From contig NZ_CP036349.1 in NCBI RefSeq assembly GCF_007753265.1, positions 3,443,363 to 3,507,362 of the forward strand: a stretch of 64,000 bases of DNA, given 5' to 3'. The translations under genes were made by a program, and so were the position numbers. Positions 1 to 64,000 of this stretch are shown here, one piece after another (the stretch's first letter is position 1; each line of letters starts with the position of its first letter). Under the pieces are notes generated by a model. That model worked only from the letters and a program-made list of their open reading frames with translations, was not told where the DNA came from and did no database searches. Origin of the DNA: Botrimarina mediterranea (GTDB lineage Bacteria; Planctomycetota; Planctomycetia; Pirellulales; Lacipirellulaceae).

Positions 1-1
1 C

Positions 2-1795
2 TACTCCTGGTCGTCCGAAGGCAACGTCCAAAACACGTTCCTGCGCGAAGTCTTTGCACGCGACACACAGGCCGACCTCGGTCAGCCCCACACCCGTAGC
101 AATTACTACCATCTCTATCTCGACGGTCAATACTGGGGCATTTTCATGACCCAGGAACGCATTAGTGAAGACTTCGGTGAGAGCTACTTCGGCGGTGAGG
201 CCTCGGACTACGACGTTGTGAAATCCGACCTCGCTGTTTCCGGGGGCACCGAGATCGCCGACGGCAACGACGCCGCATGGCGCCAGTTGTTCGAGCTCGC
301 CCAGACCATGGCGGATAGCCCCGGCCGGTACGCCAACAATTACTGGACCATGCAAGGGCTTCACCCCGACGGCTCGCGCGACCCGTCGCTGCCGGTGCTG
401 CTCGACGTAGGCAACCTCGTCGATTACATGATGATCATCATCTACACCGGCGGCTACGACTCGGGCATCTCCCAGTTCCTCAACAACGAGCGCGCCAACA
501 ACTGGTTCGGCATCCGCAACCGCGTCACGGGCGAGCAAGGCTTCCAGTTCTTCCTTCACGACAACGAGCACTCGCTCGGCGCCGGCTCGGGCGTTCACGG
601 CACCTTGGGCATCGACCGCACCGGCCCCTTCATCAGCAACAACGACCGGGTCTTCGAGCAGTTCAACCCGCACTTCCTCCACCAAGACCTGCTCTCGCAC
701 CCCGAGTACAAGCAGAAGTTCATCGACCGCACGCAAGAGCTGTTCTTCAACGGCGGAGCGCTGACTGTGGACGCCAGCATCGCGCGGATGCTCGAGCGTA
801 AGGAGCAGGTCGATCCGGCGATCATCGCCGAGGCCGCACGCTGGGGCGACTCGAAACTCAGCACGCCCCGGAACAAGTCGACCTGGGAATCCGAGGTCAA
901 CTGGCTGATCAACACCTACTTCCCAACCCGGGGACCGCTCGTCCTCAACCAGCTCCGCGCCGACGGCCTGTTCACTTCCTTCGCCGCCCCAACGTTCAGC
1001 CAGTTCGGCGGTGAAGCGCCCTTCGGCTTCGAGCTGTCCATGACCTCAGGCGCGGGCACGATCTACTACACAACCGACGGCCAGACCGACCCCCGCAGCA
1101 TCGGAGGCGCGGTCAACGCTTCAAGCGAGGTCCAAGCCTACGGCGGGCCGATCCCACTCGCCGGAGAGACGACCGTCATGGCGCGCCTACGCACGCTCAG
1201 TGGGCAATGGTCGGGCCTCGTCAAGGCGACCTTCGATGTCGCGACCAATCCAGGGGACTTCGACTCCGACGGCGTCGTCGATGAAGACGATTACCTCGTC
1301 TGGCGTGCAACCTACGGCTCGACCACCGACCTCCGCGCCGACGGGAACGCCGATGGCGTCGTTAACGCCGCCGACTACACGGTCTGGCGGGATCAGCAGC
1401 ACGCGGCACAAGTCTTAGCGGCGGCGCTCGCCAGCACGCCGCCAACCGAAGTCGACGCCCCTCCCCAGCCCGAGGTGGCAGCCACCGTCAGCGAAAGTGA
1501 ATCCACGCAGACCGAGTCGTCCGCTATCGGCGTCAACACGCTGAGGTGGATCGATACGCCACTCATCACCGCCACATCGTCGGCGCTAAGCCGATCGGCA
1601 ACACCGATGAGCGATCCTGGGCCGACTCCCCACCGTGCGCGGCGCCTGCTGCTGCTCGACAGCCATCAGCAGCAAGCCGCCGAAGAGTCCGTACCGACTC
1701 GCTATCGCCCCTCCACGCGGCAAGACTTGCAATCCGTCGATTCGGCGTTCGCATCGCTCGAAGAGTCGATTGAATGGCGATCACTCTCGCTTTAG
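2..1795 (+). CDS. CotH-kinase family protein with dockerin, 5'-partial
   Basis: The open frame runs off the left edge of the window; the first in-window ATG (146) is internal, because the upstream codons already read as CotH sequence (NYYHLYLDGQYWGIFMTQER). The HDNEHSLG segment near 560 fits the DNE-type active-site region of CotH protein kinases, which phosphorylate secreted proteins in Bacillus spores; that role is not implied here. After the kinase comes a chitobiase/Fn3-like segment (IYYTTDG, about 1010-1240), then a dockerin-type EF-hand pair (DFDSDGVVDEDDY and DGNADGVVNAADY, about 1258-1400) and a low-complexity tail of about 130 residues. This architecture is typical of large secreted planctomycete proteins. 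The gene is chromosomal flank outside the integrated element and converges on the cytochrome gene. Confidence 0.85.
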   Translation, partial: YSWSSEGNVQNTFLREVFARDTQADLGQPHTRSNYYHLYLDGQYWGIFMTQERISEDFGESYFGGEASDYDVVKSDLAVSGGTEIADGNDAAWRQLFELAQTMADSPGRYANNYWTMQGLHPDGSRDPSLPVLLDVGNLVDYMMIIIYTGGYDSGISQFLNNERANNWFGIRNRVTGEQGFQFFLHDNEHSLGAGSGVHGTLGIDRTGPFISNNDRVFEQFNPHFLHQDLLSHPEYKQKFIDRTQELFFNGGALTVDASIARMLERKEQVDPAIIAEAARWGDSKLSTPRNKSTWESEVNWLINTYFPTRGPLVLNQLRADGLFTSFAAPTFSQFGGEAPFGFELSMTSGAGTIYYTTDGQTDPRSIGGAVNASSEVQAYGGPIPLAGETTVMARLRTLSGQWSGLVKATFDVATNPGDFDSDGVVDEDDYLVWRATYGSTTDLRADGNADGVVNAADYTVWRDQQHAAQVLAAALASTPPTEVDAPPQPEVAATVSESESTQTESSAIGVNTLRWIDTPLITATSSALSRSATPMSDPGPTPHRARRLLLLDSHQQQAAEESVPTRYRPSTRQDLQSVDSAFASLEESIEWRSLSL

Positions 1796-1849
1796 CAGCG
1801 GCACGATCATCGACTCCGAGCGGGCCCGTCGGCAGCGACGCCGCCCAAC

Positions 1850-4039
1850 TCACTCCGTGTCCCGCATCGCCTGAACACGCCGCAACAGATTGCCGACGAC
1901 GGGGTCGTTCGGTCTGAGGGCGTTCATCTTCCGTAGCGTCTCAATCGCTTCGGCCTTCTTCCCTGCTTGCTCGTAGAGCAGCGCCAGCGCCGTCAGGTAT
2001 TCGAACGACTGGGGCTCTAGCCGCGTCGCTTCTTCTAGGGCGCCAACTGCGTCGGCGTTCCGCCCCAACAGGTACAGCAGCATGCCACGTTGGTAGTGCG
2101 GGCGTCCCGACTCGGGCAGCAGCTCGCTATCGCGCTCGAGCAGCTCGACCTCTTCTTCGCGGAGCTCACGTATCTCTTGCTTGTCGGCCTGCCCCGATTG
2201 CTCGAGCAGCCGGGCCACTTCGCTACGAGGGCCGGACAAATACGGCTCCATGCGAATCGCGTCTCGCAGCGAGGCGATTGACTTCCGCACGTCGCCTTGG
2301 CTACGGGCCAGCTCCGCCAGGCGTAGGTTCGGCCCGGCGCGATCGAAGAGGACGGTCGTGTCTTCGTCGTACTCGTCGATCAGCTCCTTCAGCTTCTTGA
2401 TCTGCTGCGGCTTGCGGAGCGTGTTCGGAGCCCGGATCGCTAGCGCATCGACCGCCGCGTTACGCACCAGCCGCGTTTCGTCACTGAGCATATCACCGAT
2501 GTCGTCGGCGTGACTCGCCACAGCCTCCGATGAGAGCGAGCCCACCGCCGCCGCGCGGACTAGCGGGCTCGGGTGGTCGAGCGCCTCACGGCAGAGGTCG
2601 TCGCTCTGCGGCGTCTGGAAGTTCGCCAGCGCCCGCAGCGCCGTCGCGCGGACGATGTCCGGCGTACGGCGGCCCGGCAACGGCGCCTCGTAGGCCAAGA
2701 GGTCGGAGATCTTGCCGACGGCGTCGGGCCAACCCTTCCAAGCCGCGTCGAGCGCGCGGGCGTAGTGCGGGTCGTTGGGGCGTTTTGGGCCGTACCATTT
2801 CTTAATCGCCTCGGCGGCCCACGCGGCGTCCTCGCCATCCTTCGTATGGCAATCGTTGCAGGCGTTGGGCGTGCCGAGCTCGACGCTCAGGTCGGGCCGC
2901 GGGATTCGGAAGCTGTGGTCGCGGCGCCCGTCGTTGACCATGTAGTGCCGTTGCGGCATGTGGCAATTCACGCACAGCGATCCCTGAGGATCGCTATGGA
3001 AGTGGTGCGCCTTGTTGTCGTACTTCTGATGGCATTGGGCGCAGAGGGCGTTCCCCTCGTACTTCAGCTTCAGCGAGTGCGGGTCGTGGCAGTCGCTGCA
3101 CTTGACGTTCTCGTGGTACATGCGGCTCTGCAAGAACGAGCCGTAGACGTAGACCTCATCCTCGATCTGCCCATCGGCGTGGTAGAGCCCCGGCTCTAAG
3201 AGCGCGAGGTCGTAGTGATCGAAGTAATCGTCACCCGCGTCGAAGCCGCCCGCCAACACCCCGCGTCGCGAATGGCACGGCGCGCACGCCGCGATTTGTG
3301 CGGTGTTCGATTCCTGCTTGAGCTTCGCCAGCCCGTAACCGTGCCGTCGGTCCCAGAACAGCGAGTTCGCCTCCGCCAGCTCGACGTGCATACTCCCCGG
3401 CCCGTGGCACGCCTCGCAGCTTACGTCGATCTCATTGTAAGTCGTGTGGTAAGTATTGGCCTTGAGATCGAAGTTCTTCTTGAGGTCCGTCGAGTGACAC
3501 TCGGCGCACATCGTGTTCCAGTTCTGCGCCAGGCCCGTCCAGTGGAGCGGGTCGTGCGGGTCGAGCTTCAATTCGACCGCGTCGGGAGGCGGTACTTCGA
3601 ACCATTTCTTCTGCTCCGTATCCCACGAGACCCGCAGCACCTGCACACGGCCGCCCTCCATCTCCACCATGTACTGCTGGAGCGGCGTGTAGCCAAAGGT
3701 GTAGGCGATCTTGTAGTCGTGGTTCTCGCCGTCGGGGCCTTCGGTGTTGACGTAGAAATCCTTCCCCTTGCGGAAAAACTTGCTGACGACGCCGAGCCGT
3801 TCGAAAGTCGCGTCGTCGAAGTCGCCGAGGACCGACTCGTCGGTGGGGAGTTCCATCGCCCGGTCGTGGTGCGACCCCTCGAAGAGCTGCGCCTCTTGCT
3901 GGTGGCAGGCGACGCAGCGATCACGGCCAACGTACGTAGCCACCGCATCGGCGGGCAGGGCGACATACCAATCGGCAAAGCACCAGCTCAGGGCAAGAAG
4001 GGCCAGGGCCGCCGCGATAAGGACGCGTTTGCTCTTCAT
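1850..4039 (-). CDS. Octaheme c-type cytochrome with HEAT/TPR tail
   Basis: The protein has 729 residues from MKSKRV. A longer in-frame start at 4126 exists, but the downstream Met begins a clean export signal (KSKRVLIAAALALLALSW). Eight CXXCH haem-binding motifs lie in the N-terminal 430 residues: CVACH, CAECH, CEACH, CAPCH, CSDCH, CAQCH, CVNCH and CNDCH. The C-terminal part has alanine-rich HEAT-like repeats (SPLVRAAAVGSL, TRLVRNAAVDAL) and then TPR-like repeats. It is probably a periplasmic electron-transfer protein; substrate unknown. Several planctomycete multihaem proteins combine CXXCH clusters with TPRs. The gene is chromosomal and ends close to the convergent CotH gene. Its 5' end lies about 130 bp from the left boundary of the integrated element, so the insertion may have replaced its original upstream region. 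Confidence 0.88.
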   Translation of the reverse strand: MKSKRVLIAAALALLALSWCFADWYVALPADAVATYVGRDRCVACHQQEAQLFEGSHHDRAMELPTDESVLGDFDDATFERLGVVSKFFRKGKDFYVNTEGPDGENHDYKIAYTFGYTPLQQYMVEMEGGRVQVLRVSWDTEQKKWFEVPPPDAVELKLDPHDPLHWTGLAQNWNTMCAECHSTDLKKNFDLKANTYHTTYNEIDVSCEACHGPGSMHVELAEANSLFWDRRHGYGLAKLKQESNTAQIAACAPCHSRRGVLAGGFDAGDDYFDHYDLALLEPGLYHADGQIEDEVYVYGSFLQSRMYHENVKCSDCHDPHSLKLKYEGNALCAQCHQKYDNKAHHFHSDPQGSLCVNCHMPQRHYMVNDGRRDHSFRIPRPDLSVELGTPNACNDCHTKDGEDAAWAAEAIKKWYGPKRPNDPHYARALDAAWKGWPDAVGKISDLLAYEAPLPGRRTPDIVRATALRALANFQTPQSDDLCREALDHPSPLVRAAAVGSLSSEAVASHADDIGDMLSDETRLVRNAAVDALAIRAPNTLRKPQQIKKLKELIDEYDEDTTVLFDRAGPNLRLAELARSQGDVRKSIASLRDAIRMEPYLSGPRSEVARLLEQSGQADKQEIRELREEEVELLERDSELLPESGRPHYQRGMLLYLLGRNADAVGALEEATRLEPQSFEYLTALALLYEQAGKKAEAIETLRKMNALRPNDPVVGNLLRRVQAMRDTE

Positions 4040-4167
4040 GAAGGGCTTCCCGATGCACGAGCCAAAGGTGGCGTCACTTCGGGGGTCCTCTTGCGCGCCG
4101 CAGAAAACTCTAGCACGGGATCGCAAGGCGCCGCCAAAATCGGCGAGAGCCCTACTAACGGCAGAAA

Positions 4168-4221
4168 AAGTGACCCCGGCTGGATTCGAACCAGCAACCT
4201 TCGGCTTCGGAGGCCGACGCG
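4168..4221 (-). repeat. Left attachment site: orphan 3' part of tRNA-Arg(CCG)
   Basis: This 54-bp stretch is identical to 62273-62326. From 4171 to 4221 (minus strand) it carries the anticodon arm with CCG, variable loop, T arm and 3' acceptor strand of tRNA-Arg, then stops; beyond 4222 the sequence does not continue the tRNA. That is what remains at the distal end after site-specific integration into a tRNA 3' end. Confidence 0.9.
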
Positions 4222-4353
4222 ATCGCAGACTAACTCCGATGAGGCTCTCTTCGTAAGTTGTTTATAGGCCTTGCCTTAGCGACCACCGCAGACAACTGCC
4301 GTTCGTCCGACGATTGGCGAATAATACCCGGTTTTGCCCGGCTTTGTACGGGG

Positions 4354-4376
4354 TACCGTGACAGATACCGTGACAA
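4354..4376. repeat. Tandem TACCGTGACA motif, left-end arm-like site
   Basis: TACCGTGACA occurs at 4354-4363 and again at 4366-4375, a 12-bp period. The same pair with the same period occurs at the other end of the element (62206-62215 and 62218-62227). Short direct repeats just inside both ends are the expected form of integrase arm-type or Xis binding sites. The function is inferred. Confidence 0.6.
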
Positions 4377-4531
4377 GGCCAGATAGCATCGGCTGCAGAG
4401 CCAACGGTCACCGGGGTGGCCTGCCAAGCTAGCCCCCCTGATTTGACTCGGTACAGGAACTTGTCCTACTGGCAAGCCAACAAGTCGAGCTGTGACCACT
4501 GCATTGCGAAGGTAGGACACGCCTCATGACG

Positions 4532-4563
4532 AAATGCGTAAATGCGTAAATGCGTAAATGCTT
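4532..4563. repeat. 8-bp tandem repeat AAATGCGT
   Basis: Three perfect copies of AAATGCGT (4532-4555) are followed by a fourth imperfect copy ending TT. It lies in the 520-bp gene-free stretch between the left att site and the transposase remnant. No role is evident. Confidence 0.7.
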
Positions 4564-4669
4564 GATACCATGGCGGTTGCGTCGAGCAAGAGTTGTCGCT
4601 AATTCGTCGCAACTCCCATATTTTCGATCTTACGAATGGATTCCGGGTATGTTCCGGGGACCTTATGCT

Positions 4670-4698
4670 GAGGGGATTTCGTACCCAATTCTGTACCC
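4670..4698 (+). repeat. Direct repeat flanking the IS4-type remnant, left copy
   Basis: This 29-bp stretch matches 5775-5803 at 23 of 29 positions in the same orientation. Each copy contains two TTYYGTRCC-like units 12 bp apart, resembling in design the tandem motif at the element ends. It may be an arm site of another, decayed integrative element. Confidence 0.4.
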
Positions 4699-4741
4699 AG
4701 CACCGCACTTTACCGTAGAAGGTCGCCCTAGGCAGTACGGA

Positions 4742-5635
4742 CATTCACAGCAGATCGACGAGGAGGGCGTCCGCTGGCTGGAGAACCTCGAGCAGTCGAC
4801 GCGGCTGGCGAGCCCCGATCGCTTGGTGCACATCGGCGACCGGGAGAGCGACATCTACGAGCTGTTCTGCCTTGCGAAGGAGCAGCAGACGCACTTCCTC
4901 GTGCGGACGTGCGTCGATCGTCGCGCCGGGACGGGCAAGACGACGATCGCCCGGAAGATGCAGCGCGAGCCGATCCACGGGACGCACGTCGTCGAAGTCC
5001 TCGACGCCAAGCACCGGCCGATCGAGGTCGAACTGCAACTGCGGTTCAGCGAGATGACGGTCCACCCGCCGATCGGCAAGCACACGAAATACCCGCCGCT
5101 GTCGCTCACCGTGATCCACGCCCGGGAGCGAGGCAAGCCGGAGGGCCGCAAGCCGATCTGCTGGAAGCTGCTCACCGACCTGCCGGTCGAGAGCCTGGAG
5201 TCAGCCGGCGAGAAGCTCGACTGGTACGCGCAGCGGTGGAAAGTCGAGACCTTTCACAAGGTGCTCAAGTCGGGCTGCCGCGCCGAAGACGCCAAGCTGC
5301 GTACCGCCGAGCGGCTCACCAACTTGATCGCCGTCTTCTGCATCATCGCGTGGAGGGTGTTTTGGCTGACGATGGTCAATCGAACTAATCCGAAAACATC
5401 CGCCGACACGGTGTTTACGGAGACCGAGATCGCGATCCTGAATCATGTGGCAGGCGATTCCGAGCCACCACCGAAGAACGTTGCTCACTACCTGCTGGTC
5501 GTCGCCAAACTGGGCGGCTACCTCGCCCGCAAGAACGACGGCCCGCCGGGGAACGCGGTGATGTGGCGTGGGCTATCACGCCTGACCGATATCCACCTGG
5601 GCGTCGAGATCGGCAAGGGAATTGTGGGGAATTGA
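4742..5635 (+). pseudogene. IS4-family (IS50/Tn5-like) transposase, N-terminally truncated
   Basis: Recognisable transposase sequence starts around HSQQIDEEGVRWL and runs to the stop. GDRESDIYELF fits the second catalytic Asp region of IS4 transposases. YAQRWKVETFHKVLK fits the family YREK signature (Y-2-R-3-E-6-K), which supplies the catalytic Glu. The frame can be opened from 4550, but the first 60 or so residues do not look like transposase, and the DNA-binding domain and first catalytic Asp are missing. About 300 residues remain against roughly 450-480 in full Tn5-like enzymes, so it is probably inactive. No inverted repeats were identified around it. Confidence 0.8.
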
Positions 5636-5774
5636 AAGTTTCGCGGAACGGACACGCGTAGTTCTCGGGCTTCTTTTCGTGTGCGTTTTCGCGAACCACA
5701 GTGACCAGCATCGAATTCCTGTACCACCCGCTATGAAGGTAGGGGTTGGGTAAAGCCGCTTCTCGCCCCGTGTC

Positions 5775-5803
5775 GAGGGGATTCCGTGCCCGATTCCGTG
5801 CCA
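5775..5803 (+). repeat. Direct repeat flanking the IS4-type remnant, right copy
   Basis: This is the partner of 4670-4698 (23/29 identical). It contains ATTCCGTGCC twice with 12-bp spacing. It lies just downstream of the FG-GAP gene, whose C-terminus is atypical, so the gene end may have been altered by the event that left these repeats. Confidence 0.4.
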
Positions 5804-5837
5804 CCCGCTGCGAGCACCGGCCCCGGCATCCGGGGCT

Positions 5838-7412
5838 CTATTCCGAGAACTGGCAGACTGGTTTCCCGCGAAACGTAGAAGAGAATGCGGCGGCTGCGGC
5901 TATCGTTAGGACCGCCGCGCTCGGCTCCGGTACGGGCCGGCCGTAGAAGATGTAGACGGCGCCTTCGCTTAAGCGGACCGTATCCGATGCGTGAGCGCCG
6001 AGGACGATGTCCGCCAAACCGTCCCCGTTGAGATCGCCCGTGGAATCGACGGCGGAGCCGATGAAGTCGCGGTACCCACCGATGAACACCGCGTCGGCGT
6101 TGTCGAGATCGTAAACGGCCTCGTCGAGCACGCCGCCGCGTCGCCCGTAGACGAGGTAGGTTTTTCCGCCTTGCTGCCCGTCAGCGTAATCGTTGGGGTC
6201 TCCCTGGGCCTGGTAGGCCCCGATCAACAGGTCGTCGATCCCGTCCCCGTTAACGTCGCCTGCGGACGACACCTGATAGCCTGCTTTATCCCCCTCGGCC
6301 ACTCCCTCGAAGCGGACGTCCGCGTTGTCGAGGTCGATCTCGCCGCGCCACGCGTTGTCGCCCGCCTTGCCGTAGAGCAGGTAGGCGGCGCCCGACTCTT
6401 CTCCGTTGTAATCCATGTCGGACGCCCCGATGACGAGGTCGTTGAGTCCGTCACCGTTCAGGTCGCCTGCGGTCGACAGCGAACGGCCGGCGCCGTAGAC
6501 GCTGAACACCGCGTCGGCCTCGCCCCGGCCGATCCGGCCCGCGATGCGCTCGGAGGTTGGCCGGCCGTAGTAGAGATAGACCTCGCCCTGACCGAGGGCG
6601 CCGATCGCTACGTCGTCGAGCCCATCGCCATTGAGGTCGCCGGCAGATGAGACGGAGTAGCCCAGGGTGCCGTCCCTAAAGTCGACATCGAAAGTGGCGT
6701 CTGCGCTTGCTATGTCGATCCCCCCCGAGAGGGACGCGTCCGGGTTTCCGTAGAACAAATAGGCTCTTCCCGGGTAGCCACTGCCGTAGGTGTAGTCGCC
6801 GATCAACAGATCGGCGGCTCCGTCGCCGTCGATGTCGCCGGCCGGGGTGAGGCCAACCGGCCCGGGGTCCGACGACCGTTCGAGAACAAAGGTCGCATCC
6901 GAATCGGACAGCTGGAATTCGCCCGTAAGTTGGTTGGCGTCGGGACGCCCATAGACCAAGTAGACCTTGTTCCGCTCGCTGAAGTCCGCCGTTGCGATCA
7001 AGAGGTCGTCAAGGCCGTCGAGGTTGAGGTCGCCTGCGGATGAGACCCGGTACCCCGCATGCTGCCCCTCTATACCGACAAAGTGAACGTCGGCGTCCAT
7101 CGGCGACAACGTTCTCTGGCCGTTACCTGTCTCGGCGCCGCCGTAGAGCAAGAACGTCTCACCGGAGAACTGAGAGTTCGGCGGAGCGTTCGGCGCGCTG
7201 AAAAGGAAATCGTCGAAACCATCGCCGTTGAAATCTCCTGCCGAGGAGACCGAGAAACCAACACGCCCCAAATAGGCGGTTCCCAAGAACGCGATGTCGG
7301 CGTCGTCCATCAGGTAATCGCCGCTCAGTTGCTGGGCCGTAACAGAGAGCGGCGTCGAGACCGCCGCTGCAAGACAAGCTGCCACGCTTGCCGCATGCTG
7401 AACAAACTTCAT
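5838..7412 (-). CDS. FG-GAP repeat protein with PEP-CTERM-like tail
   Basis: The protein has 524 residues from MKFVQHAASVAACLAAAVS, a clear signal peptide. I chose this Met over the one at 7466 because GAGAGGGA lies just upstream of it. Seven FG-GAP-type calcium-binding blades can be counted (DFNGDGFDDF, DLNLDGLDDL, DIDGDGAADL, DLNGDGLDDV, DLNGDGLNDL, DVNGDGIDDL, DLNGDGLADI), consistent with a seven-bladed integrin-like propeller. The end reads VPEPSAAVLTIAAAAAF then STFRGKPVCQFSE: a PEP motif and hydrophobic stretch, but without the usual Arg cluster directly at the end. It is probably exported and exosortase-processed. It lies near the left end of the element, downstream of the RHS locus on the same strand. 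Ligand unknown. Confidence 0.82.
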   Translation of the reverse strand: MKFVQHAASVAACLAAAVSTPLSVTAQQLSGDYLMDDADIAFLGTAYLGRVGFSVSSAGDFNGDGFDDFLFSAPNAPPNSQFSGETFLLYGGAETGNGQRTLSPMDADVHFVGIEGQHAGYRVSSAGDLNLDGLDDLLIATADFSERNKVYLVYGRPDANQLTGEFQLSDSDATFVLERSSDPGPVGLTPAGDIDGDGAADLLIGDYTYGSGYPGRAYLFYGNPDASLSGGIDIASADATFDVDFRDGTLGYSVSSAGDLNGDGLDDVAIGALGQGEVYLYYGRPTSERIAGRIGRGEADAVFSVYGAGRSLSTAGDLNGDGLNDLVIGASDMDYNGEESGAAYLLYGKAGDNAWRGEIDLDNADVRFEGVAEGDKAGYQVSSAGDVNGDGIDDLLIGAYQAQGDPNDYADGQQGGKTYLVYGRRGGVLDEAVYDLDNADAVFIGGYRDFIGSAVDSTGDLNGDGLADIVLGAHASDTVRLSEGAVYIFYGRPVPEPSAAVLTIAAAAAFSSTFRGKPVCQFSE

Positions 7413-7534
7413 GAGGTCCCTCTCGGTGTTGGTGTAGTAGTCTCTCGTTTTGGAGACCAGCCTCACTGCTATCCGCCTGCGCCATGCTGCCCCAATCTAC
7501 CACCATCGATTCAAGTAGGTGATGTGATGCGCAG

Positions 7535-8194
7535 TCAAATATATTTTCCATCTAGTTCGAAATCGACAATGGCCTCTACTGCAATACCTCTAACCAACTC
7601 GCAGGTTATGGTGTGCTTTGCATTTCCACCTTTCGTCGAAACACATACCCCCAATATCGGCTGGCCGTCACGCTCTATCCAAGAGTGCATCCCGTCCCCA
7701 GTGTTTCGCGATGTCAAAAACTCCTCCGTTAATTGCTGACACTTATCAATCAGCAACTCACCCAAACACTCTTGCTTTAAGATTAGCATCCAGCCGGTAC
7801 CAGTTGACACTTCGTGCTTGCAGATCCTAGGCACCCCCTCAGGCACAGCGTGTCTATGCAGCCTAATCGCGCTAACGCACTCTTGTTCGTGCCGAAGGCC
7901 CTTGAGGACCTCGACATCGTAGACGCCATCAAACTGGCCAATAGACACACATTTAGTCAACGACCAGTCATCTGCAACGAGCAGCTTGGATGGCGTGCAA
8001 AAATGGAGCTGCTTACGCCCTCCTTCAACTTCAACAAACGGCTGTCGTCGGTAACGCGACAGCGTTGCTTTTTCAGTTAGCCACGCGGTCAGCAACAAGG
8101 CCAACCCAATAACAAGGGCAGGCCCTCTAATGTCGGGAAGCACTGCCCCCGCACACATCACAGCAACCGCTGCGGCAAGCAATGCATTGGTCAA
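7535..8194 (-). CDS. Small membrane protein coupled to RHS gene; candidate immunity protein
   Basis: The reading frame can be opened from 8365, but that would overlap the RHS 3' end by more than 170 bp. A TTG at 8194-8192 overlaps the RHS stop codon as TTGA and is preceded by GGAG at a 7-nt spacing, so I use it; this gives 219 residues (LTNALLAAAVAVMCAGAV...). Two hydrophobic helices (about residues 3-40) are followed by a soluble domain of about 170 residues that I do not recognise. A cognate immunity gene directly after a polymorphic toxin tip is the standard arrangement, and this region is visibly lower in GC, like the tip. The immunity role is an inference from position, not homology. It could instead be an unrelated accessory membrane protein. 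Confidence 0.6.
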   Translation of the reverse strand: MTNALLAAAVAVMCAGAVLPDIRGPALVIGLALLLTAWLTEKATLSRYRRQPFVEVEGGRKQLHFCTPSKLLVADDWSLTKCVSIGQFDGVYDVEVLKGLRHEQECVSAIRLHRHAVPEGVPRICKHEVSTGTGWMLILKQECLGELLIDKCQQLTEEFLTSRNTGDGMHSWIERDGQPILGVCVSTKGGNAKHTITCELVRGIAVEAIVDFELDGKYI

Positions 8195-11100
8195 TGCTCG
8201 TCTCCAAAGAGCATGGGGGCGACATACTCGCCGCCAACCCAGTGACCAGTGTAGCCGGCAGTCGCAGATGAACCGACTACAAAAGTCCTGAACGCCAAAC
8301 GCTTTGCAAAGCTTTGCCCTAGACTTGAGTTGAAGCTGCGTGAGATCAGCAAGCCGCTGTTCCACCCGGAATTGCCAAACCCCCTCATTGCCGATGGGAC
8401 TGAATTGTCAAATGAACGTTGCATTATGAATAAATGCTCAAAAGTTTGTCCGCTTGCCCCTCCCCTGCTGGCCCTGACAGCATCGAAATTCCTGTTGTCA
8501 AAAAAGAAGCGTTCGAGTGCAGATGGCTCGCGTGTTAGGTAGTTTCCACTTACGCCACCCTTGTACTGCACCCAAGCCTCAGAAAGGTCGCTTCGTGAGA
8601 ATCTCCCTGCATTTACTTTCCTAAACTGCTGCCAACTCAGTTCGTTAGCAGCTCTGGGACCTGGCAGCAGCGCCTTCCCTACTTGCCCTCCCGCCAGCAT
8701 GCCTCCGATCAAATCGTATCCAACTTCCGCATAATCACCAACCGCACTGCTGCCCGACAGTGAAGCCGCAGAATAGTTGACGAAGCTCCCGCCGATCGAG
8801 GACACATTGCCCCCATTGTAACCTTGGCGCAGACCAGCCTGAAACTGATCCGTCAGGAACACTATCGCGCCTCCCGTAAGGGGGGTAATGGTCCCGCCGG
8901 TCATCGCAGTTGCGTACGTAAGAATCCCCAATGGGACTGCGGCGCCGACCGCCCTTGCGATGCCGCCGAAATTGTCGGTCATGAAAACCGACTCTGGCAG
9001 GTCAGGACTGTATGGGGCCATGGCGTAAGTTGCGACGTCGGACCCAAAGTACTGGCCAAGGATCCTACTCTTGGCCGAAGCCCTCGCGCTAGCTCTCGAT
9101 GCCGTGAGGTAGTCGATGTAGCTTTCGGTGTTAGCTATTCTTTCGCTGACACTTGGCCCATACGTTGGGACACCGCCATGCGTTCCGCCACTCGGCCGCT
9201 CCCTGACAATTTGATTTGATTGGTAGGGTAGGAATCGCCGAAGATGTTCAGCCGTCCCCTTTAAGGATGCTACTTCCCGATCGACACCAATCACTTCGGG
9301 TGAATACCCAGTGAGGAGGTTGGCATCGAGATACGAGTATGCCGGGATGGGGTTGAATGGAATAACTCCAAATGCGGAATACTCGTCGTTGAATGAGTGG
9401 TACTCAAAGCTAGCGAGTGAGAGTGAGTCTGCAAGAAAACTCTCAAATGAAATGCCGGCTAGATAATAATCACTCCAGATGCTGTTCCCGGCGAACCAGC
9501 TATCACTCGCGAAGTTGATATCATCCTCGTAGAGCCCCGTCGGGTCGCGACCGTTCACCGAGTCGCCACCCGCGTAGCGGTACAGGTTGGCGTCGCCCCC
9601 CGCAAACCCTGCCGGGTCCTCACTGATAAAGCGACCTTGGCTGGCGTCGTACCAGCGAGCCCGGTTGTAGTAGAGGTCGGCGTCGGCGTCCCACTCGCGG
9701 CCTGCGAAGGCGGCGTCGATCGCCAGCTCCCTCCGTAGGACGCTTGCGTTGTTGTCGTTGATGTCCTCCTTGTACGGGTCGATCTGCAGTTGGATTTCGC
9801 CGTAGGCGTCGTACTCCAGGTGGTTGATCAGGTCGTGGGTGTTTTGGAGCACGTCGCGGACGGTCCCGGCGTGGTCGGCGGCCGCCCAGAAGAGCTCGTT
9901 GACGGTTTGGCCGTCGTAGCCCCCGATGCGGAACACCTCGTCGAACAGGGCTGCGTCCACGCCCGGGCCGTTCTGGACGCGACGCTGGAAGTGGCTGTCG
10001 GAATTGGGGACGTCGCGTCCGTTCGTCACGTCCGTCCAGTCGCCGTCGAGAACCGCGGCGAGCTGGTCGCCGTTGTAGACGTAGTGCTCGACCGATTCGA
10101 GCTCTTGGTCGCCGACAAAGATCGCTTTGCGGGTACGGAGGTCGTCGGTGTTGTAGCGGTACTCAATCCGCTTCTGGACAACCCCACCGTCGCTGTCGCT
10201 GACAACCACTTCGATCAAGTGGTTCCGGTTGTCCCAGAAGTACTCGGTGTACTCCCCGGACTTGGAGCGTGTCTTGAGATTGCCCTCGTTGTCGTAGGTG
10301 TAGGCGTACTCGCTGTCGCTGGCGACTTGGTTGTGGGTCAGCGTCGACAGGTCCTGGCCGTTGTCCCCGCGGTTGCCGGCCGCGTCGAGGCTGTACGGCG
10401 TGTCGATGTCGGGGAGGTCGGTCTCGAGGTTGCGGCTGCCCGGCTTCAGGTCCGCGATCGTCCGTTCCCATTTCGACAGGCGCCCGGCCGTGTCGTAGGT
10501 GAACGTCTCGCTGCGGTCGAGCGACACGTTGGAGTAGCGCGCCGTCCCCTCGACAGCAGCGATACGCGAGGCGTTGTCGTACGCGTAGCTGTAGGTGGCG
10601 AACGCGCCGGTGTCATCGATACGAGCGTGCGTGATCGCGTCGAGGCGGCCGGCGGGGTCGTATCCGTAGTAGGTGCTGAAGTAGAAGTCGTTGTTGTTGT
10701 CGTTGACGCCGGTCGGGTTGATGTCGACGACCGAGAAATTGTCGTTCTTGTCGGCGCGGCGGACGACGCCCGTCATTCGGCCCGCCGCGTCGTAGGCGAA
10801 GTTGATTTCCTTCGCCTTCACCGTGGCGCCTGAAGTCACGACGTCTCTGCTCTCCGATAGACGCACAAGCCTGCCGAGCTTGTCGGTCGCGAACGTCGTC
10901 GTGGCGTAGTTGACGTTGACAAACTCGTTTGGCGGGTTGCTCTGCCTTGGCTCGTATGTGAGGACGTACTCGACCGCATTCAACTCTCCCGTCAGGAGTT
11001 GGGGGATTTGGTCCTGATTGTAGGTTTGGCGAGCCTCGGGGCCGATGCGTCCTCCGTTCGGGTTGTAGTTGTACCGGCCCGTGACACGATCGAGGTCGTC

Positions 11101-14100
11101 GTAGGTGTAGGCGTCGTAGACAAGTGTGTTCCCGGAAGCGAGGGTGGCGTCCGATTGCGCTGCCGCCAAGACGCGGCCCAGCTTGTCGTACTGCCACTCA
11201 AGGGTGTCGGTGTGGACTCCGCCATCGGCTGTATACCAACGTTCGTACCGCAACCGATCAAGATTGTCGTACTCATACGTGACGACACGGCCGTTTCGAT
11301 CGGTGACTTTCTCGAGGTTGCCGCGGCTGTTGTACTCGTACGTGCGGTTGTTGACATAGACATTACCCGTCGTAGCGTTCTCGTCCGTGTCGAAATCTCC
11401 CTGGATCTCCTTGGAGACCCGGCGAAGATTGTCGTACCGGTAGGAAGTCCTGTTGCCGTTCGGGTCGATCACTTGGGTCTGGTCGCCGAGCGCATTGTAC
11501 TTGTAGACCGTGGCGATGCCCAACGAGGCGGCACGCTCCTCGATGACCTGGCCGAAGGTGTTGTACTGGTAGTCGGTCTGCTCGCCCTCCCCGTTGACGT
11601 AGGCCGTCATGTTGCCGGCCTCGTCGTACTCGTATTTTTCCTCCAAAGGACTGGAGTCGGAGTCGAACGGTTTGGGGTCCGCTGCGACCGTCTTGACGAG
11701 GCGGTAGAGCGCGTCGTAAGTGTGAGTTGTCGCGATCCCGGTCGCGTCGACCTCCAGGACGACGTTGCCAACTGCGTCGTAGTGCGTCTCGGTTCTCGCC
11801 GCGACGCCTCCCTCCGCGGCGTCTTCGATCACAGCGGTCGGACGGTCGACGGCGTCGTACTCGTAGGCCGTGACGACTGAGCTGGTCGTTGAGGCGTCAT
11901 CAGCACGGATTATGTAGGTCTCCGACTTCAGGTTGCCGACGTCGTCGTACTCGTACACCGACGAGTGCATGCCCGTGAAGTCGGCGTTGGAGCCATCAAA
12001 CGGCGCCGCGAGGTGTTCCGCCGTGAGGCGGTTCAGGTAGTTGTAGGAGTAGTGAGTCGTGACCGTGGGAGATACCGCGTCGCTCCCTTCAACGAATGCC
12101 CCCGAAGTGCTGTCTTTGAGAACCGCCTCTTTCAGGGCGACTAGGTTTCCGGCCTTGTCGTACTCGTAGACGTTCCTGAGCTTATCCGCGGCGCTCTCGC
12201 TCGCGCCGTTGTTGAAGACCTCAACGGTCAAGCGATTCCGCTGGTCGTATGTGAACTCGTCGTAGCGGAACGCCGGGGCGGAGCCGGTGAGACCGCCAGT
12301 GCGGTAGTCGATTGTGACGACGTTCCCGTAACCGTCGTAATGGTTCCAGTGCTGCAAACGCTGCAAAGGCTCGTCGCCGTCTGGGTCGGCGTAGATCTCC
12401 TTGTAGACGCGGTTCAGCTCGTCATAGGCGTACTGCGTATCGGCGTTGTTGGCGTCGATGATCTTTGTTCGGTTGCCGTTATCGTCGTACTCGTATTTGG
12501 TGATCGCGTCTTGGCCATCGAGAAGCAACACCACTCCATTGATCACGTGTGTCCGTGGCGTCTGCTGCTCACGTAAACGGTTGAGCTCGTCGTAGGAGAA
12601 GTAGGTGGTGTAGCCCCGGGCGTCGGTCGACGCGACCATGTTGCCCACGTCGTCGTAATCGTACGTCTCGAAGGGGGCGACGCCGGCGCCGTCGGGCCCA
12701 TCGGGGTCGGCCCAGCTCTTGCGGGTCAGGCGGCCCCGCGCGTCGTAGAGCGAAGCAACCGCGACGCCGAAGGCGTCGATCGTCGCGACCAGTTGGCCCG
12801 CCTTGTCGAAGAGCGATTGACCCGTCGAGCCCAACGCGTCGGTGGTCGAGACGAGGCGGTTCCGGTCGTCGTAAACGAAAGTCGTCGTGTGGCCGTTCGG
12901 GTCGGTGGTCGAGATGACGTTCCCGACGGCGTCGTAGGCTATCTGGGTCTCGGGGCCGCTCGCCTGACCGCTGTCGGGGTCTGGCAAGACGGTCGTCACC
13001 AGTCGGCCGTATTCGTCGTAGCGATTCTCGGATCGGGCGCCACGTTCGTTCACCGTGTAGCGGACACGGCCCGCGCCGTCGTACTCGACCGAGGTCGTGG
13101 TCCCATCGGCGTAAGTCGTAGCCGTCGGACGGTTGAAGCTATCGTAGGTGAGCGTTGTAAATTCAAACGCTGTCGTGGTCAGGTTACCCGCGTTAGCCGG
13201 TTCCTGTACCCACGCATGCGGATCGTACCCGTTTTCGGCACGCAGCACCTCATCGGGCACGTTGTTATTGCCTGAACGTGTGTCGTAGACGATTGTCTCT
13301 GTCAAGTTCCCATCGGCGTCGTAGGCTCTGGTTTCAACGAATACCGGACGCATCGTCGCCGGTGTCCGCTGAAGAGACCCCGCGTCGAAGTCCCCGGCAT
13401 CCGACTCCGACAGCACCATCGTCCTGACGATGCGGCCGAGATCATCGTAGAAGAACTGGGTGATGTTCTCCTCGCCATCGATCGCCTCGATCAGCTCCCC
13501 CAGCACGTTGTACTTGTTACGAGTGACAACCTGGTGCTCCGTAATGCCGTAGCCGGCGTCGGAAACGGTTTTGACCAAGCGTCCTGCGGCGTCGTAAGTG
13601 AACTCGGTTGTGCGGCCTTCGGCGTCGGTTGTCGCCGCGACACGCCCTGCGCCGTCGTAGCGGATCGTCTCCGAGGCGCCGTCCGCGTAGACCGTGCGCA
13701 CCAGCCGGTTACGGCCGTCGTATTCGAAGTGGGTCTCGCGGCCTAGCTCGTCCCTCATCAGGGTGCGGTTGCCGACGCCATCGTACTCGTGCTCGACGAA
13801 GGTCTCTTCCGCGTACGTGACCTTGGTCACCAGGCCACGCCCGTCGTATTCGGTCAACGTCTCGCGGCCGAGGGTGTCGGTTACCCCTAAGAGCCGACCG
13901 CTTTTGTCGTAAGAGTAGTTGGAGGCAAGGTCGTCGGACGCTCCTCCCTCTTGGATAGACTGACGCAGGCGGCCGAGCACGTCGTAGACCGAGGTCGAGA
14001 CGCGGCCCGAACCATCTGTAACCGAGAGTGGTTGTCCGGTGTGGTGATAGGAGATTATTTGGTTAACAATTCCCCCGGCGGTAACGCTTGTGACCTGCCC

Positions 14101-17100
14101 CGCCGCGTTGTAGGCGTAGGCTGTCGTGTGCTCGGCGTCGCCCACCGGGGCAGCAGCGTGCGAAACCTGGACCGGAGGGAATTCGACCAAGCCATCGAGG
14201 TAGCTCAGGTACCCATCGTAAACCGCGTACTCGCCAGAACTCCGCTGAGAGTAGCCGTCCCATGTTGCAGAGACCCGATACTGACCAGCTTCAAGATCCG
14301 TAACAGTCCAGACAGCCTGGTTGCTTGGCGAGGTGAAACCGATGCTGTCTCCTGCATATTGTGGTGTGCCATAGGCGTCCCACCCACCCGAGCCAACAAA
14401 CCGGAAAGGCGCGTTAAGATCGTCTTTGGACGCCTTCGCCGTGGAGAGATTGGTGTTGTCGATAATGTATGCTTCGACAACTCCGGACGGTAGCAGGTGT
14501 TCAACCCGGATCGCATCCGCCACTACTCCCCCGGCGCTGTCACTGGGCGTCAACACGACCGTGAGGCGTCCGTTGTCGACTTGTAGGGGAGCGGAAGTCA
14601 GCTCTTGCCAAATCACAGCCTCGGCGCTGCTGCTGTCGCCTCGGGCCGTGGTCTTGGTCGCCAACAATCCGGCCTCTGCACCGGACGTGTAGTAGGTGTA
14701 CTGAGTGCGGTTATTATCGGGGTCAACAACCGACTTCAAGCGGCCCACTCCATCGTAGTCGAAAGTAGTGATACGGTCGGTCCAGTCCGGGTCTGTCACC
14801 GTGGAAGAGCCGACACGCACCGTGTCGCCCTTGCTTACATACGTGTAATTTGTCAATGAGCCATCGAGTGTTCCACTAAGAAGGTTTCCGCTCGCGTCCT
14901 CGTACCGTTTCGACCGCACAGTCTCAAGCTCGCGATCCTGGAAGCCGCTAGCGTAGTAGGTGAATCGCTCAACCGCCCCGACTTCGTCGGTTGTCTTGGT
15001 TTGCAGGAACTCGGTGCCATCAATAACGCTGTCAAAGTCCGTATCTGACTGCCCGGAGGCGCCGGTGAATTCGACCCCCCACTCAGTTTCGGTGCGGGTA
15101 CGGTCGGGGTTGATCACGCGTGTGACCAGCCCGTCCTCGTTGTAGAAGTAAGTTGTCTCGGCGCCGTTGTCGTTACGGACGACCGTTTTGCCGTTGACCA
15201 GATCGTAGGTGTAGGTTTCGGACGATTCATCCCCGTCGTCGTCGATCTCGGTCCGCTTCTTGTAGACCCGACCGTTCAGGTAGTAGTCATACGATGTCTT
15301 GTCGCCGTTGGGCATCGTCGCCGAAGCCATCTTGGCGTGCCACCCCGCGGGGTCCCCCCCGGACGCGCCGTTCTGGTTGTCGTAGTAGGTGTAGACGTAC
15401 TCGATCTCCCCAGCCGTGATAAAGGCGTTCCCGTCACTGTCCTGTTGTGAGTCTGCAGGCGCCGTTATGCTAGTGAGCACCGTGCTGGTGACCGCAACGC
15501 CATCGTCGTTGAGCGTCTTCTGCACGTACCCGTAAGTCCACTCGCCGAGGAGCGTTGATACGCCGCCATCAACGGGAGCGTACTTCTCGATGCTATCGAT
15601 GTGCGTCCCGGCGTCGTAGCCAAAAACCAGCTTCCGGTCGTCGTCAGTCGTTCCGTTTTCCGACGTGTAGATGTCGTGGACGGCTACGATCACATCAGTG
15701 GAGGTGTTTGCGTACTTGACCCACACACCATCCCCGTTCAGGTCTTTCTTGTACGCCAGGCGGGCGTAGGGAGAGCGGTCGGCATCTCCACTGCTCGAGG
15801 CGACCACGTTGAACTCGACCTGGGAGCCATCGCGATCGGTATAGGTCAAGACGCCGTTGCCGTCGTCGAGGAGTTCGCCGAGGAGTTCGCTAGGCGATTC
15901 GTACTGCGTCCCGTTCCACTTGAAGAGATGCTCGACACCGTCCGAGGTGTACCAAATAAGGTTGTTCGATCCACTTTCTTGACGAATCAGGCGATCGCTG
16001 AACGAGTGCGTCCAGCCTATGCCGAGGCCGATATCGCGACTGGAACGCGAGAGGTAAGACCTGTTGAATTTTAAAGAAGCACCTGCATTTGGAAAAGCGA
16101 TGTCAGCACCGCCAACCCTTATCGCTCCCTCTGAGACTTGCGCTCCGCGGCTGCCTATCGCAGCTACCGAAGTTAAAACTGTAGGTGTAAGAGCCTTCGG
16201 GGAAATGCTTGCTGTCCATCCACCTAACACCCCAAGGCCATCTGAGTATGTGTTAGATACCGTGTAGCTATCAAATTGTTCGTCGGCATCAAACCGATCG
16301 ACGTAATGCACACGCACGCCATCTGCTCGCTTACCAACGAGCGATGCTCCCTCCCATGCGCCAACTGACAACGCCGGCGATTGGGTCAGTATTTCGACTT
16401 TCCGGAAAGTTGCCGCCGAGCCATTGTGGCTCAATGCGTCAGCTATGAATGTGCCAATTTCCTCTCCGATAACACTGTGTGACGAAACGGCTGTTCCGTT
16501 GAAAATCAAGCCCCCTCCGCCACTCAGCACCCCGCGCCCGTCATCGTTGCCTGCACCTGAAGCTGAAAAAAAGCCGATTAAGTAACCCTTATGGTTGCTA
16601 ACGTCTGCCGCCGTCATCGACGATATCGGCTTGAGGCTCCGCCAGACATCCCTCTGGAAGTTTGCCAGGGGGTAGGCTGTTGCGGTGTCAGGGTCTTGGT
16701 AAGGCTCTAGGTGAATAGAGGCGTTGTTGAAATCTGCTGTCGGGAAATCTGTGTAGCTCACGAGAAGGTACCCATCCGTATCAACCCGGGCTTCAATCTG
16801 CACCAAGTATGAGTCCCATTCCGTCGGTTGCAGGATGACGGCGCCTGTTTGCGGGCTTTCGAGAACGCCTTGGTGTAGTTTCTGTCCAGCATAAGCCCTC
16901 TTTAGCAAGTCAACGGTAGTTAGGCTGTCTACCGAAAAAACCTGCGATGCTGTCAATGAGGCGATGTTGGAGTTGTTCCAACTCGATAGTTCGGATAGCT
17001 CGGAATCGTTTAGCCCTGTAGCGATTCGGGTGAACAGCTCGGGCGAAGAAACGTACTCTATGCGTAGGTCTTTTGGTATGCCCCCTAGCTGCACAGCAGA

Positions 17101-20100
17101 TGAAACATCGTCGATCTCAGGTGAGAGATCCAGCAGCTCTTGCGAAGACGCGGCGAACACAACGCCCGGTACTGAATGGAAGACAGCCTGGGCTAGCGAG
17201 CCGATTGTTCGTCGGTCTCTTTGTGTGCTGCTTAGGTGGGTAGTGGTGGCGGCGTAGAGAAGTTCTGGCAGGTCGGCGGGGCTCGCTGCGGTGGTATCTC
17301 CAGCGGATGTGTTTGTCGTCGAGACGGAAGTGCGAGCCAACTCTACCGCGGCGTCTTGCCACTGCCACGAAGCTTGGCCAAGATCGAGTCCTATCGCCAC
17401 CAACGAGTCGGCACTAAGTCCTGTAATCGATTTGGCGCTCGGCGCGCTAGCAGCGCTGATGCCAGGGGCGTAAAACCTCACCTCCAGCATCTCGTCTTGC
17501 CTGGCCGTGAACTGAGCGCTGTCGGTACCGATGCCACCTACAATGACATAAACACTGCTCTGAGCTCCGTTGGAATAAGCCTGGTCATGCCCGGCCCATA
17601 TTTGTTTCTGTGCTATCTCTGGAGCGACATAGGTTGCGTCTACACGCGATTGTTGCGCATCATCAGAAATCACAAATTGCACCCGGTACGTGAGTGCTTC
17701 TTCCGCTGCTGCGTTCTCGATAATATCGAGGCCCTCTGGCACTTGATCCGCCGCTGGGAGCGGCGATGCAGCATCTGGCTCTAAGGCCGCTAGATTGTAT
17801 GGCCCCCAGCTGTTGGTGGGGGTGGGGAAATCCGATGCCGAGATGGCAGTCCATCCGACCGGTAGTACAGCTGTCTCTGTGCTGGAGAGTGCCCCGTTAT
17901 ATGGAACATCCGCTAGAGACTTCCCCGGCTGGCTGGCTGCTAACCACTCCAGCACCTCTTGCTCGAAGAACTCCAGCGGTGTGTCCGGCAGCAGCTTGAA
18001 TCCAAGCTGGCTGGTTGGGTTGAGATCTTCGGCGACGGTAGAATCGAGGTACTTTATTTCGTCAAAGAGTCCATTGCTGAAGCCATCACTTGCGAACAAA
18101 TCGTCGACTGGCAGGCTGATGCCTTGCTGGCGACTCTTGAACTTCCAGGACGGGTCCAAGTCAATGTAGTTGTCTCCGTTCGAATCGGCGTCAGCTGGGT
18201 TGTTGGTCTGCGAGTTGGTTGAGTCGAACCGCGGCAGATTCACCCGCACCCACGCGTGTTCGAAGGTTGCCGTATCCGTCGGTTCATACCCATCCACCGT
18301 AGCGCCAGGATCAAGCAGCTTTAGCAGCTCAAGCACTGCCGGGTACTCGTCGTCCCCGTCCTTCTTGGCGCCAACCCATGCAGCGGCTGTCTCGACAGGA
18401 ATCGACATCGTCCCTGTCACCAGCGTGGGCTCGTAGCGGTAGTAATTGACCGCCGTGTCGCTGAGCAGCTGGGTCAGCAGGGCGGCCTGATCCCACGGAC
18501 TGCCGGCGCCCGTCTCCTCAGTCGCCGTGGGGCCTTTCTTGATTCCGTTGTAGAGTTCTAGCTCAACGTTGTTGTAAACCTTGGCGAACTGTTCGGTAAC
18601 AAAGCGAAGCGGCTCATCGGCGTCAATCCGTTTTGTTGTGAGGTCGAATGTCGCGTCATCAAACCAGTCGCCCCATGAGTAAGCGGCTTCAAGATCGACT
18701 CCTGTGACAGGGTCGGGCGTTGAAAGGCTGACATACCAAACCGCACCGCCGGCGCCTGGAGCTGTCGACAAATCGGCCGTACCGATGAGGTCGTCTCTGC
18801 CGTCACGGTTCGCGTCGCCAACAAAAACCTTATCAATGAAACTCCCGCTAGCATCCCGGTGAGACCCACCAACGAATGCGAAGCTAAAGTCTTCGCCCTC
18901 CCAATCGAACATCTCCCACTGACCGGTACTCCCACTCTCGCGGCCGATTAGTTCGTCTCTGTCATCACCATCGAAATCGCCGACTAAGACATCTTGGAAT
19001 AGCCAGTTTGGGTCCTCTCCGGTGTCACGGAGAAGAAAGCGAGTGCTTTCTGAGAAACCAAACGTCCAATAGTTCGAGTTGTCGCGGAAGGCGATGTCGT
19101 CACGCCCGTCGCCGTTGAAGTCGCCGACACGCCACCTGTTGAACTGGCCGTCGGGCACAACCGCCCAGGGGCTGGGCCCCTCGTCTGTGCTGGCCCTATC
19201 GACGTAGATCGTCTTCGTCAATGCGTCGAAGGTGAGAACATCCAGACGTCCGTCGTTGTCAAAATCTCCCTCGATCGAGGCTGGGACGTACTCATAGGCG
19301 CCCGCGTCAGGGGTGGTGTCCCTATAGACCCCTCTTTGGTCTGTGCCGTTGACGGTTGTATTGCTTCCCGAGCGGACGGCCGGGCTTGTGTCGACGAGGA
19401 TCGCGTGAGTGGCCGTAGGCCCACCGTGGTCGCTGAGTTCAGAGAGGCCTATCTCGGCTATCGCTGGTGACGACAGCTCCGAAGCGGGGATAGTAATGTC
19501 GGTCGCTACCGTCGGGATGACCAGGTTGACTGCGTTCAGTGTCGCGGGACGCACAACGGAAAGTGGTGCCGACACTACCAAGTCGCGGTAGGACCCATCG
19601 CCGTTAGCGTTTGCTGCAATGATGCTGTTCGACAGGGTGGCGGTAGGCTGGCGTGGGTCGCTCTGCGCGTCGTAGATGATCGCGACGCCGGAGGTTGCGT
19701 TGCTAGCGTTTGATTTAACGGTGTTGTCGTATACCGTAATGCTGTCCAGCGTAAGTTCGTATGGGTTTAGAATCGACAGACCCGCCACGCTTGCGCTGTA
19801 CTGATTGGGCTCTCCCACCCCCGTGTCTTGTCCGGTGTTCTCAGCCCTGTTTCCAGAGAAAGTGGTGTTGGTGATGGAGACCGATCCGTCGATATCAAGC
19901 GTGGAGGATGAGCCCACTCCCCTCCCCGCAACAACACCGCCGCCGTATGGCGCGTAGGGTGACAAACCATCGGGGTTGAGCGAGGCCGTCGCTACGTTGT
20001 TGGAGATGGTCGAGTTAGCGATGGTGAGCGATTCGCTTGTTGAGGCGTCGCCGTCGGGTATGAACCGCACCCCACCAGAATGGGCTGCTGAGTTGCCGTC

Positions 20101-23100
20101 GATGGTGACTCTGTTAAGCGACAGAGACGAGCCCGTCGTGCTGTAGATCCCTCCGCCGGTGCGTTCTGCGTAGTTGCCCGTTACGACGACATCTTCTAGT
20201 GTTAGGTCACCGTAGCTGGTGATAGCGCCGCCGTGTTCTTGCGATGCGTACGCGCCCGTCAGTGTCACTCCTGATATGGATACGTTGACGCCGCCGATCA
20301 AAAAGACGCGAGCGCCGTTGTCAGCGCTCCCGTTCGCATCGATCGTGAGTGATTCGGCTCCCGGCCCTTCAATGCTGATGGGCTGAAAGATATGCAGGTA
20401 TGAGTTTGCTCCTTCGATCGCATCGGGGTCTAGCTCGATCCTCGCGCTGCTTCCGAACGACTCATCGAATCGGATCGTCGGGGTCCAGTCAGGGTCGGCC
20501 GTGGCCAAGTTGTTGATGTTGTTGTCGATCAGGAAGACCCGCAGCGCCTGGGCCTCCTCGATCGCCGCTCGGAGAGTTGTCTCCCGCCCGTAGGGGCGGT
20601 TGCCGGTGTCGGCGACGCCGTCGCCGAGGCCTGTCGAATCGGACCCGTCGCCGAGCGAATTGACGACGAAGACATCGGGGTAGATGAAGAGGTCTTGCAG
20701 GACAACTGTGCTTACGGTCGCGGGATCGCTCGTGTCCTGGATGTCGGCCAGAAGCTGGACCGTGCCGCCGTATTGCTCGTGCGGCACGAAGTCGACCGCG
20801 GACAGATCGTTAATAAGTACGCTACGTGTGCCTTCGAGCGTCTGTGCAGAGAATTCGCCGGCTTGCGGGTCGCTCACGCGGAGCGAGAGGCGGTACGTTC
20901 CGGTAGCAGATAGTGTGTCGTTAAGGTAGCTAGTGCTTAGACTGCGCGTCGCGCCCGCCGCTAAGTAGGTGAGTGGAATGTACTCAACGGCGCCGATGTC
21001 GGAGATGTAAGCCTTGTCTACCGCAGCGTCGTAGCGGAAGCGGCCCCATTGGTCGGTTGCTGGGGCAGAACTATCCCCCCCGTCTATCGCAGCGCTCCCT
21101 GGAAGCGGGGGATGCGCCGGAGTCGGCTCTCCGATAAGCTGCAGAGGGGCTAGTGTGCTGCTTGCAGCAGCATTGGTTGTTGTGCTCGTTAGCGTATTAG
21201 TTGCAACCGGGTGGCCTATGTTAACGCTGCCCAAGACGTTGTTATTACCGACTAGTTCCGAACCATAGTTGTACAGGTCGTAGCTGACGACCGCGCCATC
21301 GGTTCCGTTTCCGACGGAAATGGTATTTACAAGCGTTGTCGGGTAAGGTAGGTCATCAGATCCCCCGAGGAATAGTCCGTGGCCGCCGTTGTACGCGAAA
21401 GTGCTATTCGTTACGGAGAGGCTATGCCCTTCGCCGATTACAAGGCCATGCTCTCCGTTGGATGAAATCGTGCTGTTGGATATTGATAAAAAACCCGGGA
21501 CACCGACAACACCTGCTCCTTGGTTGTTGATCACCGCCGAGTGCTCTAGGGATAACACGTCCGACCACACGCCGTCACCGTAATCTGACCCTGAGGAGCC
21601 AACGTTTTTTATAACTGCCTCCCTGACTGTAAGGTTTGTGGAGTAGGCCTCTATGCCGATGTACCCGTCGCCCGTAATTGTCATCCCAGACAAGATGACA
21701 TCGGAGAATTCCTCTTGTATCCAGGAGTCGCCGTACATGTAAAAGGTGCGGCTGGCCTGTCCGCCGTCAATCGTTAGCTTGTTAGCCCCCGGCCCTAGAA
21801 TGGCAGTGTCTTTTGAAATAAACAGCGGTTCGACACCGTCGCCGCTTGCGGTTGGTTTTGTGAGCGTGACATGGGCATCTCCACCTTCGAATAGCGTGTC
21901 TGAGAAAGTTATCCCTCGTGATCCACCAATCTCTTCTGACCAAGCTAGTGCTTCTCTTAGGCTAAGGCCGTCGTCTCCTGGATCCAATGACCCGAAGTCA
22001 TCGTTGGCGATGTCAGATGAGTTGCTAACTTCAAGCGGGTAGGAGTATCCGGGGCCCGAGATATTGCTTACGTCGGTCCCGGCGGCGAGCTGCACTTCAG
22101 TGAGGCGCTGAACCGTCACCGGCGACTGCTGCAAATCCGCCGGTTGGAACGATTGCTGTTGTTGATCGAGGGCTATCGCCGTTTCGGCCGCCATGCCGGT
22201 CAACTTTATCTCGTTGAGCCCAAGGCCTCCGTCGATTTGAACCTGCGAGGCGGCGTAGGTTTCGCCTACCAGCTCGAACACATCGTCCCCCGCCCCGCCT
22301 TCGAGCGTGACGCTCGCCCCCGTGTGGTTCTCAATCGCGAGCGTGTCGTCGCCTCCCAGCCCGTGGAGGTAGACATCCGGCTGAGCCGACGGCACGTCCT
22401 CGTAGATCTTGATATTCGAGAACGTGCTGTTGCCGGTCCCGGTGGCGTCGTTGTCGGTAAACAGGTAGAGGTAGTTGAAAGTCCCAGTGGCGATGTCGCC
22501 TAGGCGGATGCGGTAGTGACGCACCCCCTCACCGACGACGTAGTCAACGGCGTCGGCGTCGGTCCAGGGGCTCGTGAGACTCTGCGTGCCGTGGAGCTTC
22601 ACCCGGATGTTGGAGTTATGCACCAGATTATCGTCGAGGGAGAAGCCGTGGACATCGCCTTCAACCGTGCTCTGGTAGTCGAACTCGATGATAGTGTCGG
22701 CCGTCACTTGCACGGGGGTGGGGAGCTGGATCGCCCGCCACATGTTGTTCTCGACGTAGAACGTCGCCCCGTCATCGCGCACTTCGTAGGCGGGGGTGTT
22801 CCCGCCGACCGAGGCGGTCTGCGATGTCACATTGTCGGTGATTAGCGAGGTGAAGTCGATCGTTTCCGGCTCCCCCTCGTAGACCCGGAAGTTGGAGCAC
22901 GCGCTATTCCCGATCCCCGTCGCGTCGCTGTCGTTAACGAAGTAGAGGTAGTCGAACGACCCGGTGTAGAAGTCGCCCATGCGGACGCGGTAGTGCCGCA
23001 CCCCGTCGCTCGTCGAGTAGTCCGTCGGCTCGGCGTTGCTGGACGAACCGCCGGTCTGCGTGCCGTAGAGCCGGATGTGGTTCGCTCCCACCGAGTTGAG

Positions 23101-25797
23101 CGAGTTGCTGAACGCGAAGGCGTGGCCCTCTCCTTCGAGGGTGCTCTCGAAGTCGAACTCGACGATGGTGTTCGCGGTGACCGTGTAGTCGAAGGGGATC
23201 GCCTGCCATGTGTTGCCTTCCAGGTAGAAGGTCTGGCCGTTGTCCCGCGCCTCGTAGAGGGGAACGTTGCCGCCGACGGTCGAGGTCTGGCCGTTGATGC
23301 TGGTGTAGGTGTAGTCCCGGAAGTCGAGCGCCCCCGCGGTGAAGCCGTCGATCTCGCCGCTCGCGTCGGAGACGGTCACGCGGCCGTCCTCGTACACCAG
23401 CGTGTCGTCCGCGGCCGTGCCGAGGGCGTGCACGGCGCCGTCGGCCGTCTGGAAGACGCCCCCGTCGAACTCCCGCCACGAGACAATCGCGTCCTCGCTG
23501 ATCGCCTCGGCGACAAGAGTGTACTCCCCCTCGGGGTCGGCGACTGTGAACGGGTCGGTGACCACCAGCTCATGGATGCCGATCCCAGTCTCTAACTCGA
23601 CCCCCGACAGGATCGCCGTACGGACGCCATCGACGACCTGGTAGATCGTAAGCTCCGAGTTCTCCGTCTCCTCGTGCTCCACCTCGTAGGTTACGTGTAG
23701 CTGGCCCGCTTCGGTTCCGAACGACTGGACGATCACCCTTGGTCCGAAGGAAAGCGAGAGTTCCGGCGGGGAGGTGCTCGACTCGCTGGCGTAGAAGTAG
23801 GCGTACTCTCCCGAGTCGGTCGTCAATTGGAAGGTCGCCCGCGGCGAGGTCGGCGTCTGCGAGGTCTCATCGAAGTGATCACGCCAGACGGTGTAATCGG
23901 CCGTGTCAACGAATGTGTCGAAGTTGCCGTCCCCCATCCCGAAGCGGTCGGCCGACTCGCCATAATTCTCCGACCACACGGCGTAGTCCTTGCCGTCGAC
24001 CACGCCGTCGAGGTTGAAGTCGCCGCGCGACACGCCTACCCGGTCGAAGAAACGGTTAGCGTCAAACCCATCGACCAGGCCGTCCAGGTTCGCGTCGTTG
24101 CGGTAGAGGTAACCGTCCGCCACCCCGGAGAGTTCGAGTCCCGCGTACTTGGTCGTGTAGGCCGTGAAGTTGGTGGCGGCGAGGTAGAACGCCTCGATAT
24201 CTCCCGCGGCTCCCGTGGCGTCGAGCACGCCGTTCAGGTTGGAGTCGCCTAAAAGCAACGCCTGCTGGATCGTCTCGGTGACATCGAACGTGACCGCGCC
24301 AGTCCCAACCGTCTGCACGTCTAGCGTCGGGCCGAACCCGGGAAGCAGGTTGCTCTCGTAGTAGTCGTATGTGATGGTCGATTCGGACCAAGCCGCCGCC
24401 GTGCTGGTGGACCAGAGGTCCTCGTGCGCCGACAAAGAGAAATCGCCGCCGGTGCTCGAAGAGGCCGTGAGCGTCAGCGACGCGCTGAGCGGGACGCTGC
24501 CGGCGTAGGAGGCCAGATCAAAGCCGAGTAGCGGGATGAGCTCGTCGCTGGCTCCGTAATTCCAGGCATAGAGAGTTGGTTCATTTACGCCCTCCTCGGG
24601 ATTCCCCGAGTAAACGGAGGCGTCGTCAACCGGGCCGACATCCGCCGTCAGCGGCGCCGCCGCGAAGGCAACTCCGGTAGTGCCCCAGGTCGTCTCGACC
24701 TGCACCATCGCGTCGTAGTCGCCCAGCTCGACCCGCACGGCTCCGTCGACCGTGAGCGACCCCTCCTCGACGATGTTCAGCGAGAACTCGTTGCGGCCCA
24801 GCCCGTCCCGGCGGGAAGCCAGCTCGTGGTTCGCTCCCAGCCCGGCGAGCACCGTGTAGTACGGGTCGGCCGTCTCCAACAACGCGTCACGCGCACGGCT
24901 CGCCGCGGCGACGACCGCCATATCGCCCGATGCGAGGTCGCGAACGATCTGCTGACCGTACGTCAGCGCCAGCCCGCCGACCATCCTGTCGTTCTGGGCG
25001 GCTTGTTCGGAGTCGAGCCCGCCCCGCAGACCCTTCGCGTCGGCGAGCGTCTTCTCGATCCCACCATAAAAATTCTTCCTGGCGGCGCCGTCCAAGAAGA
25101 AGTCACCCGACTGGCTCTGCGCGATGAGGCTCAAACGCTTCAGCGACTCGGCGTTGCCCGCGGCGTCGATGGTTCGGAGGGCGCCACCGCCAATGAAATC
25201 CAACGCGGGCTGGAGCGTGGACGCGGCGGCCGGAACGAGGTCGCTGAAGAAACCGTCCGTGTCGATCCGTGTGACCCAGTCCTGCAGGTCCGTGGCCGAG
25301 ACCTCGGTGTCGTTGGTCACGGCGGCCGCCTCCCGCTCCCGCGCGGTGCGGAAGCCGTGGACGAACTGGGCCTCGGCGATGTCGATCAGCACCTCTTGCT
25401 GCGCCAGCACGGTTGTCCCCAGACGCAGCTCAAGCGTCAGCTTTTGCAGCGACTTGTCGACCCGCTCCAGCCCGTCCTTGAGCCGCACGACGGCGACCGG
25501 CTTGCCCTGAGTCGTGTACTCGGTCGTGACCTCGAACTGCTCGGGCGTATCGCCAACCGCCGAGGACGCCAGCACGTACTCCGGTCGGATCAGCTTAGCG
25601 GGCGGCTGGAAGAGGTTGGCGCCGACGGCGACCGTCTCTTCGTTCTGTGCCGGTGTGGCTGAGAGCATGGCCCGCTCTTCGAGCCGCTCCAGCCGGCTGG
25701 ACTGCCGCCCGTAGCGGTTCTGCCTGACGCGTTGGAAGCGGCGGCGGAAGCCCAGCGCAGTAAGGGTCCGGTCCCAAGAGATGGGGAAGCGACGCAT
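8191..25797 (-). CDS. Giant RHS/YD-repeat surface protein with C-terminal toxin-like tip
   Basis: The protein has 5868 residues from MRRFPISWDRT; the frame extends to 25953, but this Met precedes the conserved N-terminus. Approximate layout: LEPR-XLL-like export motif (RLERLEERAMLSA, residues 33-46); dockerin-like EF-hands (560-645); two right-handed beta-helix/adhesin regions (about 1290-1600 and 1745-2165); VCBS/FG-GAP blades (2180-2340); transglutaminase-like domain (FEHAWVRV, DLDPSWK, about 2420-2555) with no obvious catalytic Cys in the GSPWDQAALL segment; DUF6531-type start of the RHS shell (about 3240); then many YD repeats to the core end (DPAGFAGGDANLYRY, DPTGLY, about 5420). The last 450 residues are lower in GC, contain a hydrophobic stretch, and carry FEHLFIMQ near the end, reminiscent of HNH/GHH-type nuclease toxins. 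It is probably an exported polymorphic toxin. Confidence 0.88.
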   Translation of the reverse strand: MRRFPISWDRTLTALGFRRRFQRVRQNRYGRQSSRLERLEERAMLSATPAQNEETVAVGANLFQPPAKLIRPEYVLASSAVGDTPEQFEVTTEYTTQGKPVAVVRLKDGLERVDKSLQKLTLELRLGTTVLAQQEVLIDIAEAQFVHGFRTAREREAAAVTNDTEVSATDLQDWVTRIDTDGFFSDLVPAAASTLQPALDFIGGGALRTIDAAGNAESLKRLSLIAQSQSGDFFLDGAARKNFYGGIEKTLADAKGLRGGLDSEQAAQNDRMVGGLALTYGQQIVRDLASGDMAVVAAASRARDALLETADPYYTVLAGLGANHELASRRDGLGRNEFSLNIVEEGSLTVDGAVRVELGDYDAMVQVETTWGTTGVAFAAAPLTADVGPVDDASVYSGNPEEGVNEPTLYAWNYGASDELIPLLGFDLASYAGSVPLSASLTLTASSSTGGDFSLSAHEDLWSTSTAAAWSESTITYDYYESNLLPGFGPTLDVQTVGTGAVTFDVTETIQQALLLGDSNLNGVLDATGAAGDIEAFYLAATNFTAYTTKYAGLELSGVADGYLYRNDANLDGLVDGFDANRFFDRVGVSRGDFNLDGVVDGKDYAVWSENYGESADRFGMGDGNFDTFVDTADYTVWRDHFDETSQTPTSPRATFQLTTDSGEYAYFYASESSTSPPELSLSFGPRVIVQSFGTEAGQLHVTYEVEHEETENSELTIYQVVDGVRTAILSGVELETGIGIHELVVTDPFTVADPEGEYTLVAEAISEDAIVSWREFDGGVFQTADGAVHALGTAADDTLVYEDGRVTVSDASGEIDGFTAGALDFRDYTYTSINGQTSTVGGNVPLYEARDNGQTFYLEGNTWQAIPFDYTVTANTIVEFDFESTLEGEGHAFAFSNSLNSVGANHIRLYGTQTGGSSSNAEPTDYSTSDGVRHYRVRMGDFYTGSFDYLYFVNDSDATGIGNSACSNFRVYEGEPETIDFTSLITDNVTSQTASVGGNTPAYEVRDDGATFYVENNMWRAIQLPTPVQVTADTIIEFDYQSTVEGDVHGFSLDDNLVHNSNIRVKLHGTQSLTSPWTDADAVDYVVGEGVRHYRIRLGDIATGTFNYLYLFTDNDATGTGNSTFSNIKIYEDVPSAQPDVYLHGLGGDDTLAIENHTGASVTLEGGAGDDVFELVGETYAASQVQIDGGLGLNEIKLTGMAAETAIALDQQQQSFQPADLQQSPVTVQRLTEVQLAAGTDVSNISGPGYSYPLEVSNSSDIANDDFGSLDPGDDGLSLREALAWSEEIGGSRGITFSDTLFEGGDAHVTLTKPTASGDGVEPLFISKDTAILGPGANKLTIDGGQASRTFYMYGDSWIQEEFSDVILSGMTITGDGYIGIEAYSTNLTVREAVIKNVGSSGSDYGDGVWSDVLSLEHSAVINNQGAGVVGVPGFLSISNSTISSNGEHGLVIGEGHSLSVTNSTFAYNGGHGLFLGGSDDLPYPTTLVNTISVGNGTDGAVVSYDLYNYGSELVGNNNVLGSVNIGHPVATNTLTSTTTNAAASSTLAPLQLIGEPTPAHPPLPGSAAIDGGDSSAPATDQWGRFRYDAAVDKAYISDIGAVEYIPLTYLAAGATRSLSTSYLNDTLSATGTYRLSLRVSDPQAGEFSAQTLEGTRSVLINDLSAVDFVPHEQYGGTVQLLADIQDTSDPATVSTVVLQDLFIYPDVFVVNSLGDGSDSTGLGDGVADTGNRPYGRETTLRAAIEEAQALRVFLIDNNINNLATADPDWTPTIRFDESFGSSARIELDPDAIEGANSYLHIFQPISIEGPGAESLTIDANGSADNGARVFLIGGVNVSISGVTLTGAYASQEHGGAITSYGDLTLEDVVVTGNYAERTGGGIYSTTGSSLSLNRVTIDGNSAAHSGGVRFIPDGDASTSESLTIANSTISNNVATASLNPDGLSPYAPYGGGVVAGRGVGSSSTLDIDGSVSITNTTFSGNRAENTGQDTGVGEPNQYSASVAGLSILNPYELTLDSITVYDNTVKSNASNATSGVAIIYDAQSDPRQPTATLSNSIIAANANGDGSYRDLVVSAPLSVVRPATLNAVNLVIPTVATDITIPASELSSPAIAEIGLSELSDHGGPTATHAILVDTSPAVRSGSNTTVNGTDQRGVYRDTTPDAGAYEYVPASIEGDFDNDGRLDVLTFDALTKTIYVDRASTDEGPSPWAVVPDGQFNRWRVGDFNGDGRDDIAFRDNSNYWTFGFSESTRFLLRDTGEDPNWLFQDVLVGDFDGDDRDELIGRESGSTGQWEMFDWEGEDFSFAFVGGSHRDASGSFIDKVFVGDANRDGRDDLIGTADLSTAPGAGGAVWYVSLSTPDPVTGVDLEAAYSWGDWFDDATFDLTTKRIDADEPLRFVTEQFAKVYNNVELELYNGIKKGPTATEETGAGSPWDQAALLTQLLSDTAVNYYRYEPTLVTGTMSIPVETAAAWVGAKKDGDDEYPAVLELLKLLDPGATVDGYEPTDTATFEHAWVRVNLPRFDSTNSQTNNPADADSNGDNYIDLDPSWKFKSRQQGISLPVDDLFASDGFSNGLFDEIKYLDSTVAEDLNPTSQLGFKLLPDTPLEFFEQEVLEWLAASQPGKSLADVPYNGALSSTETAVLPVGWTAISASDFPTPTNSWGPYNLAALEPDAASPLPAADQVPEGLDIIENAAAEEALTYRVQFVISDDAQQSRVDATYVAPEIAQKQIWAGHDQAYSNGAQSSVYVIVGGIGTDSAQFTARQDEMLEVRFYAPGISAASAPSAKSITGLSADSLVAIGLDLGQASWQWQDAAVELARTSVSTTNTSAGDTTAASPADLPELLYAATTTHLSSTQRDRRTIGSLAQAVFHSVPGVVFAASSQELLDLSPEIDDVSSAVQLGGIPKDLRIEYVSSPELFTRIATGLNDSELSELSSWNNSNIASLTASQVFSVDSLTTVDLLKRAYAGQKLHQGVLESPQTGAVILQPTEWDSYLVQIEARVDTDGYLLVSYTDFPTADFNNASIHLEPYQDPDTATAYPLANFQRDVWRSLKPISSMTAADVSNHKGYLIGFFSASGAGNDDGRGVLSGGGGLIFNGTAVSSHSVIGEEIGTFIADALSHNGSAATFRKVEILTQSPALSVGAWEGASLVGKRADGVRVHYVDRFDADEQFDSYTVSNTYSDGLGVLGGWTASISPKALTPTVLTSVAAIGSRGAQVSEGAIRVGGADIAFPNAGASLKFNRSYLSRSSRDIGLGIGWTHSFSDRLIRQESGSNNLIWYTSDGVEHLFKWNGTQYESPSELLGELLDDGNGVLTYTDRDGSQVEFNVVASSSGDADRSPYARLAYKKDLNGDGVWVKYANTSTDVIVAVHDIYTSENGTTDDDRKLVFGYDAGTHIDSIEKYAPVDGGVSTLLGEWTYGYVQKTLNDDGVAVTSTVLTSITAPADSQQDSDGNAFITAGEIEYVYTYYDNQNGASGGDPAGWHAKMASATMPNGDKTSYDYYLNGRVYKKRTEIDDDGDESSETYTYDLVNGKTVVRNDNGAETTYFYNEDGLVTRVINPDRTRTETEWGVEFTGASGQSDTDFDSVIDGTEFLQTKTTDEVGAVERFTYYASGFQDRELETVRSKRYEDASGNLLSGTLDGSLTNYTYVSKGDTVRVGSSTVTDPDWTDRITTFDYDGVGRLKSVVDPDNNRTQYTYYTSGAEAGLLATKTTARGDSSSAEAVIWQELTSAPLQVDNGRLTVVLTPSDSAGGVVADAIRVEHLLPSGVVEAYIIDNTNLSTAKASKDDLNAPFRFVGSGGWDAYGTPQYAGDSIGFTSPSNQAVWTVTDLEAGQYRVSATWDGYSQRSSGEYAVYDGYLSYLDGLVEFPPVQVSHAAAPVGDAEHTTAYAYNAAGQVTSVTAGGIVNQIISYHHTGQPLSVTDGSGRVSTSVYDVLGRLRQSIQEGGASDDLASNYSYDKSGRLLGVTDTLGRETLTEYDGRGLVTKVTYAEETFVEHEYDGVGNRTLMRDELGRETHFEYDGRNRLVRTVYADGASETIRYDGAGRVAATTDAEGRTTEFTYDAAGRLVKTVSDAGYGITEHQVVTRNKYNVLGELIEAIDGEENITQFFYDDLGRIVRTMVLSESDAGDFDAGSLQRTPATMRPVFVETRAYDADGNLTETIVYDTRSGNNNVPDEVLRAENGYDPHAWVQEPANAGNLTTTAFEFTTLTYDSFNRPTATTYADGTTTSVEYDGAGRVRYTVNERGARSENRYDEYGRLVTTVLPDPDSGQASGPETQIAYDAVGNVISTTDPNGHTTTFVYDDRNRLVSTTDALGSTGQSLFDKAGQLVATIDAFGVAVASLYDARGRLTRKSWADPDGPDGAGVAPFETYDYDDVGNMVASTDARGYTTYFSYDELNRLREQQTPRTHVINGVVLLLDGQDAITKYEYDDNGNRTKIIDANNADTQYAYDELNRVYKEIYADPDGDEPLQRLQHWNHYDGYGNVVTIDYRTGGLTGSAPAFRYDEFTYDQRNRLTVEVFNNGASESAADKLRNVYEYDKAGNLVALKEAVLKDSTSGAFVEGSDAVSPTVTTHYSYNYLNRLTAEHLAAPFDGSNADFTGMHSSVYEYDDVGNLKSETYIIRADDASTTSSVVTAYEYDAVDRPTAVIEDAAEGGVAARTETHYDAVGNVVLEVDATGIATTHTYDALYRLVKTVAADPKPFDSDSSPLEEKYEYDEAGNMTAYVNGEGEQTDYQYNTFGQVIEERAASLGIATVYKYNALGDQTQVIDPNGNRTSYRYDNLRRVSKEIQGDFDTDENATTGNVYVNNRTYEYNSRGNLEKVTDRNGRVVTYEYDNLDRLRYERWYTADGGVHTDTLEWQYDKLGRVLAAAQSDATLASGNTLVYDAYTYDDLDRVTGRYNYNPNGGRIGPEARQTYNQDQIPQLLTGELNAVEYVLTYEPRQSNPPNEFVNVNYATTTFATDKLGRLVRLSESRDVVTSGATVKAKEINFAYDAAGRMTGVVRRADKNDNFSVVDINPTGVNDNNNDFYFSTYYGYDPAGRLDAITHARIDDTGAFATYSYAYDNASRIAAVEGTARYSNVSLDRSETFTYDTAGRLSKWERTIADLKPGSRNLETDLPDIDTPYSLDAAGNRGDNGQDLSTLTHNQVASDSEYAYTYDNEGNLKTRSKSGEYTEYFWDNRNHLIEVVVSDSDGGVVQKRIEYRYNTDDLRTRKAIFVGDQELESVEHYVYNGDQLAAVLDGDWTDVTNGRDVPNSDSHFQRRVQNGPGVDAALFDEVFRIGGYDGQTVNELFWAAADHAGTVRDVLQNTHDLINHLEYDAYGEIQLQIDPYKEDINDNNASVLRRELAIDAAFAGREWDADADLYYNRARWYDASQGRFISEDPAGFAGGDANLYRYAGGDSVNGRDPTGLYEDDINFASDSWFAGNSIWSDYYLAGISFESFLADSLSLASFEYHSFNDEYSAFGVIPFNPIPAYSYLDANLLTGYSPEVIGVDREVASLKGTAEHLRRFLPYQSNQIVRERPSGGTHGGVPTYGPSVSERIANTESYIDYLTASRASARASAKSRILGQYFGSDVATYAMAPYSPDLPESVFMTDNFGGIARAVGAAVPLGILTYATAMTGGTITPLTGGAIVFLTDQFQAGLRQGYNGGNVSSIGGSFVNYSAASLSGSSAVGDYAEVGYDLIGGMLAGGQVGKALLPGPRAANELSWQQFRKVNAGRFSRSDLSEAWVQYKGGVSGNYLTREPSALERFFFDNRNFDAVRASRGGASGQTFEHLFIMQRSFDNSVPSAMRGFGNSGWNSGLLISRSFNSSLGQSFAKRLAFRTFVVGSSATAGYTGHWVGGEYVAPMLFGDEH

Positions 25798-26261
25798 GGC
25801 AGGTCCTGGGTGCTCGTCGAGTTCGCGACGCGGAGAAGCCGAACTCGACCCACTCAGGAGAAACCAAGGCGCCTCCTTGCTCTGCGGGCCGAAAGAGTCC
25901 GGCGGGATTCCGTAGGAGACGACGGTTCTACCCGCAGACTGTGCTGGCTGCAAGGAAAAGTGGTCGCTGTAGAAAAAATCGAGTTGCGCAGGGCAATCGG
26001 CTCCTGTCTGGATGAGGCACTCGGTCGCGCGACTAGGTGTTTTTCACTAGCCACGGGTCATCGACGTTTGCTTATGCGCAGAACAATGTGCGTTGCGACA
26101 TCCGACGAACGCGTGCGTGGTAACTCGTGACGGTTTCAATTTCTTCCACCGAAGGCTCGGTCCTTGAGCCACGAGGGCCGGTTCTTGCCCCCCAGCCATT
26201 TGGGTGCGGGGGCGAAGAACGGCCCCCCGGAGCTCACCGAACCCCCTGAGGAGAAATCACG
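25798..26261. other. RHS upstream region with long hairpin
   Basis: No gene was found in these 464 bp between the divergent RHS start and a 41-codon ORF. A strong imperfect inverted repeat (26175-26192 with 26208-26225, GC-rich arms around TTCTT) lies upstream of the small ORF. It could be a terminator-like structure or an mRNA leader element. No promoter is called with confidence. Confidence 0.5.
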
Positions 26262-26387
26262 ATGACTGACAACAACTCCCCCGTCACCGAACTCCGCGAC
26301 GGCGCGCTGCGGCTCCACGACACACGCCCCGACTGGATCGCCTGGGCCGAGGACCTCATGGGGACCAGCCCCGACGACGTCGTCTGA
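26262..26387 (+). CDS. Hypothetical 41-residue protein
   Basis: A short ORF (MTDNNSPVTELRDGALRLH...DDVV) has a good ribosome-binding site (GAGGAG about 9 nt before ATG) and a long GC-rich hairpin in its leader. The composition is acidic with no membrane segment. The opening (PVTELRDGAL) resembles openings I associate with small PC4-like proteins of planctomycetes, but the rest does not match, so it may be a truncated relative. It could also be non-coding. Confidence 0.4.
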   Translation: MTDNNSPVTELRDGALRLHDTRPDWIAWAEDLMGTSPDDVV

Positions 26388-26482
26388 GGTTAGCTAGAGA
26401 TTTGAGTAGCATGTCTTGAGGTGGTACGGTCTCCAGATGACTGGGGTTACTGCCTTAATAAACTCAAATGCCGATAGAGCTA

Positions 26483-27665
26483 GTGTACCGCGGCGCTGTT
26501 CCCTGGGCGTATTGCGCTGAGCCGTTGATGGTGATAGAACGCGAGGCGTTCTAACCCACGGAGGGCGCCATGCGGGTAGCGGTTGCGATCGAGTTGACGG
26601 ACGAAGAGCGAACGAAGCTCAGCAAGTACAGCCGAGGCCACTCGACGCCCGTGCGGCTGATGAAGCGGGCTCGGATCGTGCTGCTGGCGGCCGACGGGAA
26701 GACCAACGCCCAGATCGCCGTGGAAGTCGGCATGGCCCGCGGCCCGGTCGGGACGTGGCGGAAGCGGTTCGCCCAGAAGCGTCTGGCGGGGATCGAGCAG
26801 GACGCCCCGCGGCCGGGCAACCCGAGCGCTAACCGGGCCGAGCTGACCGAGCGGATTCTGGAAGCGACCACGCAGACCGAGCCAGAGCACGCCACGCAGT
26901 GGAGCACCCGCACGCTGGCCAAGGAACTGGGGGTGAGCGACACGCGGGTTGCCCGCGTGTGGCGGGCGCACGGCCTGCAGCCGCACCGGGTGAAGACCTT
27001 TAAGGTCTCCAGCGACCCGCACTTCGCCGAGAAGGTCCGCGACGTGGTGGGTCTGTACCTCAACCCGCCCGAACACGCGATCGTGCTGAGTGTCGACGAG
27101 AAGACATCGATCCAGGCGCTCGACCGGACGCAGAAGGGGCTGCCGATCCACCCGGGCCGCTGCGGGACGATGACGCACGACTACAAGCGGAACGGGACGA
27201 CCACGCTGCTCGCGGCGCTCAACGTGGCGGAGGGGATCGTCATCGACAAGTGTATGGCGCGTCATCGGCATCAGGAGTGGATCAAGTTCCTGGAGGAGAT
27301 CGACGCCCGCACGCCGCCCGAGCTGGACCTGCACCTGATCGCCGACAACTACGCGACGCATAAACATCCCAAAGTGTTGCGGTGGCTGAAGCGGCACAAG
27401 CGATTCCACCTGCACTTCATCCCCACCTCCAGCAGCTGGCTCAATCTGGTGGAACTGTTCTTCGCGGACCTCACCAGCGAGCGGCTCCGACGCGGCACGT
27501 TCTCGGGGGTCCCCGAACTGATCCAAGCGATCGAGGGCTACGTCGAGCACCACAACGACACCACGGAAGGCTTCCAGTGGAAGGCCACCGCCGACGACAT
27601 CCTCGAAAAAGTCGCCCGCGCCAAAGCCACCCTCGATAAGATCAAGACTGAGTGACGCAGTACAC
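26483..27665 (+). mobile_element. Complete IS630-family insertion sequence, 1183 bp
   Basis: Terminal inverted repeats start GTGTACCGCGGCGCT at the left and end AGTGACGCAGTACAC at the right (three mismatches in the 15-bp core). The element is flanked by TA on both sides (26481-26482 and 27666-27667), the target duplication expected of IS630. It carries one intact transposase gene. It interrupts the ORF starting at 26437. A decayed relative lies at 40537-40720. Confidence 0.9.
26570..27655 (+). CDS. IS630-family transposase
   Basis: The protein has 361 residues and appears intact. The N-terminal part has two helix-turn-helix regions ([21 protein letters not shown] and [17 protein letters not shown]). 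The DDE catalytic core is visible: Asp in [13 protein letters not shown], Asp in [12 protein letters not shown], and Glu in [12 protein letters not shown]. Length and motif spacing fit IS630-family transposases, which move by cut-and-paste into TA sites. The gene lies between matching terminal repeats, so the element may still be active. Confidence 0.95.
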
Positions 27666-28132
27666 TAGTTCTTGGGGAGAGCTTACGCTGCCCAGCCCCG
27701 AACCGCTCGAGATCGCCATCGAAGCCGGTGTGTTCGGCGTCTGTCGAGAGGGCTCCCCCCGGCCGAGCCCTGGTGAGGTGGCTTCGATCGTCAAGGAGCA
27801 CTCGATTGCGTTGACCGCGACACTCCTTGAACAGCGTCATGTCGAGCGAAGCCTCACGTTAAGAGTCCATCCACGAACAGGCTGGCCTCTCTCGGAACCG
27901 GATCGGTTGGATGAGCTGCAACGGGAATACAACGACCTCACCAACCAGTACGAAGGGCTAGTTGACGCCTACGCGTCGGCTTTCGGTTTCGCCGCCGCCG
28001 ACTTCCTCGTCCAGATCATCGAGCCGATCCTTCTCCAATCAACGGCTGAGCCAGCGGTCCAAAAGACGTTTTTCTGAGCAACGCCTGATTTCCAAATACC
28101 TCGCCATGGCCTGAGCCAGTAGGCAGACAAAA

Positions 28133-28585
28133 CTAGCCAGCCGACTTGCCCGTTGCGGCGTACTTCTCTTCAAGCAAGGCGAGCCCCTCGTCGTAGAACT
28201 CCTGCTTGGCGCCACTGAACTGTCCGTCCGCCTTGAGCCGGTAGAAGATGCGGTCGAGCCTTTCAACCCGCTTCTCTCGGACCTTGTGCCCGGCGGTGAT
28301 CCAGCGGCTCTCTCTTAACTCTTGGGCTCTCTCTTGGAGTAACCGTTCTTCTTCCTCACGCTTTTTCTTGGCGGAATCGGCCGCCCGCTTCTTTGTGGCC
28401 GCCTCTCTTGCAGCTTCCGTTTGATCGTCCTCCTGAGGATCGGACAGCGAAGTCACCGCAGCAGATGACGCTGCGGCCTTCTGTTCACGCTCGCGTCGGC
28501 GCTGCTTGATCTTTGCCTGGATGTCGTCGAGCTTCTCGACCGGATCGATCTCGGCCGTGATGTCGTAAGCAGAGTTGTCAACCAT
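28133..28585 (-). CDS. Charged coiled-coil protein, possible ParA partner
   Basis: The protein has 150 residues and its start overlaps the end of the parA-like gene by 8 bp, so the two are probably translationally coupled. The central part (about residues 25-95) is rich in Lys, Glu, Arg and Ala and should form a long helix or coiled coil; the C-terminal 45 residues look globular (RLDRIFYRLKADGQFSGAKQEF). Small basic proteins directly after ParA are often the centromere-binding partner (ParB/ParR analogues), but no ParB or HTH motif is evident. The partner role is inferred from position only. Confidence 0.65.
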   Translation of the reverse strand: MVDNSAYDITAEIDPVEKLDDIQAKIKQRRREREQKAAASSAAVTSLSDPQEDDQTEAAREAATKKRAADSAKKKREEEERLLQERAQELRESRWITAGHKVREKRVERLDRIFYRLKADGQFSGAKQEFYDEGLALLEEKYAATGKSAG

Positions 28586-29294
28586 TGGCGACCCTCTCGG
28601 TAGTCGGCAGCCGTTGCAGGATCACCTCATAGACAAACGCCCCGAAGTCCATCGCGCACTTGTCGCTGCTCCTCTGCAGATTGGCCATCGGGTTGCGGGT
28701 CACGAACTCACAGAGCCGGTGCCATTCGTAGTAGCGGATCTCGGACCGTGCGACTTGGTACCCGGCGTCGATCAACTGACGCCGGTAGTTGGCGGCGCTG
28801 CGGCTCTGCCTCCCCTCTCCCAGCGGTCGGACCTCGTTGAAGACGATCACCGATTCGGGCTTGCCGTTCTGGCGTTGTTGCAGACGGCGCACCATGCGGA
28901 GCACCGAGTTGCTCCCGCGAACGTCCTTGAGCGAGAGCTTGATGGGAACGACCACGAGGTCAGCGACCGAGCAGATGGTGGCCACCTCCTCGCCCGAGGT
29001 CTGTCCGGGGGCGTCAAAGAGAATGATGTCGTGGCTTTGGCCAAGTTCCTGAATAGCGTCGTCGATCTCAAACGCGGTCCTTGCTCTGCGGGTCTCGATC
29101 CGTGGCTCGAAGCGGTTGAGCGCTCCGGCGTTGATGCCCCCCTCTTCGCCGTCGATGAGTGCGACGTGACGGCCCTGATCAAAGAGCTCGACGGTGGAGT
29201 TGAGGGCAAGGGTTGTCTTTCCGGGACCGCCCTTGCCGTTACAGAATCCGATGACGAATGGTTGCCCGCTTGCGGGCTGATGCTTGCTACTCAC
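28578..29294 (-). CDS. parA: ParA/MinD-type partition ATPase
   Basis: The protein has 238 residues. It has a deviant Walker A motif (FCNGKGGPGKTTLALN, about residues 16-31), a switch/Walker A' region (HVALIDGEEGG) and a Walker B region (DIILFDAPG). These define the ParA family that segregates plasmids and chromosomal elements over the nucleoid. There is no N-terminal HTH, so it is of the short type. It lies directly upstream of a small coupled gene and divergent from the iteron/Rep locus, the usual plasmid backbone order. In an integrated element it would act on the excised circular form. Confidence 0.88.
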   Translation of the reverse strand: MSSKHQPASGQPFVIGFCNGKGGPGKTTLALNSTVELFDQGRHVALIDGEEGGINAGALNRFEPRIETRRARTAFEIDDAIQELGQSHDIILFDAPGQTSGEEVATICSVADLVVVPIKLSLKDVRGSNSVLRMVRRLQQRQNGKPESVIVFNEVRPLGEGRQSRSAANYRRQLIDAGYQVARSEIRYYEWHRLCEFVTRNPMANLQRSSDKCAMDFGAFVYEVILQRLPTTERVANG

Positions 29295-29798
29295 ACGCCG
29301 ACGCTATCACGGAGTTCCGTCGAGTGGCAAGCTACTTTTTTGACTACGCGCTCAAGTGGTTTCGGACGCAGCTTCTTTGCCGACCCACCAATCACGCACG
29401 AACGCGCGTTGTCGACAAGTCAACTCGTCCCCGAGGAAGTCTGATAGGGCAGTCGGCGCCGACGCGTAGGCGCGAGAAGGGCGCCAGGTTGCTCGCTGCG
29501 ACGAGATCTCGGTCCGACCTAGGGGTAAGGGAGGTCAACGAAAAAGTCTGCTCATGAGCCAATTCTGGAGGCCGGAAGTTTCTGGCTCTCTGGGCAATTC
29601 TGGCGCCGTGCGAGCTGCGCTCAAGCAACGAGCTGCTCACGGAGCCGGTTCGATGCCCCGCCGTTAACCGGCCGCCAGAGAATCGCGGTAGTCAGAAAGC
29701 TACGTGCGTATTCGCATCTTGCCATCTGAGGATGAACCGATCTAAGGTCTGCTTTAAGGCGGTTAAAGTTGCGGCTTGAGTTGATGCGTTGTTCTCAC
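29295..29798. other. Gene-free stretch between parA and iterons
   Basis: About 500 bp with no convincing ORF in either direction. It presumably contains the parA promoter and could hold a partition site, but no clear repeat array was seen here apart from the iterons that begin at 29799. Confidence 0.5.
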
Positions 29799-29940
29799 CC
29801 GACAAGCGTCGTTATCTGACCGACAGTTGAATCGCGTTAAACGGCCGACAACGGACGTTGAATGACCGACAGACGCTTCGTTAGACGACCGACAGACGGT
29901 CGTTACGTGACCGACAGTTGGTCGTTATCTGACCGATAAA
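29799..29940. repeat. Iteron array, putative replication origin
   Basis: CCGACA-headed units follow one another at about 21-25 bp spacing (starts near 29799, 29820, 29845, 29866, 29889 and 29911, with a degenerate CCGATA at 29933). The best units read CCGACAG, then a GTCGTTA-like core, then TGA. The array lies about 120 bp upstream of the Rep gene. Helically phased direct repeats before an initiator gene are the signature of iteron-controlled plasmid origins. Confidence 0.8.
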
Positions 29941-29987
29941 ACGCCCCCGATTCGGCAGTCGATTCGCGGGGTTAGAGGGCCCTAATC

Positions 29988-30017
29988 TAGAGATCTAGAA
30001 AGAGTAGAGATCTAGAA
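29988..30017. promoter_or_regulatory. 13-bp direct repeat before rep, possible operator
   Basis: TAGAGATCTAGAA occurs at 29988-30000 and again at 30005-30017, a 17-bp period. Each copy contains the overlapping palindromes AGATCT and TCTAGA. The pair lies between the iterons and the Rep start, in a locally AT-richer stretch. It could be the Rep autoregulation operator, a promoter element or part of the melting region; none is proven. Confidence 0.5.
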
Positions 30018-30061
30018 GAGCCATTCTTTATGAACGAGTACCCTGTCCTTGTAGGAGGCGA

Positions 30062-31459
30062 ATGCGAAGACCCCAGAGTTCCCACATCATCTCAGACGAA
30101 ATGAACCTAGCCGAGTTCCCGCTCAGTACGATCGGCGAACGACCTCCGGCAGGCGTCGATCGCTTGGTGTTCGAGGACGAAGCGACCGACCCCGACACGG
30201 GCGAGCGGTGTTTGCGACGCGTCACAGTGCTCGGCCAGGCGCCGTTTGGGCTCCCCACCTCGGTTGACGACGAGGTGCTTATGGGGTGCCTGCGAGCGAC
30301 CAAGGAGGCGGGCTTTGAGAGCCGCCGCGTTGATTTTGAGCCCGCCTCGTTCCTGCGGGCCATGCGGTGGAAGACCGACGGACCCGCCTACGCCAGGCTC
30401 CGCCGAGCGCTCGACCGCTACTCGACCATCTCGGTCGTTTCCGAGGGCGCCTACTGGAACAAGGGCAAGCGCAAGCCGGTGAGGGATGTCGTCGGGATCC
30501 TCGACCGCTGGCAGTCAAGCGGGCGCGACCCTGAAACGGGCCTCCCCGAAAAAGCGTTCTTTGTCTGGGGCGACTTCATGTGGGAGAGTTTTGAGGCCGG
30601 GAACCTCCGGAGTCTTGACTACGAGTTCTTGCTAGGCCTTGAGAACGCGGTCTCCAGGCGAGCCTACCGGTTTCTCGGCAAGCGGTTCTACCGCACTAAG
30701 AGCGTCCGCCTGGGGCTCAAGCACTTCGCGGTCAACAAGATCGGGATAAGCGAGAAGAACCATAACGGTCAGATCAAGGCGACGCTCAAGAAGGCACATA
30801 GCGAGTTGGAGCGCAAGGGGTTCTGCCGCGCCGAGTACGTCGGCCGCGGTCAGCAGGCCGAGGTGGTCTACCACGCTCTTGATACCGCAAAGCCGCAAAC
30901 CCGTGACCCACTCGTTGGCGAACTGCGTCGCCGAGGCGTGAGCGGCGCCGAGCAGCTGGTTTCCGCCGACAGCCGGGAGCGAGTTCGGCAAGCAATCGCC
31001 AATTACGACCACCGCCGGGAATCTGGCGAGCGGGTCGGGCCGGGCTGGCTCCACGGTAACATCACCTCAGAAGAGCCATACAAGTTCCGTGACGATTACA
31101 CGCCTCCCGAAGTCGAAGAACAAAAACTCCGTGCCTCACGTGCCGCAGACAAACGCAAGGTCAACCGAGAAGACCGTATGAGGGCGAGCGAGGAACGTCG
31201 CCGTCAGGAGGAGAAGGCGGAGTTCAGCGCATTCGTGCGGTCGCTCAACGAGGAGGTGTACGAACAGTTCCGCGCCGAGGCAATCGCCGAGAGCGCTGCG
31301 TACGGCAAGTCGCTTAGAAAAGCCGACCCGGCTACGACACCGCATTACGCGACGTATCTCGAAGCGGCGCTCTTCGAGCACTGGCGCCGACAGGTTCCTA
31401 GCTTTGAGAATCGTATCAGGCAGTATTCGCAAACTGGCGATAGAGGCGATTTACTTTGA
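30062..31459 (+). CDS. RepA-type plasmid replication initiator
   Basis: The protein has 465 residues; the ATG is preceded by AGGAGG at ideal spacing. The N-terminal 270 residues match the replication initiator protein A (RPA) pattern: ERPPAGVDRLVFEDE opening, LRRALDRYSTISVV, and SLDYEFLLGLENAVSRRAYRFLGKRFY, followed by a winged-helix-like stretch. The C-terminal third is highly charged (KRKVNREDRMRASEERRRQEEK) and probably helical. The iteron array lies immediately upstream, supporting a role in opening and controlling an origin. In this integrated context it would replicate the excised circle. The family assignment rests on remembered motif patterns, not a search. Confidence 0.8.
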   Translation: MRRPQSSHIISDEMNLAEFPLSTIGERPPAGVDRLVFEDEATDPDTGERCLRRVTVLGQAPFGLPTSVDDEVLMGCLRATKEAGFESRRVDFEPASFLRAMRWKTDGPAYARLRRALDRYSTISVVSEGAYWNKGKRKPVRDVVGILDRWQSSGRDPETGLPEKAFFVWGDFMWESFEAGNLRSLDYEFLLGLENAVSRRAYRFLGKRFYRTKSVRLGLKHFAVNKIGISEKNHNGQIKATLKKAHSELERKGFCRAEYVGRGQQAEVVYHALDTAKPQTRDPLVGELRRRGVSGAEQLVSADSRERVRQAIANYDHRRESGERVGPGWLHGNITSEEPYKFRDDYTPPEVEEQKLRASRAADKRKVNREDRMRASEERRRQEEKAEFSAFVRSLNEEVYEQFRAEAIAESAAYGKSLRKADPATTPHYATYLEAALFEHWRRQVPSFENRIRQYSQTGDRGDLL

Positions 31460-31575
31460 CCTACTCGCCGCAACGTGATAGTCGTGAAGCCTGCGTTACC
31501 GTTCACACGGGGACGCTTTAACACGCCGAGCCACGGCTGAAAACTCGCCGCGGGGGGCACGAGCAGGAGGATGGG

Positions 31576-32109
31576 ATGAGAAGGACTGTAAATCTATTTT
31601 GTATACTTATGTGTGCTCTGATGCTTGCGAAGCCAGACATTGGAATCGCAGATGCGGACTGCCCGCCAGGGGCTTACGATCGTCGTGATGTCGAGGTGGT
31701 GAACTACGTCGTGCTAGAAGCGAACGCGGTCTTGAACCGCATGCTCGTCCTTGCGTCTCAGTCGGCGGTCATGGCCGGTGAGTGCGACGACCGAGTCGTT
31801 CTCGAAGATCAGTACCAGTCCCTCTTGCGGATTCTGGAAGAGCAGGTAGAGCGGCGTCGCCGACTAAACGCTTCGGTACGGACGCAGAGATATCTCGACC
31901 GAATTCTGAAAGACCTGCTTCTTGGGGTTCGAGGGACTAGGCTCTTGCCGAGTCAGTACGGCACGCCCGAGGAGTGTGTGAGGCTGTCAGCAAGCGCAGG
32001 AGCGACGGCCATAAGCGTGGTGGCTGCCGCTTCGAATAAGTTGTTCAGTTGTGCACTCTTCGGACAGATGAACACGCGGCAAAGCCTATTGCGAGGGCGA
32101 AGAGACTGA
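31576..32109 (+). CDS. Exported hypothetical protein
   Basis: The protein has 177 residues; the ATG follows AGGAGG. The N-terminus (MRRTVNLFCILMCALMLAKPDIGIADA) is a signal peptide. The mature part contains a helical, Arg-rich segment (LLRILEEQVERRRRLNASVRTQ) and a hydrophobic C-terminal patch (GATAISVVAAASNKLF). Three Cys in the mature part could form disulphides. No family recognised. Its last 65 bp overlap the 3' end of the convergent LamG/PEP-CTERM gene. Confidence 0.6.
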   Translation: MRRTVNLFCILMCALMLAKPDIGIADADCPPGAYDRRDVEVVNYVVLEANAVLNRMLVLASQSAVMAGECDDRVVLEDQYQSLLRILEEQVERRRRLNASVRTQRYLDRILKDLLLGVRGTRLLPSQYGTPEECVRLSASAGATAISVVAAASNKLFSCALFGQMNTRQSLLRGRRD

Positions 32110-33097
32110 CACCGCCCGGCTCGGGCGCGGCAAATCCGTGTAGCGATTCGGCTCCCGGCTGGGATGCATAGAAACTCCTCCAGATTGCGTAGTCACGGCC
32201 ATCGACATCGCCATCTGCGTCGGCGTCGGCTTGTCCCACCGCAGGTGTACCCAGCGCATCTCGCCAAACGGTATAGTCTGCTGCGTCCACGGCCCCGTCT
32301 TCGTTGAAGTCGCCCGGCAGGAGCGCATCATATGACGACAGCAGCGTAGGCTGAGTCCCGTTGGGTCCCGGGATGATTGTTCCCAATCGACCAGTAAAGC
32401 CACCCGGACCAACTGCCGTTACAAATTCGCTTCCTGGTGCTTCTTCGAAGTTCATCAGGGAGACCGTCGTCGCATCGTTCTCAAAGTCGCCGAAGTGTGG
32501 GACAACGAACGAATCTCCCGTGTAGCGGGCGGATGAGGATACTCGGATCGACTCGACCACACCCTCGAAGCTCGGCGAGAGACTTGGACGGCGATACGCG
32601 CCCAGTCCAGCATAGCCCTCGTTAAACTGCGGGTTCTCTCCCGGTCGCGGATAATCCATGATGTTGCCGGATGCTGCGCGGCTAGCGAGCCGTGTACCGT
32701 TCACATAGATCGACTCCTCGGAGCCGGTGTAGACGTAGGCCACGTGATACCACCGGTTCAAACCCATCGACGGCGTCGCGACAAGGTCGCCAGCGGCGGA
32801 TGCCCCCAACAGGAAACCCTCGATTCGCGAGGGCCCGAGTCGGAGGTGTTTGTCTTCGAAGGCGAGTGCCCATTCGCTGTAGAACTCGCCGAACGCCGAG
32901 TTGACGTTACTAAATGCGACCCATGCCTCAAGTGTCGCGCTGTTCCCGAGAACAGTCGCCCGGGGATTGACTTGGGCTCCCCACGTGCCTACAGCGTCCG
33001 TTGCCTGGTCGAACCTTATCGCTCCGGCGAAGGCAAAGCTGACTGCGAGGTGGAGGATGAGAGGGACGGCGGGGAGTCTTGATGATCGGATGGTCAT
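32045..33097 (-). CDS. LamG-like protein with dockerin and PEP-CTERM tail
   Basis: The protein has 350 residues with a signal peptide (LPAVPLILHLAVSFAFAGA). The middle is a concanavalin A-like/LamG jelly-roll domain (LEAWVAFSNVN, WYHVAYVYTGSEESIYVNGTR, SIRVSSSARYTG). A dockerin-type EF-hand pair follows (DFNEDGAVDAADYTVWRD and DADGDVDGRDYAIWR), then a PEP-CTERM sorting tail (APEPGGVSLFALAIGFAACSSVRR). It is probably exported, cleaved by exosortase and linked to the surface or exopolymer; the ligand could be a carbohydrate. It lies inside the element between the Rep locus and the SSB gene as cargo. Confidence 0.85.
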   Translation of the reverse strand: MTIRSSRLPAVPLILHLAVSFAFAGAIRFDQATDAVGTWGAQVNPRATVLGNSATLEAWVAFSNVNSAFGEFYSEWALAFEDKHLRLGPSRIEGFLLGASAAGDLVATPSMGLNRWYHVAYVYTGSEESIYVNGTRLASRAASGNIMDYPRPGENPQFNEGYAGLGAYRRPSLSPSFEGVVESIRVSSSARYTGDSFVVPHFGDFENDATTVSLMNFEEAPGSEFVTAVGPGGFTGRLGTIIPGPNGTQPTLLSSYDALLPGDFNEDGAVDAADYTVWRDALGTPAVGQADADADGDVDGRDYAIWRSFYASQPGAESLHGFAAPEPGGVSLFALAIGFAACSSVRRVHN

Positions 33098-33886
33098 GAG
33101 AACCCGGCAAAGAGCATGAGGCTATTGATCTCGAGCGTGACCGGTGGCGCTTTCCCTGAATAGGCTGCCGGCATTCTCAACGAAAACGGCGCGGACGCTC
33201 AGGCGGCGAAGTGGTGTGTGGCGCACTCTCGGAGCTTCACTCCCAACGCCGGTTCGATGGCACGCCGCACGAGGAGAGTATCACGTAATCGTTCCACGTC
33301 AATCTTCTTCCGAACGGACGGCGCTGCCCACATCGAGTGACAGCATCCCGTCGCACCTCAGTGGTGGTAGCACGGGGGTTTTGACGAGAACCAATCGGCG
33401 CTCGTAAGGCGTCGTGCCCATTGGCGAGCGCCAGCCCAGGGCGTTCCGTTAGCCACGACCTCGGGGAGTCAGAACGCCCCGCGGCGTTGGGGGCTCGCGT
33501 CTGGCCAATGGGGAGGTAGGAGACTTGAGCGTGCGACGGCCTCGTTCTGAATACTGGCAGCCAGAGTCAGAGGGGTCGGTGAGACGATACGGTACGGACG
33601 CGCTCTGCGTCCGGATATGCAACCGGAGGAAGCGGGAACTCCAACGTTTGTCCCGAAACAGAAAAGGCGCCGCCGTCTTCGGGAGCAGCCGTGCCGTGCC
33701 AACGCTCAGCGAGAGCCCTCGCTCCTTGCTTGCATCGGTCACGGCTATTCAGCACCCCACGACAAAGTAGGCCAAACGGCTACACCACGCCGACCCTTTG
33801 ACGGACGTCGTTCCCTAGACCATTCAAAAGAAGGCCCTGGGCAGAGTGTGCGTGCCGGTGCAGGAACCTTCGTCAAGAAAAACCCG
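33098..33886. other. Gene-free stretch, about 790 bp
   Basis: Several short frames exist on both strands, but none has a convincing start, composition or recognisable sequence. No repeat structure was noticed. It separates the LamG cargo gene from the SSB operon and may hold decayed sequence. Confidence 0.5.
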
Positions 33887-34261
33887 TCAGAACTCAGCGG
33901 CGCCGGCGGCGACCGCTTCTTCATTGTCATCAGCTTGGCGGGGGCCGATCAGCGTGAGCCGGTCCGCAATGACCTTGACGCGTGAGCGTCGCTGGCCATC
34001 TTTCTCCCACCGCTCCTGCTTGAGCCGCCCCTCGATGAGCGCCGGGGCGCCCTTTGAGAGGAACTCGCTAGCGACTTCTGCCGTGCGGCCGAAGAAGGTC
34101 ACGTCGAGAAAGCTCACCTCCTCGACGTACTCGCCGTCTCGCTTGTACCGTTCGTTGATCGCGACGCCGACATCGACGACCGCTTTCTTGCCAGCCGTGT
34201 AGCGCAGCTCCGGGTCGGCGGTCAGATTGCCGAGGAGGACAACGCGGTTGTAGCTCGCCAT
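33887..34261 (-). CDS. ssb: Single-stranded DNA-binding protein
   Basis: The protein has 124 residues from [21 protein letters not shown], the classic SSB N-terminus, preceded by AGAGAGG. The OB-fold strands are visible ([58 protein letters not shown]). The C-terminal tail is short and acidic but does not end in the DDDIPF-type tip, and it is shorter than chromosomal SSBs (150-180 residues). This suggests a plasmid-type SSB. It lies in a minus-strand group with a hypothetical gene and a DEDDh exonuclease, as in other plasmid transfer/replication regions. Confidence 0.93.
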
Positions 34262-34398
34262 GGGACACCTCTCTTGGTTGCGTGGTGGTTGAACACGAAA
34301 AGAAGAAAGGCCCCTGAACCATGATCGACAGCACACTCTGCCAGGGCTCTCGCAAACGACCGATAAGGGCCGCCTCTGAGAGCCACACCGGAGCGAGC

Positions 34399-34734
34399 CT
34401 AGGCGAGCTTCAGTTTGAGCGGCTCCTTGGTCCGCGATGCGTCCGCCCCGAGCGGTGAGGTCGATTGGGCCGCGGCGTGGACGCCGTGTTGGAACTGGGC
34501 CCGGGAAAGCTCATCGAGCTTCTCGGCGGCGAGGCTCGTGGCGGCGACGTAGTCCCGCGTGGAAGCTGCCTTCATCTGCGGGATGATCTTGGTGACCCCG
34601 TTCTGGTGGTTCGTCCAGGGCTTGCCGATCTCGGCGAAGTACTCGATGCGGCCGTAGTAGACGCGGGAGTAGAGCTGGACGGCGACCGTGCCTACCAGGG
34701 TCAGCTCGCCAATCGGTGCTTTTTGGTTCGTCAT
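34399..34734 (-). CDS. Hypothetical protein between exonuclease and ssb
   Basis: The protein has 111 residues, with GGAG about 9 nt before the ATG. It has a hydrophobic beta-rich start ([24 protein letters not shown]) and a helical, Ala-rich second half. No membrane segment, no signal peptide and no family recognised. It shares orientation with ssb and the exonuclease, so a DNA-metabolism accessory role is plausible but unproven. Confidence 0.6.
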
Positions 34735-34765
34735 AGGGTTTCTCCATTCGATGCCCCGAGCCGCG

Positions 34766-35383
34766 TCATGCCGCTCGGGTGGTGGTTATCCGGTTGTGCT
34801 CTGCTAAGACCCGGGCAAGCTCGACCGTGGCGCGCACGACATCAAGCGCCGAATGCGTAGGCATTGCCGTAAGTCCCAGGTGCTCGGCGATGGTTGCGAG
34901 TTTGTAGTCGCGCGGCGGAGTGAGCCCCTGGTTCTCCTCAAAGAACCAGAGCGTTCGCTGCATGACGCAAAGCGATCTCTTTCGTATTGGCAAGTAGACT
35001 CCCAGCCGCGTCGCCCAGTTATCGACCCGTGGCCCGTCGTAGGCGGCGTTGTAGGCGGCGAGCCGGGCCAGTGAGTGCGACACCCTAGGTTTCTTTCTCA
35101 GCACCTCTTCGATTGCATGGCGGCGCAGGAACACGGCGAGTTTTGCGGCGGCGTCTTCTGGTGGCAGGGCGTACCGCTCCCAAAGGGAGGGGCTAAACTT
35201 CGTGACCCCGAGCGAGCGGGGGCAGGCGTCTTTCATCTCGAACGCGATCTTCATCTCAAGGGTCTCAAGCTCTTGGAACGAGCCGGATGTGACGGCGATC
35301 GCAGCTAACTCGATGAGCGGCGCCGTGGGCTTAAAGCCTGCGGTTTCGATGTCGATGAAGACGAGTCGGTCTGCTTGGTCCAT
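34766..35383 (-). CDS. DnaQ-like DEDDh 3'-5' exonuclease
   Basis: The protein has 205 residues. Exo I motif: LVFIDIETAGF (Asp and Glu near residues 11 and 13). Exo II: AYNAAYDGPRVD. Exo III: HSALDVVRATV, the HxxxD form that defines DEDDh nucleases. These enzymes hydrolyse DNA or RNA from the 3' end and share the proofreading fold of the polymerase III epsilon subunit. It is the first gene of the minus-strand group with the hypothetical 34399-34734 and ssb. It may process ends during transfer or replication of the element. Confidence 0.85.
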   Translation of the reverse strand: MDQADRLVFIDIETAGFKPTAPLIELAAIAVTSGSFQELETLEMKIAFEMKDACPRSLGVTKFSPSLWERYALPPEDAAAKLAVFLRRHAIEEVLRKKPRVSHSLARLAAYNAAYDGPRVDNWATRLGVYLPIRKRSLCVMQRTLWFFEENQGLTPPRDYKLATIAEHLGLTAMPTHSALDVVRATVELARVLAEHNRITTTRAA

Positions 35384-35840
35384 GCCTGTGGTATGGAGCG
35401 ACCGAACGGCAGTGTGACTTATCGCGTGTCGGCAAGATGAAGAAACCGTTCATGGGCTTGATTTTCAGAAACTGCCGACGGCTCGGGCCTGTCGCCGCAA
35501 TCTAGACGTGTCCTTTTCGCAGCGTGCATCCGCCGCGTGTCGACTCGAGTAATTCGCTGTGGTTGCGGCGTTTTTCTGTGTCGCAAAGCAGCCCGTGTCG
35601 TCCGTTGTCACGGTCTCGGGCGGCGCCCCGCTTGTCGCTCCAGGGGAGCACGGGTGTGGAATCCAGGAATGAAGGGGAGAAGGGGTTGTCAGCGATCGTT
35701 TGATCGAACGAGGGTTTTTCCGTTCGAGGGTTCGGTCGGCAAAACGAGGGAACGAGGGTTTTTCCGAATGGGGGTCCCAACGCTCTCTCGCGCCGATTTG
35801 CGATCTTTGACTAAGAATCGTGGTCGTGGCATTTTCTGCT
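35384..35840. other. Intergenic region with candidate oriT
   Basis: No gene was found between the divergent exonuclease and the small relaxosome-like genes. GAACGAGGGTTTTTCCG occurs twice (35706-35722 and 35750-35766), and a short inverted repeat (CGATC-GTTT-GATCG, about 35693-35706) precedes the first copy. Origins of transfer of MobF relaxases usually lie directly upstream of the relaxosome genes and contain such repeats, so this is the best oriT candidate. The nic site is not identified. Confidence 0.5.
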
Positions 35841-36095
35841 ATGGCGAGAAAAAATCCCCCCACCAAGAAGAAACCGAAGACAACGCTCACCGAGGTCATC
35901 CCGACGCCCCCGGCGGCGGCCGAGGAAGAAAAGCTGAGCGTCGATATCCCGAAGCAGGTCTGCTGGCGGCTCAAACTCGCGCTCTTGACGATGGAGTCGC
36001 GCGGCAAAAAAACCGCGAAGAAGAAGTTCGTCGAGCAAGCGATCGTTGACGCCCTCGACCGGCTCGACAACGAGTGGGAGGGCGCCCATGGCTAG
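35841..36095 (+). CDS. Small DNA-binding-like protein, relaxosome candidate
   Basis: The protein has 84 residues from MARKNPPTKKKPKTT; an alternative start at 35820 adds seven residues. The Lys/Pro-rich N-terminus is followed by KLSVDIPKQVCWRLKLALLTMESRGKK, a strand-helix pattern reminiscent of ribbon-helix-helix proteins, and a helix ending FVEQAIVDALDRL. It overlaps the next gene by 8 bp. Its position directly between the oriT candidate and the relaxase suggests a nicking accessory protein (TrwA/TraY role), inferred from context. Confidence 0.65.
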   Translation: MARKNPPTKKKPKTTLTEVIPTPPAAAEEEKLSVDIPKQVCWRLKLALLTMESRGKKTAKKKFVEQAIVDALDRLDNEWEGAHG

Positions 36096-36339
36096 AACCA
36101 GCAAGTCGCTTGTTGAGCAGTGCGAGAAGATCACGATCCGCTTTGCGCGGCCGCAGGCCGAGAAGATCGCCGAGGAGTGTGAGAAGAGCGGCGTCCGCCC
36201 GGGGCAGTACCTGCGGATGGCCGGGATCGCCTTTAGCGATCACCGCTACCTCGACCTCAAATCCATGATGCAGCAGGTGGTTGATGAGACCATCCGGCTC
36301 CGCCGCGATTTTAACGACGCGGTCGTTGACGGGGAGTAG
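36088..36339 (+). CDS. MobC-like relaxosome accessory protein
   Basis: The protein has 83 residues from MARTSKSLVEQCEKI, with GGGAGG before the ATG, overlapping the previous gene. KITIRFARPQAEKIAEECEKSGVRPGQYLRMAGIAF has the strand-helix-helix character of MobC/ribbon-helix-helix mobilization proteins (I-T-I-R-F strand, then 'SG..P..YLR' turn). The C-terminal helix is long and charged. It ends four bases before the relaxase start codon. It probably binds near oriT and recruits the relaxase; the exact family is not certain. Confidence 0.7.
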   Translation: MARTSKSLVEQCEKITIRFARPQAEKIAEECEKSGVRPGQYLRMAGIAFSDHRYLDLKSMMQQVVDETIRLRRDFNDAVVDGE

Positions 36340-36343
36340 GGCC

Positions 36344-38821
36344 GTGCTCTCGATCAAACCCCTCACTTCTGACGGCGACATCCTTACCTACTACGCCCAC
36401 CTCGGCGAGGCCGAGAGCCACGACTACTACAGCGAGGACGGGGCACGGCCCGGAGTCTGGCGGGGCGAGGGCGCCGGGTCGCTCGGCCTTGCAGGCGATG
36501 TGACCCCCGAGGCGTTCCGGAACCTTCTTGAAGGCAAGAGCCCTGACGGCGCCCGCTCGCTCGTGCAGAACCAGCGCGGCGCCCGGGGGCGGCGGGCCGG
36601 GTTTGACCTCACGTTCTCGCTCCCCAAGAGTTTTAGCGTGCTATGGAGCCAGGCGTCCGAGGCCGACCGCTTCCGGCTCGACACGGTTGCAGAGCGAGCC
36701 TTGCTCCGCACCCTGCGTGTGGTCGAAGAGCTTTGTGGCAAGACGCGGCGTGGCAAGGGGTCGCACGCCATTGAGGACGCGCGGCTCGTCTTCGCTGTTT
36801 TTCAGCACGACACGGCCCGCGGTGTGCCGGGCGAGGCGCCCGACGCTAATCGCCACTACCACTGCGTGACCCCCAACGTGGCGGTCCGCGAGGACGGGAC
36901 GAGCGGGGCGATTGACGCCCGGCATCTCTTCTCTCGCCGGATGAAGAACGCGCTCGGCGGCCTCTTTCGGGCTGAGGTCTCGATGCTTCTGCAAGACCAA
37001 CTCGGCGTCGCGACACACCGCCCGAATCGTGAGGGACGGGACGAACCGGTGAGCTGGTGGGAGGTCACGGGCGTTCCCGAAGGGCTTGTCCGTGCGATGA
37101 GCAAACGCCGGGCCGAAGTCGAGACTTGGCTCCGACGCCACGGCCTGTCCGGCGCGAAAGCTGCCGAGAAGGCGGCTCTCGTGACCCGCGCCGACAAGAA
37201 GCGATTCACGAGGCAAGAACTCGACACGGCGTGGGCCGAGCAGGGCAGGGCGTGGGGTTTTGGGAGACAGCAAGCGGCGAACCTCTTCGGTAACAACCGA
37301 AGCCTTACGCCCGAAGAAAAATTGTCGAAGGCAAGCGAAGTCAGCGACCGCGCGCTAACAGGCCTCCTCGACCACGCCGCCCGCTTTACCCGAAACGAAC
37401 TGCTCGAACAAGCAGCCATCGAGTCGCAAGGAGCAGGCGTCGGGATCGACGACGTGACCCGAGCCGTAGAGGCCCAGCTCACCGGCAACCGCGAAATCGT
37501 AAGACTTCAAGACAAAGAACGTGTGCCGAGCTACACGACCCGCGAGATGCTCCGGCTAGAGCGGCAAGCCCTAGACGCCGCAGCCCGGTTGTCACGCCGT
37601 CACGGACACGCCATTTCATCAGCACTAGTTCATCAGGTCACAGCAGGTTTCCCGACTCTCAAACACGAACAGCAACGGGCAGTCGAGCGGATCGCCACCG
37701 GCGGGGACGCAATCTGTGTCACCGGGTTCGCCGGGACAGGAAAGACTTTTATGCTGGGCGTCGCAAAACGTGTCCTCGAAGCATCCGGCTACCGGCTGCT
37801 CGGAACGTCGCTTGCCGCCAAGTCCGCTAAGGTGCTCGAAGCGAATTCCGGGATCGAGTCCACACACCTCGACCGCTTGTTCGTTGAACTAGACCGGGGG
37901 CTAAGACAGCTCGACTACAAAACCGTTGTCATCGTCGATGAAGCGGGCACGGTCGGCACCCGGCACATGGCGTCGCTTCTTAGCCGCGTCGAGGCGGCCG
38001 GAGCCAAGGTGGTTCTCGTCGGCGATGAGCGCCAGACGCAGGCCGTCGCGGCGGGCGCCCCGTTCCGAAAAATCACCGAGACGCTCGGGACAACCGAGAT
38101 GACCCAGGTCGTAAGGCAACAAGACGCCTGGGCCCGCCAAGTCGTGCTCGACCTGCGAGCGGGGGACGCCGCAGCGGCCCTTACCGCCCTGGACCGCCGC
38201 GGGCGTCTCTTTCTCGCCCTAGAACGCGAAGACGCCATCGAGCGGCTGTGTGAGCGGTGGGAGCGGCTCGCGTTGCGGGCGCCAGGAGGCGTTTCTGATG
38301 TGCTCGTCATGTCGTCCACCGTGCTCGACACCCGCGAACTCAACCGCCGTGTCCAGGATGTGATGCGCCGCCGCGGCCAGCTTGGCGACTACGCCATTGA
38401 GGTCGACGGCCTGCGGCTCCATCTTGGCGACCGGGTGATGTTGACGCGGAACAACCGCCTACTTGGCGTGGAGAACGGAACACTCGGTGAAGTCACTGGG
38501 GTTCACGCCAAGCGGATTTGGGTGCGGCTCGACTCGGGATTCGAGGTCGAGATCGACACGGAGATCTTCTCCCACGTCACGCTCGCCTACGCCCAGACAG
38601 TCCACAAGGCTCAAGGAACAACCTGCGAGCACGCGTTCTATTTTGTTGGGGCGGCGGCGACCGACCGCGAACTGAGCTACGTCGCAGGAAGCCGCGCCCG
38701 GCAGTCGACCAGCCTTTTCACCTACGAAGCGGCAGCGCTCGGACTCGATGAGCTGGCCGCCATGATGAGCCGCAGCCGACAGAACGAGATGGCGATCGAA
38801 CACACGTTGGAGGCCGTCTGA
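36344..38821 (+). CDS. MobF (TrwC/TraI-type) conjugative relaxase-helicase
   Basis: The protein has 825 residues from GTG 36344 (VLSIKPLTSDGDILTYY), preceded by GGGGAG; a longer frame from 36281 lacks this support and would overlap the previous gene. N-terminal TrwC relaxase: tandem tyrosines in LTYYAHLGEAESHDYYSEDG and the metal-binding region around HYHCVTPNV. The C-terminal RecD-like helicase has Walker A GFAGTGKT, Walker B VIVDEAGTV, and late motifs in VTLAYAQTVHKAQG. It would nick oriT, stay bound to the 5' end and unwind the strand for transfer. It is followed by the coupling protein with a TGATG stop/start overlap, indicating coupling. It is somewhat shorter than TrwC (about 966), mostly after the relaxase domain. 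Confidence 0.92.
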   Translation: MLSIKPLTSDGDILTYYAHLGEAESHDYYSEDGARPGVWRGEGAGSLGLAGDVTPEAFRNLLEGKSPDGARSLVQNQRGARGRRAGFDLTFSLPKSFSVLWSQASEADRFRLDTVAERALLRTLRVVEELCGKTRRGKGSHAIEDARLVFAVFQHDTARGVPGEAPDANRHYHCVTPNVAVREDGTSGAIDARHLFSRRMKNALGGLFRAEVSMLLQDQLGVATHRPNREGRDEPVSWWEVTGVPEGLVRAMSKRRAEVETWLRRHGLSGAKAAEKAALVTRADKKRFTRQELDTAWAEQGRAWGFGRQQAANLFGNNRSLTPEEKLSKASEVSDRALTGLLDHAARFTRNELLEQAAIESQGAGVGIDDVTRAVEAQLTGNREIVRLQDKERVPSYTTREMLRLERQALDAAARLSRRHGHAISSALVHQVTAGFPTLKHEQQRAVERIATGGDAICVTGFAGTGKTFMLGVAKRVLEASGYRLLGTSLAAKSAKVLEANSGIESTHLDRLFVELDRGLRQLDYKTVVIVDEAGTVGTRHMASLLSRVEAAGAKVVLVGDERQTQAVAAGAPFRKITETLGTTEMTQVVRQQDAWARQVVLDLRAGDAAAALTALDRRGRLFLALEREDAIERLCERWERLALRAPGGVSDVLVMSSTVLDTRELNRRVQDVMRRRGQLGDYAIEVDGLRLHLGDRVMLTRNNRLLGVENGTLGEVTGVHAKRIWVRLDSGFEVEIDTEIFSHVTLAYAQTVHKAQGTTCEHAFYFVGAAATDRELSYVAGSRARQSTSLFTYEAAALGLDELAAMMSRSRQNEMAIEHTLEAV

Positions 38822-40449
38822 TGGAATGGTGGCGGATACTGGTTGTCCTCGTGCTGCTGCTCGCAGCCGCTACGCACAAGCAGGTCTTTCGAGCCATGCG
38901 GGCACGGCGCTACGAGCGAGGGCGTCGTCTCAAGACCTCGCCCGGCGCCCCGCGGGCGCGTCTGGCGGATGGGCTCCTGTGGGGAAACGCCGTGCTCCCT
39001 GAGTCGGCCGCCACGCAGCACTTCCTCGCAGCGGGCGCCACCGGCTCCGGAAAATCGCTGGTACAGCGCCGCCTGATGAAAAACGTGCTCAACCGAATCG
39101 GCGCCGAAACCGACTCCCGTGTGCTCATCTACGACACCAAAGGAGACACCGCCGCCTATTTGGCCCGCATCGGCTACGCAGGACCCGTCTATACGCTCAA
39201 CCCGTTCGACAGCCGCACGCAGCGGCCGCAAGCGGTCGCCTGGGATGTCGCGGCCGACATCACCAGTCCGACCGACGCGCTCAATCTTGCTTGCTCGCTC
39301 ATTGAAAGCGAAGAAGGCACGGGCCGTTACTTCTCGAATTCAGCGAGGCTCGTGGTCCGGGCCGTCATCTTAAGCCTCATCAAGCACTCCCCGGGCGAAT
39401 GGAATTTCGCGGACCTCGTCCTTGCGACAACGAGCCGCGAGCGGCTCGAATCGGTCTTGAGTCGCGACAGCTTCGGGAGTGACGCACTTACCGGTTTCTT
39501 GCCAGACAACAACACTGGTCACTGCGTCGCCTCGACGGTCTACTCGAACATGGTCTTCTACGAGGCGGTCGCGGCCCAGTGGCAGCGGGCAGCCGCCCGC
39601 CTGTCCCTTAAGCGGTGGCTCACCGACAGCTCGGTCCTCATCCTCGGGGACAACGAGGCAGCATCGGCGTCACTTGAAGTCATGAACCGTACCCTTTTCC
39701 GATTCCTGGCCGAACAGATCGACGTGCAGAGCAATTCGGCTAAACGGCGCACCTGGGTCTGGGTCGATGAGCTGCGGCTCGCCAAGGGGCTTCTTTCCAG
39801 TGGCAAGGTGACGATGCTTGCCGACAAGGGCCGGTCGCGCGGCGTTTGCCTTGTCCTCGCATTCCAGGACATTGAGGGGTTTCAGGAGGCGGCAGGCGCC
39901 AAACTCGCTGGTGAGATCATCGCCCAGTGCGCGAACAAGGCGCTCTTGCGGTGCCAGTCCAAGGACTCTGCCGACTGGGCCTCAGGGCTTCTCGGGCAGT
40001 ACGAGTGCCTCGAAGTTTTTCGGTCTGACAGCTCGCGAATCGGAAGCGGGGAGGGGAGGAGCGAGCAGCGGGTTCTAAAGGAAGCGGTCCTGCCGTGCGA
40101 GTTCTACGACCTGCCTGTCACGAGCCGCGAGAACGGCCTCACTGGCTACTACATCACCGCCGAACGCGGCGCCCACAAGACCTGGGTCGCGCCTGGCGAG
40201 CTTGAGTCGGTGGTCGTTCCCGAGGATTTGGAGGGGGCCGAGGCGGTTAAGGTCCGCCCGTCCGAACAGCAATGGATCGTCGCCTGGACGCCGGACGACC
40301 TAGCCCGGCTGGGCCTGGCGCCGCCCGGCGAGGAGGGCGCGGTCCGAACCAGACAGCGGCTCCGCTTGCGGCGTTTGGATGTGGATAGGGAGGCGCACGG
40401 CCTAGCTGGAGATCTTGCGGGAAATTCGCTTCCCAGGATCGTTGCCTGA
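38821..40449 (+). CDS. VirD4/TrwB-type coupling protein (T4CP)
   Basis: The protein has 542 residues. One N-terminal membrane helix (MEWWRILVVLVLLLAAATHK) is followed by a TraD/TrwB-type ATPase: Walker A GATGSGKS (about residue 73-80), IYDTKGD strand, Walker B TWVWVDELR, and VCLVLAFQDIEGF. Such proteins bring the relaxase-DNA complex to a type IV secretion channel. Its start overlaps the relaxase stop by one base. The last 20 or so residues (HGLAGDLAGNSLPRIVA) run up to an IS630 scar about 90 bp downstream, so the natural C-terminus may have been altered. No secretion channel genes follow, consistent with use of a partner element's channel. Confidence 0.9.
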   Translation: MEWWRILVVLVLLLAAATHKQVFRAMRARRYERGRRLKTSPGAPRARLADGLLWGNAVLPESAATQHFLAAGATGSGKSLVQRRLMKNVLNRIGAETDSRVLIYDTKGDTAAYLARIGYAGPVYTLNPFDSRTQRPQAVAWDVAADITSPTDALNLACSLIESEEGTGRYFSNSARLVVRAVILSLIKHSPGEWNFADLVLATTSRERLESVLSRDSFGSDALTGFLPDNNTGHCVASTVYSNMVFYEAVAAQWQRAAARLSLKRWLTDSSVLILGDNEAASASLEVMNRTLFRFLAEQIDVQSNSAKRRTWVWVDELRLAKGLLSSGKVTMLADKGRSRGVCLVLAFQDIEGFQEAAGAKLAGEIIAQCANKALLRCQSKDSADWASGLLGQYECLEVFRSDSSRIGSGEGRSEQRVLKEAVLPCEFYDLPVTSRENGLTGYYITAERGAHKTWVAPGELESVVVPEDLEGAEAVKVRPSEQQWIVAWTPDDLARLGLAPPGEEGAVRTRQRLRLRRLDVDREAHGLAGDLAGNSLPRIVA

Positions 40450-40536
40450 TATCATCAACCGCCGTATCTGCAAGCGCCGTCTGAACAAGTTCCCGGCCCC
40501 GAGGGCTTGGAGGACCTCAAGTATTCTCTTGCCGAA

Positions 40537-40720
40537 TCCAGGGCGCGCGGCACGATCCGCAGCGTGCGGGAGCTGGTGAAGGCGATCAGGGGCTACGTCG
40601 AGCACCACAACAACACGACCGAAGGCTTCATCTGGACCAAGACCGCCGACGCCATTCTCGAAAAAGTCGCCCGGGCAAAGGCCACCCTGGATAAGATCAC
40701 GCATTAGCGACGCGGTACAC
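40537..40720 (+). pseudogene. IS630-family transposase 3' remnant with right terminal repeat
   Basis: The translated segment RGYVEHHNNTTEGFIWTK and the following [15 protein letters not shown] closely match the C-terminus of the intact transposase at 26570-27655. It ends at TAG 40705 and is followed by the right terminal repeat (CGACGCGGTACAC) and TA at 40721-40722. The first four fifths of the element are absent. The missing part suggests a deletion beginning in the neighbouring coupling-protein region. Confidence 0.85.
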
Positions 40721-40797
40721 TAGGATGCGGCCCGCTCGCCTTACCGGGTATACTCGGTCCACAACGCGTGTTTCGCCGAGAAAAAGGAGGGCCATTC

Positions 40798-42072
40798 GTG
40801 GACAGAGAATTATCCGGTGAGGACCGAGTGGCCCCTATTATCGAGCGTTTGCTAGGGAAGTCGGCTGCCGGTGTCGTTACAGCATTGGCTTTCTTGGCTC
40901 TGCTTGTTGGGCAGCTCGTAGCGTTACCGCAACTCGCTGAGACCTTCAGCAACCAGTTTCTTCGCTGGTGGGTCGAGGGGCTGCTTGCGGTCTGCCTTTT
41001 GATGTCGTGGTGGCTCAGCCCGTCCCGCCTTCCGCTAGAGAAGGTCTTCTGGCCACACCGCCAACCACTGCGACTCGCGTTGGGCGTCTTGGCGTTGGTC
41101 ACCCTAATCACCGACGTTGCCTCGTACGCCTCGACTCCTTTCATCAAGACCGGCAGGTTCTCGTACTACACCACAGGCTGGGAGCCGATAGCGATCCATG
41201 AGGCGGATGCCCAGAAGCTCCGCGATTGCAGTGCGGACTTCATTGAGTTCGCGAACGCCAACCCTCTGCAGCTCAGCGAAGAGGGGATGGAGTCCGTCAA
41301 CAACGAGTACCAGGGGCCGGTCGCCCAAGTGGCCGTACTGAAGGAGCCGACAATCAAGGAGGTGCTGCTCTCCGACTGCGTGGTTCACATCGATGGGTAC
41401 CAGACGCTAGATATTCCAGCGACCGTTCCGCCTCAAACTGTCGGAGGGGCGGGGGTTCCACCGATTCGTCTCTACGTATCGCTGGATGCCAACGAGAAGG
41501 AAGCGCACCCTTGTTGCGTCGCCACTCCCAATCCGAAGACGCAGCAGTACGAAGTCTTCCGATGGGGAAGCAGACCCGTGAGCATTCGCGAGGATAGCTG
41601 GGATGCGGTAGAAGTTAGGTTCCTTGGTGAGTCGCCAGGGCTTTACACCGTTCGTGTCGTTCTCACTTTCACGCCCGACCACGTGCGGTCCGAAGAGATC
41701 GAGCTTGTTGAAGGATGGACGATCGGGTTTCTCAAGAAGGAGCAGTTCAACGTCGAGCTTAACGACTACATCGTGGATCGCGACACGCTCGAACTGACGC
41801 GATACGCGGAGTCTCATGTCTACCCGGTTCCAGATCAGCGGATCCCCCAATTGGCCGGCTTGCCTGCCCGGACGCCGACCACCGCGAAGGGCCGATGGGG
41901 GTTTGAGGAGCGAATCTACACGGTTCCTGTTTGGATTCCCGAGTCAGGCGAAGCGGCGACAGGTACCGCGGGGAGCGACGCGCCGCCCCCTCCTAAGCCG
42001 CCTGCGGCAGATCCAAAACCCCCGGAGTCCGCCGAAGACGATTCCAGCCCTCCCGGCGAAGAGGGCGGCTAG
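40798..42072 (+). CDS. Membrane-anchored hypothetical protein
   Basis: The protein has 424 residues from GTG 40798 (VDRELSGEDRVAP), chosen for AGGAGG upstream at ideal spacing; the ATG at 40768 lacks one. It has three hydrophobic helices in the first 120 residues (AAGVVTALAFLALLVGQLVAL, WWVEGLLAVCLLMSWWL, LRLALGVLALVTLITDVASYA). A large soluble region follows with beta-rich stretches (GLYTVRVVLTFTPDHVRSEEIELV) and a Pro/Glu-rich tail (PPPPKPPAADPKPPES). No family recognised. It lies just after the IS630 scar; whether it belongs to the transfer region or is separate cargo cannot be told from sequence. Confidence 0.65.
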   Translation: MDRELSGEDRVAPIIERLLGKSAAGVVTALAFLALLVGQLVALPQLAETFSNQFLRWWVEGLLAVCLLMSWWLSPSRLPLEKVFWPHRQPLRLALGVLALVTLITDVASYASTPFIKTGRFSYYTTGWEPIAIHEADAQKLRDCSADFIEFANANPLQLSEEGMESVNNEYQGPVAQVAVLKEPTIKEVLLSDCVVHIDGYQTLDIPATVPPQTVGGAGVPPIRLYVSLDANEKEAHPCCVATPNPKTQQYEVFRWGSRPVSIREDSWDAVEVRFLGESPGLYTVRVVLTFTPDHVRSEEIELVEGWTIGFLKKEQFNVELNDYIVDRDTLELTRYAESHVYPVPDQRIPQLAGLPARTPTTAKGRWGFEERIYTVPVWIPESGEAATGTAGSDAPPPPKPPAADPKPPESAEDDSSPPGEEGG

Positions 42073-42476
42073 ATTCGAAGAGGTGTGGCCGTCGCTTGTT
42101 CGCCGCTAGTGGGCTGGGGCGCCGCTCCTCCCGTCAGCGACCTGAAGGCCTCACGGCTGTCGTTCATGATCCTCGTGTCCGTCGCGGAGCACCGATGGTC
42201 GAACTACCCGGCAACCGAATGGCTGTAGGCGGCTAGTCCGCCTCAACTCGATGAAGTCGCCAGATAGTGGTAGTGATTTCGTCTTCGGCATCAGCCCCGT
42301 TCTCGCGATTTTCAGCGCCAAAACGCGATCTGCCGACAATTGTCCTTCAGGTGCTTGCCGACGGTGGTCCCCTGATCGGGACCTTCCTTTAGGGAAGCGA
42401 AGACTTCCTCCTCGGCTACCGAGCAGTTGTTCGGTTGACTTTGCCAAAGGGCTCATAATCGGGGTATACTGGGAGT
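42073..42476. other. Intergenic stretch upstream of the toxin-antitoxin pair
   Basis: About 400 bp without a supported gene. The last part (TTGACT ... GGTATACTG near 42436-42470) looks like a plausible sigma-70-type -35/-10 pair for the toxin-antitoxin operon. Otherwise nothing was seen. Confidence 0.4.
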
Positions 42477-42719
42477 ATGACGCTACAAATCGACATCCCT
42501 GAAGAGATCGCCCAAAAGCTTGCCGAACGGGTCGCCCTGACGGGCGCCAACCCGGTCGATTACGTGATCCATGCTGTGCAGCAGTCGCTCGCCGAAGCCG
42601 AGCGGCTCGACCGAGCGGTTGGCCCGGTGCGGGAGGCGTACGCGGCGTCGGGCCTCAGCGAGGACGGGCTCGGTGACTTGCTCGAAGCCGAGAAGCACGC
42701 CCTCCGGCGAGGGGAGTAG
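42477..42719 (+). CDS. RHH-type antitoxin of PIN toxin pair
   Basis: The protein has 80 residues. The start MTLQIDIPEEIAQKLAERV has the strand-helix pattern of ribbon-helix-helix antitoxins, followed by a second helix (NPVDYVIHAVQQSLAEAERLDR). The C-terminal half is acidic and would be the toxin-neutralising tail. It is followed after 4 bp by a PIN-domain toxin gene, the standard order with antitoxin first. RHH antitoxins usually autorepress the operon; no operator repeat was verified. Confidence 0.78.
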   Translation: MTLQIDIPEEIAQKLAERVALTGANPVDYVIHAVQQSLAEAERLDRAVGPVREAYAASGLSEDGLGDLLEAEKHALRRGE

Positions 42720-42723
42720 GCAG

Positions 42724-43191
42724 GTGGCGGAACGCGTCGTCTTCGACTGCAACGTCTACCTGCAAGCCCTGATCTCCGCCCGCGGCCCCGCCGCCGCCTG
42801 CTTCGACGCCGCCCAGAGCGGCCGACTCTCGCTCTTCTACTCCGATTTCGTCCTAGAGGAACTGCGCGGTGTCGCGCTGCGTCCCAAGCTCGTCGAACGG
42901 TTCCGGATAACACCCGAAGCGGTTGAGCTGTTTGTCGAGCTGATCCAGAAGGCGGGCGCTCACATCGAGAACGTCCCGGAGGTCTTCCGGTACGACCGCG
43001 ACCCCAAAGACGCCCACTACGTCGACTTGGCCATCACGGCGTCGGCCAGTCTGGTCGTCAGCCGGGACCGGGACCTGCTCGCGCTAAACGCCGGGGACAC
43101 GCCCGAGCGCCGCGTGCTCGACGGGCTTGTCGCGGATTTTCTGGTGGTGACCCCCGAAGGACTTCTCGAACGGCTCTCTCAGGCCGATTGA
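42724..43191 (+). CDS. PIN-domain toxin
   Basis: The protein has 155 residues from GTG 42724 (VAERVVFDCNVYLQALIS), with GGGGAG upstream inside the antitoxin end. PIN acidic residues are visible: Asp in VFDCNVYLQ, Glu in VLEELRGVALR, and Asp residues in DPKDAHYVDLAI and VVSRDRDLLAL. This is the pattern of the PIN-family toxin class (COG1569-like) that cleaves RNA. Toxins of this kind, paired with RHH antitoxins, help retain mobile elements. Both genes look intact. Confidence 0.85.
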   Translation: MAERVVFDCNVYLQALISARGPAAACFDAAQSGRLSLFYSDFVLEELRGVALRPKLVERFRITPEAVELFVELIQKAGAHIENVPEVFRYDRDPKDAHYVDLAITASASLVVSRDRDLLALNAGDTPERRVLDGLVADFLVVTPEGLLERLSQAD

Positions 43192-43336
43192 CTCTTCTGC
43201 TTCTCACGAATCAGGTAGAGGTAAGCCTCTGGGCGCCACGAGCAGGGTTCAACCACCAGCGATAGAAATCGCTGCGGTGAAGATGACGGTGGGAATTCGC
43301 TTGCTTTCCAAGTTCGACCTGTGGCAACGTCGAGGG

Positions 43337-43825
43337 ATGGAACCGACCTCATTTGAACCGTTTGATATCGAGAGCCTCAATCCGACCTACCACGAGCTGA
43401 CGCTTACGCTGCCGGCAATCACCGCCGAACAGGTGAGCGTCGCCATGAGAGGATTCAGCTATCATCTCACCAAGGCATGTGGCACGACGGCGCTCGACAG
43501 CCCGGAGCTTTTTGCAGGTCTCATCGTGCGGACGATGCTCATGGTGTCAGGGTCAATCCTCAAAGACCCTGAGGCGGTGCTCAAGCCGTTACGCACTCCC
43601 GAGAACCGACCCTGGACGCCGCGTCGTGTGACGCTGCTAGCTCCTTCGGCGGAAGAGACCCCAAACAATCACGCCGCGGTACTCGACACGTTGTGCGAAC
43701 TCGGAGCAAGCGACGAAGATATCGAACGCCTCTTCTGGATGGTGACGGTCGCCGTTGCCGGGTCTCTCGCCACCATCGGCCGGTTGCCAATGCAGGAAGT
43801 CCCTTCCACCGATTCCTATCACTAG
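43337..43825 (+). CDS. Hypothetical protein
   Basis: The protein has 162 residues from MEPTSFEPFDIESLNP; the frame can be extended to 43277 (182 residues) and the start is uncertain. It is mixed alpha/beta, with no signal peptide and no long hydrophobic helix. The HELTLTLPAITAEQVSVAMRG segment and the later ELGASDEDIERLFWMVTVAVAG helix are the most ordered parts. No family recognised. It lies between the toxin-antitoxin pair and the second recombinase. Confidence 0.5.
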   Translation: MEPTSFEPFDIESLNPTYHELTLTLPAITAEQVSVAMRGFSYHLTKACGTTALDSPELFAGLIVRTMLMVSGSILKDPEAVLKPLRTPENRPWTPRRVTLLAPSAEETPNNHAAVLDTLCELGASDEDIERLFWMVTVAVAGSLATIGRLPMQEVPSTDSYH

Positions 43826-44039
43826 ATGTTAGTCGGCCTTGCCTGCCGATCGGAGACGCTGGAGTCGGCGACGACGTGCCTCCCGTTCAGCCAATGGTGC
43901 CCCTCGTCGCCCAGCCTGATCCGTACTCGACCTGCGTTTGCCCCATCTCTGCCGCCACCACTTGCGCGGAGTCGGTAGGCATGATAATGTGCTTTATAGG
44001 GTGCCGTTTTGATGCCCAGGAGCGAGGATCCGAACACCG

Positions 44040-45134
44040 TTGGAGAAGCGAGACAAGGCGACACTGAGACCAATTGACAAGACAGCTCTTGTGGCCGAGC
44101 CAGCCTCGGCTGTCTCGAGCGTCATGGACTCACGGTCGCTCGCCGTCACCGACGATCTTTCCTCCGCTAGCCGAGTCGCCCGCTGCCTCCGTCGGCTCGT
44201 GCCGGTGCTCGACTCAGATGAGCCGATAGCGGCGATCGTCCCGTGGCTTTGCGACAAGTGCCCGAGCGAGCACAGCCGCCGGGCTTATCTTGCAGACCTT
44301 GCGACGTTCTTCCGTCACTTTGCAGGTCTTGGTGTCGGGCCGCTCGACGTCACCGCCGACCACGTCGCGTTCTACAAAGAGTCGCTCGTTCGAGCCGGCA
44401 GGAAGCCGACGACCATCAGCCGGACTCTCTCGGTCATCCGAGGCGCTTACCAGCAGTTTGGCCGCAAGGGCCTAGTTGACTGGAAGACGGTCGGCGACAT
44501 CCAGGCAGTCGAGAGCCCACGGGTCAAGAAGAATACGACCCCCGCCCTTACCGAGAAAGAAGCTCGCGAGCTTCTTCACATGCCCGACACGACAACGCTC
44601 ATCGGCTGCCGTGATCATGCGATGCTCTTTACCTACTTCATGACAACTTGCCGAGCGAGCGCCGTAGCTCACGCCACCGTCGGCGACCTTGACCGAAGCG
44701 GCGCCGACTGGTTCTTGACCGTGACCGAGAAAGGAAGCAAGGAAGAGCGCAAGGCGCTCATCGACGCCTCATCCGCTGTACTCGCCTGGGTCGAACGGGC
44801 CGGCATCGCTGACAAGCACGAGTATCCCCTCTTCCCGCCAATCGGTCGTGACGGAGCGAGTGTCGAGGACCGACACCTCACGACGCACCGCATCCGCAAT
44901 ATCGTCAAGAAGTACGCTCGCCTCGCAGGGATCCAGGTAGAGCGTCCCGGACGCCGGGCCGTCTGCACGCACTCGCTCAGGAAGACCTCGATCACGAGCG
45001 CCCTTAACAACGGCGCCACCATGCAGCAAGCTAAAGCGCTTGCCGGGCACGCGTCGATACGGACCACTGAGTTGTACTACGAGGAAAACGAAAAAGACGC
45101 CGAGGAGGCCGCGAAGCGGATCCAGATCCGCTGA
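44040..45134 (+). CDS. XerC/D-like tyrosine recombinase
   Basis: The protein has 364 residues from TTG 44040; an ATG at 44124 (MDSRSLAVTDDL) is an alternative. The N-terminal SAM-like core-binding domain (HSRRAYLADLATFFRHF) is followed by the catalytic domain: Arg in TTCRASAVAHATVGDL, Lys in VTEKGSKEER, His-x-x-Arg in THSLRKTSITS, and the His/Tyr region GHASIRTTELYYEE. All active-site positions appear present. This is a second recombinase, distinct from the integrase at 60909. No att-like repeat was found next to it, so a plasmid-type resolution role is as likely as integration. Confidence 0.85.
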   Translation: MEKRDKATLRPIDKTALVAEPASAVSSVMDSRSLAVTDDLSSASRVARCLRRLVPVLDSDEPIAAIVPWLCDKCPSEHSRRAYLADLATFFRHFAGLGVGPLDVTADHVAFYKESLVRAGRKPTTISRTLSVIRGAYQQFGRKGLVDWKTVGDIQAVESPRVKKNTTPALTEKEARELLHMPDTTTLIGCRDHAMLFTYFMTTCRASAVAHATVGDLDRSGADWFLTVTEKGSKEERKALIDASSAVLAWVERAGIADKHEYPLFPPIGRDGASVEDRHLTTHRIRNIVKKYARLAGIQVERPGRRAVCTHSLRKTSITSALNNGATMQQAKALAGHASIRTTELYYEENEKDAEEAAKRIQIR

Positions 45135-45170
45135 AACAGCAAGCGTTGTCGGAATCAAATAGCGACCGGC

Positions 45171-45622
45171 TCACTCGTTTGATTCGTGCTTCTCAGGGAT
45201 TGCGGCAAGAAACGTCAAGTCCGGCGTCAGCGTTTTGCCGAATCGGACGCCGAGCGTCTCGCTGATCTCGGCGAGCAAGGCTCTTGCCGACTCGGCTAGC
45301 AGCCGAGCGCTGCTCGGGTCGTTGTCGTCTTTGAGCGAAACAACCGTTAGGTTGGGCCTGCCATCGACGAGCCCGCCTCGGATGACGCCAACGGCGCTGG
45401 AGTGAGCAGCAACGCGTCGTCGAGTGAGGTTGTCAACTGGGCGTCTACTAACTTGCTGCGGTCGATAACGACGCGGTAGTTGGCCGAGATCCCCGAGAGG
45501 TATCGCAGGAGTCGGCGGTGTTGACCCTCGGCGAGAAGCCTTAATGCCCACTCCGCCTTGTCGAGGTTGGCGAGGATCTGTTGTTTTTCGTCTTCAGAGA
45601 GAGGGGAGTTGTCTTGTTCCAT
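45171..45622 (-). pseudogene. Hypothetical gene, probable frameshift near 45400
   Basis: Frame A begins at 45622 (MEQDNSPLSEDEKQQILANLDKAEW) and stops at 45347. Frame B carries convincing sequence from about 45400 to 45171 (NLTVVSLKDDNDPSSARLL, GVRFGKTLTPDLTFLAAIP) but has no ATG, GTG or TTG there other than one at 45551, where it would read nonsense in the antisense-like region. Joining A to B around CTCCAGCGCCGTTGG gives one protein of about 150 residues. It may be a true mutation, a sequencing indel or a programmed shift. No family recognised. Confidence 0.5.
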
Positions 45623-45738
45623 CCCCTGGGAGCACCACGATCCCTTGCGAGCGCAAGGCAGGCCCCTGCGAGATAGGGAGGCCCGGGCGGCGTGCGGCGT
45701 CGTCCGGAACCTCGCTGAGTAAACCTCCTTGTTCTTGG

Positions 45739-46542
45739 TCAGCTCGCCACGGTCTCGGTCTCTCGAATCGCTTCGATTAGCCGACTAGCGGTCTGCTGAA
45801 TCCGTGTGAGTGACTTTGCGAGCATCTCGCTGTCGCCTCGGTGACACTGGATGTAGTCAGACGCCTGAAGGAGCGCGTTCTCAAGCCCAGCCGCTCTAGC
45901 GACAACGTACGCGACCGCTTCCGCTTCGAGTTCCTTAACCGACTTCGAGAGCGTTTTGCGGTCCTCGCCCCGGTGGAGCAGCTCGTGGGCTAGCTCGTGA
46001 GCGAGCGTTGCAAACGCCTCGGCGGGCGACAAGCCGCTCCTAAGAACGACCGCCCCACCCTTGGAGACGCCATCGGCGCCACCGAGGTCTTCTTCTTCGG
46101 TGACGACGATCCCGAGCGAGGAGCTTGCTGCGCGGAGTCGGTCGAGCGCGTCGCCGGGGTCGCCGCCAACGCGGTTGACATCGGGCAACTCGTCACCCTC
46201 GGTCTGCTCGATGTCGAAGACGTGGGCGGCTCGGAAGCCGAACACCTTCTTCTCTCCCTCCACATCGTCGTCCGCTTTGCGGACCATCGGAGCGAGGATG
46301 CAGATCCCCTTCTCCCCTTTCTTCACGATCCGACCCCTCTTCTTCCAGGCGTGGAACCCGGCGACGAGCGTCGCGTTGGGTCGTTGCCTCGCGATCAGGA
46401 GGCAGTTGCCAAACGAGTAGTTGTGGAACTGGGACATCGCGTCCAAGTACTTGACCAACTGCTCGCTCTTGCCGCCGTCGAGCTGGCTGGCGAGGTCGGC
46501 CAGCAGCTCGTCGCTCAGCTTAGTTGCTTCGTCGCGTTTCAT
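45739..46542 (-). CDS. ArdC-like antirestriction protein (ssDNA-binding + zincin)
   Basis: The protein has 267 residues from MKRDEATKLSDELLAD, with AAGGAG upstream; the longer frame to 46848 is not supported. The N-terminal part matches the ArdC ssDNA-binding domain (YLDAMSQFHNYSFGNCLLI, GFHAWKKRGRIVKKGEKG). The C-terminal part is a zincin-like metallopeptidase with HELAHELLH (HExxH-type) and a downstream Glu in KELEAEAVAYVVARA. ArdC proteins of conjugative plasmids protect incoming ssDNA from host restriction. Its place in the mobilization region fits protection of the element in a new host. Confidence 0.85.
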   Translation of the reverse strand: MKRDEATKLSDELLADLASQLDGGKSEQLVKYLDAMSQFHNYSFGNCLLIARQRPNATLVAGFHAWKKRGRIVKKGEKGICILAPMVRKADDDVEGEKKVFGFRAAHVFDIEQTEGDELPDVNRVGGDPGDALDRLRAASSSLGIVVTEEEDLGGADGVSKGGAVVLRSGLSPAEAFATLAHELAHELLHRGEDRKTLSKSVKELEAEAVAYVVARAAGLENALLQASDYIQCHRGDSEMLAKSLTRIQQTASRLIEAIRETETVAS

Positions 46543-47000
46543 CGCAGAGTGCTCCTTCGACTCCGGCGCGCCAACGCGCCGGAGCGCATTGGGGTAACCG
46601 GGCACGTCGAGGAAGACTCCCTCTTCGCCCAGCGAAACAAGGAACCGCGGCGTAAGAGAGCCGCACAAACCGGCAGCGGTAGAAGACCGCTGCGCTCTAA
46701 AGCGAAACCATGCAGACGCATTCGCCGCACGCCGCCGGTCTCCGGCGTCGCCCTCGCAAGGGCGGCTCCGGAGAGGGGCAGAGCTGCTGCAGACTCGCCG
46801 CATCGACTGCAGGCTCCAGACTACCACGTCCGCAGCGCTACTCAACAATGCGGAGGATTTTGCTTAACGTCGCCAGATGTGCGAACATCAGACTAAGCGA
46901 GCGATCCTCAATTCAACCGACCGGCGCGGCCGGCTGACTTGGAGACCGGTGGCGTGTCGCCACGGTTGTATTCAAGGTTGAACCCCGGAGGTTGGCAGCA
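46543..47000. other. Upstream region of ardC-like gene, with hairpin
   Basis: No gene is supported in these 458 bp. A strong nested inverted repeat (TCTCCGG 46739-46745 with CCGGAGA 46768-46774, inner CGCCCT/AGGGCG) lies near the middle. It could be a terminator-like or regulatory hairpin; no T-run follows on either strand. Confidence 0.5.
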
Positions 47001-47243
47001 ATGGATCCGCAGAAGTGCTGGGAAGAAATCTGCTCAGCGGTGAACGAACAGCGGAGCGAGGATCTTCAGGCGTCGGTCGATGCGATGCTCGAATGGCTCG
47101 ATAAAGGAGGCGACCCTCCCTTGGTTTCGTTGCATAGCGGGCAGGTCACCTGCGTCAGCAACAAGGAGGTGCTGGCGATGTTTGTCCGGTCGCTTTGTCG
47201 CAAGTACCTGAAGATCGCTAAGGAATGGCCGATGTCCGTGTAA
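47001..47243 (+). CDS. Hypothetical small protein
   Basis: The protein has 80 residues from ATG 47001 (MDPQKCWEEICSAVNEQRSED), with GGAGG about 9 nt upstream; a TTG three codons earlier is less likely. It is helical and acidic in the first half and basic at the end (CRKYLKIAKEWPMSV). No family recognised. It lies between the ardC-like gene and the kinase gene, on the opposite strand to both. Confidence 0.6.
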   Translation: MDPQKCWEEICSAVNEQRSEDLQASVDAMLEWLDKGGDPPLVSLHSGQVTCVSNKEVLAMFVRSLCRKYLKIAKEWPMSV

Positions 47244-47295
47244 ATGGGGCAGAGGCCGACGGCAAGCAATGCGTCGCCGGTCTCTGTCTTCGACG

Positions 47296-49080
47296 CTAAC
47301 ACGGAACGACCCCCCACCTCAGCCAGCGGACGACCGCGTAGTCGAGCTGCTGTAGCGACCTGCCCCAATCCGTGGCCTCTCCCGGACTAGCGCAAGCAAG
47401 AAGGAACGCTCCAGTCACCTTTTCAGGAAATCCGACCGGTATGGCGACACCTGGCCACCGCTCGGCGGCGCTACTCGCGTACGGGACAAACCGAGACTGC
47501 AGGGCGGCGAAGTACAACGCGGCGCCCTGTGGCAGCGAGTCGGTGAGGCCCGTTTCGACCGTCTTAAGTGTGTCGCGGGTCCACTGCTCGGCTTCTGGCG
47601 CCAGGGCTTTAAGCCGCAGCAGGTCGTCGGTCTGCAACCGCCGTTGGCGGTAGAAGAGCGTCCGGCACTCGTCAGCGCCCTCCCATTCGGTGACCGGCAC
47701 ACAGAGCCGCTCAGCCAGTGGAACGACCTCGTCCATCGCCGTGGTCACGCCGATAATATTGGGTAGAAGGTCTTGCAGCACGGCGAGATCGTCGCTCTCG
47801 CCGAGGGTTGTCGTGATGCGTCGCTGCCTCACAGCAAGCGTCCCCAGGGCGACCCCCAACCTCCAGGAGTGGAGTTCCGTGCGTGCGGGCGGTATGTCGT
47901 GCTCGGCAGTAGGGTTGCTGAGGACCTGACTGCAAGTCGCGGCGAAGTCGCTTGCCGTTTCAAATCGGCTGAGCGGGTGACGCGAGATCGCAGCCTGGCA
48001 CAAACGCCGTACGCTCTCAGGGATGTCGTCGGCAAACTTCGGCTCGTGCGAGCCGCCCAGCAGGACCGACATCACGACCGCCTCTTCACGGCCCTTCGGC
48101 CTCATCAGCGGTTCACCGACGACCAGTTGGTAGAGGAGCGAACCGAGGGCGTAGACGTCCTGCCGTAGATCGACATCGGCGGCGACACCGACGACCGCCT
48201 CAGGGCTCATGAACGGGAGCGTTCCGCCGGGAAACCCCTCGGTAGCGGTTGTCGGGTTGTCGATCCTCGACACGTTGAAGTCGATGAGAGTCGCTTTCTC
48301 GGATCCATCGACCAGGATGTTGTCTGGCTTCACGTCACCGTGGACGTAGCCTGCCTGATGCAGATCGTCGAGGACCTCCGCCACTTGGATGACGAGCGGC
48401 AGCGCCTCCTCGAACGACAGACGCCCCCGGTCTTCAAGCGAATCCCCGGTAACAAGCTCTGTGACAAGCACGGGCCCGCGCTCGGCTTCGAGTAGATCGA
48501 CAAACCGAGGAACGCCTGGATGTGAGAGCGAAGCGAGCACGGCCGCTTCTTTGCGGATCGCCTCGCTGAAGCGTTCATCGTCTTCAACCTCAAGCGGAAC
48601 CTTGACCGCAACATTGCGGCTTTCGGCCGTGTCGCAGGCCTCGTAGACGACTCCCACCCCCCCTCCACCGAGGCGGCGTGTGAGTTGGTACCGGCCGGCG
48701 ACTACTTGGCCCAGGCTGTATCGGTCTTTGTCGGCTCGTAGACCGAGTTGATCCGCCGGGACGCCGAAGGACTCGTAGTCTCCCCAGCGAGGCCGCCCGC
48801 GGCTATCGACCTGGTCACGGTAGACCATGCGAAGAAGTTCGCCCGACGCCCAAACCGTCGAAGGGAATCGTGGGTCGCCCTGCTGAGTCTTCAGCCAAGC
48901 AATGTCAAACCCCAGGTGCTCTACGGCGCACAGCAGCAGGGAGCTAGCGACGTCACAGCGACTCTTGGGGTCGGGCCATCGCTCCACCCAGCCGCCGACA
49001 TCGGGAAGCGGGTCGGCTTGGACCGCTCGCTCGAAGGCGAGCAGGTACTCCAGGCTGTCTGGCTCTTGCGTGTCACTCAT
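47296..49080 (-). CDS. Serine/threonine protein kinase
   Basis: The protein has 594 residues from MSDTQEPDSLEYLLAFERAVQ; the start overlaps the sigma factor gene by 8 bp, so the two are coupled. Hanks-type kinase motifs: glycine loop RRLGGGGVGVVYEA, lysine in NVAVKVP, catalytic loop YVHGDVKPDNILVD, and LIDFNVSR in place of the DFG motif (Gly replaced by Asn). The activation/APE region reads LPFMSPEAV. The C-terminal 200 residues (LQDLLPNIIGVTTAMDEVVPLAERL...) form a separate domain I do not recognise. No transmembrane segment. Sigma factor-kinase pairs are common in planctomycetes, where the kinase is thought to act in the signalling path of the sigma factor. Confidence 0.88.
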   Translation of the reverse strand: MSDTQEPDSLEYLLAFERAVQADPLPDVGGWVERWPDPKSRCDVASSLLLCAVEHLGFDIAWLKTQQGDPRFPSTVWASGELLRMVYRDQVDSRGRPRWGDYESFGVPADQLGLRADKDRYSLGQVVAGRYQLTRRLGGGGVGVVYEACDTAESRNVAVKVPLEVEDDERFSEAIRKEAAVLASLSHPGVPRFVDLLEAERGPVLVTELVTGDSLEDRGRLSFEEALPLVIQVAEVLDDLHQAGYVHGDVKPDNILVDGSEKATLIDFNVSRIDNPTTATEGFPGGTLPFMSPEAVVGVAADVDLRQDVYALGSLLYQLVVGEPLMRPKGREEAVVMSVLLGGSHEPKFADDIPESVRRLCQAAISRHPLSRFETASDFAATCSQVLSNPTAEHDIPPARTELHSWRLGVALGTLAVRQRRITTTLGESDDLAVLQDLLPNIIGVTTAMDEVVPLAERLCVPVTEWEGADECRTLFYRQRRLQTDDLLRLKALAPEAEQWTRDTLKTVETGLTDSLPQGAALYFAALQSRFVPYASSAAERWPGVAIPVGFPEKVTGAFLLACASPGEATDWGRSLQQLDYAVVRWLRWGVVPC

Positions 49081-49735
49081 CGGCTTGGGCGTTCTTGCTG
49101 AGTTGCTTACCGAGAATTGCCTTCCGCTTCTTAAGGATCTGGCGGATTGAGCTTTGCGAGTAACCGAGGGGCAACTCGCCATTTTCATCCTCGGTCACGA
49201 GAGGACGGATCATCTCTCGGATCTCCCCCGGAGAGTACTCAAGGAGGAGGCCGAGCACGACGATCGCTCGGCGCGGCTCGTCCGGCTCCTCGAAAAGACA
49301 CCGCACCGTTTGGATCGCCAGCTCGCTCGCAACTGCCTTGTCAACGGGACTAGCGACAGAGCTTTCCGCACGCGGCGTTTCGTCGGTGGGCGTTTCTTTC
49401 TTGATGTCCCGCTTCTGCGCTTGTTCGTGCGCGGCGGCGTTAGCGACTTTCCGATTCACGTGGGCGCAGAGGTACATCTCGAACTCTTTTCGGCTGGCGA
49501 TTCGCGCGGGAGCGGTAGCGGCGTTCTCCAGGCAGCTAGTGAGCGCTTCATGAGCGATCGAGGTCGGCGTCCGGCGCGCCTTGAGCATCGGCCCCATCTG
49601 CTGGGCGGCGAGCGCCCGCGCTCTGTTCAGGTAATAGTCGTAGAGGTCGGTGTAGGCGTCTTCCGCTTCGCGGGCGGATCGGCGCCCCATATGCGTCTTG
49701 CCGATAAGGTCGGTGATCGGGGTGGGCTCTTTCAT
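49073..49735 (-). CDS. ECF-type RNA polymerase sigma factor
   Basis: The protein has 220 residues. The N-terminal helices (TDLYDYYLNRARALAAQQMG, PTSIAHEALTSCLENA) fit sigma region 2, with a region 4 helix-turn-helix at LPLGYSQSSIRQILKKRKAILG. A low-complexity linker (TPTDETPRAESSVASP) separates them. It resembles the planctomycete ECF group encoded next to Ser/Thr kinases; the downstream kinase overlaps by 8 bp. It would direct transcription of a specific regulon, perhaps the divergently placed plus-strand run starting at 49955, but no target promoter was identified. Confidence 0.8.
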   Translation of the reverse strand: MKEPTPITDLIGKTHMGRRSAREAEDAYTDLYDYYLNRARALAAQQMGPMLKARRTPTSIAHEALTSCLENAATAPARIASRKEFEMYLCAHVNRKVANAAAHEQAQKRDIKKETPTDETPRAESSVASPVDKAVASELAIQTVRCLFEEPDEPRRAIVVLGLLLEYSPGEIREMIRPLVTEDENGELPLGYSQSSIRQILKKRKAILGKQLSKNAQADE

Positions 49736-49954
49736 AGTCGCTCGGAGTTTTTTTGAGAAAGTTCTGCGCGCGGCGCGCGTTCTCCGGATGAGTTGGGTGG
49801 AGGGCGAACGCAGCAGCCCTTCACCGCCACGAACTTAGCGAGCCCTGCTCGGTTCGCCAAGCAATCCCGATAAGACTCACCAATCCCTGCTTGCACGGCC
49901 CCGCTCTTAGAGCGATTACCGCCCGGCCGGGAACGCCGTCACCGAGCGTCGAAT

Positions 49955-50287
49955 ATGCGTCACCTCCCCGAAAACTACCTTCCTGGTGACCAGCTTGAGG
50001 TCACGGTCAATGTTAAGGCCGAACTTGTCGAGAGCGAAGCGACCGACGACGGCCGGCTCCTGACCGTACGGGTTCTTGGCGTCAAGAACCGCTCCAACGG
50101 CATGCCCGTGCTCTGGAACGCCAGGCCCAACGGCGCCCTCGAATTCGTTGTCGAGGTGGGCGCCAAGCAGCGTCTGCTCGCCGTGGGGCTCAGCGCCCGC
50201 CAGCGAGAGAGCCTCAAAGAGCGGCTCGCCGGTCTGACGGCCGACGAGGCGAGCGAGCTGGTGGCCGAACTGGCGCTCGACAAGTAA
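49955..50287 (+). CDS. Hypothetical protein, first gene of plus-strand run
   Basis: The protein has 110 residues. It is beta-rich at the start (LEVTVNVKAELVESEATDDGRLLTVRVLGV) and helical at the end (ARQRESLKERLAGLTADEASELVAELALD). No family recognised. It opens a plus-strand run of genes that includes vWA and kinase-like proteins, 220 bp from the divergent sigma factor gene, so the intergenic stretch probably holds promoters for both directions. Confidence 0.6.
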   Translation: MRHLPENYLPGDQLEVTVNVKAELVESEATDDGRLLTVRVLGVKNRSNGMPVLWNARPNGALEFVVEVGAKQRLLAVGLSARQRESLKERLAGLTADEASELVAELALDK

Positions 50288-50361
50288 GCGAAGAACACCG
50301 CCCGAGCGACTCCCAAGGATTCTTCACATCTCACCCCTTTCCCCTTAGCCCTAGTAACACT

Positions 50362-50655
50362 ATGCCCACGACAACCCCCAATCGCCCGGCGTACAAATCG
50401 CAGGCCGGCCCACTGCAACTCTCGACCTGGGCGAACGAGCTGCCGGACGGCGCCGTCGGCCATGTGACTTACCTCACTCGCAGCTACCAGCTGCCGCCCG
50501 AAAAGCGCGAAGGGGCGGATGACGACGGCTGGCGCAAGACCAACGGGCTCCGCAAGTGGGACCTACTCGCTGCCTCGGAGATGCTGCGGCTGGCCTACCT
50601 GCGGGTCTGCATGCTGGAGCTGCTGAACACGCTCAACGACGAAGAGGAGGGTTGA
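50362..50655 (+). CDS. PC4-like small ssDNA-binding-type protein
   Basis: The protein has 97 residues. The core GPLQLSTWANELPDGAVGHV, then TYLTRSYQ, DGWRKTNGLRKWDLLAASEMLRLAY follows the pattern of small conserved planctomycete proteins of the type 'G.ikaaiWxNE... vtlsRsYk... W+dTn.lr..DLl', which I associate with PC4/ssDNA-binding-like folds. The assignment is from memory of the pattern. It is followed after 3 bp by the vWA gene, whose Shine-Dalgarno lies inside this gene's end. Confidence 0.6.
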   Translation: MPTTTPNRPAYKSQAGPLQLSTWANELPDGAVGHVTYLTRSYQLPPEKREGADDDGWRKTNGLRKWDLLAASEMLRLAYLRVCMLELLNTLNDEEEG

Positions 50656-50658
50656 GCG

Positions 50659-51405
50659 ATGAGCCCCAAAAACTTCTTGCACAGTCTCCGCCAAACGCTG
50701 ACACCCCCGTCCGGCGCCAACGCTTTGGTCCCGGTCAGTAAGTACGATGGCCCTCCGCTTCTCTCGGGCCAAGTGAGCTTGTCGCTCCTGGTGGACACGT
50801 CCCCGTCGCTCGACGAGTACATCCAGCGTGTCCGGGAGGGCGCCCAGCAGTTCGTCGATCAGGTGCGGACGGACGCTTGGCTGCGGGAGCGGGTCGCCGT
50901 CTCGGTGTGGTCGCTCGCCGATAGCCGCCCCGCCGCGTTGATGGCCGATTGGGTCCCGGCGTCCCAACTGAAAATCCCCGAGCTCCCTCGCTGCGGTCAC
51001 ACGCCCCTTTGCGGAGCGATCAGCCAGACGCTCGACCACGCGGTCGCCCGCGGAGCGTCCCTGTCGCGTGAGCGTCATTGCGACCAGGCGATGAACCTGG
51101 TGTTTGTGATGAGCGACTTCTTGCCGACCGACGCCCAGGACCAGCAAGCTCTGATGGAATCGTCGCTCCGCCAAGCGGCCGAGGCGGGCGTGCTGCTCTT
51201 CCCGCTCACGGTCGGCGACGTGGATAAGAACTTCGCAGAGTCGGTCGCGCAGCCGGGCAGGCCCCCCCTGGCGCTCGACAGTGTTGACGACTTCACCACC
51301 TTCTTTAAGGCCCTGAGACGCAGCCTCCGGCGGCACTCGATGTCGATGCCGGGTGCGCCGTTGCAGCTGGAGTACCGGGGGTGTTCGCTTCGGTTGGACC
51401 GATGA
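50659..51405 (+). CDS. von Willebrand factor A (TerY-like) protein
   Basis: The protein has 248 residues. A cytoplasmic-type vWA domain begins with the MIDAS motif LLVDTSPSLDEY (Asp46, Ser48, Ser50), a central strand LVFVMSDFLPTD and FPLTVGDVD near the end. No signal peptide. The arrangement with a kinase-like gene immediately downstream (ATGA overlap) recalls the vWA-kinase modules linked to tellurite resistance and surface signalling (TerY-P), although the PP2C phosphatase of that triad is absent. Likely a metal-dependent binding partner of the kinase-like protein. Confidence 0.82.
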   Translation: MSPKNFLHSLRQTLTPPSGANALVPVSKYDGPPLLSGQVSLSLLVDTSPSLDEYIQRVREGAQQFVDQVRTDAWLRERVAVSVWSLADSRPAALMADWVPASQLKIPELPRCGHTPLCGAISQTLDHAVARGASLSRERHCDQAMNLVFVMSDFLPTDAQDQQALMESSLRQAAEAGVLLFPLTVGDVDKNFAESVAQPGRPPLALDSVDDFTTFFKALRRSLRRHSMSMPGAPLQLEYRGCSLRLDR

Positions 51406-52289
51406 AGGTTCTCCACCGCAACGCCCAAGCCCCCACAACGCTCGGGGCGACGGTCGGCGTCGGCGGCTACGGCGCCGCCTACGAAGGCCCGACGGGCTCG
51501 CATGTGTACAAGCTTGGCGAGGTTGACTTCGGCAAGGTCGCGCACCTGATCGCCAACCGAGTCGTGCCAACCATGCAGGGATACTGCTACGCATGGCCGG
51601 AGGCGGTCTGCCTAGACCCCGTGAGTGGATACCCGTGCTGCTACGCGATGCAAAAGGCCAACGACGGCGTTGAGACCGAGATGCTGTTCTCAGGGTTGCA
51701 AGTCCCGGAATGGTTTCGGGTGCGGGTCGTGCTGAACCATGTGCGGTCTCTTATCGACCTTGAAGCGGCCGGTTACCGACGGGGCGACCTCCCCAACTCG
51801 CTGTTCCACCGGGACGCGTCAATCACCGAGATCGACCTCGATTCGCTGCAAGTGAACCACCCCGGCGCCACTTACCACAGCGGCGCGGCCAAAGTGACCA
51901 CCGCACCGCCCGAGGTCCTCGAACATTACCAGCAAGGGGGCGGCCCGGGTTTCGAAACCACGCGAGAGCACGACGCCTGGGCGTTTGCGAGCCTAGCGTG
52001 GTTGGTGCTGATGCGCGGCGAGCACCCGTTCGACGCCGTCCCGGTCGGTGCCGGAGCGGCGGCCAACCTCACCCAGCGGGTGCTCGCTGGTCAATGGCCC
52101 CACGACCCGAACTGCGCCACCGCCGAGCCGCGTCCCGGCTCACTGCCGCTGTCGTATCTCGATCCGTCGCTTCAGAGCCTGTTCCGGCAGACGTTTGTTG
52201 ACGGTCACCCAAACCGCGACCCCCGTAACCGCCCGACGCTCCAGGCGTGGGAGAAAGCGCTCCAGCCGCTCGACATCCTGACCCCATGA
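51402..52289 (+). CDS. Degenerate protein-kinase-like protein
   Basis: The protein has 295 residues from MKVLHRNAQAPTTLGATVG, overlapping the vWA stop as ATGA; an extended start at 51381 is also possible. The N-terminal glycine-rich loop (GVGGYGAAYEG) and a lysine in HVYKLGE look like kinase lobes. GYRRGDLPNSLFHRDASITEIDLDSLQVN resembles the catalytic and metal-binding segments (GDL...N, DLDS), though HRD is displaced. AWAFASLAWLVLMRGEHPF fits the kinase helix F region. It is like the YegI/HhH-type kinases found with vWA proteins. Catalytic competence is doubtful but not excluded. The next gene starts with an ATGA overlap. Confidence 0.7.
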   Translation: MKVLHRNAQAPTTLGATVGVGGYGAAYEGPTGSHVYKLGEVDFGKVAHLIANRVVPTMQGYCYAWPEAVCLDPVSGYPCCYAMQKANDGVETEMLFSGLQVPEWFRVRVVLNHVRSLIDLEAAGYRRGDLPNSLFHRDASITEIDLDSLQVNHPGATYHSGAAKVTTAPPEVLEHYQQGGGPGFETTREHDAWAFASLAWLVLMRGEHPFDAVPVGAGAAANLTQRVLAGQWPHDPNCATAEPRPGSLPLSYLDPSLQSLFRQTFVDGHPNRDPRNRPTLQAWEKALQPLDILTP

Positions 52290-52651
52290 CACGGCTCCCG
52301 ACCAACCAGTGGCAAGCGCTCAAGAACGGCCAGTCGCTGCCCGGCGCCGGGGACCGGGATTGGAGTTGGACGAAGTTGACTTGCTGGGGCTTGCTGCTTG
52401 GCGGCCTTGCGGCCGCTTCGTGCTGGGTGCTGGCGCCAAACGGCGTGGCGTCGGCCATCGAGAGAGCGGCGTTGGCGTCAACAACCGCTCTGAGGGGAGT
52501 CGGTGTGGTGACGAGAGAGTCACCGGCGCCGACGACAACGCCAACTTGGCGTGAGCATCAACTGAACGTGGAGTTTTGCGAGATCCCCCCTTCCGGCCCG
52601 GGTGAAACGCCTGGGCTTTGGAACGAAATCCTCTGGAGAACTGAACGATGA
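52286..52651 (+). CDS. Single-pass membrane protein
   Basis: The protein has 121 residues from MTRLPTNQWQALKNG, coupled by ATGA overlap to the kinase-like gene. A hydrophobic helix lies at about residues 32-50 (LTCWGLLLGGLAAASCWVLA). The rest is low complexity with Thr/Pro (RESPAPTTTPT) and no recognised domain. The next gene (exported protein) also starts by ATGA overlap. A membrane component physically linked to the vWA/kinase pair is inferred from this coupling. Confidence 0.6.
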   Translation: MTRLPTNQWQALKNGQSLPGAGDRDWSWTKLTCWGLLLGGLAAASCWVLAPNGVASAIERAALASTTALRGVGVVTRESPAPTTTPTWREHQLNVEFCEIPPSGPGETPGLWNEILWRTER

Positions 52652-53808
52652 AGCGACTACTACTCACTTTGCTGCTCGTGTCGTCCTGCCCGCTGGCGGT
52701 TCGGGCCGACGACCTGGAGACCCTCACCGACGACCAACTTTCCGAAGTCAGCGACGGTTGGCGTCGGCAGATCGAGGTCGACCAACAAGAGGCCGATCGG
52801 GCGTTCGTCCGGCTCGACCGGGCTATCGCGATGATCACCGATAAGCCGGGTCTTGGTGAAGCGATGACGCTCCTGGAGCTTAAGGAGGTCGTCGGGTTGC
52901 TGCGGAAACTGGCCCCGGAGGTCGTCGCTGCCCACGAGGGCGCGGTTGACGCGACCCGCGGCTTCGGGGAGACGCTGCAGACAGCGGCGCCGGTCTTGGC
53001 AGAGTCGGCCAAACGGTTCCGCCAGTACGCCGCCAACGAGACTTACAACGACCTGCGGGATGACTACAAGACGTGGGCGGATTTCTTCGACGCCCTCGCT
53101 ACGCGTTACCAGTTGCAGGGGGAAACGACCGGTCCGGCCGTCCAGGCCTTAACCTTTAATCTGCACTACGTCCGTCGCACGGGGCTGATGCTCAAGCGGA
53201 TCGACGAGCACCTGAACGTACCCGAACTCGATGAAGCCGACACCGAGCGTTTCTTGCGTCGCTTGGCCGTGTATGTCCGCGGGTTCACCGACCTCCGCGA
53301 GCGTCTCCGGGTTCTGCATGCCAAGACCGTGGATGGCGTCGAGGACGCTCCAGCCGCATCGGAGCCGGCGGGCTCGGAGGCGCTGAGCGCAGACCCGGCG
53401 TCGCTGCGGCCAAGCCCAGGGGTTCCTTTGGCGACTTCGGCCGCCCATCGACCCAGCGGCGCCGAGGGATTCTACAGCGGGGTTTGGCTCCTGGCGTCGG
53501 CCGATGGGTCTTTAGAGGTAACGGTCTCACCCGAGAACGGTCGGCTCCTGGTTGAGCTGGCCGGTCAGCACGAGCAGCTAGAAGCGGCGCGAGGAGAGAT
53601 TCGTGTCGAGGCGACTGGCGCGTCGCTAGTGGGCTTGGCGTACAAGCCGATCGGCTGTGACTGGGTTGAGGTCGGCGACTACGCTCTCGACTCAGAAAGC
53701 GAAGATACGCTGTCCTTTCTCTGCCCGGTTGTCAGCGGCAACTTCGAGGAGGGTTTCGCGGCGACCGATCGGATCACCCGCCACGAGCTGCGTCGACTGA
53801 GTCGCTAA
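52648..53808 (+). CDS. Exported protein with helical region and C-terminal beta domain
   Basis: The protein has 386 residues with a signal peptide (MKRLLLTLLLVSSCPLAVRADD). Residues 25-230 are mostly helical and charged, suggesting coiled-coil bundles (DDQLSEVSDGWRRQIEVDQQ, LEVVGLL-type heptads). After a Pro/Ala/Ser linker, the last 110 residues are beta-rich (SGVWLLASADGSLEVTVSP), as in a small beta-barrel or lipocalin-like domain. No family recognised. Its start overlaps the membrane protein stop (ATGA), making vWA, kinase-like, membrane and exported proteins one translationally coupled set. Confidence 0.65.
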   Translation: MKRLLLTLLLVSSCPLAVRADDLETLTDDQLSEVSDGWRRQIEVDQQEADRAFVRLDRAIAMITDKPGLGEAMTLLELKEVVGLLRKLAPEVVAAHEGAVDATRGFGETLQTAAPVLAESAKRFRQYAANETYNDLRDDYKTWADFFDALATRYQLQGETTGPAVQALTFNLHYVRRTGLMLKRIDEHLNVPELDEADTERFLRRLAVYVRGFTDLRERLRVLHAKTVDGVEDAPAASEPAGSEALSADPASLRPSPGVPLATSAAHRPSGAEGFYSGVWLLASADGSLEVTVSPENGRLLVELAGQHEQLEAARGEIRVEATGASLVGLAYKPIGCDWVEVGDYALDSESEDTLSFLCPVVSGNFEEGFAATDRITRHELRRLSR

Positions 53809-54016
53809 CCCTGGTGCGGAGGTCGCCCTGGCCGCCCGTTCTAGCTGTTACCTGTGCGTTGTCTGTTGTTTGTTTGCCTTAAGCCGCTTTTTGGTTTGGG
53901 TGCTCTTTTGAATGTTGTCCCGCCCCGGCCGCTTGCGAGCGTCTGGTGGGGAGCAACAAACCGGTCGTCTTCTCGCTCCCCAAGAGTCAGAGACGACCTA
54001 TCTGAAAGGAGCAACC

Positions 54017-54388
54017 ATGTCGCTATTTAGCAACAAAAAACCGAACCGAAGCGCCTACCAACCGACCGAGTCCGCCCGGGTCAACGAGTCGACCGAGGTC
54101 GATCTGTTCGTCGCCGACAACGGGACGTACTGGGGCCTCTCACGGGTGAACCCCAACGGGGGACGCTCGTACCGGCTCTTGAAACCGGAGCAGTGTCGGG
54201 ACGCCGTCGAAGCGGTGGGGTTTATGGCGCAGGTCTTCGCCAAAGACCCCAACTGCGCGCCCGATCTCAAGGCCGAGCTCAGCGCGCTGAGCGCCCGTCT
54301 TGAGACGGTCGTGGCGGAAGTGAAGGAGCTGGCGGCGCCGAACGGCGAGACCAGGCCGAGTGGCCTGCTCGCGGCCTTCGGAGGCTAA
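54017..54388 (+). CDS. Hypothetical protein
   Basis: The protein has 123 residues from MSLFSNKKPNRSAYQ, with AAAGGAG upstream. It has a beta-rich stretch (TEVDLFVADNGTYWGLSRVNP) and a helical C-terminal half (LKAELSALSARLETVVAEVKEL). No family recognised. About 200 bp without genes separate it from the exported protein. A hairpin follows it (54410-54427). Confidence 0.6.
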   Translation: MSLFSNKKPNRSAYQPTESARVNESTEVDLFVADNGTYWGLSRVNPNGGRSYRLLKPEQCRDAVEAVGFMAQVFAKDPNCAPDLKAELSALSARLETVVAEVKELAAPNGETRPSGLLAAFGG

Positions 54389-54409
54389 CAACAACACCGG
54401 AGTCCGGGT

Positions 54410-54427
54410 CCCTGCCATTTGGCAGGG
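54410..54427 (+). terminator. Hairpin after 54017-54388 gene
   Basis: CCCTGCC-ATTT-GGCAGGG is a perfect 7-bp stem with a tetraloop, extended imperfectly by GGAGTCCGG and its partner. It is followed by TCTTT, a short T-rich stretch. It may terminate or attenuate before the CAP-domain gene. Confidence 0.55.
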
Positions 54428-54453
54428 GCTCGGCTCCTCTTTGGAACTCGACG

Positions 54454-55077
54454 ATGAGCCCTACCATGTCTCCTGCTGAATTCGACAAGTCGCGTCCCCG
54501 CCGTATCGTTGTGCTGCCGCTGCCGGTTTGGAGGCTCTGGGCCCTCGCGGAGGCAGTCCGAAGCGTCGTCATGCTGCTATGCCGGCTGGTGAACGTCGCG
54601 CTGGCCAGCCGTCACGACGCCCAAACTTCCCAGGTCGCCGCCGGGCATCAAGACCGGAGATGCCGCCAAGTTGCCGAGCAGGTCTTTGAACACCTGAACG
54701 CCTACCGGCAAGCCAAGGGCCTGAGGCCGCTCCGGTGGAACGCGCGACTCGAAGCATCGTCGCTCTACCAGTCGAACCGCATGAGCGAGCTGGGAGAGTT
54801 CGCCCACGTCCTGAGCGATGGCGTTGAGCTGAACGAGCGTGTGGAGCGGTTTGGGTATCGCTACCGGTCTTGCGGCGAGAATCTGTTCTGGCTGCTCGCA
54901 CCGACGAAGGGGATGGCCGAACTCGCCTGGGCCATGCACGACGGCTGGGTCCACAGCCCCGGGCACGAGGCCAACCTTGTTGGCGATTGGGTGGAGGTGG
55001 GCGTTGGCGTCGTCCCCGACGGCGAAGGGGGGTACTACGCCACGCAGAATTTCGGGCGTCCGGCGACGCCGTTCTGA
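54454..55077 (+). CDS. CAP-domain (SCP/PR1-like) protein
   Basis: The protein has 207 residues. A possible N-terminal membrane helix (LWALAEAVRSVVMLLCRLVNVAL, about 28-50) precedes a CAP domain: VFEHLNAYRQAKGLRPLRWNARLEAS, FAHVLSDG, SCGENLFWL, MHDGWVHSPGHEANLVGDWVEVGVGVV, YYATQNFG. The His and Glu residues at FAH and GEN and the second His at SPGH form the CAP cavity. Most bacterial CAP proteins are secreted and of unknown function. Within this run, it may be a membrane-tethered partner of the other exported proteins. Confidence 0.82.
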   Translation: MSPTMSPAEFDKSRPRRIVVLPLPVWRLWALAEAVRSVVMLLCRLVNVALASRHDAQTSQVAAGHQDRRCRQVAEQVFEHLNAYRQAKGLRPLRWNARLEASSLYQSNRMSELGEFAHVLSDGVELNERVERFGYRYRSCGENLFWLLAPTKGMAELAWAMHDGWVHSPGHEANLVGDWVEVGVGVVPDGEGGYYATQNFGRPATPF

Positions 55078-55182
55078 GCAGCGCGCCGCACGCCTCGCAA
55101 CCCGCCACTGCCCAACGACTTACCACCACAAACGACTCCCGACCGGCACCCCCACCATCTCGCCGAAACCCCACACCGAACG

Positions 55183-55942
55183 ATGTCGATCTCCAGGCCA
55201 CCGTCAACGTCCAATCGCCGCCGACCGGCGGAGCAGTACGCCGAGCGTGACCGGGCGATGCTGCGGGCGACGCTGCGTTACCAGGTGCTGGTGGCGGCGA
55301 TGGCGTCGGCGAAATTCCTGGAAGGGAAGCAAGCGGGTCACGTCTTGAGGCGGTTCGAGGCAAAGGGGTGGCTTCAGCTAGAGACCGCGGCGATCCCCGG
55401 TGGAGTGACGTACGCGACGCTGACGGCGGTCGGCGCCCGAGAGGTCGGCGTGACCTACCGGCCACGGCCGCTGGGGGCGGCAAGGCTCGACGCGGCGCTG
55501 GCTGTGGCCGGGTTCTGCCTGCTGGACGCCGGAAACGCGAAGAGCCGAACCCGACTCACGCCGCAAGAAGTGAATCGGCTGGACGCCGGGCTGGCGGCCA
55601 ACGTCCCGCATGTGCTGACCGACGAGTTTGCCGCTGCGGGGGGCGGAGAGCCAAGCCTAGTAGTGCTCCGCGTGCTGCTCGCGTCCTCGGGCAAAACCGA
55701 AGCGGGTCGTGGAGAAAGCGGCCGAGGCGTTCCGAAAGGCGGTCGCCAATCCGAAGAGCCGGCCGTGGGTCGAGTCGGGAGACCTGGGGGTAGCGGTCCT
55801 CGGACATACGCCCGAACGGGTCGGTCAGCTCGCCGAAGCGATTAGCGACGATGACCGCTTTCGAGGTGAGCGGGTGGTTGTCGGGCTCGGGCCGACGAGT
55901 GAGTCGCTTGCGGCGGTCTTAAGGCGGGGGTCGGCGTCATGA
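55183..55942 (+). pseudogene. Winged-helix-like hypothetical gene, frameshifted at AAAA run
   Basis: From 55183 the frame reads cleanly (RATLRYQVLVAAMASAKFLEGKQAGHVLRR, then LRVLLASSGKT) until about 55693-55696 (AAAA); past it the frame is GR-rich and implausible. Dropping one base in the run gives LRVLLASSGKPKRVVEKAA..., continuing in the frame of 55709-55942 (VAVLGHTPERVGQLAEAI, then SAS stop). The restored protein has about 252 residues. The stop overlaps the ATPase start (ATGA), supporting continuity of a coupled operon. The N-terminal half resembles a winged-helix domain; otherwise not recognised. It could be an assembly indel in a homopolymer. Confidence 0.6.
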
Positions 55943-57372
55943 TCATCGCTCCCCCGAAGCCGGTACCAGCGAACCACATCCGTTTCGGGATGACCGACAC
56001 GGTCCCCTTGGACCTGTTGCTCGACCAGCTGCGCGAGAAACACTTCGCTATCGCCGGGCCCACGGGCCAGCGCAAGACGCTGTTTGCGTTGTCTGTCTTG
56101 AAGCAGTTTGTCGCCCTGCCCGAGGACGTTTGTGTCTACGTGGACCTGGGCGGCGATCCGGTTGCTTACTGGGTCTTGGCCGACGCGGCCAAGAAGGCGG
56201 ATAAGCCGGTCTACTTCTTCTCGCTCAACAACCTCCACGACACGGTCAGCTGGGACCCGGTGCTAGGAACACCGGCCTACGCGGTCGATACGACGGTCGC
56301 TTCGTCAGGCGTCGCCACGGGTCTTGAGCTGCTGCACGGCTCGGGCTACGGGCGTTCGTTCTACGGCCGGCTTAACCAACGCGAGGTGGACTCCGCCTTC
56401 GACAACCTGATCGCCGCCAAGGGGAGGCTCCCCTCCTTCCCGGAGCTTGTCCGCGAGCTGAGCCGGATGGGGGAAGCGAGCCGCAACGCCAAGCACGTGA
56501 GCGAAGCATTCCTCGCCGCCGAACGCCTGCTCCGTTACGACGCCCTGACCGGCAAACGCCCGCGCAAGCTCGACCTCGGCCAAGCGATCGACGAGGGGGC
56601 GGTCATCTACTTCTACCTGCCGACGGCGCTGCGTGAGGAGGCTTCCCGCTCGGTCGCCTCGATGCTCATGCGCGCCGTGATGGCCCAGTGCGAGCACCGC
56701 TGCGAGGAGGGGCTCCCCAAACGCTACGTTCACCTCGGAGTCGATGAGTACCCGCAGGTCGCCGCCTCCCGTGGCGCCGTCGATAGCGCGATGGTGCTCG
56801 CTAGGAAGTGGTCGCTCACTATCTGGGCTATTTTTCAGGACGACACGCAGCTCGTCACCCCCGAAGGAGACCTTCGCTCGATTATCCGCAGCCAGTGCCA
56901 ACGCATCTTGTTCGCCCGCGAGTCGGAGGAAGAGATCAAGGAACTCCGCGAACGGAGCCGCGATGTGCTGCGAGACGACACGAGCCAGTCCCTGCGTGGT
57001 CTCTCTCACTCCACCTCCGTTCGGCAAGTGCTCGAACCGGCGATAAGCCGCAACGACGTGCTCGAACTCTCCGGCGTCGCGATGCGGGCCTACGCCGTGC
57101 TCCGACTGGGCGACAAGCACCGCGATCCGATCCCCTTCACGATCATCCCCCCCACGGCCTCGCCCGCCGAACACGACCTTCTTAAGCGCAAGAAGCTCCC
57201 CCGCTATACGCCCGCAAGTGGCGCAGCGCCGGCCGAGCCAACAACCGACCCCCTCACCCTTCGGCAGGCCGAGCGACGCAAGCGGCTGCAAGACCTGCAC
57301 CATCAGGTACGGGTCGAGTTGTCGTGGCGGCTGCGGAGCGACTCCCCCTCGTCGTCGGAGGGCGCCGTATGA
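55939..57372 (+). CDS. P-loop ATPase, VirD4/HerA-like
   Basis: The protein has 477 residues. Walker A reads GPTGQRKT (about residue 41-48) and Walker B is VHLGVDEYPQVA. The later segment SLTIWAIFQDDTQL is typical of VirD4/TraG/HerA motor ATPases (IFQD-type). No membrane helix is seen, unlike the coupling protein at 38821. It is the second ATPase of this type in the element. Its neighbours on both sides overlap by ATGA, tying it to the winged-helix gene and the next protein. A DNA-moving or protein-moving role is likely, but the substrate is unknown. Confidence 0.78.
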   Translation: MIIAPPKPVPANHIRFGMTDTVPLDLLLDQLREKHFAIAGPTGQRKTLFALSVLKQFVALPEDVCVYVDLGGDPVAYWVLADAAKKADKPVYFFSLNNLHDTVSWDPVLGTPAYAVDTTVASSGVATGLELLHGSGYGRSFYGRLNQREVDSAFDNLIAAKGRLPSFPELVRELSRMGEASRNAKHVSEAFLAAERLLRYDALTGKRPRKLDLGQAIDEGAVIYFYLPTALREEASRSVASMLMRAVMAQCEHRCEEGLPKRYVHLGVDEYPQVAASRGAVDSAMVLARKWSLTIWAIFQDDTQLVTPEGDLRSIIRSQCQRILFARESEEEIKELRERSRDVLRDDTSQSLRGLSHSTSVRQVLEPAISRNDVLELSGVAMRAYAVLRLGDKHRDPIPFTIIPPTASPAEHDLLKRKKLPRYTPASGAAPAEPTTDPLTLRQAERRKRLQDLHHQVRVELSWRLRSDSPSSSEGAV

Positions 57373-58208
57373 CCCCTCGCCACCAGTACGCCGCATGCGC
57401 CCGCTGCACGGTCAAGCTGTTCGCCCCCCAACCGGTCGATGCGTGTCCGCGGTGCGGCTGGCCAATGCTCGCCGCGTCCGACGTGCGACCGCCGTGGGAT
57501 GGTCGGGCGGCGCGCGGTGGCGGTCGAAGCATTCTAAGTCCGCGCCACAGCGCGCGTTGCGACTTGCGCGCTGCGCTCGACGACCAGAAAGACGGTTCCC
57601 CGCCCATGCGACCCGAAGCACAAGCCCTCATCGAAACGCTTGCGAGACGTTGCCGTGTGCTTACCATCCATCAGGCCGCCGCGGCGTTCTACGGCGGTCG
57701 GCGGCGGCCGGTCGAGTCGGCTTACAGCGCGGTGCAAACCCTCCAGAAGCACGGCCTGGTGAGCACGTTGCGGGGCAGCCTCGGCGTTGTTGACCCCGTG
57801 GCGCCGCTGCTGCGTTGGGGGTTGACCGATGGTAAGCCCAACCTAGCCACCATCGCCTGGGCAAACGAGCGACGTTGGCGAGACGCCAAGCCGCGACCGA
57901 CGCTCTGCGTGTTCGCGACCGACAAAGGACGGCTCGCGTTTGGCGGCGCCTGCCGCCCGTCCCGCGACCATGAGCGGGAGCACGACTTGGCGGTTGCGGC
58001 GGTCTACCTGCAACTGCTCGGTAGCGTCGGTGTCGCCGCGTGGCGCCACGAAGACGCCTTCCCGCCCCGTGCGGGCGAGCGTCCCGACGCGACTTATGAG
58101 CGCGATGGCGAAACGGTCACCGTCGAGGTGCTCGGCCGCGGCTACACGCGACAGAAGATCGAAGCGGTCTGGCGGGCCTACCGCGATGGCCCGCTCGAAC
58201 TCTGGTGA
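57369..58208 (+). CDS. Zinc-ribbon/winged-helix protein, replication-relaxation-like
   Basis: The protein has 279 residues from the ATGA overlap; an internal Met at 57606 is an alternative start. N-terminal zinc ribbon: CARCTVKLF and CPRCGWPML. Next a winged-helix-like region (TLARRCRVLTIHQAAAAFYGG, AYSAVQTLQKHGLV). The C-terminal half (HDLAVAAVYLQLLG, EDAFPP, RPDATYERDG, VTVEVLGRGYTRQKIEAVW) follows the Replic_Relax-type pattern, whose PD...VE residues resemble a PD-(D/E)XK nuclease core. Possible DNA-binding or nuclease partner of the upstream ATPase. The assignment is by remembered pattern. Confidence 0.6.
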   Translation: MTPRHQYAACARCTVKLFAPQPVDACPRCGWPMLAASDVRPPWDGRAARGGGRSILSPRHSARCDLRAALDDQKDGSPPMRPEAQALIETLARRCRVLTIHQAAAAFYGGRRRPVESAYSAVQTLQKHGLVSTLRGSLGVVDPVAPLLRWGLTDGKPNLATIAWANERRWRDAKPRPTLCVFATDKGRLAFGGACRPSRDHEREHDLAVAAVYLQLLGSVGVAAWRHEDAFPPRAGERPDATYERDGETVTVEVLGRGYTRQKIEAVWRAYRDGPLELW

Positions 58209-58328
58209 GGTGTTTTATCCGGCTCTGTGAGGCGCGCTCACCGACCGGCATAACGCGTGCGGGCTTCCAGGACTTCTTGACCGTGGTCGAGTCGTTCCTT
58301 GCGCCCGCCAATATTAAGAGGACTGACT

Positions 58329-58499
58329 ATGAGCACAAACCAAGGAAAAAAGCGAACCCCACACCCCCGTGTGCGGCTTCTGTTGATGGCGTTTGGAGTC
58401 GGCGACGTTCTTATCGGACTCGCCCGGCTGCCCGACGAGCTGATGCGTGAAGCGGTTCTTGGGGTGGGGCGGCTGCTCGCACAGTGCCTCCCCTGGTGA
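58329..58499 (+). CDS. Hypothetical small protein
   Basis: The protein has 56 residues from MSTNQGKKRTPHPRVRLLLM, with AAGAGGA before the ATG. The basic N-terminus and hydrophobic middle (VRLLLMAFGVGDVLIGLARL) may form a short membrane or amphipathic helix. No family recognised. Confidence 0.5.
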   Translation: MSTNQGKKRTPHPRVRLLLMAFGVGDVLIGLARLPDELMREAVLGVGRLLAQCLPW

Positions 58500-58804
58500 C
58501 TGGGCCGCGGCCTGGTCGCTTCCCCTACTCCCCATCGTCCCAAGTCACTGCGGTGGCTTGGGCGACGGGGCCCTACGGGGGGACGAGAACCCTCACAACG
58601 TCTTCTTCGTGAGACACAACGCACCACAACCGAGCCTGAGTAACGCCGGACACCAGTCGGTCGTTTGGACTTGGTGGTAACGACCGCCCGCGGAGCGTCG
58701 GGCAACCCCTTCCCCCAAAAGCCAAACTCGCAACTACCCCAAACCGACAGGAGGAGCGTCACGCCGCTGGAGGCGCCCCCCACCCTTCGCTGACCAACGA
58801 CCCC
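58500..58804. other. Intergenic stretch, about 300 bp
   Basis: No gene supported. An open frame crosses it but has no convincing start or composition. GGAGGAGCG at about 58750 lies too far from the next start (58805) to be its ribosome-binding site unless a different start is used. Confidence 0.4.
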
Positions 58805-59227
58805 ATGCCGATTCCGCCCAACGAGCGATTCACGACGCCTCTCGGCGCCCTACCTGAACGAGAAATCCTTACGATGCCCCCGAAGCCGAAACCGACCCGT
58901 ATCCGCTGGATGTCGATGCCGCTGAACGACACAAACGCTGAGCGTCAACCCGACCGCGTCGTCATCGACGGCGTGCTGACGCTCTTCGACTCGGGCGCCG
59001 TGGTGATCGGCAACCGCTGGTTCCGCGGCAACTGGTTGCTTGGCCGTTGGGGCGCCGAGCCGATCGACTACACCTTCCCCGGCGGCCACGCGCATCGGGA
59101 CCGTCACAGCCAGCGGCTCGTGGTCCGCACGGGCGGCCCCAACCGGCAGGCGCTGGTGTACGAGTTCTCGGGGCTAACGCCTTTACTGGCCGGAGCGTGG
59201 CGCCGCTGCGTGCCGCAGTACCTCTAG
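58805..59227 (+). CDS. Hypothetical protein
   Basis: The protein has 140 residues from 58805, with an alternative start at 58874 (MPPKPKPTRIRW). Beta-rich core (VVIDGVLTLFDSGAVVIGNRWFRGNWLLGRW), then basic and glycine-rich segments. No membrane helix. No family recognised. Confidence 0.5.
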   Translation: MPIPPNERFTTPLGALPEREILTMPPKPKPTRIRWMSMPLNDTNAERQPDRVVIDGVLTLFDSGAVVIGNRWFRGNWLLGRWGAEPIDYTFPGGHAHRDRHSQRLVVRTGGPNRQALVYEFSGLTPLLAGAWRRCVPQYL

Positions 59228-59410
59228 CCCGATCCGCTAACCAAGGAGTTTTGTTCGGTGACGCCCGTGTTGGTTTTTCTGCCTGTCGCGTTCTCGCTCT
59301 TGTCTCCCCAAGCCTTGGCCCTTTGCGTTCTTACGTCTGGGGCGAGGGAGTTGGGCAAGGCGGCCGCCTCCCCTCGGTGGACTACGGGCCGCCAAAAGGA
59401 CAGAACGCTT

Positions 59411-60265
59411 ATGACCAGACAACCAACCGCTTCACGACTCCGGGTGCTCCGAACGGGGGACCCGCAGTCGATGTTTCACTACCACAACCCCAAGGAGATC
59501 CTTGAGCGACTGGGGCCGCCGTGGCGGCTCTTGTCGTCGTCCGCCAAGACCGAAAAGTCCCGCGGCGTGGGGGTGCTCTCGCGGGTGCTCTATCTCACGC
59601 CCGGGGTCTTCTGCCCCCGGGCGACGGAGGGTTGCCTCCGGGTCTGCCTGGGGCATGCGTCGGGGCGGATGACGATGCTGCAATCGGCCAACGCCCGCGA
59701 CCGCCGCACGGCGCTCTACGCCGAAGACCAGGAGCACTTCCTGGACCTTCTTCGCTGCGACTTGCGGCTGCTCAGGGAAGACGCGCGACGGGAAGGGATG
59801 ACTCCCGCCGTTCGGCTCAACGGAACAAGCGACATCCCGTGGGAGACTTTGCATGGTGAACTGTTTGCCGAATTCGATGACCTCGAATTCTACGACTACA
59901 CCAAAGTCCCCTCGCGGGTCCGCCAGTTCCTCTTGGGCCGACGGGGCCTATCCGACTTCCCGGCCAACTACCACCTCACGTTTTCGCACAGCGAGACCAA
60001 CGCGGCCGAGGCCCGTTCTCTGCTGGACGAGGGCGCCGGGGTGGCGGTCGTCTTCTGGCCGAGTCTGCCCGAGACCTACGGGACTTTCCCCGTGGTCGAC
60101 GCTGACAAGCACGACGCGCGGTTCCTCGACGACGAGCAAGTTCCCACAAGGGGCGGCTACATCGTGGGGCTCCGCGCCAAGGGGATCGCCCGGGAAGACC
60201 TCTCGGGGTTTGTGGTGCAACGGGCCGGCGAGCCGGTCTACCTGAAACGAGGCGCAGCGGCGTGA
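59411..60265 (+). CDS. Phage Gp88/DUF7227-like protein
   Basis: The protein has 284 residues from MTRQPTASRLRVLRTGD; upstream frame to 59258 lacks support. The core FCPRATEGCLRVCLGH with nearby Cys, HASGRMTMLQSANARDRRTALYA, LNGTSDIPWE and a hydrophobic YVVFW-type strand fits the Gp88-type phage protein pattern (CPGA...C..CY ... R...N ... iR...GD). Such genes occur on phages and plasmids; their function is not established. A cysteine pair in the core could bind a metal. A hairpin follows the stop. Confidence 0.65.
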   Translation: MTRQPTASRLRVLRTGDPQSMFHYHNPKEILERLGPPWRLLSSSAKTEKSRGVGVLSRVLYLTPGVFCPRATEGCLRVCLGHASGRMTMLQSANARDRRTALYAEDQEHFLDLLRCDLRLLREDARREGMTPAVRLNGTSDIPWETLHGELFAEFDDLEFYDYTKVPSRVRQFLLGRRGLSDFPANYHLTFSHSETNAAEARSLLDEGAGVAVVFWPSLPETYGTFPVVDADKHDARFLDDEQVPTRGGYIVGLRAKGIAREDLSGFVVQRAGEPVYLKRGAAA

Positions 60266-60272
60266 CCGAACC

Positions 60273-60307
60273 GGGGGAGGGATTTCTGCTAAGGGGCTCC
60301 CTCCCCC
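60273..60307 (+). terminator. Hairpin after the Gp88-like gene
   Basis: GGGGGAGGGA (60273-60282) pairs perfectly with TCCCTCCCCC (60298-60307) across a 15-nt loop. No T-run follows, so termination would be weak or factor-assisted. It marks the end of the plus-strand run. Confidence 0.5.
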
Positions 60308-60688
60308 ACCTTTCAACTAATCCCTGCAAGCAACAGGAGCGTAACGACAAGCCCCTCAAATTTCGGCAACGGACCAAGTTTGTTTCTGGCGGTCTCTCTT
60401 CCGACCCCGCTTCAAGCGGACGCCCTCCGGATCACGCCCGACCAGAGCGATTCGTGACCGTCCAGTGAGGGGTGGGCTTGTCACCCCCGAAGCGAGCGCC
60501 GCGTAACGCGGCCTCGTCTCCCTTTTGAACCAACCCCAACAGAGTTTTCGGTAAGCCCCTCCGCCGTCGCCCTCGCCTCGGCCCTTCACCTCCGGCTGAG
60601 GGCCGTGGCGAGGGCAGAGGCGCGAGGGGCGGCGTCCCCTCTGTCGAGCCCGAGCGGAGGTTCGGTACGACTTCCAACCCAATCGTTA
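60308..60688. other. Gene-free stretch before excisionase-like gene
   Basis: About 380 bp with no supported gene. It is GC-rich and contains short open frames without starts. It probably includes the promoter of the excisionase-like gene. Confidence 0.45.
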
Positions 60689-60919
60689 ATGAACACGGTC
60701 CGCGCAACCGCCGAGAAGCTAGGCGTTTCTGAGAAGACCGTACGCGGATTGATTCAGGCCGGGCGTATAGAGCACCACCGGGTCGGCTTGGGACGCGGGG
60801 TCATCCGCATCACCGATCAGGCCATCTCCGACTATTTGCAGAGCACTCGGGTCGGCCTCTCTGAATCGAGTGCTTCCGACCGCCAACCCCGTCAACGGCT
60901 CAAGCACCTCAAGCTCTAG
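60689..60919 (+). CDS. Excisionase-like HTH protein
   Basis: The protein has 76 residues from MNTVRATAEKLGVSEKTVRG; a longer frame from 60605 is less likely. VRATAEKLGVSEKTVRGLIQAGRIEHHRVGLGRG and VIRITDQAISDYL follow the MerR/excisionase-type winged helix (HTH_17) pattern. Its 3' end overlaps the integrase 3' end by 11 bp, tail to tail. Placed between the transfer module and the integrase, it is the natural candidate for a recombination directionality factor that binds near the end and drives excision. Confidence 0.75.
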   Translation: MNTVRATAEKLGVSEKTVRGLIQAGRIEHHRVGLGRGVIRITDQAISDYLQSTRVGLSESSASDRQPRQRLKHLKL

Positions 60920-62084
60920 CCGTCGCCCGCTTGGCTTCGGCCAGCATGAACTTCGGGTTCTTTGAGACGTGCTGGTAGGTCTTCGCGAGCGTCGAGGGGT
61001 CCGAATGCCCCATCAGTTCCGCCACCGTCACCGAATTGACACCCCGCTGCAACGCGTTGGTCGCCCACGTATGTCGAAGAGCGTACAGCGAGTACCGGGG
61101 GACGAGCGTGGCCGCCAACCGCTTGGTGAGCTTCTGACGCGCCTCGGTCCGAAGCTCGGCTGGCCGCTTCTCCCGCAGCACGCCCTTCTCCATCTTCGTC
61201 TTCTTGAGCGTCTGGACAAACGCCTCGACCTCGTCGTCCGGCACGGTGACGCCCCGCTCGGCCATCACCGCCTTGCCCATCCGCTGACGAATCCGGTCGA
61301 ATGCGCAGTTGACCGTGTCGGCTGTCCAAGGTCTGCCGCTGCTGTTGCAAAACAGATTCCCTACGGGGTGGCTGAGCATCAGCTTGCGGGTGATGAAGAG
61401 CGCCTCGTCGGTCAGGTAGACGACCCGGGCACACCGCTCGCCTTTCGTCTCGCTCGCCGGGATGATCCAGCGCTGGTTCTCCAGGTCAACGTGGCTCGCC
61501 CGGACGATGAGCGATTCCTGGGGGCGACAGCCGGTTTCCCAAGTCACCGTGATGAGGTCCTTGAGCGAGTCGGGGCTCGCGAACCGGAGCAGTTCGATGT
61601 ACTCGGCGTCGGTCAGGCAGACCTCGCGGCTCTCGGCCCCCGGGAGTTCCAGGTCTTCGATGGGGTTCGTGTCGATGTAGCCCATCTTCTTGGCCCACCG
61701 CACGCACCGCTTGACGGCCCGCATGTGGTTCCGCCGCGAGTTCTTCGAGAGGTGACCGTAGCCGTCGACCCACTTCTGGACATGGAACGGCCTGAGCTGG
61801 TCGATGCGGAGGTTCGGGTGCAGCGAGCAGAACTTTTGCAGCAGGTCGCGGTAGAAGGCGAAAGTCGCCTCGGCGTTGTTCTTCGCGACGAAGTCCAGGA
61901 AGTCGTCGGCGGTCCCGGCAAACAACTTGCCGCTGACCTGACGCCGCTCTTTCGGCTGTGTCATCAGCCGATGGAACTCGGCGTACGCGTCGTCTTTGTC
62001 TGTGCCAAGCGCGTACTGCTTGCCCTCGATGGTGACCCACCACCCCCGGCCCTTGCGCAACCAGGGCTTCGGTTTCTTCGGCAT
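60909..62084 (-). CDS. int: Tyrosine-type integrase of the element
   Basis: The protein has 391 residues from MPKKPKPWLRKGRGWW, with GGAGGG before the ATG; a start at 62117 is less supported. N-terminal DNA-binding region, core-binding domain (HLSKNSRRNHMRAVKRCVRW) and catalytic domain: Arg in TWETGCRPQESL, the basic ETKGERCARVV segment, YALRHTWATNA (the first His of box II replaced by Tyr), and GHSDPSTLAKTYQHV with the nucleophilic Tyr. It is transcribed away from the tRNA and sits about 190 bp from it, with the arm-like repeats between. It should catalyse integration into and excision from tRNA-Arg(CCG). Confidence 0.93.
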   Translation of the reverse strand: MPKKPKPWLRKGRGWWVTIEGKQYALGTDKDDAYAEFHRLMTQPKERRQVSGKLFAGTADDFLDFVAKNNAEATFAFYRDLLQKFCSLHPNLRIDQLRPFHVQKWVDGYGHLSKNSRRNHMRAVKRCVRWAKKMGYIDTNPIEDLELPGAESREVCLTDAEYIELLRFASPDSLKDLITVTWETGCRPQESLIVRASHVDLENQRWIIPASETKGERCARVVYLTDEALFITRKLMLSHPVGNLFCNSSGRPWTADTVNCAFDRIRQRMGKAVMAERGVTVPDDEVEAFVQTLKKTKMEKGVLREKRPAELRTEARQKLTKRLAATLVPRYSLYALRHTWATNALQRGVNSVTVAELMGHSDPSTLAKTYQHVSKNPKFMLAEAKRATARA

Positions 62085-62204
62085 CTCGCAAACCCTCCAG
62101 TCGGAAACTAGGTCCAACGGAGCGAACCGCAGGGTTTGCTTCAGCCGGGGGCTTGGGTGAGCGGCAACTCACCTGAGCCCCCATCCTATTGCCTGAGCAA
62201 CGGG

Positions 62205-62227
62205 ATACCGTGACAAATACCGTGACA
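62205..62227. repeat. Tandem ATACCGTGACA motif, right-end arm-like site
   Basis: ATACCGTGACA occurs at 62205-62215 and 62217-62227, a 12-bp period, between the integrase start and the tRNA. The core TACCGTGACA pair matches the one at 4354-4375 in sequence, orientation and spacing. Likely integrase or Xis binding sites; function inferred. Confidence 0.6.
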
Positions 62228-62272
62228 ACTCGAAAAGAGAAAAACGACCGTCGTCGTAAGTCTTTTGGTAGC

Positions 62273-62326
62273 AAGTGACCCCGGCTGGATTCGAACCAGC
62301 AACCTTCGGCTTCGGAGGCCGACGCG
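62273..62326 (-). repeat. Right attachment site within tRNA-Arg(CCG)
   Basis: This 54-bp copy is identical to 4168-4221. It spans the 3' part of the tRNA gene, from the anticodon arm to three bases beyond the discriminator. The tRNA 5' part continues only here, so this end keeps the functional tRNA. Confidence 0.9.
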
Positions 62327-62349
62327 CTATCCAATTGCGCCACGGGGCC
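62276..62349 (-). tRNA. tRNA-Arg(CCG)
   Basis: Read on the minus strand, the acceptor strand GGCCCCG pairs with CGGGGTC (one G-T pair), followed by discriminator A; CCA is not encoded. The anticodon stem TCGGC/GCCGA encloses the loop CTCCGAA, giving anticodon CCG. The T arm is GCTGG-TTCGAAT-CCAGC. All arms fold, 74 nt. It is the integration target of the element. Confidence 0.93.
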
Positions 62350-62473
62350 CGGGCGAGCCCTGTAGCGTATCCCCAGGGGCCGTTTGCCGCAACGCCCGGC
62401 ACCACTCGCCGATTGAGGCGGCGGGCCTATAGTTCGACGTTGAACCCGCGCATCCGGACTTATTTCCCACACC

Positions 62474-62917
62474 ATGCCCCTCCAGCCACCGCCGCCGACC
62501 GCCCCGCCCGTCGGACCCTACGAGGTCGAGGTCTTCTTCGACGGCGACTGCCCCCTCTGTCGCCGCGAAATCGCGATGATCCGGCGTTGGGACAAACGGG
62601 AGCGGGTCCGATTCACCGACATCGCCGATGCGGACTTCGACGCCGCCGCTTACGGGGTGACTCAGGACCGCCTGATGGCCGAGATCCACGGCCGCGACGC
62701 CCAAGGGAACTGGCTTGTCGGGGTCGAGGTGTTTCGGCGGCTGTACGCGGCGGTTGGCTGCGGCTGGATCGTCTCGGTGACGCGATGGCCGGTTATTCGC
62801 CCGGCTCTCGACGTCGCTTATCGCCTCTTTGCACGCCAGCGGTTGCGTCTCACGGGGCGTTGCGAAAAAGGCGTCTGCGAGACTCCGGCGGCGGGCCAAA
62901 ACCGACGGGCTACTTGA
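62474..62917 (+). CDS. DCC-family (DUF393) thiol-disulfide oxidoreductase-like protein
   Basis: The protein has 147 residues. VEVFFDGDCPLCRREIAMIRRWD is the DCC family signature: a thioredoxin-like strand followed by CPLC at the helix start. The later RLYAAVGCGWIV and RPALDVAYRLFARQRLRL segments fit the family's helical end. The Cys-x-x-Cys may be redox active; the physiological role of the family is not clear. It is the first gene of the right chromosomal flank, just outside the element. Confidence 0.85.
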   Translation: MPLQPPPPTAPPVGPYEVEVFFDGDCPLCRREIAMIRRWDKRERVRFTDIADADFDAAAYGVTQDRLMAEIHGRDAQGNWLVGVEVFRRLYAAVGCGWIVSVTRWPVIRPALDVAYRLFARQRLRLTGRCEKGVCETPAAGQNRRAT

Positions 62918-63048
62918 CGGGGCAGGGCGCTGGTGGCGATCCTCGACGGATCGGATGACTCGTCAGTCAGGGGCTCGACGCCGCTGGCGCCACAATCTGT
63001 CGGCAATTGCCCTTGTCGCTGCCCGTTCCCACTCTGAGTAGAACCGCC

Positions 63049-64000
63049 ATGATGATCCTGCGCACCGCCGCCCTCGCCACGCTCGCCATCGCTTCGGTGG
63101 CGCCGGCCGTCGAGGTCGCTGAATTCGGAAAGACTCCCGGGGGAGAGATGACCCACGTTTACACGCTCGAGAACAAGAGCGGCATGAAGGTGAAACTGCT
63201 CGACCTCGGCGCCACGCTGATGGCCGCCGAAGTCCCCGACAAGGAAGGCAAGACGGCCGATGTGCTCTTCGGCTTCGACGACCCCGCCAAATACCTCAGC
63301 GATGACAACCAGTACTTCGGCAACGTCGTTGGTCGTTACGGCAACCGCATCGCTAAGGGTAAGTTCACGCTGGACGGCAAGGAGTACACGCTCGCCACGA
63401 ACAACCCCCCCAATCATCTCCACGGCGGCGGCGACCGCGCGCTATCGAAGGTCGTCTGGAAGGGAGAGAAGTCGGACGCCGACAACTCGGTCACCTTCTC
63501 GTACACCAGCCCCGACGGCGAAGAGGGCTACCCCGGTGAGCTGAAGGCTCAGGTCACGTACACGCTCACCGATGACAACGCGGTGCGGATCGAGTACGAG
63601 GCGACCACCGACAAGCCGACGGTTCTCAACCTTACCAACCACGCTTACTTCAACCTCAGCGGGGCCGGCTCGCCGACGATCAACGACCACGTCGTGACGC
63701 TCTACGCCGACCACTACACGCCGGTTGACGACACGCTGATCACCACCGGCGAGATCGCCAAGGTGGAAGGCACGGCGCTCGACTTCCGCGAGCCGCACGC
63801 CATCGGCGATCGCGTCGATTCGTTCGGCGACGCCGAGGGCGCTGGCTACGACCACAACTTCGTGCTGAACAAGACGCCGTCCGACGTCGAGGGACTGCAC
63901 AAGGCCGCGACCGTCAAGGACCCCAAGTCGGGCCGTGTGCTGACGGTCCTCACCGACCAGCCCGGCGTGCAGTTCTACGGCGGCAACTTCCTCAAGGGCC
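63049..64000 (+). CDS. Aldose 1-epimerase (galactose mutarotase), 3'-partial
   Basis: The gene continues beyond the window; at least 317 residues are present. The N-terminus MMILRTAALATLAIASVAPA is a signal peptide, so the enzyme would be exported. Mutarotase hallmarks: GNRIAKGKFTLDGKEYTL, HLHGG (first catalytic-region His), NLTNHAYFNLSG (second His), and GYDHNFVL. The catalytic Glu lies near the C-terminus and is probably just outside the window. The enzyme interconverts alpha and beta anomers of aldoses; export suggests work on sugars released from polymers in the periplasm. Right chromosomal flank. Confidence 0.92.
   Translation, partial: MMILRTAALATLAIASVAPAVEVAEFGKTPGGEMTHVYTLENKSGMKVKLLDLGATLMAAEVPDKEGKTADVLFGFDDPAKYLSDDNQYFGNVVGRYGNRIAKGKFTLDGKEYTLATNNPPNHLHGGGDRALSKVVWKGEKSDADNSVTFSYTSPDGEEGYPGELKAQVTYTLTDDNAVRIEYEATTDKPTVLNLTNHAYFNLSGAGSPTINDHVVTLYADHYTPVDDTLITTGEIAKVEGTALDFREPHAIGDRVDSFGDAEGAGYDHNFVLNKTPSDVEGLHKAATVKDPKSGRVLTVLTDQPGVQFYGGNFLKG

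Follow-up and report, generated by a model that had tools for sequence, protein, structure and literature searches.

A plasmid-like element of about 58 kb sits in the tRNA-Arg(CCG) gene of the chromosome of Botrimarina mediterranea Spa11, whose genome of 5,871,207 bp is a single contig, and is probably (about 0.82) an integrative and mobilizable element (IME) with a plasmid backbone. Coordinates are positions in the window, the whole stretch of 64,000 nt that was analysed. The first-pass annotation had proposed an integrative mobilizable element bounded by 54-bp repeats, and this proposal is supported by the repeats, an integrase module, a replication and mobility backbone, and the absence of a match to a mating-pore ATPase. 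The ends of the element and its recombination genes are as follows:

4168-4221, no strand: attL, orphan 54-bp copy of the tRNA-Arg(CCG) 3' end (exact match to 62273-62326)
4354-4375, plus: candidate integrase arm sites, two tandem TACCGTGACA with period 12 (same pair near the other end)
44040-45134, plus: second tyrosine recombinase, XerD-like (PF00589; 82% in the tRNA-Met element)
60605-60919, plus: Xis-like HTH_17 protein (PF12728)
60909-62117, minus: tRNA-targeting tyrosine integrase (PF00589, E 3.6e-19)
62206-62227, plus: candidate integrase arm sites, two tandem TACCGTGACA (same pair near attL)
62273-62326, no strand: attR, 54-bp repeat within the intact tRNA gene (identical to the attL copy)
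62275-62349, minus: tRNA-Arg(CCG), integration target (ARAGORN)

The two identical direct repeats lie 58,105 bp apart from start to start and form a family of two within the window; as originally described, one is an orphan tRNA 3' fragment and the other belongs to an intact tRNA gene, the single tRNA that ARAGORN identified in the window. Searches of the whole genome at E 0.001 matched the tRNA part further only to two diverged tRNA genes (82% and 74%), and the 120 kb to the left of the window gave matches at chance level only. The integrase and the Xis-like gene are at the tRNA end, where they had been placed. The pair TACCGTGACA-NN-TACCGTGACA is found twice in the window, just inside each end of the element, and in 0 of 100 shuffles; the 10-mer itself has four exact places, all within the two pairs (shuffle mean 0.07), and with one mismatch allowed it has six, versus a mean of 2.58, a count reached by 7 of the 100 shuffles. 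Integrase, Xis-like gene and arm-like repeats are thus positioned as expected for a tRNA-targeting element, and among 32 listed integrase places at least six have a tRNA place at a distance of 150-190 bp. The XerD-like recombinase may serve in multimer resolution.

Between the repeats lies a backbone for replication, partition and mobilization, parts of which recur in other elements at the percentages given:

28133-28585, minus: small protein overlapping parA, candidate partition partner by position (58% in the tRNA-Met element and in genome G018)
28578-29294, minus: ParA-type ATPase (AAA_31, MipZ, CbiA; 86% in the tRNA-Met element)
29799-29939, plus: iterons, five copies, candidate replication origin (repeat motif)
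30062-31459, plus: replication initiator of the RPA family (PF10134, E 4e-13)
33887-34336, minus: single-strand binding protein, SSB (PF00436)
34399-34734, minus: conserved backbone protein, no assigned function (45-80% in four other elements)
34766-35383, minus: exonuclease, RNase_T (PF00929)
35630-35659, plus: predicted oriT, a short inverted repeat followed by GCACGGGTGTGG (conserved motif)
36046-36339, plus: conserved small protein ahead of the relaxase, which its position makes a candidate relaxosome factor (36-89% in six other elements)
36281-38821, plus: MOBF relaxase-helicase (TrwC 5e-60; NCBIfam MobF)
38821-40449, plus: TrwB-type coupling protein (PF10412, 1.8e-37)
57324-58208, plus: Replication-relaxation-like protein (PF13814, E 2.8e-4, below cut-off)

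ParA, iterons with Rep, and SSB had all been predicted to lie between the repeats, and all were located there. The iteron motif upstream of Rep is also present, as judged by eye, in the tRNA-Met element and in G018, and related repeats are present in the tRNA-Arg(ACG) element. The element shares with autonomous plasmids a replication initiator and an iteron origin; existence outside the chromosome was not seen, the element being part of a 5.87-Mb contig, and a transient free form is possible. The relaxase and coupling ATPase of the first-pass annotation were recovered as a MOBF relaxase, which scores 204.9 bits with the MobF profile (family cut-off 100), and a PF10412 coupling protein. MOBF relaxases have a motif set of tyrosine pairs, a histidine cluster and a helicase Walker A motif; this set is present, with Y37, Y38, Y49, Y50, H192, H194 and K488 invariant in four aligned sequences. 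A 12-base oriT motif is found upstream of seven of 19 relaxases, those seven being at least 45% identical, and the DNA fold of the predicted oriT stem is no better than that of shuffles.

The region from 4.2 to 28 kb is mostly cargo (24 kb), including an ORF of 5,920 aa with RHS repeats, and further accessory genes follow the coupling protein:

4550-5635, plus: Tn5-type transposase, cargo (PF02281, PF01609)
5838-7466, minus: FG-GAP repeat protein, cargo (PF01839)
8191-25953, minus: giant 5,920-aa ORF with beta-helix, FG-GAP and RHS repeats, cargo (domain matches)
26570-27655, plus: transposase with DDE_3 domain (PF13358), presumably IS630-like
42571-43191, plus: PIN-domain toxin candidate (PF13470)
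45739-46848, minus: ArdC-type antirestriction protein (PF08401)
47296-49188, minus: serine/threonine protein kinase (PF00069)
50659-51405, plus: VWA-like protein (PF00092, E 0.006, below cut-off)
54454-55077, plus: CAP-domain protein (PF00188)
55939-57372, plus: P-loop ATPase, resembling TraG/HerA by eye (27-64% in three other elements)
59258-60265, plus: GP88-family protein (PF17338, 3.1e-37)

The antirestriction gene confirms the ArdC that had been reported. Of the toxin-antitoxin pair claimed with it, the PIN-domain toxin candidate stands, and the antitoxin partner is a weak match (E 0.021) below its cut-off. The P-loop ATPase has no convincing Pfam family, and its predicted structure has a mean pLDDT of 47. 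No capsid, portal or terminase gene was found among the ORFs scanned with Pfam, which are part of all ORFs, nor in ten proteins compared with PHROGs.

The backbone is present twice more in the Spa11 genome, beside tRNA-Arg(ACG) and tRNA-Met(CAT), for a total of three elements, and the integrases of both sister elements are barely or not detectably related to that of the window element. The tRNA-Arg(ACG) element (1704030-1762266; backbone at 1704-1762 kb) likewise occupies 58.2 kb, with a tRNA gene on one side and a copy of that gene's end on the other, and matches the window element in Rep (46%), relaxase (54%), coupling protein (50%) and ArdC (66%), with the same oriT motif, but it is integrated at the 5' end of its tRNA gene with a 23-bp core and other cargo, its integrase and ParA are only 25% and 26% identical, and an XerD-like gene was not found in it at E 1e-5. 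The tRNA-Met(CAT) element (2222151 to about 2311241) has a colinear backbone (2244-2276 kb) and is closer in Rep (76%), ParA (86%), relaxase (71%) and XerD (82%), but differs in its integrase (no tblastn match to the window integrase at E 1e-5), in a 21-bp core in the anticodon region, in standing first in what looks like a tandem array, and in carrying Wadjet and metal-transport genes (the latter by eye). The 21-bp copy at 2311218 is not followed by the 3' half of the tRNA; a genome search located further copies in a row, which would explain the missing half. Seven of the 13 RPA loci examined are flanked by a tRNA or tmRNA gene (or a copy of one) and a partial copy.

These features suggest how the window element may excise, replicate and transfer. 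The integrase would recombine a 54-bp core common to the 3' end of tRNA-Arg(CCG) and the circular form, so that the tRNA gene would stay intact, and with the Xis-like protein the element would form an excised circle some 58.1 kb long. The circle may replicate from the iterons via Rep and be partitioned by ParA, as judged from the genes. The MOBF relaxase would nick the predicted oriT within GGGTGTGG, and the element's own coupling protein would hand the strand to a mating pore that, because no mating-pore ATPase was matched in the genome, is expected to come from another element; the element would then re-integrate in the recipient. Because the same backbone lies beside two other tRNA genes with different integrases, the integration module looks exchangeable.

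A single past integration, after which the plasmid became a fixed, decaying and immobile part of the chromosome, is unlikely. Transposases have inserted in the cargo, and the base composition of the element is scarcely different from that of the host (G+C 0.619, versus 0.639 and 0.653 in the flanks), as decay in place would have it; however, the reading frames of integrase, Xis-like protein, Rep, relaxase and coupling protein are all open, and the two att copies agree at each of their 54 bp.

A self-transmissible ICE, whose mating apparatus has diverged beyond recognition and lies in the block of mostly unknown genes at 49955-60265, including the P-loop ATPase, is quite improbable. The element does have its own coupling protein, and the tRNA-Met element contains this block as well (33-81%); five of the block genes are also present in G034, close to a further Rep gene at 4245 kb, and the P-loop ATPase of the block is related across four elements. 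However, six of the nine tabled block genes gave no match in the tRNA-Arg(ACG) element and that of G034 at 3788 kb, and in the G018 and G202 regions all nine gave none; each of these four loci retains relaxase and coupling protein. Pfam and PHROGs scans of the block genes revealed no mating-pore family. Profile searches of the whole genome gave no match to VirB4 or F-type TraC, though distant forms could escape (the VirB4 profile gave a signal in eight of 14 controls, above its cut-off in one). The element would therefore need a helper, and a mobilizable rather than conjugative nature fits. An ICE would have its own mating-pore system, which neither these searches nor PHROGs detected, again with the proviso that distant forms could escape; an IME has a site-specific integrase with att repeats at a fixed target, a relaxase and/or oriT, and no complete mating pore of its own, and the window element presents the integrase and repeats, a relaxase identified by profiles, a predicted oriT, and no pore detected by the VirB4/TraC search, within the same limits.

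There is little probability, too, that the element is a composite in which a plasmid element (28-62 kb) was later added, at the same site, to an older giant-gene island (4.2-28 kb). The tRNA-Met copy matches only 28133-60265 and the G+C content of the cargo (0.602) is lower than that of the backbone (0.631), but the stretch from 4222 to 62272, where accretion would leave a third att-like copy, gave none that rises above chance, and the arm-like repeats are at the outer ends.

An empty site was sought at tRNA-Arg(CCG) in 58 relatives and Spa11 itself, in flanks of about 10 kb in three congeners, and in 120 kb leftward. The expected relative in which the cytochrome region runs into tRNA-Arg(CCG) was not found among them, and the window element has no clean empty site there. 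The 5' side of the tRNA gene is syntenic in G001 and G003; the 3' neighbourhood of the element does not adjoin tRNA-Arg(CCG) in any of the three congeners, which also yielded no full-length relative of the cytochrome gene. The gene 3' of tRNA-Arg(CCG) in G002 lies in Spa11 71 kb to the left of attL, with ordinary-looking chromosome, including tmRNA, between. A second element in the 120-kb left flank was considered and rejected, this being ordinary-looking chromosome with no integrase profile match and no tRNA copy. For the tRNA-Arg(ACG) element, one of the three congeners, G001, has the exact empty site. A free plasmid misjoined to the chromosome at the tRNA, as a circular plasmid sharing 54 bp of identity with the tRNA gene could be, is very improbable, because the genome is in a single contig, the accessible text of the Spa11 strain paper lists no plasmid (PMC11588811), and the layout is repeated at two other tRNA genes, for one of which a congener has the corresponding empty site.

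The finding of three such elements in the chromosome of Spa11, a strain reported to lack plasmids, suggests that plasmids of this group can hide in the chromosome. Tentatively, and at somewhat short of even odds, the Lacipirellulaceae may have a line of integrative plasmids, in which a complete iteron replicon, partition genes and MOBF transfer backbone swap tRNA-specific integrase modules, such that several related, probably incompatible replicons coexist at different tRNA genes; the anti-plasmid system Wadjet on one element could be among the causes that favour the integrated state. If so, two strains on record as plasmid-free hold three (Spa11) or four (Pr1d) plasmid-type chromosomal Rep genes, and whether related iteron replicons coexist through integration becomes a testable question. 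If plasmid replicons often occupy tRNA genes, they would be missed by plasmid surveys, and the giant, defence and metal-transport genes that they carry would be mobile. Such elements in Planctomycetota are not described in the titles and abstracts of the open literature searched. Little on gene exchange in Planctomycetota was found in that literature.

Plasmid records contain no DNA nearly identical to the element. The free 70-kb MOBF plasmid pK2D_1 (CP036351) of Botrimarina mediterranea K2D shares the RPA Rep, ParA, MOBF relaxase, XerD and ArdC (63%), but it is free and weakly similar (Rep 30%, relaxase 27%), and the 12-base oriT motif of the window element's clade was not found upstream of its relaxase. 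According to the accessible text of a 2017 review (PMC5704250), the relaxases of known canonical IMEs are of the MobP, MobQ, MobV or MobC type, with no MobF or MobH among them, unlike the window element with its MOBF relaxase, and an IME-encoded VirD4 is noted in two putative streptococcal IMEs with MobC; a MOBF relaxase together with its own coupling protein is thus a combination unknown to that text. In other respects the element resembles the IMEs described there, such as the IncP islands and SGI1, which likewise have a site-specific integrase and are mobilized without a pore of their own, and some of which carry Rep and partition genes, as the window element does.

In the single contig (5,871,207 bp) of Botrimarina mediterranea Spa11, the window lies at 3443363-3507362. 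The 54-bp repeat that the first-pass annotation had called perfect is identical in both copies; the right copy is inside the window's only tRNA gene, tRNA-Arg(CCG) at 62275-62349 on the minus strand, which had been described as intact, and the integrase and Xis-like genes reported at the tRNA end were both located there. Not remarked on in the first-pass annotation, the pair TACCGTGACA-NN-TACCGTGACA is found at two places in the window, one just inside each end of the element, and in none of 100 shuffles. The 10-mer TACCGTGACA has four exact places (shuffle mean 0.07) and, with one mismatch, six places (mean 2.58), which is not unusual alone. The pairs fit putative integrase arm sites. The contents of the element are as follows:

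Left 24 kb: two transposases, an FG-GAP protein and one ORF of 5,920 aa
28-31 kb: Rep, five iterons and ParA
Between relaxase and Rep, in right-to-left order: exonuclease and SSB
36-40 kb: coupling protein and MOBF relaxase
42-47 kb: ArdC, XerD-like recombinase and PIN toxin
50-60 kb: mostly unknown genes, including GP88, a P-loop ATPase, a CAP protein and a VWA-like protein
60.6-62.3 kb: integration module

The 5,920-aa ORF (8191-25953), with beta-helix, FG-GAP and RHS repeats, makes up close to one third of the element; ORFs with 23-26% similarity to it are found near the backbone of the related genome G018 and at the tRNA-Arg site of G017. A single gene longer than 15 kb is listed for Spa11 in PMC7717034, and is therefore probably this ORF. 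A 178-bp direct repeat (78% identical), found at the end of an IS630-like transposase (27491-27668) and again on the 3' side of the coupling protein gene (40546-40723), is a probable IS remnant.

A 12-base motif, GCAC(G/A)GGTGTG(G/T), is present in 7 of the 19 relaxase upstream regions examined, 659-797 bp upstream of the aligned relaxase start, and in the window it adjoins a short inverted repeat. Its carriers (the window, the two other copies in the same genome, G034, G018, one of two G202 sets, and Stieleria sedimenti L106) are the seven whose relaxases share 45% identity or more with the window relaxase. The motif is absent from the other 12 upstream regions, of which that of L110 is only 332 bp long and that of L112 contains the looser GGGTGTGA. 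GGGTGTGG is similar to the nick site of plasmid F. Two sets of relaxase and coupling protein genes, from different clades, adjoin each other in G202 (contig C1, 1478-1493 kb), one with this oriT candidate and one without. The window element looks mobilizable, not conjugative, because profile searches for VirB4 and F-type TraC found no match in its genome; among 43 genomes of the family, weak matches to VirB4 in eight and to F-type TraC in two were all below the cut-off.

The backbone is present twice more in the same chromosome. By tblastn of the window ORFs, 28133-60265 recurs at 2244-2276 kb, colinear and inverted, with identities of 86% for ParA, 76% for Rep, 82% for SSB, 71% for relaxase and 81% for GP88. 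This element is bounded by tRNA-Met(CAT) (2222151-2222225) and a 21-base exact copy of the anticodon region at 2311218, and its integrase ORF (PF00589) starts 48 bp behind the tRNA gene. A whole-genome search located more copies of the 21-base core at 2421536, 2428849, 2444520, 2445051 (imperfect) and 2470772, two of the further copies being followed by relatives of this integrase (53-54%). Counting the copy at 2311218, the stretch 2222151-2472050 contains six core copies beyond the tRNA (one of them imperfect) and three integrases that are related to one another, each located directly behind the tRNA or a core copy. Together they appear to form a tandem array of about 250 kb, whose units were read in part. 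The tRNA-Met element, itself plasmid-like, also carries an anti-plasmid system, Wadjet type I JetABCD (2302754-2309533). PMC11096173 offers ApsAB in E. coli as a precedent for an anti-plasmid system favouring integration; a causal link from JetABCD to the integrated state is speculation. To the right of the backbone, at 2279-2296 kb, genes resembling ABC transport, RND efflux and P-type ATPase genes were noted by eye, and are perhaps for metal resistance, as on pK2D_1.

The third backbone (1704-1762 kb) has tRNA-Arg(ACG) on one side and, on the other, an exact 23-bp copy of the 5' end of that tRNA gene; it comes with its own integrase. The congener G001 has the exact empty site of this element, since its far-end neighbour gene, tRNA-Arg(ACG) and tRNA-Met adjoin one another there, and the joined flanks from Spa11 align through the junction at 421 of 560 positions. 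The site was thus found in one of three congeners; in G002 and G003, no tRNA was found within 1.5 kb of the far-end neighbour gene. For the window element, the proposed comparison with an uninterrupted relative yielded no clean empty site: the 5' flank of tRNA-Arg(CCG) is kept in G001 and G003, and the 3' side agrees in none of the three congeners. The gene that is the 3' neighbour of this tRNA in G002 is 71 kb to the left of attL in Spa11, and because those 71 kb look like ordinary chromosome, tmRNA included, a rearrangement is likely. The left boundary is placed by the 54-bp repeat alone.

The window integrase is 25% identical to that of the tRNA-Arg(ACG) element and has no match in the tRNA-Met element at E 1e-5, whereas Rep (46-76%) and relaxase (54-71%) are shared with both; backbone and integration module therefore probably have separate histories, judging from these identities. 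ParA of the tRNA-Arg(ACG) element is 26% identical to that of the window. By eye, an iteron motif is common to the window, the tRNA-Met element and G018, and a related repeat is upstream of Rep in the tRNA-Arg(ACG) element.

RPA Rep genes occur at 19 places in 11 of the 43 family genomes, Spa11 included (E 1e-20). Thirteen loci were examined, comprising 12 of these places and G202 (the remaining seven are in G026, G185, G025, G028 and G189); the G014 locus is on a 168-kb contig and the others on contigs of at least 1.6 Mb. Seven of the 13 have a tRNA or tmRNA gene (or a copy of one) on one side and a partial copy on the other:

Spa11, three elements: tRNA-Arg(CCG), tRNA-Met(CAT) and tRNA-Arg(ACG)
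G034 (taken as Bythopirellula goksoeyrii Pr1d), 3788 kb: tRNA-Pro, exact copy of 48 bp, 143 kb
G034, 6080 kb: tmRNA, 84% over 37 bp only
G017, two loci: tRNA-Leu array, copies of 57-64 bp

No such bounds were found in the 60-160 kb read around the other six (two in G034, and one each in G018, G202, G014 and G008). Rep of G202 is preceded by a tRNA-Pro copy that ends 15 kb away from it; in G008 there is, 40 kb from Rep, a tRNA-Ser that has an adjoining recombinase and no copy. The G017 array (contig C1, 4240916-4368202) comprises tRNA-Leu(CAA) and four partial copies over 127 kb, with RPA Rep in two units. Spa11 also has a tRNA-Pro(GGG) with an adjoining integrase (29219-30550; 31% to the window integrase), possibly another small element; a partial copy 10 kb away (15 of 16 bases) is at chance level (E 0.23). 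Across 396 genomes of the order, relatives of the window Rep at E 1e-60 are found in only four, Spa11 included, and relatives of its relaxase in 13 (two candidates scored per genome). The window Rep matches 21 of 72,556 plasmid records with at most 34% identity, and these records contain no DNA nearly identical to 28100-40500. Spa11 and B. goksoeyrii Pr1d are both listed without a plasmid in PMC11588811.

Integrative mobilizable elements (IMEs) that carry an integrase and a relaxase, some of them also genes for Rep or partition, are already known according to the review PMC5704250; PMC12824646 concerns conjugative MOBF plasmids. A report of a MobF IME later than PMC5704250 may exist. Whereas the review PMC5704250 places a MobF or MobH relaxase in no known canonical IME and names VirD4 proteins of their own only for two putative IMEs, the window element combines a MOBF relaxase with its own coupling protein.
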